A model generated the notes under the pieces. That model was not told the origin of the DNA. It saw only the letters and a list, made by a program, of their open reading frames with translations, and did no database searches. This document shows, piece after piece, positions 1 through 32,023 of a stretch of 32,023 bases of DNA. The number at the start of each line of letters is the position of its first letter. The first letter of the stretch is position 1. Origin of the DNA: Amoeboradix gromovi. Lineage: Eukaryota > Sanchytriomycota > Sanchytriomycetes > Sanchytriales > Sanchytriaceae. The position numbers were made by a program, and so were the translations under genes. The stretch lies in contig JADGIF010000032.1 in the NCBI GenBank assembly GCA_018985225.1, positions 1-32,023 of the forward strand. Direction: 5' to 3'.

Positions 1-102
1 TTTAATAATCTTCAAGTGATAGATAGTTTGCTAGCTAATGGTGAGAGACCAGGTTGGCAGAGAAGGGATTATACAAACAAAGAGAGTTCGCCTATTGCCT
101 AG
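1..102 (+). CDS. 3' end of a gene cut by the window edge (possibly PEX14-like)
   Basis: A reading frame is open from base 1 to a TAG at 100-102 and gives 33 residues. It contains the stretch LQVIDSLLANGERPGWQRRD. Peroxisomal PEX14-type proteins have a C-terminal motif with the pattern F..L..L...G..PG, and this tail resembles it (family knowledge, from memory). The rest of the gene lies outside the window, so the assignment is weak. The coding call rests on the open frame at the edge and on the gene-dense setting. Confidence 0.35.
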   Translation, partial: FNNLQVIDSLLANGERPGWQRRDYTNKESSPIA

Positions 103-190
103 GTGAAGAAATATGGGACACTACTGTGAAAACTTCAACTGGGTAAATCTCGTCACCCGCTTTTTACCCCTAGTCTAGTTTTTACAGAGC

Positions 191-901
191 ATGTCCCACA
201 TGGAGATTTCAGGGGGACTAATTCCCCACATTTTTGAGACATTTGTTTGAAAAGCATTCTAGCTTTTCGAGAGTTTAATTATGAACTCTTACATAATAAA
301 AAAACTCGAAGAGGAGAGCATTCTAGAAATAGTTATTGGAAGTGAGACAAGGGTAGAAAACAATGCGCTAATGGTGACAAAAGAATTAATCCTTGAGTAT
401 AAATTTGACAGTGGTGCGCTAGGCACAATCTTATATCCATTTCAAAAAACGTCGAATGGATATCAAAACTATTTGCAGCTGCAGTTATATTCTAAGAACC
501 ATTCTATTTGGCATCAAAGGAAGTTATTGAACCTTGACGATTTTTCACTGGTTTTGGGGCTTTACGACAGATTTCCTAACAATTATTATCTCTGCGACTA
601 TCTCTTTTGGAGTTACAACAAGAAACACTCATTGAATTTGCTCTCGAACGAATATGATATGCTTTTAGCTACTGCAAGAAAGTGGAACGACCATTCGATA
701 TTATGGTGTTGGTACCGGTGTTCAAGATTGCATATGCCATCTATAAGTATAAGAGTGCTGGAAATCATAGATAAGATGGCAAAGTCGCAGTGGAATTTTG
801 CCTTGGAAAATGTTATTTATGCCTTTTATTCTGAATATAAAATGGACAACTTATGTATGTATTTGGGGGCTTTAAATGAAAGGAGACTAATTTTAAAGTA
901 G
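191..901 (+). CDS. PTAR1-like protein prenyltransferase alpha-subunit repeat protein
   Basis: About 230 aa in two exons (191-244 and 263-901) joined across an 18-nt intron. PPTA repeats are the building block of farnesyl-, geranylgeranyl- and Rab-geranylgeranyltransferase alpha subunits and of the orphan PTAR1. Here one repeat is clear (NHSIWHQRKLL) and a second is weaker (around WNDHSILWCWYRC). The segment VTKELIL resembles the first PTAR1 repeat. The upstream exon adds ISGGLIP, which matches the PTAR1 N-terminal IDEIGLIP pattern. That match is why I start at 191 and not at the in-frame ATG at 281. The protein is shorter than typical family members. Its 3' end converges on the MyTH4-FERM gene with 43 bp between them. 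PTAR1-like is my best fit; a diverged Rab or farnesyl transferase alpha subunit is possible. Confidence 0.6.
245..262 (+). other. 18-nt intron in the PTAR1-like gene
   Basis: Sequence GTTTGAAAAGCATTCTAG, phase 0. If retained it gives an in-frame TGA at its second codon. Removal joins an N-terminal ISGGLIP stretch typical of PTAR1 to the main reading frame. Its length is a multiple of three, so support comes from the stop codon and the homology, not from a frame change. Confidence 0.55.
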
Positions 902-944
902 GCATGGCGTAAATTGTTAAACAATAAATCAAAATGATAGAAAT

Positions 945-2415
945 TTACTGGTTGTTCAAATAATGATTTATCTGCGACACTATCGCATGATTTGAAGAGC
1001 TTATAAGCATTATGGACTCTTGATTGTGAGCTGTTCCGGTTGTTATTTGCACAAGTGACTTCTCTATTTCGCAGCTAATAACCTGTGAAATTGGTATTGT
1101 AAGTTCGTGAGTCTCCCAGTTCATGAATTGAATCCTATTGTTGAAAACTAGCAGATTATTAGATGCCAGAACCTCGCATTTGATGTTATATCTGATTCCA
1201 CCAAAATAAGGAAGCCTTTCTATAACTTTTGGGATACTTAAAGCATGCGCATCATCCTTAAGTAATCCCTGGCTAAATATCTGTTTAACATTTGGTTCGG
1301 TATTGACATTCAAGACCAGCAGTCCTGCCTTTAGTAGAGACCTATACAGCATTACAACATCATCCTCATATGAATGGGACTTTAGCGGGACCCACATGCC
1401 TGTTTGCAAAAAATAGATTGAGTCTTCTACGTTGTCTTGGTTAAAGTAGATATCCCAGTTGTTGCGTCGAACCACCCAAGATGAGTTTTGGAATTTGCAG
1501 GTTTCACCCAAGCTAATTAGATCAAATATGTACTCATTGTCATTCAAATTAAAGCACTCTCCCAAAGAATCCCGCATGATAATGCAATAATCATCAATTT
1601 TTATCTTAAACATAGAATCTACTTGCATAATAACTTTTTTTCCGAGGTCATAATTGTTGATCGAGAGTTTTAGTATCTGGGAGTTGTATTCTAGCGTTAA
1701 AGTAAAGGTGTTTTCACATTTCTATATGAACGAAAAATACCTCATATTTTGTTATTTCAATACCACATGGCCTTTGGTGTCTCCTAGATATACTGTTTAT
1801 AGCCCTGTATTTCAGCTCAGCTACAATGTCATCAAATTGGCTTTGATTTGACCTGTTGATAGTATATATTACCATATGTCTTATTTCATCACTTATCGCC
1901 AGGTACGGAAATAACAAGGCAAACAAAGCCCAGCTTATGTTCAATGCTCCGCTTTTATTGTTCATCAGCTGTTTAAGTAATAGGCAGCATAGCTCATCAC
2001 TGTACTCAACGTTGTCCTTTGCAATGTCCAAGATACAGGAGCATATGCTTGGTTTTTCAAATTCTTTTCCTGTTTTCTCGTATCTTAATATTAAAGTAAA
2101 TAGTTGCAAACTTATCTCATTGCTGCTTGTCTGTTTTAGCAGCGACTTTTCAATCATGTAGTTTTGCCAGTTGGCGTTGGAATGTTTTCTTCCGTGTTTA
2201 CTTATATAGTCATGAAATGGTGTTTTATCGTCAAATGGGTCGTATGCTTTTCTTGTTGGCGATAAAGGAGACGGCAGTCCCATATAGATATTCAATATAG
2301 GACTAAATGAATAACCATCTGTCTCTGTAATTGTCAAATTTGGCGTGGTCTTGCTCTTTATAATTCTACTAATATTTTGTTCATACTTCACTGAAAGTGA
2401 CTCGTGGCTAGACAT
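945..2415 (-). CDS. MyTH4-FERM tandem protein without a myosin motor
   Basis: Two exons (2415-1741 and 1721-945) joined across a 19-nt intron give 483 aa. After a Ser/Pro-rich N-terminus, residues about 60-215 form a MyTH4-like helical domain, with signature stretches such as DELCCLLLKQLMNN and WALFALLFPYLAISDE. The sequence directly after the intron looks like a FERM F1 lobe. A helical F2-like part follows, and the last about 90 residues are PH-like, fitting FERM F3 (LVFNNRIQFMNWET, then IPISQVISCEIEKSLVQI). In known families MyTH4-FERM tandems sit in the tails of myosins VII, X and XV and in plant KCBP kinesin, where they bind microtubules and cargo or adhesion tails. No motor is present here. 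Its start lies 64 bp after the RPN6 stop on the same strand. The MyTH4 call is firmer than the FERM call. Confidence 0.65.
1722..1740 (-). other. 19-nt intron in the MyTH4-FERM gene
   Basis: On the coding strand it reads GTATTTTTCGTTCATATAG, phase 0. Retention leads to a TGA shortly downstream. Removal joins the MyTH4 reading frame to the FERM frame without any stop, giving two exons of 225 and 259 codons (the second including the stop). Confidence 0.7.
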
Positions 2416-2479
2416 TACACTAAAATATTATGGCCTAGATAAGCAAGCCTTTTATGATATTTGAAGTCAACAATAACAT

Positions 2480-3625
2480 TTATTTCGCCACCTGTCCTAC
2501 TTTTTGAAATAAAGAATCCACTACCACCTCTAGTTTCTTCATGGCCTCAATACTGGTGTGATATAAAATGTCATCATTTGCCTTTTCGAATATAATCAAC
2601 ACCCCCATATTCTGGTCTAATATTCCATTTAGCTCTGAATCCAATATCATCTGACTAATTTTATGCTCCACCTGATCCATGGGCAAGTTCAAGATGCTTG
2701 AAACATGTGAGATTTGCACTCTTTCATATGGCTCGATTACTCTAGTTAAATTGCTTGTAAGCAATCTATCATACAGAAATCTCAATTGCACGGCAATGAC
2801 AGGATCACTAGTTAGTGCTAAATTAGTTTAAAATTCACCTGGATGGTCTTTTAATGCCAAATCAAAATCATGCAAAACACGAGATTTACAAGCTTTCTGA
2901 ATCTTTAATAACCCGACGATGCGATCATCTTTGTTGTCAATGATATACTTGTTGTTTCCCAGATCATCGTTGTTCATTATCTGAGTCAGAATTAACCAGC
3001 TTAAATGCTGCTGATAGTCTTTGTTAATGTGATGCAACTGCTCAACTGTCTCATAAAAGTAAGAATAAGCAATTGTGTATTCCTTATCTAGCAAGTGAAC
3101 AAGACCGCTTTGCTCGTCCAGTTGCAGCTGAACTACGGGAGGAACGTACATTTGGTGACTTAGCGTTTTAGCAGCAACCAAAGCACCTTTAGATTTGTTT
3201 GTGTTCTTGAGATAATAATAAGCTCTACTTTGTTGAATAAAGACTTGAAGAAGCAATTGCTTATCATCTAATTTCTTTAACGGGACAGTAATTGAGTCAA
3301 TTTTGATCAAGGAATCATTGTATAAATGATTACTCAATAAAAGTTCTATGTAAAGATGTTCCAGCTGAAATAGAAGATATTGAAGGTTGGTATCTTTGAT
3401 CTGGACTAATAATTTATCGAAGATGGATCTCTTCTGATCAATATCACCTTCAACAAGGGATAACCTATTTACCGCATGCTTCACAAATTTGGTTAGCTGT
3501 GGGACGGAAAGTTTGGACATCTGAGGATTATTGACTAAAATTTGTTCAAGTTGGTCGATATTAGCTTTATCAGATTGTGAAATCATTTCTTCCATTGGAC
3601 GGAGAAGTGTTGCAAAAAACAACAT
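2480..3625 (-). CDS. RPN6: 26S proteasome lid subunit RPN6 (PSMD11)
   Basis: Exons 3625-2839 and 2817-2480 joined across a 21-nt intron give 374 aa. RPN6 is a PCI-domain scaffold of the proteasome lid that clamps lid to base and core. The second exon holds the winged-helix PCI end with the family stretches NLTRVIEPYERVQISHV, KISQMILDSELNGILDQ and VVDSLF. The first exon holds the helical repeats, including IAYSYFYE and DFDLALKD, which match the PSMD11 stretches TAYSYFYE and DFEKALTD. The usual length is about 420 aa, so the N-terminus is shorter. The first ATG of the frame is at 3625; ATG at 3595 (MEEM) is an alternative. The next gene on this strand starts 64 bp downstream. Confidence 0.92.
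2818..2838 (-). other. 21-nt intron in RPN6
   Basis: Coding-strand intron, phase 1. It begins GTGAATTTTA and ends ACTAATTTAG, the latter containing a branch-point-like CTAAT just before the acceptor. Retention puts a TAA in frame within the intron. Splicing yields KDHPALTSDPVIAVQLRFLY, which aligns with the PSMD11 segment that follows DFEKALTD with one residue fewer. Confidence 0.85.
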
Positions 3626-3628
3626 CAA

Positions 3629-4911
3629 GAAGAAAATAAATAGATATATGGTAGGCTTTGCAAAATGGCCGCACTAAGAACCAAGAGGAGTGCCTTGGAA
3701 TGTAAGACAGAGTTAATTCAAATCCTTTATTTCTTCGTACCCACTGTAATGATAACAATAACAAACTACCATACTTCTGGTGATAGTTATCGCTTATTTT
3801 TCATTTTTTTGTATCTTTGAGTCATTAGGAATGAATTACAATCATGAAAGACAAAAAGGGACTTACCATTGATTTGGTTCAAAGAATTATCTCAGTAGCT
3901 CTAAGAGAAAGCTGGTCAACGGTTACTATCGTGTTAACATTTTAAAAACCTTGGTAGGATAAAAACGCAGCTAAAAACAAAAAATGTCTTGCATTAGAAG
4001 TTAAGTACGCATGAAACCCAAATTTGCGCCAAAGAGCTAAAATGGTCTACTTTTATGGACCAGCCTTGCAGATTATCGCCCGATTGTGCTCTGATCGTTC
4101 ATAAATGTAGCTATCAATTTGAATTGAATCAACCGTGTTGCTCCAATATAATCTTTTTCTATACTTTTTTGAAATCATAAAAGTTTGATAACCTTCTTTC
4201 TCATCAAGTGCAAATAGGTCTAAAATCTCTCATTTTGATTATCTAAATCTAAAGAAATCATCACTAGATGGGGGCTTGCTCTTTCATGCTCAAAGACTGG
4301 TCTAAGAATGCCATTGCGCATGTACTCTCAATATTAGGAATTCAATTTGTTGCCAGTCTTGCCGCCCATCATTTCTCAAGAGATTTTATGAGGTTAAGCT
4401 AATTGTAGCAGTATCTCCATCCACGACTGCACCGTATCGGACACACTGGTGCAACCCTAGACATCTGCAAGATTGCTGAATGCTTTTTTATCTGCCAAAG
4501 TCACCATTGCTCAAGGAACAGTATTTAATACTTTTGAATAAGCAGACATAACACCGTTCTATTAATAGCATAAAATAGTTTCTTGTTCGGGATGCTGAAA
4601 GTTCCTGCTTTTGTGCCGGTAACTTCCATCACCACAGGTAATATCCATTTCATAACTTCATTCACTTCACTTCATCTAATCTTGTGTACCTTCTCGCTGT
4701 ACCATAGTACTTCATATTTGCTGCCAATACCTTTGCCGCCACAAGACCCGACTTACCCGAATTATCTAATTTCCATTGTAATTTTAGTTTGTTGTTATGG
4801 TAGAATAAGATTTTTGTAATCTAGTTTCGCATTTTTAAACGGATGTTGTTCGTCTTTTAACCCAATTATTTTTTCTTTGTCATCACTTTTACCCCTCTTG
4901 TCTATATTTCA
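3629..4911. other. Gene-poor spacer, about 1.3 kb
   Basis: I see no convincing gene here. A 33-codon ORF on the plus strand (3844-3945, MKDKKGLTIDLVQRIISVA at its start) has a helix-like composition. It vaguely recalls the N-terminal helix-turn-helix of Tc1/IS630-type transposases, but nothing else of such an element is visible. An ORF at 4583-4819 is rich in Thr, Leu and Ser with no family signature and is probably chance. The remainder has many stops in all frames. Confidence 0.5.
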
Positions 4912-5110
4912 CAGCTCGATTGTTTTCTTGAATAAATCATTATTGCGAATTTGTATGCATTTTTATATGATCTCAAGACTTTTCCAGATTTTTCTAATAC
5001 CTTAAACACTCGATATTCTTCCTTTTCGCAAACGGTAAATCAACTCTAAATAAATAACTAGCAGGTGCAGCATACATTCATCAACACTGATAAGCTGGTC
5101 CAAACACGGA

Positions 5111-5335
5111 AAATTCGAGGCCATGTACAATATTTGGCACTCTAAAGAAAACCAATTTGGAGAGCTATTCATGTACATAGTGTCGTTTGCAAGTCGACAT
5201 GGACCACATGGCACCAAGGAACAAATTCGATGCCATGTACGAGGTATGGTACTTTAAAGAAAACCAACTTAGAAACCTGAACCTGTACAAATTGTCATTT
5301 GAAAGTAGATAGAGATCATATGAAAGCAAGGAACA
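5111..5335 (-). repeat. Tandem duplication, period about 112 bp, within copy X
   Basis: Unit one is 5111-5222 and unit two 5223-5335. Both begin AAATTCGA.GCCATGTAC on the plus strand and end near AAGGAACA. Read on the minus strand each encodes a pattern like L.ND..Y...S.NWFSL......YMASN. The two units have diverged substantially, and one has lost frame relative to the other. Copy Z at the window end has a related single unit (PNWCSPEYCNLYM). Confidence 0.75.
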
Positions 5336-5481
5336 TATACATCAAGTATCTGCATCCTTATTCAATCCCGCCTCAGTGTAGTGAAAGCGTGAGCAATCAC
5401 TGTAACGGGGATCTAGCATTAGTTTCTCTGTGGAAATTCTCGATTTTATCGGAAATCAGGTCTTTTAATGAGGAGAGCATG

Positions 5482-5545
5482 GGACACCAAATATAAAAAC
5501 TAGACCAAGTCGTTTTTAAAGGGGGTGCTCCATAAGGAGGAAATT
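5482..5545 (-). promoter_or_regulatory. Leader-like motif copy A (5' end of decayed family copy X)
   Basis: On the minus strand it reads GGTCTAGTTTTTATATTTGG followed by TGTCCC and then the ATG of copy X. The same about 65-bp block, with few changes, is found on the plus strand at 13251-13313. That includes the upstream part TTTCCTCC.TATGG.GCACC. Its T-rich core just before an ATG suggests promoter and 5' leader DNA. This role is inference. Confidence 0.5.
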
Positions 5546-5802
5546 AATAAAAGTCCTTCTTTAAAATAAAACAACATGACCCAATATCTCTTTCAAATAA
5601 GGTCTTTGAGTATCTTATCTGTTCCATTTTCTTGTTCCTCTTACCACCTTTCATATAACTTATTTTTTGTTTTCTCTTCTTCTTATTAACCATTGTTTCT
5701 AAGATTTTGATGGATGAAAAACTTTTATACTAAAATAATTTACTTGAAACAGTCAGATGAATTTAATTCGCTATCGGCTAACACAGTTGAAATAAGGATT
5801 TA

Positions 5803-5846
5803 AACTATTTCAGAAAGTTAGTCCAGTCTTTATATTTGATGTCCCC
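5803..5846 (+). repeat. Leader-like motif copy D, upstream of the 42-aa gene
   Basis: It reads AACTATTTCAGAAAGTTAGT, then CCAGTCTTTATATTTGATGT and CCC. It closely matches the reverse complement of 31971-32019 and of 12971-13020. It lies directly upstream of the small ORF that starts at 5859, so it may act as its promoter or leader. Confidence 0.6.
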
Positions 5847-5858
5847 TGTGTTTTTAGT

Positions 5859-5987
5859 ATGTCCCGAAAATTTCAGGGTTTAGCAGTGGCTTCAATTATT
5901 GGTATCGGAACTGCTTCTTATATATATCTCCCAATAATTCAAGAACTGGAGAAATTGAAGACTAAAAGCAATGAAGAAACTGGCTGA
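5859..5987 (+). CDS. 42-aa single-pass membrane protein (PIGBOS-like)
   Basis: The ORF encodes 42 residues starting MSRKFQGLAVASIIGIGTAS and then YIYLPIIQELEKLK. One hydrophobic helix (about residues 7-22) is followed by a charged, amphipathic tail. This layout (a few basic residues, a Gly-rich helix, Y-I-[YF]-x-P, acidic/basic tail) resembles human PIGBOS1, a microprotein of the mitochondrial outer membrane, and similar small mitochondrial proteins. The match is short and could be convergent. The ATG context (TTTTTAGTATGTCCC) resembles that of other gene starts in the window, and AATAAA follows the stop within 15 bases. Mitochondrial location is inference. Confidence 0.5.
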   Translation: MSRKFQGLAVASIIGIGTASYIYLPIIQELEKLKTKSNEETG

Positions 5988-6218
5988 TTTTAACTGAATA
6001 AATCGTTTATAGCGATTACGTGAATTTCATCGCACCAATGACTCTTTTCTAGAAACTTTCAATTGAATGAAAATGGAGACACAAGCAAGGCGACGGTAAG
6101 AAGCTTGTCAATGCTTTGAAATCTGGCGGTTTCATTAAATACAGATCTCGGTTTATTACTCTTCCTTTATTTCGAGCTTCAATTTATCAGGTGAAATAAG
6201 AAATACAGTATTTATTAT

Positions 6219-6825
6219 TTATAACTTGATTTTCGGCTTCCCTAAAAAGTTTCTGACAAACCAAACTTGTAAAATTGCTGAAGTTATCATAATAGAAGAT
6301 TCTAAAAGCGCAAATGTGAAGATTCTATTTTCCGTATTTTCGACCGTATGCATATTACGGCGAACTCTAACGGAATAAAATCGAGAATTTTTCATGTAAC
6401 TACTTATGGCATTGTATGTCTCATCAACGTATTTATCAAGAACACCAGTATCTGTCTACATAAAAATCAATTACCTTTGGTTTCTGCTGGATACCATACT
6501 CCCCTTCTACAGTAATGTCTACTGCAACTTCTTTTAAAGCTACGCTGCTCTTTCCGTTCCAAAAGCAAAACGAGTATTCCCCAATCTTCTCTAAAGCAAA
6601 CACCACATCCGTCTGTTTTTCTTTCTCCCCATGAACTAGAAGTGTCTGCGCCGGATCCTTTACTTCATAATCTGTGTCAAATTCACCTCCATTCTGAACC
6701 GCGAAATAGAAGCCTAACTTCTTAGAGTTTTGCTCCGAGGTTGCGAAGTGATAAAAGCACTGCTTTTCCGCAGGCTGAATAATAACATATAAAGACAAGG
6801 CTATGGAAAATTGCCAAAGAAGCAT
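6219..6825 (-). CDS. p24 (emp24/GOLD) family cargo receptor
   Basis: Exons 6825-6475 and 6455-6219 joined across a 19-nt intron give 195 aa, the usual p24 length. p24 proteins are type I membrane proteins of COPII and COPI vesicles that cycle between ER and Golgi and sort cargo. The order is: signal peptide (MLLWQFSIALSLYVII), GOLD domain with two cysteines (KQCFYHF near the start, GEYSFCFWN near the end), coiled-coil neck, one membrane span (IFTFALLESSIMITSAILQV) and a short cytosolic tail WFVRNFLGKPKIKL. The ATG at 6825 puts the signal peptide first. The frame is open further upstream, but that would overlap MED10 and bury the signal. MED10 ends 94 bp upstream on the same strand. Confidence 0.9.
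6456..6474 (-). other. 19-nt intron in the p24 gene
   Basis: Coding-strand sequence GTAATTGATTTTTATGTAG, phase 0. Read through, the protein ends after a few residues at TGA. Spliced, it runs into the coiled coil, membrane span and tail expected of every p24 protein. This is one of the best supported introns here because the missing part is fully recovered. Confidence 0.92.
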
Positions 6826-6919
6826 AGTTTGAAGGAGAACATTTCTTTGTCTCAAGATTATAGTAGATGGGAATACAAGTTTAGATTCCGTTTTTAAGTA
6901 TAGCCGTAGTATGTGCTGT

Positions 6920-7267
6920 TTATTCAGTAAATTTAAGATTTCGCAAATGTTCTTTAGCCTTGAGAAAAGCCATCTTTTTAGATTTTGTCTGGTCAATTGA
7001 TTTTATACGATGCCAGGCTTGCAACTGCCCATACTGGTCTGGATTTATTCCCTCGTCTACATATCTTACAATATCTGTTGGTATCTCGACATCTGATTCC
7101 AAATCAATTATACCCTTGTAAAGCTTTAAGAGACATAATAAATCTTTCTCCACTGCCTCATTCTTTTCTACTTTTTTGATTGTCTGAGCAAGTTGATTTA
7201 AACACTCGATCATTCTGTCTTCTTCATTGGTTGACATGCAGGAGTGTTTGGTAAACAACAGGGACAT
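6920..7267 (-). CDS. MED10: Mediator complex subunit MED10 (NUT2)
   Basis: 115 aa. MED10 is a small middle-module subunit of Mediator that links activators to RNA polymerase II in the nucleus. The diagnostic segment is EIPTDIVRYVDEGINPDQY, matching the family pattern [VI]P..[VL]..Y[IV]D.G.NP..Y. An N-terminal helix of about 40 residues and a C-terminal basic helix also fit the family. The ATG at 7267 is preceded by TTTTCATATAGC and followed by TCCCTG, the context seen at several other starts. ATG at 7237 (MSTNEED) is an equally plausible start by protein sequence. p24 follows 94 bp downstream. Confidence 0.82.
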   Translation of the reverse strand: MSLLFTKHSCMSTNEEDRMIECLNQLAQTIKKVEKNEAVEKDLLCLLKLYKGIIDLESDVEIPTDIVRYVDEGINPDQYGQLQAWHRIKSIDQTKSKKMAFLKAKEHLRNLKFTE

Positions 7268-7322
7268 GCTATATGAAAACTAATCTGGGTTAAAGCAAAA
7301 GACAAAAAGAGATTTTGGGTTA

Positions 7323-7469
7323 TTAGATTCGCAATCTTACATCAAATCCGACATATAATAGAGGTATTGGTATGATATTGGCTGCGAATAAGTATTGCAA
7401 ATGGTAGCAAAAGAACTTGTCCGAAAGCGATTCGCAACGGTGAAGATTGGCATGACAAAGCATAGCCAT
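7323..7469 (-). CDS. Small unknown ORF, start uncertain
   Basis: A minus-strand frame is open from 7577 to a TAA at 7323. Its first ATG is at 7469 and gives 48 aa beginning MAMLCHANLHRCESLSDKFF. The frame upstream of this ATG also reads like protein. A short intron could therefore supply an earlier start (for example from the ATG at 7561 in another frame), but I find no donor and acceptor at 18-21 nt. The competing frame from 7561 to 7337 gives 74 aa with no recognisable feature. I do not recognise either product. It fills a spacer of about 540 bp that would otherwise be empty. Confidence 0.25.
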   Translation of the reverse strand: MAMLCHANLHRCESLSDKFFCYHLQYLFAANIIPIPLLYVGFDVRLRI

Positions 7470-7717
7470 TGCAGTATCGAAGGAAGAAAATAGTGTGGTC
7501 TCTTTGTTGAAATTATCCTCTTCTGCATTAAATGACTTGTGTTTTGATTCGCATGTTCCACGACCAGACTCAGTCGGCTAAAAGAGTACTATGATGCAAA
7601 CTCAAGGGTACAAAGATAAAAAAAGCGCTTAACAGAAGATAAAAGCGGTATGTTTTTAGACTTGTAAATACTGCGCCTATTATTGACTAGTTGCATGATT
7701 ATACAATTAGATTACTT

Positions 7718-7778
7718 AGTTAATTTCTCTGTAGAAATTCTCGATTTCTCGGAAATCAGGACTATCAATGAAGAGCCT
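7718..7778 (-). repeat. Fragment W of the decayed multicopy family
   Basis: About 60 bp matching the 5' part of copies X (near 5420-5475) and Y (near 15390-15450). Read on the minus strand all share a peptide like SSL.VLIS.KSRISTEKL. Its centre is the near-palindrome GATTTCTCGGAAATC. No other part of the family is seen here, so it is a remnant just upstream of the 93-aa gene. Confidence 0.65.
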
Positions 7779-7810
7779 CACCAGCTACCTTATTTTTTCC
7801 AAACATTTAA

Positions 7811-8092
7811 ATGATAACATCGTGCAGAATTGGAGAAAACGGAATAGAATACCTGATCAATGGGAAATTCCAACATTTTAGCAAGGTTTCACCACTATCA
7901 GCCTTGGCCTACTGGCACTCAATTTATTTTAAATTTTCAGAGCAGCGCCTCTCAATGAATGAGGAAATAAAAACTATTCGGAAAAAAAACAAAGATTTAA
8001 TAAATCTAGTGGAGCAACTTGATTGCGAAAAACTGATGCTTTTAAGTCAGCTTAAAAGAGTAAATCATGAACTAGTAAAGAGAAATATTTAA
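7811..8092 (+). CDS. Unknown 93-aa protein with a C-terminal coiled coil
   Basis: The ORF starts at ATG 7811 after AAACATTTAA and ends at a TAA within a run of AATAAAAT, a possible poly(A) signal. Residues 1-50 are mixed. About residues 50-90 are rich in Lys, Glu and Leu with heptad-like spacing (NEEIKTIRKKNKDLINLVEQ), typical of a coiled coil. I do not recognise the family. The size and layout would suit a small structural subunit of a complex, but nothing more can be said. It converges on the eIF2B gamma gene, whose stop lies about 30 bp away. Confidence 0.5.
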   Translation: MITSCRIGENGIEYLINGKFQHFSKVSPLSALAYWHSIYFKFSEQRLSMNEEIKTIRKKNKDLINLVEQLDCEKLMLLSQLKRVNHELVKRNI

Positions 8093-8124
8093 ATAAAATA
8101 TTGGCGCAAGTATTTTGCAGTTTA

Positions 8125-9473
8125 TTAAACGTCAATAACATGGGATTGAGTCTTTCCTGAAGAAACTACATTGCCGGGCAAAACGAAGCAGCTTTGGAGC
8201 TCGCAATCGTCCTCTACAATGCAGTTTTCTAAAATAATACTGTTCACTATTCGACAGTTTGCTCCTATTTTCACGTATTTTCCAATTATGCTTTTCTTTA
8301 TAACAGTTTTTGACTTTATTTGCACAAAGTCATCTATAAAGCAATCGTTTCCAATTGCTGTTCCCTCTGAAGTCTCAAAATTTTGTCCAATTAGACCAAC
8401 CGAGTTCTAAATTAATATTGAACAACCATTTTAATATATTCAAACACGTTCTCTTCAAATTGTAAATCGAAAATATAGCTGGGCTGCGTAATTGGGACAA
8501 GAAAATGCAGCACTTTAATTTTCTTCATGACCTTTATGGAGCACTCTAAAGACATGGACTCTTCAATTAAATCATCATCTGCAGTCATACATTCTGAGTG
8601 TGTTGTGCTAAAAGAAAGTGCTTCGCCTATAATTGAGTTGTTGTCATTTTTAAAAAACTTTAAAATGTTTCTTTCTTTTAAAAAGTGAGGGTTATATTGT
8701 GCTTGAATAAGATCCATCATTACATCATGCAAATCAGAGTATCTATGACTCATTACCCATTGGAATACCCAATTTCTGCAAATCATTATCGGAGGAATTT
8801 CGTATTGACGTGTAAAATTGATTTTGGGAAAAACGTTTAGGATGCTATGGTGAACTTTGTGTTTGATGTCATCAATTACTGCATAACAAATCCTGTCATC
8901 AGCAGTGCCAATTAACCACTTCAGTCTATCATGGCCATAAAAATTGGGCCGACCGCCAAGTTTTTCAAGTTTATCAACAACTTTGCAGTCAACCATGGGA
9001 ATGAAAGAATCGCAGTCAGCACCGTTATACTCTTGTAAGATAAGTTGCAGAGGGATATTTGATATCACAAAAGGATTTAAAAATACGACATCACTGCTCC
9101 ACTGAATTTGCTGCAGGCAGCCACTTAAAGTTTTCGAGCTTTTGATATCACAAAGATCCAAATTATTAGTAGTCAGCAACTCAAGCAAATACTTTTCGAT
9201 ATGCTTTACGCTATCATCGTGACAGCAAATATGAACGTTTGTGCCATTGCTACAGTCATAAGCATACCTGATGCAGACCTCAAGCAAAGATTTTGATAGT
9301 AGGTTTGTTGTTAGTTTAATATTTGGGAACTGATCTGGAAAGCACAATATAGCAATGCAGATACTGACTGTCATCTGGAGTTGAGTTAGTTTTGAATAAT
9401 AAAATATCACTCCTTGACAAGTTTGGGAAGCAAAAACTAGCAAGCTAGATCCTGTTTCCGAAATTGAACTCAT
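8125..9473 (-). CDS. Translation initiation factor eIF2B subunit gamma
   Basis: Exon one (9473-8427) and exon two (8406-8125) give about 442 aa; the human protein is about 452 aa. eIF2B gamma pairs with epsilon in the guanine-nucleotide exchange factor for eIF2. The N-terminal two thirds resemble a nucleotidyltransferase-like fold. VVFLNPFVISNIPLQLIL matches the strand after which the family reads VLSCDLITD, and ILNVFPKINFTRQYEI matches ILQKHPRIRFHTGL. Exon two is a left-handed beta helix of hexapeptides (IKSKTVIKKSIIGKYVKIGA), highly typical of eIF2B gamma. The Gly-rich nucleotide loop near the N-terminus is not visible, so the active-site fold is degenerate. The ATG at 9473 is the first of the frame; ATG at 9374 aligns better with the family N-terminus. 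Confidence 0.85.
8407..8426 (-). other. 20-nt (or 17-nt) intron in eIF2B gamma
   Basis: Coding-strand sequence GTTGTTCAATATTAATTTAG, phase 0, with an in-frame TAA inside it. The same acceptor with the second GT as donor gives 17 nt (8407-8423), also in phase 0 and leaving one extra Val. The ending ATTAATTTAG resembles the RPN6 intron ending ACTAATTTAG. Splicing joins the transferase-like domain to its beta helix. Confidence 0.85.
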
Positions 9474-10487
9474 CAATTTAAAAGCACTTAATTGTTGAAA
9501 ATACAAACCCTACGGTTCTTTAATTTATTTTATTCTCTGCACGACTTGGAAACTCACTCATCACAAATATTTTTCGAATTTTTACTTTTGCAAGGTTTCC
9601 ACATTTGCACAAGTGGGCACGTGAGTGATTCATCAAAAGCACATAATTTCTCTATGCGATTGTTTGGAACAGCAGCTAATTTTAAATGCGTACATTAAAA
9701 AAGCTTCTCGGATCACGAAGGATCTGCGAAACCCACTGTAAAAGTGGGATTTAATTTTTTTTGCAGAAGTATCCCATATTTTATTACATGCAAATTAGGA
9801 AAAAGAGTCTGTTATAGGTTATCCTTTGCCAATTGGACAACCATCATTTTTAAATAATCTTTAAATGAGTTGGAAATCTTTCTTGTTGCCTTTATGGCTT
9901 ATTTAGAATTGAATGGCCGCTACGAATGCTAATAGCCTTAAGACCATTTCTGAATGTAGAAAGGTAATTCTATCTCGACTAGTGATCTCTTTAGATTAAC
10001 GCTCTCTTGCTAGTTTGATTTGGAAATTATTAACAGATAAATATATTGGAATCACTCTGACAAAATAACCTCATTCCCAAGTAGAGGACACACTTAGAAA
10101 CCATACTAGGAATCTACCGTCTTCATGTCACCAGATAAAAAAGACTCAAAATGCTGCCTTGTTTGTGAACAAGACGAAATTACCAACATCAAGTCAGAAT
10201 ATGAAAATGGTTATCGGCTGAGATATTGCAACATTTAACTGTCCTAATCAGCAAAGCTGTTCTGAAAGAGTTATTGCCAGTGCATTTTCATATTGAGAAA
10301 AGGCCTAAAGTCATACTATAGGACTGGCACATCTTTGCGGATGATCCTCGGACTTAGAGTTGGGGCATTTTCTGAAATTGGACCCATCTGAGTTATAAAC
10401 TGATGTAAGCACGATAAATAGTTTATTCCATAAAAACCGCTATGCGTTTCTAATCGTGCAATTTCAGAGGTGTTTCTTACATTGACA
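9474..10487. other. Spacer of about 1 kb with no clear gene
   Basis: A perfect 5-bp stem hairpin (CCCAC, loop TGTAAAA, GTGGG) lies at 9732-9748. A minus-strand frame without an ATG near its beginning is open from about 9697 to 9554 and reads LAAVPNNRIEKLCAFDESLT at its start. A 37-codon plus-strand ORF at 10125-10238 has a Cys pattern (CCLVCEQDE..., RYC) and then stops. The following bases in another frame continue with CPNQQSC, so it may be a decayed zinc-finger gene. None of these is strong enough to call. Confidence 0.45.
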
Positions 10488-11216
10488 ATGTTCGAATACT
10501 CCTATGCTGAAGTTTGTATCGCAATCGAGTTATACTCGCTGGTTATATCATTTATAACTGTTGCTACTAATCCTGGCTGCATTTCACATTGGCTCTGTTT
10601 GAAGACCTCAGTTTTCGGATTTATTTCTGCAATGTCATACTATCTAATCACGCAAAATGAAAAAAGTCAACTTTATGTTTTAAGTTATTTGTGGACATTA
10701 TTTTTATCCAATTTAACCCATTCCTACATCCCAGTCTTAAGATTGTGGTATCTCTGCGAGAAAAAGGAACAACGAATATTTTTTGCAGTTTTACCTGTTT
10801 GTTTGTTTTTTGGAGCATTTAGCACTGCATACACAGAATATATTTACAAGAGCAAAGAGGAGTTTAGGTTGGAATGTAAGCGGCCCATTTTCCAGTTGCT
10901 CTTCTTTATTTCTCTCGTCATTGTTAGCCTGTTATGTTTGGTTGTTGTTGTGAAAGAGTTTAAAATGGCAGGTTTACCAAGATTATCACAGAGCTTGCGA
11001 GTTTTTGAGAAAATATCCATATTTTCACTGATTCTAGTCATTGCTATTGGGTGCGTTCAATCTATTCTAGTTTTACAAATCCTGGGTCAAAACAATTTTG
11101 CGTTTCTCACTCATATTTTGGCTTTTGTCTGTTCGATATCGCACGGAATGTTTGAACTTAACAGACAGAATAGTCGCCTGAATCGCTCAGTACAGTTCAT
11201 GGAAAATTTTACTTGA
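10488..11216 (+). CDS. Unknown polytopic membrane protein, seven spans likely
   Basis: 242 aa from ATG 10488. Hydrophobic stretches fall at about residues 7-30, 38-55, 66-86, 96-116, 133-157, 171-194 and 200-220. Short charged loops separate them (EKKEQR, YKSKEEFRLECKR, EFKMAGLPRLSQSLR), and a polar tail ends FELNRQNSRLNRSVQFMENF. The topology is that of a seven-helix receptor-like protein. I see no DRY, NPxxY or other class motif, so a receptor role is only a guess. AATAAA lies eight bases past the stop. D2HGDH follows 39 bp downstream on the same strand. Confidence 0.6.
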   Translation: MFEYSYAEVCIAIELYSLVISFITVATNPGCISHWLCLKTSVFGFISAMSYYLITQNEKSQLYVLSYLWTLFLSNLTHSYIPVLRLWYLCEKKEQRIFFAVLPVCLFFGAFSTAYTEYIYKSKEEFRLECKRPIFQLLFFISLVIVSLLCLVVVVKEFKMAGLPRLSQSLRVFEKISIFSLILVIAIGCVQSILVLQILGQNNFAFLTHILAFVCSISHGMFELNRQNSRLNRSVQFMENFT

Positions 11217-11255
11217 TTACAAATAAATCATTTTACTGTACTCTCTAAACAAAGG

Positions 11256-12605
11256 ATGCTCAACATTTTGAAGCACCGCCTCGTAGAACCAAGCGAAAAG
11301 TACTGCGTGGATTGGCTTAAGAAATACAAGGGTGTACCTAAATGCGTATATGAACCTAAAAATACTCAAGAAGTACAGGAAATCGTTAGATATTGTTTTC
11401 TACATAACTATAAAATTGTTCCTCAGGGAGGGAATACTGGCCTTGTAGGCGGTGCAATACCTATTGGGGATGAGGTTGTTATTAATCTTTCCAAAATGAA
11501 CAGAGTCTACGATATCAATAGATTCCAGAATACAGCCCTTGTTGATTCCGGAGTAATTCTTCAGCAGTTGGACATGGAATGTTCTAAGCAGGATCTAATG
11601 GTTCCATTAGATTTGGGTGCTAAGGGAAGCTGCCAAATTGGCGGTAATGTAGCTACCAATGCAGGCGGATTACGATATCTTAGATATGGATGCTTATCAC
11701 AAAATGTCTTATCGTTAGAAGTTGTTTTACCAAATGGTGAGCTACTGCCCATGTCAAGTGGAATGAAAAAAGACAATACAGGCTATCATCTCAAGAATCT
11801 ATTTGTTGGGAGCGAGGGAACTCTGGGGATTATTACCAAAGCGTTGATCCAAGTAGTTCAAAAACCCAAGTCTGTTCAAGTCGCTGTGCTAGCACTGAAA
11901 TCTTATAGTGAAGTAGTCAGTTTATTCCAACACGCTAAGTATGAGCTAAACGAAATTCTGAGCGCTTTTGAATTCTGGGACAAAGGATGTATGTCGCTAA
12001 ATGAAAAATATTTGAACTGTAGACAACCTTTCGACAAGCTATATCCATTCTATGCTCTTATAGAGACACACGGTAGTAATATCAAACATGACTTGGAAAA
12101 GATTAATTCCTTTTTAGAGAAACATATGGATGAAATAATAATCGATGGGGTCATAGCACAATCACATACAGAAGCCCAGGATTTATGGAGATTAAGGGAA
12201 GGAATACCAGAGGCATGCAACGCAAGGGGTAAGGTGTATAAATACGATGTTAGTTTACCCATTGCCAGTCTGTATGGTCTGGTAGAATCGACACAGTCTA
12301 GGCTGAGTTTAAATACGAAACATTCATTTACAGATTGCGTTGGGTATGGGCACATGGGAGATGGCAATCTGCATTTAAATGTTTGTGCAAAGACATTTAA
12401 TGATGATAATAAAACTTTGTTGGAGCCATTTGTTTATGAGTTTACTCAAAAACTTAATGGAAGTATTTCTGCAGAGCATGGTATCGGCCAAATGAAAAGA
12501 AATGCGCTGCATTATTCAAAAAGTAAAGAACATATCGATATGATGAAGTCCTTTAAAGCCTTGATAGATCCCAAACAGATAATGAATCCGAGTAAATTAT
12601 TTTAA
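11256..12605 (+). CDS. FAD-dependent D-2-hydroxyglutarate dehydrogenase (D2HGDH/DLD2 type)
   Basis: 449 aa. The family oxidises D-2-hydroxyglutarate (or D-lactate) to the 2-oxo acid, using FAD and passing electrons on, usually in mitochondria. The FAD-binding PCMH domain is at about residues 30-210, with PQGGNTGLVGGAIP (56-69), MVPLDLGAKGSCQIGGNVAT, NAGGLRYLRYG and DNTGYHLKNLFVGSEGTLGI. The catalytic and metal-binding part holds GYGHMGDGNLHLN (about 363-375) and SAEHGIGQMKR. The LGAKGSC signature favours D2HGDH over plain D-lactate dehydrogenase. The N-terminus is short and lacks a clear targeting peptide, so an upstream mini-exon or a cytosolic enzyme is possible. Confidence 0.9.
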   Translation: MLNILKHRLVEPSEKYCVDWLKKYKGVPKCVYEPKNTQEVQEIVRYCFLHNYKIVPQGGNTGLVGGAIPIGDEVVINLSKMNRVYDINRFQNTALVDSGVILQQLDMECSKQDLMVPLDLGAKGSCQIGGNVATNAGGLRYLRYGCLSQNVLSLEVVLPNGELLPMSSGMKKDNTGYHLKNLFVGSEGTLGIITKALIQVVQKPKSVQVAVLALKSYSEVVSLFQHAKYELNEILSAFEFWDKGCMSLNEKYLNCRQPFDKLYPFYALIETHGSNIKHDLEKINSFLEKHMDEIIIDGVIAQSHTEAQDLWRLREGIPEACNARGKVYKYDVSLPIASLYGLVESTQSRLSLNTKHSFTDCVGYGHMGDGNLHLNVCAKTFNDDNKTLLEPFVYEFTQKLNGSISAEHGIGQMKRNALHYSKSKEHIDMMKSFKALIDPKQIMNPSKLF

Positions 12606-12970
12606 TGTTTTACCAAATCTAAAATAGCAATGTCAAAACATGGCAAAGCATCCACACACATGTTAATAGTGGTGGTAATGATAACGACCTTATATCTGAA
12701 TCGAATGATGGTTGTATTGAAGGTAAATTCGTGTCTTACCATTTGATGTGCGTCTAAATTTGTCAAATTATTTGGGTCTGATATTTTAAAAAACTTTGAA
12801 TGTTTTAATTGATGATATTAAAGTCATAGAAAAATAAACAAAATCGAAGATTTACTAAATAATATCTTGTGTTTGTAGAATGTCGTTTTTATTGACTTAA
12901 ACAATCTTACGATCGAGGAATTAGCGATTACACAATTGCACTCTTGTAATCTTATTGGCGGAAACCGTTG

Positions 12971-13020
12971 TCTAGTTTTTACATATGGGACATCAAATAT
13001 AAAAACTGGACTAACTTTCA
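12971..13020 (-). repeat. Leader-like motif copy B, imperfect palindrome
   Basis: On the minus strand it reads GTTAGTCCAGTTTTTATATT, then TGATGTCCCATATGTAAAAA and CTAGA. The two halves CAGTTTTTATAT and ATGTAAAAACTAG are inverted relative to each other, so the copy can form a stem-loop. No gene is seen downstream of it. Confidence 0.6.
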
Positions 13021-13250
13021 GTAACAACTTGGAGCATTACTTCAGCTTTATTACTTTATGGATTTAAGAGGCGAGTGGACATTTAGCTAGTTGCGGAGTT
13101 GACGAGTATAAAAGGAAAAGAGTACCGTCTAAGAAAATGCACCTTTTGCTTAGATGCTCAAAGACCTCATATCTAGTTTTATTTTGAAGAGTGGATTGAA
13201 AGTAATGAGAGAAAATTGGTATAACAGAAGAAGATCTTTTATTAATGATA

Positions 13251-13313
13251 GCATTTCCTCCGTATGGTGCACCTTTAAAAACGAGTTAGTCTAGTTTTTA
13301 TATTTGGTGTACC
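13251..13313 (+). repeat. Leader-like motif copy E
   Basis: About 63 bp closely matching 5545-5482 on the other strand. Shared parts are TTTCCTCC.TATGG.GCACC, TTTAAAAACGA and GTCTAGTTTTTATATTTGGT. Copy X of the decayed family has its ATG right after this block. Here CATATTTACTTG follows and no ORF is visible, so only the 5' part of the family is left. Confidence 0.65.
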
Positions 13314-13825
13314 ATATTTACTTGTAACATCCAGTTTATAGCCTCCTGTCATACACAGTTGTAGTCACCTTGACACAAGATAGCATTTTGAAAAGTTTAA
13401 CTTCTTAAGATTAAATGCTTTCTTATCTTGACTTTTTGACAATTTACGACTAATTCAACGTTTGGTATCCCATATGTAAAGTGCGCAGTTAGAAATAATT
13501 TGTGTTAAAGAGGTTATTCCGCCGTTAGATTATTTAAATATGAACACCAGATGAGAGAAAACGTTAACCTCAGAAGATTAAAATGCTCCAATTGTTGTGA
13601 TGACAGCCAGCGAGTACGGCTTAGCAAGTTGTGATAGAGTAGTACCTACTCAATTTGTCTACACTGCAGAAACGTGAACTCCGATTATTGGAGAACTTCG
13701 CATTTAACCTAGGCGTTGCTTACTTGAAAATCACTCGATTTACTGTATTTCAGGTGGTATAGACACTTGGAGCAGTGGTCCCAACAAGATGTAGAGTATC
13801 CTGGGAGCTTTAAAGAGTGCATTGC

Positions 13826-14404
13826 CTACGTTAAATACAAAATACGCTGTCCAACTGGGCTGTGCAACCTTGGATAAACATGGTTTCCAAACCAGTAACA
13901 ATGTCCAACAATTAGCCCGATTATATCATGCCATGGCACATGGTTTTGCAATACGAAAGATATGGAAATCATTATTATTGGATAATAACTAGCGTAAAAA
14001 GTGAACAACCCAAAGAATGAGAAAAGCAGCGAAGCATTAAGCCTGCTCCAAATATAAATAATCATAAATGAGAGGCTAAAAGACATGAATGGAAAATCTA
14101 TAAAAATGTTTAAAAAAGTTAAACTAACGCAGCCTAAAATCAGCATATACAGCACTTCTATGCTATTAAGAATCTCTTCTAATGACGTCATATATCTAAT
14201 CATGAAGTAGAGATGGAACAAAACATCAATACTTACACTTCCGAAATATAAATAGCTTGTAACAATTCGATATATTTGCAGTTTCTTAAATACATAAGTG
14301 TATTTAAACATGATTGTAATCGGGTTGAATACTTGCATTTGAACTAGTACAAACAGAATTGCTACACCGGCTAAGTAGCCCTTGGTTATTGGAGGCATTG
14401 CCAT
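13826..14404 (-). CDS. Derlin (DER1-like) ERAD membrane protein
   Basis: 192 aa. Derlins are rhomboid-fold pseudoproteases of the ER membrane that take part in retrotranslocation of misfolded proteins. The start MAMPPITKGYL fits the family pattern of a short N-terminus with PxxT(R/K). Further hallmarks are the first helix LAGVAILFVLVQMQV, YRIVTSYLYFG, and a central run of hydrophobic helices. Near the C-terminus, HDIIGLIVGHCYWFGNHVYP matches the derlin end (GxxVGHxYxFxxxVYP). The tail is only about 15 residues, so an SHP box for Cdc48/p97 binding is not evident. No neighbour within 400 bp on this strand. Confidence 0.88.
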   Translation of the reverse strand: MAMPPITKGYLAGVAILFVLVQMQVFNPITIMFKYTYVFKKLQIYRIVTSYLYFGSVSIDVLFHLYFMIRYMTSLEEILNSIEVLYMLILGCVSLTFLNIFIDFPFMSFSLSFMIIYIWSRLNASLLFSFFGLFTFYASYYPIIMISISFVLQNHVPWHDIIGLIVGHCYWFGNHVYPRLHSPVGQRILYLT

Positions 14405-14930
14405 TTAAAGTTTAAAGGAGAATCATTAGAAAGAATAAAATTGCAATGTAATCAAAAAATTCTGCAAACATTGAACAACATTGTAACCAAATTAGGTTCA
14501 CAGAATTATCAGGGATACGTTATTTATTGAATACCACGACGTGAATTATTGCATACGCATAGAAAGCTTAGCGTGATTCTGATTTTGATTCTATGTAGCG
14601 CCGGATCAATCTGATTAAATTGAGATAAGCGGCTATTAAATTTTATGATTGCTCAAGTCTCTATGCTGGATGTCAAGTTATCCAGTTACTTGGATTAATC
14701 ATATTCCTCGAGTGTACACAACCTAGGTAAATATAATTTCAGCCTGTTGTTACCTGTAGGAATGGCAACACTTGGATTGTCGTTTCATGGTCTTTAATCA
14801 CACCTCATACATTAAAACCACTACATGATATACAATTAGCATGTAGCTGGTGAAAGTACGACGAGTAACTTTAAATTGACAGAAAATGATAGAGAGAAAC
14901 AGAAAATCAAGACAGGGAAATTAAATAGAT
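14405..14930. other. Spacer of about 0.5 kb
   Basis: I see no gene, repeat or RNA in this stretch. It is AT-rich with stops in all frames. Confidence 0.5.
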
Positions 14931-15450
14931 CTATTTGTCGGAGAAATGGTGGAACAGCTCGATTGTTTTCTTGAATAAATCTTTTATTGCGAATTTGTAT
15001 GCATTTTTATATAATTTCATAACCTTTCCAATACCTTAAATACTCAATATTCTTCCTTTTTACAAATGGTAAATGGAAATAATGGATGTAATCTCGAATA
15101 TGTCAAATCTAAAGAAATAATTAACAGGCACAGCATACATTCATCAAAATTGAGAAACTGATCCAAAAATGGAACAATTAGATGTCTTTCAATGCCTAGA
15201 ATGAGATGGACAGTAAAAATAAACTTGTAGATCGTTTATTTAATAATTCTTGCTATTGGTCTTACCGAATATGCGACAATAGAGAGTATGTGACAACAAG
15301 GAATATACACAAATATATGTATCCTTATTCAATCCCGCCTCGGGGTAGTAAAAGCGTGAGCAATCACTGTAACCGAGCATCTGGCATTGCTAGTTTCTCT
15401 GTGGAAATTCTCGATTTCTTAGAAATCAGGACTTTTAACGAGGAGTCTAT
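14931..15450 (-). pseudogene. Decayed copy Y of the local multicopy gene family
   Basis: It parallels copy X (4912-5475) but lacks the leader motif and the tandem unit. On the minus strand it shows in order SSLKVLIS.KSRISTEKL, LLNKRSTSLFLLSISF, ERHLIVPFLDQFLNFDECML, SLDLTYSRLHPLFP, and a clean C-terminus GKVMKLYKNAYKFAIKDLFK ending at a TAG (14931). Stops and frame changes separate these blocks. Comparison with X and the window end shows conservation at the peptide level. The plus-strand ORF at 15206-15454 runs antisense to this and is probably a by-product. Function unknown; helical, Leu-rich. Confidence 0.6.
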
Positions 15451-15721
15451 TTAAGTTGCTCTTTTTTGTAAAATTCATGAACTTACATCAGAAATGACCG
15501 CCACGATTTGAACCTGAAAAGAATTGCAGAACAGCTGATTGTTTGATTTCAGCCCATGAAATAAGTTTAGTTTTAAATTCTAATTATATGTGTATACGCC
15601 TCGGTTAAATTTGTAGACCTGAAAGAATTCAGACATTTTGTTTATCAAGAGTAGATCAATTGAGCCGCGAATTCTTGATGGGGCAAAAAATTTAATAAAT
15701 TTTTTTTCTTGTCTCTTCTCC

Positions 15722-17296
15722 ATGCAACAAGTAAAATCCGTGCCCTTTCAAGACCAAAAACCAGGAACTAGTGGACTACGTAAAAAAACAAGGGTATTCA
15801 TGGAACCAAACTACACAGAACACTTTTTGTCTGGGTGTCTGGACATATTAACGAGCTCTGGAGATTCCTTCCTAATTGGTGGAGATGGCAGATACTACAA
15901 CAAGACTGTAATTCAAACCGCCATCGAAATGGCCAGCGTTTATAAGAAACCTTTGACAATTTACATAGGCCAGAACGGAATTCTGAGTACCCCTGCTGCA
16001 AGCTACATTATTCGTAAAAACAAATTGGCAGGTGGTATTTTATTGACGGCTAGCCATAATCCAGGTGGAATTGATGAAGACTTTGGCATCAAGCTCAACG
16101 GAGAAAATGGTGGGCCTGCTAGCGAACAAGTCACTGATTTATTGTTCAAGTACACCTTGAAAATCGATGGCTACAAAATTCATAAACGAGACCCCATTGA
16201 CCTAGATAAGATTTCAGAATTAAAAATTGAAAATTTGACCATAAAAATAATTGATAGCACATCTGATTATTTAGATTACATGAAGACGATCTTTGATTTT
16301 AATTCCATTAGTAATTTCATCAAATCTCAGAACTTTTCAATCCTGTTTGATGCTATGAATGGCGTAACAGGCCCATATGCGAAGTCTATCTTTAAATCTT
16401 TGGGTTTAGAGGATTGCACTATACGCAATGTACCTCTGCCTGACTTCGGCAAGTCTCATCCAGATCCTAATTTGACATATGCCAAAGAGCTGGTTGACAA
16501 AGTAAAAGCGAACAAGATTCAGTTCGGTGCTGCTAGCGACGGTGATGGTGATAGAAACATGATTATTAGTTTTGACCAATTCGTAAGTCCGGGAGATTCT
16601 GTTGCTGTTATTGCACATCATCATAAATGCATTCCGTATTTTAAAAACGGGCTCAAGGGAGTGGCCAGAAGTATGCCTACTAGTAAAGCACTAGATAATG
16701 TGGCGGAAAAGTTGAATTTACAGTGCTACGAAACGCCAACGGGATGGAAATATTTTGGAAACTTGATGGATGCCGAAAAGCTGAGTATATGTGGCGAAGA
16801 GTCCTTTGGCACAGGAAGCGATCATATAAGAGAAAAGGATGGACTGTGGGCGATCTTAGCATGGCTAAGCATCGTTGCTCATACTGGCTTAAGCGTAAAA
16901 GAAATATTAACTGACTTTTGGAAACAATACGGCAGATACTATTTTACAAGATATGACTATGAGCAAGTAAGTGCTAAGGATGCCAAGTTGATGATGGATC
17001 ATATATTAACTTTAAAAGGAGATGATTTTAAAGTAGATGAATTTACTTACACTGATCCGATTGACAACTCTGTTAGTAGCAATCAAGGTATTAGACTGTT
17101 GTTCAGAGATAAAAGCAGAGTCATATTCAGATTAAGCGGAACTGGCTCAAGTGGTGCGACAGTTAGAATGTATGTGGACAAGTACGATAAGGATTACCTT
17201 TTATCAGATGCTTTGGATGGTTTGATAAACAGAGCATTAGATTTATCCAAGTTGCCAGAATATATTCATAGATCAACGCCAACAGTCATTACTTAA
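15722..17296 (+). CDS. Phosphoglucomutase (PGM1/PGM2 type)
   Basis: 524 aa (family usually about 560). The enzyme interconverts glucose-1-phosphate and glucose-6-phosphate in the cytosol, linking glycogen or trehalose and sugar-nucleotide synthesis to glycolysis. The start MQQVKSVPFQDQKPGTSGLR is the family's conserved N-terminus, which fixes the ATG at 15722; the open frame begins earlier. The catalytic serine loop TASHNPGG is at about residues 109-116. The metal-binding loop SDGDGDRN is at about 272, the sugar-binding loop CGEESFGTGSD at about 357 and the phosphate loop RLSGTGSSGATVR at about 470. The stop codon lies inside TTAATAAAA, a likely poly(A) signal. Kish begins 22 bp downstream on the same strand. 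Confidence 0.97.
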   Translation: MQQVKSVPFQDQKPGTSGLRKKTRVFMEPNYTEHFLSGCLDILTSSGDSFLIGGDGRYYNKTVIQTAIEMASVYKKPLTIYIGQNGILSTPAASYIIRKNKLAGGILLTASHNPGGIDEDFGIKLNGENGGPASEQVTDLLFKYTLKIDGYKIHKRDPIDLDKISELKIENLTIKIIDSTSDYLDYMKTIFDFNSISNFIKSQNFSILFDAMNGVTGPYAKSIFKSLGLEDCTIRNVPLPDFGKSHPDPNLTYAKELVDKVKANKIQFGAASDGDGDRNMIISFDQFVSPGDSVAVIAHHHKCIPYFKNGLKGVARSMPTSKALDNVAEKLNLQCYETPTGWKYFGNLMDAEKLSICGEESFGTGSDHIREKDGLWAILAWLSIVAHTGLSVKEILTDFWKQYGRYYFTRYDYEQVSAKDAKLMMDHILTLKGDDFKVDEFTYTDPIDNSVSSNQGIRLLFRDKSRVIFRLSGTGSSGATVRMYVDKYDKDYLLSDALDGLINRALDLSKLPEYIHRSTPTVIT

Positions 17297-17318
17297 TAAA
17301 ACCGATAATTTTTCAAAC

Positions 17319-17525
17319 ATGTCTGCTCTTTTTAATTTTCAGTCGCTCCTAATGGTGCTGATGCTGCTTATATGCACGTGCACGTATATTAACACACAAT
17401 TCAAGTTGTTTAATAGACAAGGGTATTTTGGAGTTTGTTGGAAATTATCGAGAATTGGCGAAAGATTAAGTCCTTTTGTGTCTTTAAGCTTAATCATTAT
17501 GTCATTACATTTACTGATTTACTAG
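17319..17525 (+). CDS. Kish (TMEM167/KSH1) secretory-pathway protein
   Basis: 68 aa. Kish proteins are small Golgi membrane proteins needed early in secretion in yeast and animals. The sequence MSALFNFQSLLMVLMLLICT and the later CWKLSRIGERLSPFVSLS match the family almost residue for residue. There is one N-terminal membrane span, a central polar loop and a second span at the C-terminus. The stop codon at 17523-17525 is directly followed by the stop codon of the convergent downstream gene, with no base between them. Confidence 0.95.
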   Translation: MSALFNFQSLLMVLMLLICTCTYINTQFKLFNRQGYFGVCWKLSRIGERLSPFVSLSLIIMSLHLLIY

Positions 17526-19148
17526 TTATATATCCTGCTCAAATAAATCCAATTCGTTAATTCGCTTCAGCTCTCTTGTTAATAAATTCATTTTGCGGTT
17601 TGCCATTGATATTTTTGTCCCCACTGCTAAGTCCACCAATTTCAAGTACTCGCTACTCTTTTCTTTAAATATCTCACTTTCTACAAGCTGATTTTGTAGC
17701 TCAATTCGTTTTTGTTTTAAGTCGTCAAAAAGCATATCCTCATTCTCTACAACACTGAATTCTGTTGTAAATACCCGAGTATAGCAATTGCTTTGCTTAT
17801 TATCCAGTATCAGCGTAATATCTGTAATTCGTTGTCTGATATCTGTGATATTTCCAAACTCATCATTCAAGATGGAATCTATCATACGGTGGAATTCAGT
17901 ATATACCTTGTAAAACTCACAGCTCATAATCATAAGCTCTTCTATTATGAATGTTAGTCTATCAGTTATCAAGTACACTGTAGATATGGGCTCATCGTTA
18001 ACTATGAAATTAGGCTCCATAAAACTGCGTAAACTGCTGCACTCGTCAATTATACTCAGTGAAGCATTAAAAAGATTGTTTATTTTAAGACTTGTATACA
18101 GTGCATTGTCGCAATCTACTGAACTGCAAGATACGGAAGAAGTTGCAGAATTACTAACAGGAGAAACTGGCTCAAATATACTGTCATTTTCAGTGGAATT
18201 TAACTGATCCAAATACACCTGAGGATTAGAAGAGTTGAGGTCTGTGTTTATACGCAAAATAGACAAAAAACGATGAAGCATCGGTTGTATTACATCACAA
18301 AAACGAATAACATGAGGGCTGTAGCTACTGCATAAATCGTTTAAAAGCAAAAGAAAATCGTCACCTAGAGGCACAATCAGATGTATAAAAGGATGAACAG
18401 ATGAATGAATATTAGGGTAATTGGAAATCACTTGGCTTTGGGTATCTAAACGTCTATTTAGCAACAGCTTACAAGAATTATTAATGAAGTGCCTTTTGTA
18501 TGAGGAGTAGGCCATTATATGACCACAATCTGTACAAATATACTTGTTGACCTCGTAGTACTTTTTATCAGAATGGTCTTTACAGAGCTCCCTAGGAGTA
18601 TGCATAACCAAGAAGCAATACCTGCAATAAACAATAACGTTGAGATCTGAAAAATGCTTGATTGAGCCAACGTTAGGCAAAACTTGGGAACTTCTGTTGT
18701 TTATCACATTTTGGAACATTTGAGGGTTAAGGTAGTCCCGATTCAATTTGGTACGTTTGGCTGGAGACCTATCCAGGCCTATATTAAGTCTTTTAGTAGG
18801 AGTATGCGGTACCTTTTTTATGTGATTTTCTGGTATCTGTTCAATTCGAGTTGATTTACGTTGCTTGTCTTTGCCTTTTCGTATGCTCAATACCTCCCTA
18901 TAATATGGCTCATCTGTAATGGTGCAACCAGCAGGGTGATTTTTGCAGTATGTTTTCCAGCACGATAGCACTCCACAATGATTGCAAACTACATACTTAT
19001 CTCGAGGGTGAATTTTACATTTGTTTTCAACTGGTGTTTTACAAACACTGCAAACTGGTGTGTAGCTGGGACCATTGAACTGATTTAATTTATAAACGAA
19101 TGATTTCCCTTTAACTTTGAACACTGACAAGTCTAACATATGGGACAT
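17526..19148 (-). CDS. Unknown protein with two Cys/His zinc-binding-like clusters
   Basis: 540 aa from ATG 19148 (CACAGAGC before it); ATG at 19139 is an alternative, and the open frame extends upstream. Residues about 30-75 carry a first cluster: CSVC, KCKIH, CNHCG, then CKNHPAGC. A second, similarly spaced cluster (CRYC, LCKDH, CTDCG, then H and C) lies at about residues 180-235. Between them is a basic stretch with TPTKRLN and SPAKRTK, which could be a nuclear localisation signal with proline-directed phosphorylation sites. The C-terminal 300 residues are helical, with a coiled-coil-like end (KQKRIELQNQLVESEIF). I do not recognise the family. A nuclear or chromosomal role is inference. 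Confidence 0.6.
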   Translation of the reverse strand: MSHMLDLSVFKVKGKSFVYKLNQFNGPSYTPVCSVCKTPVENKCKIHPRDKYVVCNHCGVLSCWKTYCKNHPAGCTITDEPYYREVLSIRKGKDKQRKSTRIEQIPENHIKKVPHTPTKRLNIGLDRSPAKRTKLNRDYLNPQMFQNVINNRSSQVLPNVGSIKHFSDLNVIVYCRYCFLVMHTPRELCKDHSDKKYYEVNKYICTDCGHIMAYSSYKRHFINNSCKLLLNRRLDTQSQVISNYPNIHSSVHPFIHLIVPLGDDFLLLLNDLCSSYSPHVIRFCDVIQPMLHRFLSILRINTDLNSSNPQVYLDQLNSTENDSIFEPVSPVSNSATSSVSCSSVDCDNALYTSLKINNLFNASLSIIDECSSLRSFMEPNFIVNDEPISTVYLITDRLTFIIEELMIMSCEFYKVYTEFHRMIDSILNDEFGNITDIRQRITDITLILDNKQSNCYTRVFTTEFSVVENEDMLFDDLKQKRIELQNQLVESEIFKEKSSEYLKLVDLAVGTKISMANRKMNLLTRELKRINELDLFEQDI

Positions 19149-19309
19149 GCTCTGTGAAAAGAAGGAGTGCCCAAAAAAAAAGTAAGCAATTCTTGTAAAA
19201 CCACTTGTGATAACTAAAATCATCGCTTGCGCCTTCAAACTCAAGAAATGTGGAACTGATATATGAACTTATGCACATGCTTGCATCGGAAAGACATTTA
19301 CTACGAGTA

Positions 19310-19517
19310 TTAAATGCAATCATGGGAAGGACAACATAAGAGATAGCAAATGAACATGACAAAAACGATGTTGAATACCGATAGCAAGCAGAGTAGCATT
19401 CCGGTAGCACCAACAAGAAGCTTGTCTGTTCTTTGGTAGAAACCCTTGGCTTTTGCCTGATTCTGAGTTTCAAATAAGAGTCGAGAAAACAAAAGAGCCG
19501 TTTGCCGTGTAAATCAT
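19310..19517 (-). CDS. Small membrane protein, possibly COX7A-like; structure uncertain
   Basis: A minus-strand frame contains AKAKGFYQRTDKLLVGATGM followed by a long hydrophobic helix (LLCLLSVFNIVFVMFICYLL). It has no ATG at its 5' end. One with a start at 19517 can be joined if 19490-19463 is a 28-nt intron (GT...CAG), giving 59 aa that begin MIYTANGSF. The pattern [KR].FYQ..DKLL...TM before a helix is loosely like cytochrome c oxidase subunit 7A, but the usual LP.HLKGG part is missing. The 28-nt intron is longer than the others here, which weakens the model. Confidence 0.3.
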
Positions 19518-19536
19518 ATATGATAATGTATTGGAT

Positions 19537-20811
19537 TTATTTGATTGCTTCTAAAGATTTAGAGATGGCCTCTACTCCTGTTTTAATTTGCTCGCTGTTA
19601 ATCACTAGCGGAGGAGCTAATCTAATTATATCATTCTTTGTAGGCCTTGATAGAATTCCAAACTTCTTCATTTCCAAGCACAAATCCCACGCGGAATATT
19701 TAGAATCAATCTGAATTGCATTCATTAACCCTCTGCCTCTAACATCCGATATAACAGGTGATTTTAGATTTCTTAGAGCCTGCCTTAGCAACTCACCCAT
19801 TTCTAAAGCATTTTGAACTAGTTTCTCATCAATAACTACTTTCATGGCTTCCATTGCAACAGCGCAAGCCAATGGATTACCCCCAAATGTACTGCCATGC
19901 TGTCCTGGTTTTATAACCGACAATATCTCGTCGTCTGCCAGCACACAAGAAACTGGATATAGTCCACCGCTTAGTGATTTACCAAGCAATACTATGTCTG
20001 CACGTACATCTTCATGATCTATACATAACATTTTACCAGTTCTGCCAATCCCTGTTTGGATCTCATCAGCAATCAGTAAAACATTGAACTTAGTGCACAG
20101 TTCGTTTAATTTAGATAAGTAGCCTTCTGGAGGTAGTATAATACCTCCCTCGCCTTGAATTGGTTCTATAATGAAGGCCGCAATATGCTGATGATGTTGC
20201 TCAAAGCATTTTATGACATCTTCCAAATTGCCATACCTTATGATATTGTTAGTGACCGGACAAACAGGACCTACATTGCTTAACCTGGGACCAAAGTCAG
20301 AGTAAGCTGAAGGATCGGTAGACATCGCAGTAGCACATAAAGTACGTCCGTGAAAATTATTACTGCACGCGAGAATAATTGCCTTGTTTTCTGGAATGTT
20401 CTTTTTAAGATATCCCCATTTGCGACTTAGTTTAATAGCGGTATCTACTGACTCTGCACCCGTATTGGTAGGTAAGATCTTATCGTATTGAAACAATTCA
20501 GTCATAAATTTTGCATAGGTACCAAATTGGTCATTGTAAAAAGCACGGCTAGTCAGTGACAATTTCTTAATTTGATCTTCCATCGCTTTAACAATTCTTG
20601 GGTGGCAATGTCCTTGATTTACACTGCCAATGCTGCTGAGAAAGTCTAGATATTTGTTCCCTTCTGGATCCCAAACATAAACACCACTGGCTTTAGAAAT
20701 AACAACAGGCAATGGCTTGTAGTTGTTCGCACCGTAGTGCTCTTCGTATTGCATTAGCTTTTGAGACGAGAGGCTCGAATTCTTAAAAAAGCGGCGAAAT
20801 AGCTGCGACAT
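19537..20811 (-). CDS. Ornithine aminotransferase
   Basis: 424 aa from ATG 20811. The PLP enzyme transfers the delta-amino group of ornithine to 2-oxoglutarate, giving glutamate semialdehyde. Family signatures are EEHYGANNYKPLPV, DFLSSIGSVNQGHCHPRIV, LTSRAFYNDQFG and NTGAESVDTAIKLSRKWGY. PLP sites are IADEIQTGIGRTGKML and the Schiff-base lysine in LLGKSLSGGLYPVSCVL (about residue 278). The first residues MSQLFRRFFKNSSLSSQ look like a mitochondrial presequence (basic, hydroxylated, no acids). Mitochondrial import is therefore likely, as in animals. Fungal enzymes are often cytosolic. The leader TTTTTAGTACA before the ATG resembles other starts in this window. Confidence 0.95.
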   Translation of the reverse strand: MSQLFRRFFKNSSLSSQKLMQYEEHYGANNYKPLPVVISKASGVYVWDPEGNKYLDFLSSIGSVNQGHCHPRIVKAMEDQIKKLSLTSRAFYNDQFGTYAKFMTELFQYDKILPTNTGAESVDTAIKLSRKWGYLKKNIPENKAIILACSNNFHGRTLCATAMSTDPSAYSDFGPRLSNVGPVCPVTNNIIRYGNLEDVIKCFEQHHQHIAAFIIEPIQGEGGIILPPEGYLSKLNELCTKFNVLLIADEIQTGIGRTGKMLCIDHEDVRADIVLLGKSLSGGLYPVSCVLADDEILSVIKPGQHGSTFGGNPLACAVAMEAMKVVIDEKLVQNALEMGELLRQALRNLKSPVISDVRGRGLMNAIQIDSKYSAWDLCLEMKKFGILSRPTKNDIIRLAPPLVINSEQIKTGVEAISKSLEAIK

Positions 20812-20889
20812 TGTACTAAAAATAGAGGGCACACACCGATAAAAGAGTTTAAAAAAAATCAGCCGTCTTGCAAGGCTCAAAATAATTAT

Positions 20890-20973
20890 TGCACAGACTG
20901 GGATTCGAACCCAGGCGGACTTCGTCCACCAGAACTTAAGTCTGGCGCCTTAGACCAACTCGGCCATCTGTGC
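20890..20973 (-). tRNA. tRNA-Leu (anticodon UAA)
   Basis: 84 nt without an intron. Acceptor stem GCACAGA pairs with TCTGTGC, with A as discriminator. The D arm is GCCGAGTTGGTCTAAGGC and the anticodon stem-loop CCAGACTTAAGTTCTGG reads TAA. A long variable arm (TGGACGAAGTCC) is followed by the T arm CTGGGTTCGAATCCCAG. The long variable arm and anticodon make it a class II leucine tRNA. A and B boxes for RNA polymerase III are intact. It sits between the divergent OAT and SRP receptor genes. Confidence 0.97.
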
Positions 20974-21051
20974 CTAACAATTTTGGCGGCATTTTTGTGT
21001 AACAACCTCTATATTAACCTGGTCTACAAACTTTAATTTTTCTTGCACTCC

Positions 21052-22440
21052 ATGCTAGATGGATTCCTTGTTATCAGTATGAGCGGTCTCTTAGAATACC
21101 AATATGTACCTTTTGATCAGACCGCAGTATACGAATTAGCTACTACTTATCTAGAATCTGTTCTTGACAGTAAACCGTTTGAAAACACAGAGTACAAGTT
21201 GCATCATTTTTATTTTGATCCTTTTATTTTTATTTTGATTCATCATATTAGTAACAACATCAAATATGTAGATGATGTATTTCAATTTACAGCGTCGAAT
21301 TTCCCCAGCACCAATTTTGATACTTTATTAAAGCAATATTTATTAGCACAGGAAGAAAAACCTGAAGGAAATAAACACAAAATAAAAAAGACAAAAAGAT
21401 CAAAAGTCCAAAAAGATCTTAATGAGGATATGGATGATTTGAATTTTAGCAAGGCTTCTGAGACTAAGTCAGTTGCGAAAATTGATATTCAACCAACGCG
21501 GAAACAGCTGCTCCCTCAGACTAAAAGTTATATTTCAAGCTGGATTAACAAACTTAGTGGCCAGCAGCGCATAACGGATGATGACCTGGCTACTTTGCTA
21601 ATAGATTTAGAACAGTTATTTGTCAAAAAGAACATCGCTCAAAATATTGCAAATGAACTAATTCAGCAGATTAGACTTCAGCTGAAGAACAAGCAAGTGG
21701 GGAGATTCCAGAGTATATGGCATATCATACAGGATGCAACAAATGATTACTTGACAAGGTTGTTAATTCCCAAGCAATCTACGGATTTACTCACATTGAT
21801 GCGCAATAAACCATTTGTTTTGGCTTTTATAGGTGTCAATGGTGTCGGCAAAACTACCAATCTTGCAAAGATATGCTACTGGCTTTTGATCCACAAAAAA
21901 TCAATTTTAATCGCTGCTTGCGACACTTTTAGAAGTGGGGCGGTGGAGCAGCTTGCAATCCACGTTGATCGCTTGTCGGCTACATTTGACACAACTATAG
22001 AGCTTTTCCAACAGGGATATAAGAAAGATGCAGCAGCCGTTGCTAAAGATGCCATAGGATACGCCAAAGCAAACAGTTTTGATGTGGTTTTGATTGACAC
22101 TGCTGGTAGAATGCAAGATGATGAGCCTTTGATGAGATCTTTAGGGAAGTTGGTCCAGATGAATCCAATTGATAAGATCGTTTTTGTAGGTGAAGCTTTG
22201 GTTGGGAATGAATGCATTGAGCAATTAACAAAGTTTAATAATGTGATCAAACAGCGAGCCAATAGACAAGTAGATTACATATTGCTAACAAAGTTTGACA
22301 CAGTAGACGATCTAGTAGGTGCAGCTATTAATATGGTGTATTTGACAAAGCAACCAATTTTATTCGTTGGAGTTGGGCAAGAATATCAAGATATATGCGA
22401 GTTAGATGTTGCAAGCGTAGTAGCAAGTATTCTGAAGTAA
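21052..22440 (+). CDS. Signal recognition particle receptor alpha subunit (SRPRA/SRP101)
   Basis: 462 aa. The GTPase docks SRP-ribosome complexes at the ER membrane. The N-terminal SRX-like domain starts MLDGFLVISMSGLLEYQY, matching the family start MLDFFTIFSKGGLVLW; this fixes the ATG at 21052, not 21043. A basic linker (KHKIKKTKRSKVQKD) follows. The NG domain shows G1 GVNGVGKTTNLAK (about 260), the DTFRSGAVEQL loop, G3 DTAGRMQ (about 348), TKFD (about 413) and GVGQEYQDI at the end. The linker is much shorter than in animals (human about 640 aa total). Only one base separates its stop from the stop of the convergent ATG11-like gene. Confidence 0.96.
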   Translation: MLDGFLVISMSGLLEYQYVPFDQTAVYELATTYLESVLDSKPFENTEYKLHHFYFDPFIFILIHHISNNIKYVDDVFQFTASNFPSTNFDTLLKQYLLAQEEKPEGNKHKIKKTKRSKVQKDLNEDMDDLNFSKASETKSVAKIDIQPTRKQLLPQTKSYISSWINKLSGQQRITDDDLATLLIDLEQLFVKKNIAQNIANELIQQIRLQLKNKQVGRFQSIWHIIQDATNDYLTRLLIPKQSTDLLTLMRNKPFVLAFIGVNGVGKTTNLAKICYWLLIHKKSILIAACDTFRSGAVEQLAIHVDRLSATFDTTIELFQQGYKKDAAAVAKDAIGYAKANSFDVVLIDTAGRMQDDEPLMRSLGKLVQMNPIDKIVFVGEALVGNECIEQLTKFNNVIKQRANRQVDYILLTKFDTVDDLVGAAINMVYLTKQPILFVGVGQEYQDICELDVASVVASILK

Positions 22441-22441
22441 A

Positions 22442-24178
22442 TCATCTATATTTATTGTACACCATCTTTACTGTTTCTCCAAAATGAACAAGAACTTCCA
22501 TTAAATCGTTACTTTCATCGAGCTGTGTGACATCATAGAAACTTCCACGCACCCTTTGCAATATATTCCTTGGAGGCGCTAACAATCTACTCAACATCAG
22601 CCTATACTCTTTCAATTGATTAGAGATCATCCCAAGCATTCTTTGCGACTTACTGTTTTCAGATTCCATCGCGAGTAAATCTTCCCTAGACTTCAGATTG
22701 TCTTGCTGTAGCTGCCTGAAATAATCTGATAGGCTTACCTTTATTGCATGTATGGTCGGGTTGCTTTCAAAGCTACCTGTGATCACGTTGTTAATTGTTC
22801 TTGGACTACTAAGCCATTCTATGAGATTTTTAAATTTATTTATTTCTTCGCCCAATTCCTTGTTAACGGCTCTTAATTGAGTGTTTTCTTTAAGTAAAAA
22901 CTCTAATTCTTTGTTTTCAATTGGATTTGTAGTAAAATTCACTAGATGCTGTGCTACAGCCATATATTGCTTGTATGTCATACACTGGGATGACAAATCT
23001 TTGCTTAGTAACTGCAATTGATGAAATGGTGGGTCGGTTAACCTGTCTCTGCTAAACTCAATGTTAAACGATGGTAATTGAGCAGATAAATCTTGAAACC
23101 AGTGAATGTTCTCTAAAGAATTTCTAACAGAGCTTGTTAATCTAAACGATTCAGCAAACTCCGCTCTCTTTTCCTTTTCGTCTTTTAGAGCATTATCCAG
23201 TACATCGCTTGCATTTTCAATCAAGTCTGCCAGTTGATCTTCCCATGCCTTTCTTCTACCAAATTCTGCAACTCCTGTGGTATAGTTTTCCAGTATATCA
23301 TGAAGAATTTCTAACTGTTGTACATCAGCTAAAACGCTTTCATAGAGCATGCTGGTCTCTTTCTGATCTCTAATAAAAATCGCGGTTGCAGATTGATGTT
23401 CTTTGATTGCCTCGAGTCTCTTAACAAACTCATTGTATTCAGATTCATGAATAGATAATGCTTCCAAGTAAACAGATTTAGCTTGGTTTTCCAAGTTTGT
23501 TAAAATTGATAAATTAGAAGATTCATTGGTTATAGATTTTTCTGGTGACTCGATATATTCTTGATAAACCGTCAAAAGTTTGGTATATATCATATCCGCT
23601 TGGTTCAAAAAAGGTGAGAAATCCTTATTTTGAACTTGAAAGGGATTAAAAGGCTCAACATTAGTAGGGAATCTCAAGTTATCACACAGCTGCTGAACTT
23701 CGTTTACAGATGCTTCGCAGTGGTTATACCAGTCTGATAATTTAGAAATTGGTAATCTTACGTCCAACTGTTCCAAGACAGCCAGCCAGTCTTTGGATTT
23801 TATTAAAATATCATTAAGTGGGCGGACATTAAATATCAAAACCGAAGGATGTGTGTTGACCTGCAATATTAGAGCTTGAGCAGCCCTAGACCATAAATGA
23901 CATTCGGCCATCAATTTATTATAATGATACATCAATGCCTTTAAATGCAAAAGAGTCTGCTCCGCTATGTGCAGCAAACGCAATGCTTCATTTTCTTCGT
24001 CTAGTGGCTCATTTATAAATGGATAACTCGGCTGTGTATATTCTGGAATATTTGCAATTTTATTCTTTGGAAATACAAAAATATCTTTCTCATCATCTTC
24101 GTATGCTCTCATACCATTTTCGTCAATCAGTATACATTCCTCCAATGGTGAACTTGACTTAAAGATGTGCAAGAGCAT
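22442..24178 (-). CDS. ATG11/FIP200-like autophagy scaffold
   Basis: 578 aa, mostly helical with coiled-coil parts. The N-terminus ECILIDENGMRAYEDD followed by DIFVFPKN matches the ATG11 pattern in which an 'ILL..DG..L' segment is followed by an acidic 'I[YF]VF' strand. Residues about 300-350 (GVAEFGRRKAWEDQLADLIE, then KEKRAEFAESF) resemble the ATG17/ATG11 domain with its R(R)..F...L and E..RR..F elements. Family members organise the Atg1/ULK kinase complex at sites of autophagosome formation. A Leu-rich coiled coil (about 430-470) and a conserved-looking C-terminus follow. No sharp motif exists for this family, so the call is moderate. Confidence 0.6.
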   Translation of the reverse strand: MLLHIFKSSSPLEECILIDENGMRAYEDDEKDIFVFPKNKIANIPEYTQPSYPFINEPLDEENEALRLLHIAEQTLLHLKALMYHYNKLMAECHLWSRAAQALILQVNTHPSVLIFNVRPLNDILIKSKDWLAVLEQLDVRLPISKLSDWYNHCEASVNEVQQLCDNLRFPTNVEPFNPFQVQNKDFSPFLNQADMIYTKLLTVYQEYIESPEKSITNESSNLSILTNLENQAKSVYLEALSIHESEYNEFVKRLEAIKEHQSATAIFIRDQKETSMLYESVLADVQQLEILHDILENYTTGVAEFGRRKAWEDQLADLIENASDVLDNALKDEKEKRAEFAESFRLTSSVRNSLENIHWFQDLSAQLPSFNIEFSRDRLTDPPFHQLQLLSKDLSSQCMTYKQYMAVAQHLVNFTTNPIENKELEFLLKENTQLRAVNKELGEEINKFKNLIEWLSSPRTINNVITGSFESNPTIHAIKVSLSDYFRQLQQDNLKSREDLLAMESENSKSQRMLGMISNQLKEYRLMLSRLLAPPRNILQRVRGSFYDVTQLDESNDLMEVLVHFGETVKMVYNKYR

Positions 24179-24217
24179 GAAGGAGATTAATTTTCATAAT
24201 TAAATCTTTTTGTAAAC

Positions 24218-26485
24218 ATGGGAGTAGCAAACCTCTGGCAACTAGTACAACCAACTGGCCATGAAGTTCAATTGGAAACTCTTCGCAATAAAATTGTAGC
24301 TGTGGATGCATCGATTTGGATATACACTTTTATTCGTAGTTTACATAACCATGGGGAATTTAGTTATTTACTGGGCTTTCTGAAAAGAATAGCCAAACTA
24401 CTATATTACGGTATCAGGCCTGTATTTGTATTTGACGGTAGGCCTCCGCAGCTAAAAAAGCGAGTGATTAATGCTAGAAGAAACAAAAATGAATTTGACC
24501 CTAAGAAACTGGCTTTACAAATCATGAATGATCCTAAAATAATTCACAACATTAACCCCAAAAATGATATGTATAAAATGCCTTTCGTCAATAATAAATT
24601 TACTAATTCCAACAATGATATTAGAATGCCTCTGCTTCCTCAAGAATTTGTAAACGCGTTTGAACAGTACCAACACGTTAGTACACTACATAGAAACAGC
24701 AGATCCTCAAATACCCAACAACAGCTTGAGATACATTCTACTACGGACCCACTTGAATTTAGTAAAATGCAGGTCAGAAATGTTCAATATCGCCATAATG
24801 TTACTAACGAACTTCACAAAGTAATTGGAATGAACCAAGAGAAACCTCTATTGGGAAACAGACTCAAGTCATACAAGTTTTCAAAAAGTACCAGCAATGT
24901 GCAGGATTTTCATCCAGAATCAAACTGGTTTGATGATACTACGGATAACGACCACCAGCTATTCAATACTTGTGACAAAACCGAGTCTCTTTATGTTGAA
25001 GATAGCCAAAATATTGAGCTTCATAGTGAAAACAATTCAGTTATTGATTTAATTTCTTCCGAGTCAGAGTTTGAAGATGTTGCACCATCTGCGGATACTC
25101 CATTTAATGCAGATATAGATTGGTTCATCGCTTCATGGCAACCCTTCGCACCGCCCAGAACATTCAAAATATTTGATTCTACAATTTTTTATGACTTGTT
25201 CCAACTGAGCGGAACTGACATTAAAGCAAAGATTGCAGAGCTTTCCAAATATAGAGATAGCGCATTCAAGGAATCTTACTTGTATATTATTCAGTATTTG
25301 GATGCTATATTGGAATACAAACATATGAACACTGGTTATAGAAACTTTAAACCTGAGCCTACTAAATCGAAGCCGTCGTTCTCTTATGCCACTAACGACG
25401 TTGTTAAACCTCAAAACCAGTCAAGCTTAATCAGGTTGTTTCAAACAGCTCCAAAAATACAAAAAATAAAAATTATTAAAAATGAAAAGTTGTTTAAGAT
25501 AAACTACGAATCGCCGTCATTGCCTGATATGCCGAAAGCAGATGAAATTAGTGAGAATAATATAGAATTGGCAATTGTAGACACAAATTTGATGGATACA
25601 GATACATCCATTGTTAACGAAATTCATCACGCTCAAGTCAGTGGCGTAAAATCAGAAGACTTGTCAAATGATCCTTCAAAAGCAACACAACCAACGGCTC
25701 TAGGTTCTAATCCAGTACAGTCTGCCACAATAAGTAGTGAAATGTTGTTAGAATGCATGCATCTTTTAAAACTATTTGGAATACCTTATATCGTAGCACC
25801 GCAAGAAGCAGAAGCACAATGCGCTTATTTAAATCAGAATAAACTGGTAGATGGGATAATAACAGATGACAGTGATGTGTTCTTGTTCGGCGGCATAGAC
25901 ATATACAGACACATATTCAAAAACAACATGCAAGTAGAGCATTTCAATACAGAACAAATTCAAAGCGATTTAAGTTTAAATAGACAAGATTTTGTAGACT
26001 TGGCGCAATTATTGGGTAGTGACTATTGCTTGGGATACAAAGGAGTAGGTCTCATAACAGCGATGGAAATACTATTAGAATTTGGCGATTTAAAAGGGTT
26101 CAACAGATACTGTATGCAAATTCAATCCGGTCACAAAAATGATAGAAACGATAAATTCAAAACTATAGCAAAAAAAGTGTTGATACCGAATGCATATGAG
26201 ATTCAGCAAATCGAAGATGCTTATCTGAGGCCAATAGTAGACGAAAACAAAGAGGAATTCGTGTTTGGGGAGATATTGTTGGAAGAATTAAAGGATTTTT
26301 TGAATATGAAATTAAAATGGGAACATAGCAAAACAGAAGAATTACTAGGACCTGTAATAGAGGCACAAAAGAATAGAAAACTGAGTGGATATCAACAAAC
26401 ACTGAATTTTAGTAAAAGCGGTAAAGAAATTAATTACGGAAGTAAACGGCTGACTCAAGTTATGGAACTGTTTAGGCAGAGGTAA
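24218..26485 (+). CDS. XPG/RAD2-type structure-specific endonuclease
   Basis: 755 aa. XPG cuts the 3' side of bubbles in nucleotide excision repair. The N region begins MGVANLWQLVQPTGHEVQLE and holds VAVDASIWIY and VFVFDGRPPQLKKRVINARR. A long low-complexity spacer (about 95-500) separates it from the I region, as in RAD2. Inside the spacer a hydrophobic-acidic stretch (NSVIDLISSESEFEDV) could bind TFIIH, which is inference. I-region catalytic motifs are APQEAEAQCAYLN (about 530), ITDDSDVFLFGG (about 548) and GSDYCLGYKGVG (about 598). The C-terminus QQTLNFS is a possible PCNA-binding box. The length is below the usual 1,000 or more residues because the spacer is short. PGS1 starts 15 bp after the stop. 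Confidence 0.93.
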   Translation: MGVANLWQLVQPTGHEVQLETLRNKIVAVDASIWIYTFIRSLHNHGEFSYLLGFLKRIAKLLYYGIRPVFVFDGRPPQLKKRVINARRNKNEFDPKKLALQIMNDPKIIHNINPKNDMYKMPFVNNKFTNSNNDIRMPLLPQEFVNAFEQYQHVSTLHRNSRSSNTQQQLEIHSTTDPLEFSKMQVRNVQYRHNVTNELHKVIGMNQEKPLLGNRLKSYKFSKSTSNVQDFHPESNWFDDTTDNDHQLFNTCDKTESLYVEDSQNIELHSENNSVIDLISSESEFEDVAPSADTPFNADIDWFIASWQPFAPPRTFKIFDSTIFYDLFQLSGTDIKAKIAELSKYRDSAFKESYLYIIQYLDAILEYKHMNTGYRNFKPEPTKSKPSFSYATNDVVKPQNQSSLIRLFQTAPKIQKIKIIKNEKLFKINYESPSLPDMPKADEISENNIELAIVDTNLMDTDTSIVNEIHHAQVSGVKSEDLSNDPSKATQPTALGSNPVQSATISSEMLLECMHLLKLFGIPYIVAPQEAEAQCAYLNQNKLVDGIITDDSDVFLFGGIDIYRHIFKNNMQVEHFNTEQIQSDLSLNRQDFVDLAQLLGSDYCLGYKGVGLITAMEILLEFGDLKGFNRYCMQIQSGHKNDRNDKFKTIAKKVLIPNAYEIQQIEDAYLRPIVDENKEEFVFGEILLEELKDFLNMKLKWEHSKTEELLGPVIEAQKNRKLSGYQQTLNFSKSGKEINYGSKRLTQVMELFRQR

Positions 26486-26500
26486 TTCTAATTCTAATAA

Positions 26501-27601
26501 ATGGATTTTTATTTATATTATACTGAAACCATGATTTCAATCTTGCCAACTCCTGGAGCTTTCAAAAATCAGATGGATTTATTTCTTAAAAATAGTGCTA
26601 GAGTGAAACTTTCATCACTGTACTCTGGAGATGAAATAAAAAAGGGTATTCTAATAGTGGACGGGCAGAGAAGTAAAAGGTCACCTAGCGCCTTTCCGAA
26701 TACAAAATATTATGTACGGCAACAAGGTTGGATAAACAGCAGATTCATCCCGAGTCCACTAAATGAGCTTGGAGAATTATATCATTGTAAGCTGTATGTG
26801 TTCGACAAGCATGTTATATTAACAGGAGCTAACCTAGGTAAGGAATACTATACGAATAGAAAAGACAGGTATTATGTTATTAAGAATCATCATTTTGCTG
26901 ATATGATGGATGAATTGCTGTCATTTATGTTACAGACTAACGCATTTCAAAGCAATCCAGATGAAGAAAGGAAACTGGACATCTCAGGAGTAAAGCAAAT
27001 ACAGAGATGGAGCAACTTTCAGTGCCGAAAGATCGAAAATACATTTAGACATATGCCAAAAGGAACACATATCCTGCCTATTCTTAATTGGCCAAGACTG
27101 GGCATTAAGTTTGATATTTTAAGGTTTTTGAGGACCTTCTATCCTGACAATTTATTTACTTTAAGCACAGCTTACTTCAATCCTGGCGCCGAATTGACGG
27201 ATATGATCAGCAGAAATGCTACCGTAATTGCTCCGAGCATAGACACTCATGGTTTTCATAACGGAAAAGGACTCAAGAAGTACATTCCTCTTCTTTACCA
27301 AGATATGGTTAATAAAAATGACATAAAAACGTGGTCAAAAGAGGGAAGTTCTTATCATGCCAAAGGGATATGGATTGAGGACAAAGAACATATTGTAACA
27401 GTTATTGGGAGTAATAATTATGGCAGCAGATCATCAAAAGATGTGGAATTAGATTTCATAATCTTGACAGATGATATGATGGTGAAAAATGAAATTAAAA
27501 ATGAAATTGATGGCATTTTAAAGAATTGCAAGAATAGAGATGTCGTTAAGCTACCTTTTTGGATCAGCTTAGTAAGCAAAGCGACTTCTCGCATTTTATA
27601 A
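26501..27601 (+). CDS. PGS1: CDP-diacylglycerol--glycerol-3-phosphate 3-phosphatidyltransferase (PGS1)
   Basis: 366 aa. The enzyme makes phosphatidylglycerol phosphate, the committed step to cardiolipin, in mitochondria. It belongs to the phospholipase D superfamily and has two HKD-type motifs. The first is HCKLYVFDKHVILTGANLG, with YTNRKDRYY after it (about residue 96). The second is HAKGIWIEDKEH with VIGSNNYGSRS (about 286). PGS1 also has the LHTP-like segment before the first domain, here ILPTPGAF. The stretch between SLYSGDEI and GILIVDGQRS is about 25 residues shorter than in animal PGS1. The ATG at 26501 overlaps AATAAATGG, so XPG's poly(A) signal may share the start codon; ATG at 26531 is an alternative. 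SYS1 starts 18 bp downstream. Confidence 0.92.
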   Translation: MDFYLYYTETMISILPTPGAFKNQMDLFLKNSARVKLSSLYSGDEIKKGILIVDGQRSKRSPSAFPNTKYYVRQQGWINSRFIPSPLNELGELYHCKLYVFDKHVILTGANLGKEYYTNRKDRYYVIKNHHFADMMDELLSFMLQTNAFQSNPDEERKLDISGVKQIQRWSNFQCRKIENTFRHMPKGTHILPILNWPRLGIKFDILRFLRTFYPDNLFTLSTAYFNPGAELTDMISRNATVIAPSIDTHGFHNGKGLKKYIPLLYQDMVNKNDIKTWSKEGSSYHAKGIWIEDKEHIVTVIGSNNYGSRSSKDVELDFIILTDDMMVKNEIKNEIDGILKNCKNRDVVKLPFWISLVSKATSRIL

Positions 27602-27619
27602 TAAATTTTGAAACCTTGC

Positions 27620-28066
27620 ATGTTTAGAAAATTAGAGGCGTCCTCGCTATCTCTTCAAATATTTGCTATGTTATCAGCTCATTTTCTAATATTTAGCATA
27701 TTCGTGATGTTTATGCATCTGTTTATTAATTATCCAATATCCTTGTATGCTATATTTTACCCATTTGGACTCTTTACAAGGTATTCTTTGCTTCTGAGTC
27801 TGTGTTACTTGCCTACCGTTTTAGTAACGTCCGTAATTTACTCAAAGCTGGTCATGAGGTACAAAATTGCATGGGACTTTGGGTTAACGCTTGTTATAAG
27901 TCAGCTTATTCTTTCGCTGTTGTATAGCCGCACAACTTCAACATGGTATCTGGGTATATTGGGTGTATATTGCGGACTGTTTATTTTACTAAGCCAATAT
28001 ATATGCATGCACTTTGAAACAGAGCCTATAGACATTCAAATGCAACCAATGAAGAGAAACGAATAA
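27620..28066 (+). CDS. SYS1: SYS1 Golgi membrane protein
   Basis: 148 aa from ATG 27620 (the open frame extends 12 bases upstream without an ATG). SYS1 is a four-span Golgi protein that recruits the GTPase ARFRP1/Arl3. Four hydrophobic spans are visible. The C-terminal third, AWDFGLTLVISQLILSLLYS then TSTWYLGILGVYC and QYICMHFETEPI, matches SYS1 closely (family: LDFAATLHLIHLLLCWLY, TSWTWWL, GEYLCMRRE). The stop TAA is part of AATAAATAC, a likely poly(A) signal. Confidence 0.9.
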   Translation: MFRKLEASSLSLQIFAMLSAHFLIFSIFVMFMHLFINYPISLYAIFYPFGLFTRYSLLLSLCYLPTVLVTSVIYSKLVMRYKIAWDFGLTLVISQLILSLLYSRTTSTWYLGILGVYCGLFILLSQYICMHFETEPIDIQMQPMKRNE

Positions 28067-28271
28067 ATACTTTATTTTTACTAGTTCTGCTTTAACGAAT
28101 TCTCAGCGATATGAATATTCTATTGTGCATAAAAGATTTAGATCTTTTGGTGGCCAAGCCAAAAGCGTCGGTGAAAGACACACGTTATCACAAAACTGCA
28201 TCATTTTACAGACGTACGCTCTACACGTCTCATGATGCAATACCATAAAATCTGTATCAGCCTGTTTATTC

Positions 28272-29418
28272 ATGCTATCCATTTTACCAATAATATATTG
28301 CAGTATCCAGCAAGATCATTGGGCTGAGGATTATCAATATACCGTAAGAACAGAAGAAAACAGCCAAAAAATCAGCTATGTAATGTTGGCTGATGAGCTA
28401 TATCAAGTTCCATGTGGAAGAAAAACTGCTGGTTGGGTAAGAACTATGTGGCATGACTTTGGTACTTACAGTCGAGTTGATAATACTGGGGGACTAGATG
28501 GAAGTATCATCTACGAACTAGGAAGGCTAGAAAATACTCGTTTAGACACCCCAACCTATAATTTGGCGAACAAAGCTAATACTTATGGTGTTTCGTTGTC
28601 CGATACAATTGCTCTTGCAGCGATAATAGCAATTAGAAAATGTGGAGGTCCAAAAATCCCTTTTTTTTATGGTAGAGAAGATGCAGCTTCAGCAAATCCT
28701 GGAGGCAGAATGCTGTTTACCAACGCAACGTTTGATATGATGACCAGCGCAATGATTGATGTAAACGGAATGTCTTTCCCCCAGTTTGTAGCCTCGATTG
28801 GTGTCGGGCATACAATTGGAAAACTAAATGCTGTACATATTACTAATGCAGGACTTTGGACCAATGAAGGAGGGCCCTCTTGATGTTACGATAGATTCAC
28901 CCAGCAGTTTTGATAATTTGTACTTTCAAACTCTTTTAAAAAATACAACAGTCTCTGGTTCTGGTGTTCCAATAACCAAATTTGCTAGCGATCAAATGCT
29001 ACTTACTAACGACTACTCTACTAGAATGGTTCGGCGCCTAAGCAGAAACCAGCCTTTGTTTTTCAAGCTTACTAATGCTGTAATAACGTATATGACGACC
29101 ATTGGCCATGATGATCTGTACTACTTAAATCTGTGGAAATTCATCGAAGGAGCAAGTTGCAAGTCTTCAGAATCGACTATTTCATATGGAAGTCCTAATA
29201 TAAATCAAGGACTCGGATCTGCAGCCACTGATCAGTCCAAGGGAAATGAAACTGTTAATGCGATTGATCCCAATGCAATAGTTACAAAACCAGGCGATAC
29301 AGTGGCTCAGACGACTTTAGCTGACGCAATGTCAAGAGCATTTACGCCAGTAACAAACGAAACTAAAATAACTGAAGGCGACTTACCAAAACCTGGTCCA
29401 GTAAATATGAAAAAATGA
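28272..29418 (+). CDS. Secreted heme peroxidase (plant/fungal/bacterial superfamily)
   Basis: Exons 28272-28832 and 28852-29418 joined across a 19-nt intron give 375 aa. The distal site is GWVRTMWHDFGTYSRVDNTG (Arg about 57, His about 61). GGLDGSI, CGGPKIPFFYGREDA, the proximal site SIGVGHTIG (His about 180) and SSFDNLYFQTLL follow in canonical order. The distal WHD..TY..TGG layout is closest to class I enzymes (cytochrome c or ascorbate peroxidase). GADGSI-like and cysteine features recall class II. The start MLSILPIIYCSI is a probable signal peptide, and the C-terminal 70 residues are a Ser/Thr/Asn-rich extension. It probably acts outside the cell or in the secretory system. The dehydrin-like gene converges on it with 27 bp between stops. 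Confidence 0.88.
28833..28851 (+). other. 19-nt intron in the peroxidase gene
   Basis: Sequence GTACATATTACTAATGCAG, phase 0, with a branch-point-like ACTAAT just before the acceptor. Read through, the frame stops at 28881-28883. Spliced, the protein reads GHTIGKLNADFGPMKEGPLD and continues to the conserved FDNLYF, as in all family members. A +1 frameshift at TCT-TGA could also join the frames, but it gives a poorer fit. Confidence 0.9.
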
Positions 29419-29445
29419 TGTTAAATTTAAGTAATTTATTGATTT

Positions 29446-30012
29446 TTAAACTTGTCTCATGCCAGCAGTAGTGTGGTTGCCAGCAGCTGTATGACTACCT
29501 GGCATTGCAGTAGAACTATGATGTTTTTCAGTTGAAGAATGACCCATTCCAATCTTCTCCTTAACTTTCTCTTTTATTCCTTTCTTTTCGCCAACTTCGT
29601 TGTCGCTAGAACTTGAGGATGAGGTCTGCTGACCACCATGATGTCCCGGCAACTTTTCTTTAATCTTTTGACCGGTTGATTTGTGCTGTCCCTGTTGATT
29701 TAGCTGGGAAACACCGGCTGCGGCGGTACTCGTTGAGTGACTCTTACCTTGGCTTGCTAGACCAGTTTGATGTCCAAGATCTGTTTGATGGTTATTGTGA
29801 CTCAATCCAGTTCCGGTAACACCCGGCTGCTGATTGCTATACCCTTGATTTCCCAAGCCAGTTTGCTTTCCCATACCTGGTTGTTGTCCTGTGTAGCTTT
29901 GCTGCCCACTGCTTTGACCAACAATAGGCTGACCAGTTTGCAATCCTGGTTGTTGGTTTGTTCCTTGTTGTCCTGTATACGATTGCTGTTGTCTTAGTTG
30001 TTCTTGATTCAT
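29446..30012 (-). CDS. Dehydrin-like hydrophilic stress protein
   Basis: 188 aa, lacking any hydrophobic core; rich in Gln, Gly, Ser, His and Thr. The N-terminal half has loose repeats such as SYTGQQ, QPG and TGLG. The C-terminal half carries two Lys-rich segments that look like plant dehydrin K-segments (consensus EKKGIMDKIKEKLPG): GQKIKEKLPGHH (about 114-125) and EKKGIKEKVKEKIG (about 142-155). A serine run followed by acids (SSSSSSDNEV, about 131-140) resembles the dehydrin S-segment. Dehydrins protect membranes and proteins during drying and cold. They are best known from plants; fungal dehydrin-like proteins use a different motif. Its likely role is protection of dormant stages, which is inference. 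Confidence 0.65.
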   Translation of the reverse strand: MNQEQLRQQQSYTGQQGTNQQPGLQTGQPIVGQSSGQQSYTGQQPGMGKQTGLGNQGYSNQQPGVTGTGLSHNNHQTDLGHQTGLASQGKSHSTSTAAAGVSQLNQQGQHKSTGQKIKEKLPGHHGGQQTSSSSSSDNEVGEKKGIKEKVKEKIGMGHSSTEKHHSSTAMPGSHTAAGNHTTAGMRQV

Positions 30013-30188
30013 TTAGGTTTAGTGGGATTCTCGTCTACTTATACTGAAAACGCCTTTTAGAGGCACATGTTTGTAATTTAGAGAATTCTATAATTTGAAA
30101 ACTGCGCATGTGCACAGGAAACATCTGGTTCATTACTCTCTCAAGCACAATGAAGTGCCATTGTTAATTCTCCTTTTTTAATACGACG

Positions 30189-30557
30189 ATGAGACAAGTT
30201 AGTGGCTGTGTTGCAGTTCATAAAAATAAGATTCTACTGATAACAGCTAGAAAGTCAAACCACTGGGTGCTACCTAAAGGGCAGATAGAGAACAGTGAGA
30301 CACCAGAGAGTGCTGCATTAAGAGAATTGTACGAGGAAGCTGGCGTTCGTGCTACAATTGACTCTCATATCCTTGAAATGGTAATGGATAGGAAAAGCGG
30401 ACAGCAAAATACTTTTTGGTATATGTGTCATGTTGATGAAATTCTTGAGAAATGGCCTGAGCAAAATGAGAGAAAAAGACAATTTGTGTCAGTAGACGAA
30501 GCGAAGATAATTATCAAAAAAACTTTATTACCAGTGCTCAATAAAGTCGTCATATAG
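30189..30557 (+). CDS. Nudix hydrolase, diphosphoinositol-polyphosphate/ApnA type
   Basis: 122 aa, a single Nudix domain. The Nudix box at residues 31-53 (GQIENSETPESAALRELYEE then AGV) fits Gx5Ex7REUxEExGU fully. The start MRQVSGCVAV and WVLPKGQIE are typical of the DIPP/DDP1/Aps1 subfamily, which hydrolyses diphosphoinositol polyphosphates and diadenosine polyphosphates in the cytosol. The last 8 bases overlap the 3' end of the convergent phosphatidylserine decarboxylase gene, so both stop codons lie inside the other gene's coding or stop region. Confidence 0.88.
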   Translation: MRQVSGCVAVHKNKILLITARKSNHWVLPKGQIENSETPESAALRELYEEAGVRATIDSHILEMVMDRKSGQQNTFWYMCHVDEILEKWPEQNERKRQFVSVDEAKIIIKKTLLPVLNKVVI

Positions 30558-31368
30558 ATGCAAGATCTTCTCCAACTTTTACTGCTTTATTTATAATCTC
30601 AAATCTCTTTTTAGTGTTTTGGCTCTGTTTGGCCATTACAATGCAGCTACCCAAGGCAAACCGTCCTATCTCATCACCTTTATCATAGATCAACGGATCT
30701 ATCTTGTGTAAATGGTTTACGGTGGACCTGTTGGTGTGCAACTTTGCATTATTTATCAAAATACTGCCAACATGCAGGGCACCAATAGCGGAGTACACGA
30801 TTCTCAGGTTTGTGTCCATTGTACTACCGTAGAGAATTATTCGTTCGTTTTCGCTAAATGGCTTTAAGGAAAATTGGAAATACCAAGGAGCAACAGGCTT
30901 AAGTGGACCCCTAAAGTGAAGTATGCTGTCAAATTTGCAATCAACTGGAGCGTGAAACCGATGATAATCACCAGGTCCCAGGTATAAAATGTAGTAATCC
31001 CAAAAATCAAGATTGTTGTCCAGTTTCAGCACATCTTTCAGAGTCATACCACCAATGTCATCATTGACTTGGCAAGTTCCCTGCCAAAATAGCTGGCCAT
31101 CGCAAGGTGAAGTAAAATTGCTGCCGAGAGAAATCGGAGTGCTTCTTTGTCTAGTAAAAAATTCGTAGAAATTGGGCGATTCAAGATCGGCGGGAACGAT
31201 ATCAGCAGCATAAGCCCTAGAATACAGACTTAGCAAATGGGGACGAATAAGCGGATAATTAGCTGTACTAATAGCTGCTAAAATCTTACTTGCGTAGTTG
31301 GAATAGTCATTGGGTAATGACAGCAGTAGCAATGAAGAAGTTATTGCTATTTTGGTGGTAGTTCTCAT
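30550..31368 (-). CDS. PSD1: Phosphatidylserine decarboxylase (PSD1 type)
   Basis: 272 aa from ATG 31368. The enzyme makes phosphatidylethanolamine; PSD1 forms act in mitochondria. It is made as a proenzyme that cleaves itself to form a pyruvoyl group from a serine in the LGST motif. Conserved parts are NFYEFFTRQRSTP, SPCDGQLFWQG, YLGPGDYHRFHAPVD (with the catalytic His) and ALHVGSILIN. The cleavage motif is FALGSCIVM, so serine (about residue 241) is kept but Thr is replaced by Cys. A hydrophobic stretch near the N-terminus (IAITSSLLLLSL) may be a membrane or targeting segment. The gene is compact; usual PSD1 is longer at the N-terminus. Confidence 0.9.
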   Translation of the reverse strand: MRTTTKIAITSSLLLLSLPNDYSNYASKILAAISTANYPLIRPHLLSLYSRAYAADIVPADLESPNFYEFFTRQRSTPISLGSNFTSPCDGQLFWQGTCQVNDDIGGMTLKDVLKLDNNLDFWDYYILYLGPGDYHRFHAPVDCKFDSILHFRGPLKPVAPWYFQFSLKPFSENERIILYGSTMDTNLRIVYSAIGALHVGSILINNAKLHTNRSTVNHLHKIDPLIYDKGDEIGRFALGSCIVMAKQSQNTKKRFEIINKAVKVGEDLASI

Positions 31369-31648
31369 ATCAACGATCAAGTAGGAGAGTTTGGGACAAA
31401 CTCAAATAATTGAAGAAAATATAATATAAATATTTCAAATACTTTAATCAAGTCGTGCGGAAGTATCCCCTACCTTATTATCCATAGTTTAAGCGCCCAC
31501 TTTTGCCAATTTCTCTTCTCTAGCGCAAGACTAAAGAATAAGCAAAAGCAATGTCTTTTAGCTACTGCATACCGTAGTTTGTTCTTAAGTAAGTTTTTTA
31601 CTGTCAAGTCTCAAAATTTGAAGGGTGAATTCAGGTCTCTATCTCTCT
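31369..31648. other. Spacer upstream of phosphatidylserine decarboxylase
   Basis: AT-rich, with no gene visible. The sequence GCGGAAGTATCCCCTACCTT near 31457 resembles GCAGAAGTATCCCATATTTT near 9764, a weak hint of another dispersed short repeat. Confidence 0.4.
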
Positions 31649-31966
31649 CCAAACAATTGGTACAAGTGTAGCACCCCAAATTGGTGTTCTCCAGAGTATT
31701 GCAACTTGTACATGCATGATAAGTATCAAGATATCGCGTTGTTGCACACGCAAGACATACAAACTATTAAATAAATGGTTTACAGCCTTGTTTATCGCTG
31801 ATATCGTTTGAGGACGGGTTCAAAGACATCTAATAGTTCCATGTCTGGACCAGTTCCTCAACGTTGATGAATGTATGCTGTACCTGTTAGTTATTTCTTT
31901 AGATCTGACATATTCGGCATTACATCCATTAATTCCATTAGAGGTATTGAAAAATGTAGAGAGTCA
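31649..31966 (+). pseudogene. Decayed copy Z of the local multicopy gene family
   Basis: Plus-strand copy related to X and Y, which lie on the minus strand. In order it shows a tandem-unit relic (NWYKCSTPNWCSPEYCNLYM), KLLNKWFTALFIADIV, a stop, and then RHLIVPCLDQFLNVDECMLY with LLVISLDLTYSALHPLIPLE. These peptides match Y closely (RHLIVPFLDQFLNFDECML, SLDLTYSRLHPLFP). At least one stop and one frame change interrupt it. Peptide-level conservation and the reversed orientation support this as the coding strand of the family. Confidence 0.6.
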
Positions 31967-31970
31967 TACA

Positions 31971-32019
31971 AATGGGATATCAAATATAAAAACTAGACTA
32001 ACTTTCTGAAATAGTTTTG
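31971..32019 (-). repeat. Leader-like motif copy C
   Basis: On the minus strand it reads AACTATTTCAGAAAGTTAGT, CTAGTTTTTATATTTGATAT and CCC. The first half equals that of copy D (5803-5846), so C and D form one subtype and A and E another. It lies directly after copy Z in reversed orientation, at the window edge. Confidence 0.6.
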
Positions 32020-32023
32020 AATC

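Follow-up and report, generated by a model that had tools for sequence, protein, structure and literature searches.

Introns elsewhere in Fungi are GT-AG introns of the U2 type with a TAAY-like branch site, features that recur in the introns described here. Introns of 15–17 nt are known in other eukaryotes (PMC9505925; PMC10245619), the commonest intron length in the Bigelowiella natans nucleomorph is 19 nt (70.3% of introns; PMC4494063), and 224 introns are reported for Mikrocytos mackini (PMC10245619). The main text of a fungal intron survey does not name the sanchytrids (PMC8476143), and our literature search for introns in the phylum Sanchytriomycota found no report. Here we analysed a stretch of 32,023 nt (the window) from the genome of Amoeboradix gromovi, together with further sequences of the same genome. 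The host is very probably a single-celled sanchytrid fungus that parasitizes algae. An earlier note on the window had proposed that six of its genes carry spliceosomal-type introns of only about 18–21 nt. We consider it very likely, judging from sequence evidence, that such segments are U2-type spliceosomal introns of near-minimal length (19–22 nt).

Candidate introns in the window

All six GT...AG segments claimed in the earlier note were found in place, with the lengths given there (18, 19, 21, 19, 20 or 17, and 19 nt), and the three YTAAT 3' ends were exactly as quoted. Five of the six are supported as introns (Table 1): leave-one-out scores against the genome intron consensus ranged from 11.1 to 15.9, and the five fit what appears to be one genome-wide intron type. 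The list of six genes was also incomplete, as it missed an intron in a derlin gene with a leave-one-out score of 21.2.

Table 1. Predicted introns in the 32,023-nt window, and one segment for which the intron claim was unsupported.
Feature	Position	Strand	Exons or remark	Sequence
19-nt intron, MyTH4-domain gene	1722..1740	-	exons 1741-2415 + 945-1721	GTATTTTTCGTTCATATAG
21-nt intron, RPN6	2818..2838	-	exons ~2839-3595 + 2480-2817	GTGAATTTTAAACTAATTTAG
19-nt intron, p24 (EMP24/GP25L) gene	6456..6474	-	exon 2 ~6218-6455	GTAATTGATTTTTATGTAG
20-nt intron (17-nt 8407-8423 less likely), eIF2B gamma-like gene	8407..8426	-	exons ~8427-9473 + 8125-8406	GTTGTTCAATATTAATTTAG
20-nt intron, derlin	13826..13845	-	exons 13846-14404 + ~13740-13825	GTATTTTGTATTTAACGTAG
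19-nt intron, ascorbate-peroxidase-like gene	28833..28851	+	exons 28272-28832 + 28852-29418	GTACATATTACTAATGCAG
18-nt segment, intron claim unsupported	245..262	+	score -5.8, without branch A at -6	

In four genes (p24, peroxidase, RPN6, and derlin), predicted removal of the segment restores conserved protein. For p24, the Pfam score rose from 66.7 bits for the first ORF to 118.5 bits for the joined protein, which covered positions 2–181 of the 182 in the profile. For the peroxidase, joining raised the score from 61 bits (profile 14–156) to 75.1 bits (14–236 of 237), and the alignment of the joined protein with ascorbate peroxidase ran through the junction. The RPN6 segment preserves the frame and contains a stop, and the joined protein aligned across the junction with solved RPN6/p42B chains, with a one-residue gap. 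In the relatives P0122, P0123, and P0124, readings of RPN6 that ignore introns stop at the same junction, with the tails RILY*, RIFD*, and CNID*, respectively, which supports an RPN6 intron position probably common to these relatives. The joined C-terminus of derlin aligned across its junction with Derlin-1 (7czb), while the Pfam DER1 score was hardly changed by joining (131.2 to 132.4 bits), with a match that stays short of the region past the junction.

The junctions in the eIF2B gamma-like and MyTH4 genes are based on the motif and on open frames, and homology leaves both unpinned. The MyTH4 gene has 229 open codons upstream and 258 downstream of its intron (leave-one-out score 11.5), and joining did not raise its domain score (28 to 26.2 bits). 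The earlier note had held that joining restores family sequence in p24, RPN6, the peroxidase, and eIF2B gamma; homology bears this out for the first three. In eIF2B gamma, exon 2 matches the family, but the domain matches begin at residues 347 and 361 and the junction lies after residue 349. Scored without itself, this intron reached 11.1 as a 20-nt segment and 9.9 as a 17-nt segment, a mild preference for the longer form.

The segment at 245 is not supported as an intron. Besides its low score against the genome intron consensus and its missing branch A, the ORF there starts with its own ATG at 281, and the PPTA match is weak (E = 0.0073), with its strongest stretch 3' of the junction.

Genome-wide surveys

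For the frame-repair survey we used 26 sequences of this genome (270,993 bases) and required each segment to be flanked by open frames of at least 50 codons upstream and at least 40 codons downstream. Segments of the form GT...TAAYNNAG repaired frames 13, 6, 3, and 2 times at 19, 20, 21, and 22 nt, respectively, or 24 times in 271 kb. At the same lengths, the control donors GA, CT, TG, GG, and AT gave 3, 2, 1, 1, and 1 repairs, the control acceptors GA and AC gave none each compared with 24 for AG, and shifting the branch motif by one base in either direction gave 0 and 2. Above 40 nt, counts resembled those of the controls. The earlier note had proposed surveying the genome for short frame-repairing GT...AG segments. 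The signal emerged only when the branch motif was required. In a survey of all dinucleotide pairs without it, overlapping open frames produced many chance joins, and GT...AG (14 segments at 19 nt) did not clearly exceed TG...GA (12) or CT...AC (7).

Genome-wide, GTATTT...YTAAYNYAG pairs numbered 176, against 60 for the reversed pattern. Among the first 100 of the 176 matches, the spacing was 19 nt in 41, 20 nt in 15, and 21 nt in 5, so that 61 fell at 19–21 nt. A longer intron class was not apparent with these signals (47 matches at 46–76 nt, compared with 36 reversed), although longer introns with other signals would escape such a search.

A weight-matrix scan combined with a frame test, the matrix having been trained on introns that the scan later re-found, yielded 24 internal candidates plus 2 close to the 5' end and 7 close to the 3' end, 32 of them distinct, and the reversed sequence gave 1, 0, and 0, respectively. 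The total came to 36 candidates in 278,594 bases, of which the scan lost four, including the p24 and peroxidase introns of the window, by omitting segments with a read-through of at least 12 codons. At thresholds of 5 to 10, the matrix alone matched the reversed sequence more often than the real one; given that it does not discriminate by itself, every intron needs the frame test. Codon-bias exon scoring found no join shorter than 36 nt for any dinucleotide pair tried, its score threshold being probably too strict; this scoring was too weak (0.08 bits per codon), and open-frame length was used instead. Introns look sparse in this genome, with an estimated several hundred in the sequence analysed. 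The GC content of the genome sequences analysed was 36.1%, compared with 36.27% in the published A. gromovi genome, and agrees less well with that of Sanchytrium tribonematis.

Intron structure and splicing machinery

The commonest donor forms were GTATTT and GTAATT, with G at +5 in none of 29 introns. In most introns the branch A, within a TAAY motif, is at -6, counted from the 3' end; since TAAYNNAG had served to pick most of the introns, this consensus is in part circular. In this layout, a spacer of a few bases would separate the donor from a branch site near AYTAAY, and NYAG would follow. With the branch A so placed there would be no space for a polypyrimidine tract, and donor, branch, and acceptor would therefore probably be recognised as a single unit.

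Searches of the genome sequences recovered U2 snRNA with GUAGUA and U6 snRNA with ACAGAGA, the standard pairing boxes, as well as U4 snRNA, a full-length Prp8 of 2,206 aa, and a U2AF-like protein that scored below the family cut-off. This Prp8 matches the EukProt protein NODE_96_length_21330 residue for residue. U2, with its GUAGUA intact, would be able to pair with the branch site, and U6, with its ACAGAGA intact, would together with Prp8 catalyse the usual two steps. Model searches of the genome sequences, which are probably a partial genome, gave no match for U1 or U5 snRNA, and SF1-HH likewise had no match there; such negative results do not demonstrate that the genome lacks these components.

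These gaps bear on whether the introns, though real, are removed by a simplified or altered pathway, for example one in which U1 is missing or donors are recognised differently. The absence of G at +5 and the unmatched U1 and U5 models point that way, as does the report that U1 was likewise undetected in the nucleomorph genomes of three chlorarachniophytes, whose introns are ultrasmall (PMC4494063). Against this, only about two-thirds of the A. gromovi assembly was covered and snRNAs diverge fast, and we regard such a pathway as unlikely.

Host and relatives

Relatives of the host exist at 67–75% identity. Host and relatives formed a long-branched clade in trees of ornithine aminotransferase (40 sequences chosen from 120 listed) and of Prp8 (26 chosen from 120 listed), and among these chosen sequences neither tree placed the clade beside Blastocladiomycota.

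Discussion

Our results favour spliceosomal introns of about 19–21 nt, as the earlier note had proposed, given the length spike, the branch site in fixed register, the pairing boxes of U2 and U6, and the RPN6 intron position probably common to relatives. The same evidence supports its view that the introns mark an unusual lineage. A different origin of the breaks would be sequencing or assembly indels in a single-cell amplified genome, together with a few true pseudogenes, repaired by GT...AG segments through chance. The assembly was indeed built by SPAdes in single-cell mode, and the claimed repair at 245 does resemble chance; however, errors would explain neither a sharp peak at 19–21 nt in which GT, TAAY, and AG keep register nor the interruption of RPN6 at one and the same point in three relatives, and a simple indel leaves unexplained a 21-nt RPN6 segment that preserves the frame and contains a stop. 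We therefore judge this origin highly improbable. It is equally hard to credit that the segments stay in the mRNA and that translation gets past them through programmed frameshifting, bypassing, or stop readthrough, given that the donor, the branch A at -6, and the AG common to the segments are intron signals, from which known bypassing and frameshift signals differ in appearance, and that U2, U4, U6, and Prp8 are present in the genome.

Near-minimal spliceosomal introns would also matter for gene prediction. TransDecoder does not model introns. Published sanchytrid proteomes come from TransDecoder (v2) run on genomic contigs of a single-cell SPAdes assembly (PMC8371127). Intron-blind prediction would truncate proteins in this fungus, and in the sister assembly P0124 (EukProt) RPN6 is truncated at the junction. 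In the published proteomes, other intron-bearing genes have probably been truncated or fragmented likewise, and reports of lost genes or domains could be inflated as a result.

More tentatively, Sanchytriomycota may be one more lineage, independent of the others and the first among Fungi, in which introns have shrunk to a structural minimum (19 nt, with a Stentor-like branch offset). Such a lineage would be intron-poor, with introns toward gene 3' ends, donor recognition without G at +5, and perhaps no standard U1; we see this broader reading as possible but doubtful.

At 19–22 nt, the host introns are among the shortest known, and the earlier note was justified in remarking that they come close to the eukaryotic lower limit, though the 15–17 nt introns cited above (PMC9505925; PMC10245619) are shorter. 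In the examples compared, fungal introns elsewhere are longer, with a mean of 63 bp in Cryptococcus neoformans (PMC8476143). Chlorarachniophyte nucleomorphs (B. natans and relatives) resemble the host in having ultrasmall GT-AG introns, of 18–23 nt, but a nucleomorph is a relict algal nucleus with a tiny genome and about 800–1,000 introns (PMC4494063), whereas the host genome is that of a fungal nucleus, and its introns look sparse. The mikrocytids M. mackini and Paramikrocytos canceri are parasites with, as is probably the case in the host, a modest number of uniform, conserved ultrashort introns; however, these are 16–17 nt long, in non-fungal organisms with a highly reduced spliceosome (PMC10245619), in contrast to the full-length Prp8 and U2AF-like protein of the host. 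Uniform tiny introns occur in the heterotrich ciliate Stentor coeruleus, at 15–16 nt and without a strong branch consensus (PMC9505925), while the introns of the host, at 19–22 nt, mostly have a clear YTAAY. The known range of uniform ultrashort introns, previously ciliates, nucleomorphs, and mikrocytids, would thereby extend to a fungal nuclear genome, adding another case to the question of what fixes minimum intron length. In Stentor introns of 15 and 16 nt, the branch A mostly occupies positions 10 and 11, respectively, and is then the sixth base counted from the 3' end (PMC9505925). The offset in the host is identical, which suggests that the 3' part may be the fixed piece of the intron.

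Probable short introns in the window

All six GT...AG segments described in the earlier note (at 245, 1722, 2818, 6456, 8407 and 28833) are present in the window sequence, adjoining open reading frames for RPN6, p24, an eIF2B gamma-like protein, a MyTH4-domain protein, a peroxidase, and a short protein that matches PPTA weakly. The note had also held that joining the exons restores conserved family sequence, which Pfam gain and/or alignment bore out for p24, RPN6, and the peroxidase but not for the eIF2B gamma-like protein. Joining raised the Pfam score from 66.7 to 118.5 bits for p24 (6456) and from 61 to 75.1 bits for the peroxidase (28833), the latter with a nearly full profile and an agreeing alignment, and the alignment of joined RPN6 (2818) crosses the junction with a gap of only one residue. 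The candidate introns at 1722 (MyTH4 gene) and 8407 (eIF2B gamma-like gene) carry the branch motif and are flanked on each side by long open frames, which supports them; homology comparison of the joined proteins gave no support at either junction itself. Finding a MyTH4-domain protein in a fungus may be of note.

The segment at 245 was rejected as unproven: its score against the genome's intron consensus was -5.8, no branch A lies in register, and the ORF has its own ATG. A seventh candidate intron was found in the derlin gene, where its removal would yield a C-terminus that aligns with Derlin-1, the Pfam score staying nearly flat (131.2 to 132.4 bits).

Elsewhere in the window, intergenic DNA carries dispersed repeats that share a GGGACATCAAATATAAAAACTAGACTAAC-like core and may represent a promoter-like repeat or small mobile element. 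The dehydrin match of a Q/G/H-rich protein may be a low-complexity likeness.

Features of the window, with window positions
Feature	Position	Strand or orientation	Remarks
Derlin intron	13826-13845	-	consensus score 21.2, strong match; absent from the earlier list
MyTH4-domain protein	945-2415	-	
Q/G/H-rich protein	29446-30012	-	dehydrin match, E 1.9e-8
GGGACATCAAATATAAAAACTAGACTAAC-like repeats	5479-5522, 5802-5851, 12980-13033, 13272-13320, 31967-32020	direct and inverted	between genes
Second set, repeated intergenic blocks	4940-5111, 5343-5406, 7721-7778, 14984-15192, 15310-15448, 31819-31960		82-91% alike

Genome-wide survey

The genome searched comprised 6,779,989 bases in 366 contigs, one of them the window, with a GC content of 36.1%. 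Fetched stretches were scanned for GT...AG segments joining two open frames, the survey proposed in the earlier note; unaided, such joins showed no clear excess over controls in these stretches, but an excess emerged once TAAYNNAG was demanded at the 3' end, with 13, 6, 3, and 2 joins at 19, 20, 21, and 22 nt (26 sequences, 270,993 bases). In the same sequences, control donors GA, CT, TG, GG, and AT gave 3, 2, 1, 1, and 1 joins at 19-22 nt. Altering the branch or acceptor (TAAYNNGA, AATYNNAG, TAAYNNAC, ATAYNNAG, TTTYNNAG) left 0, 1, 0, 1, and 1, and shortening or lengthening the spacing after TAAY by one base left 0 and 2, respectively.

A position-weight scan combined with open frames gave 24 internal candidates plus 2 close to the 5' end and 7 close to the 3' end (27 sequences; 32 distinct, one being counted twice), vs. 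1, 0, and 0 in reversed sequence. Pooling both surveys with the p24 intron yielded 36 candidate introns in 278,594 bases, 19 of them 19 nt long, 9 of 20 nt, 6 of 21 nt, and 2 of 22 nt, in phases 0, 1, and 2 in 13, 13, and 10 cases. The pattern GTATTTN{0,30}YTAAYNYAG matched 176 times genome-wide, vs. 60 for its reverse; among the first 100 matches, 41 were 19 nt, 15 were 20 nt, and 5 were 21 nt, the other 39 being spread over 15 to 45 nt. At 46-76 nt there were 47 matches vs. 36 for the control, and thus no longer intron class is evident with these signals. Scaling by length suggests roughly 880 introns in the 6.78 Mb searched; simple arithmetic on the pattern excess, using the 7 of 29 introns that fit GTATTT...YTAAYNYAG, gives roughly 480.

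The consensus, partly a product of the selection criteria, has a GTA donor in 27 of 29 introns, T at +5 in 20 (G in none) and at +6 in 26, and A at -7 in 25; T at -8 and A at -6, both partly selected for, occur in all 29. Among the 31 candidates with both frame ends in view (five near stretch ends were excluded), 26 lie in the 3' half of the reading frame (sign test, 0.0002), at a median relative position of 0.77 measured from the first in-frame ATG or, failing that, the open frame's start. Introns in intron-poor genomes are usually biased towards the 5' ends of genes, the reverse of what is seen here.

Splicing machinery and relatives

The same genome contains U2 with GUAGUA, U6 with ACAGAGA, U4, a 2,206-aa Prp8 in a single open frame, and a U2AF-large-like protein scoring under the curated cut-off. 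Searches of this genome for U1, U5, and SF1-HH returned no match, and such a miss is no evidence of absence.

Prp8 is a letter-for-letter copy of a EukProt protein, and a second EukProt assembly represents a 73% relative. Trees placed the sequences in a long-branched clade with ENA and EukProt sequences; the best named matches were fungi for ornithine aminotransferase, and fungi and animals for RPN6. Relatives' RPN6 readings P0122, P0123 (ENA), and P0124 (EukProt) stop at the same point as the window's intron-blind reading P0121, the tails past the junction reading GEF for the window, vs. RILY, RIFD, and CNID for the relatives, each followed by a stop. Back-translation suggests that GT could sit, phase conserved, in the opening tail codon of all four. 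For the three relatives, a TAA stop following the final sense codon would spell YTAA, which is what a 19-nt intron of this kind should show there.

Comparison with other ultrashort introns

According to the available text of PMC8371127, the genomes of two sanchytrid species were assembled with SPAdes in its single-cell mode, and TransDecoder v2 supplied the translations; the published values are 10.5 Mb, 36.27% GC, and an N50 of 13,376 for A. gromovi and 11.2 Mb, 34.64% GC, and an N50 of 11,874 for S. tribonematis. In the available main text of that paper "intron" occurs once, within a reference title, and in the accessible part of a further sanchytrid paper it is likewise confined to a reference title. 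Among the matches listed in searches of the open PMC literature, no report of introns in Sanchytriomycota was found. The available portions of the respective papers describe introns of 18-23 nt in nucleomorphs (PMC4494063), 15-16 nt in Stentor (PMC9505925), and 16-17 nt in mikrocytids (PMC10245619), compared with 19-22 nt for the candidates here. Given these known kinds in other lineages and no report for the phylum among those matches, ultrashort introns are an already known kind, for which the lineage is, as far as could be seen, new.
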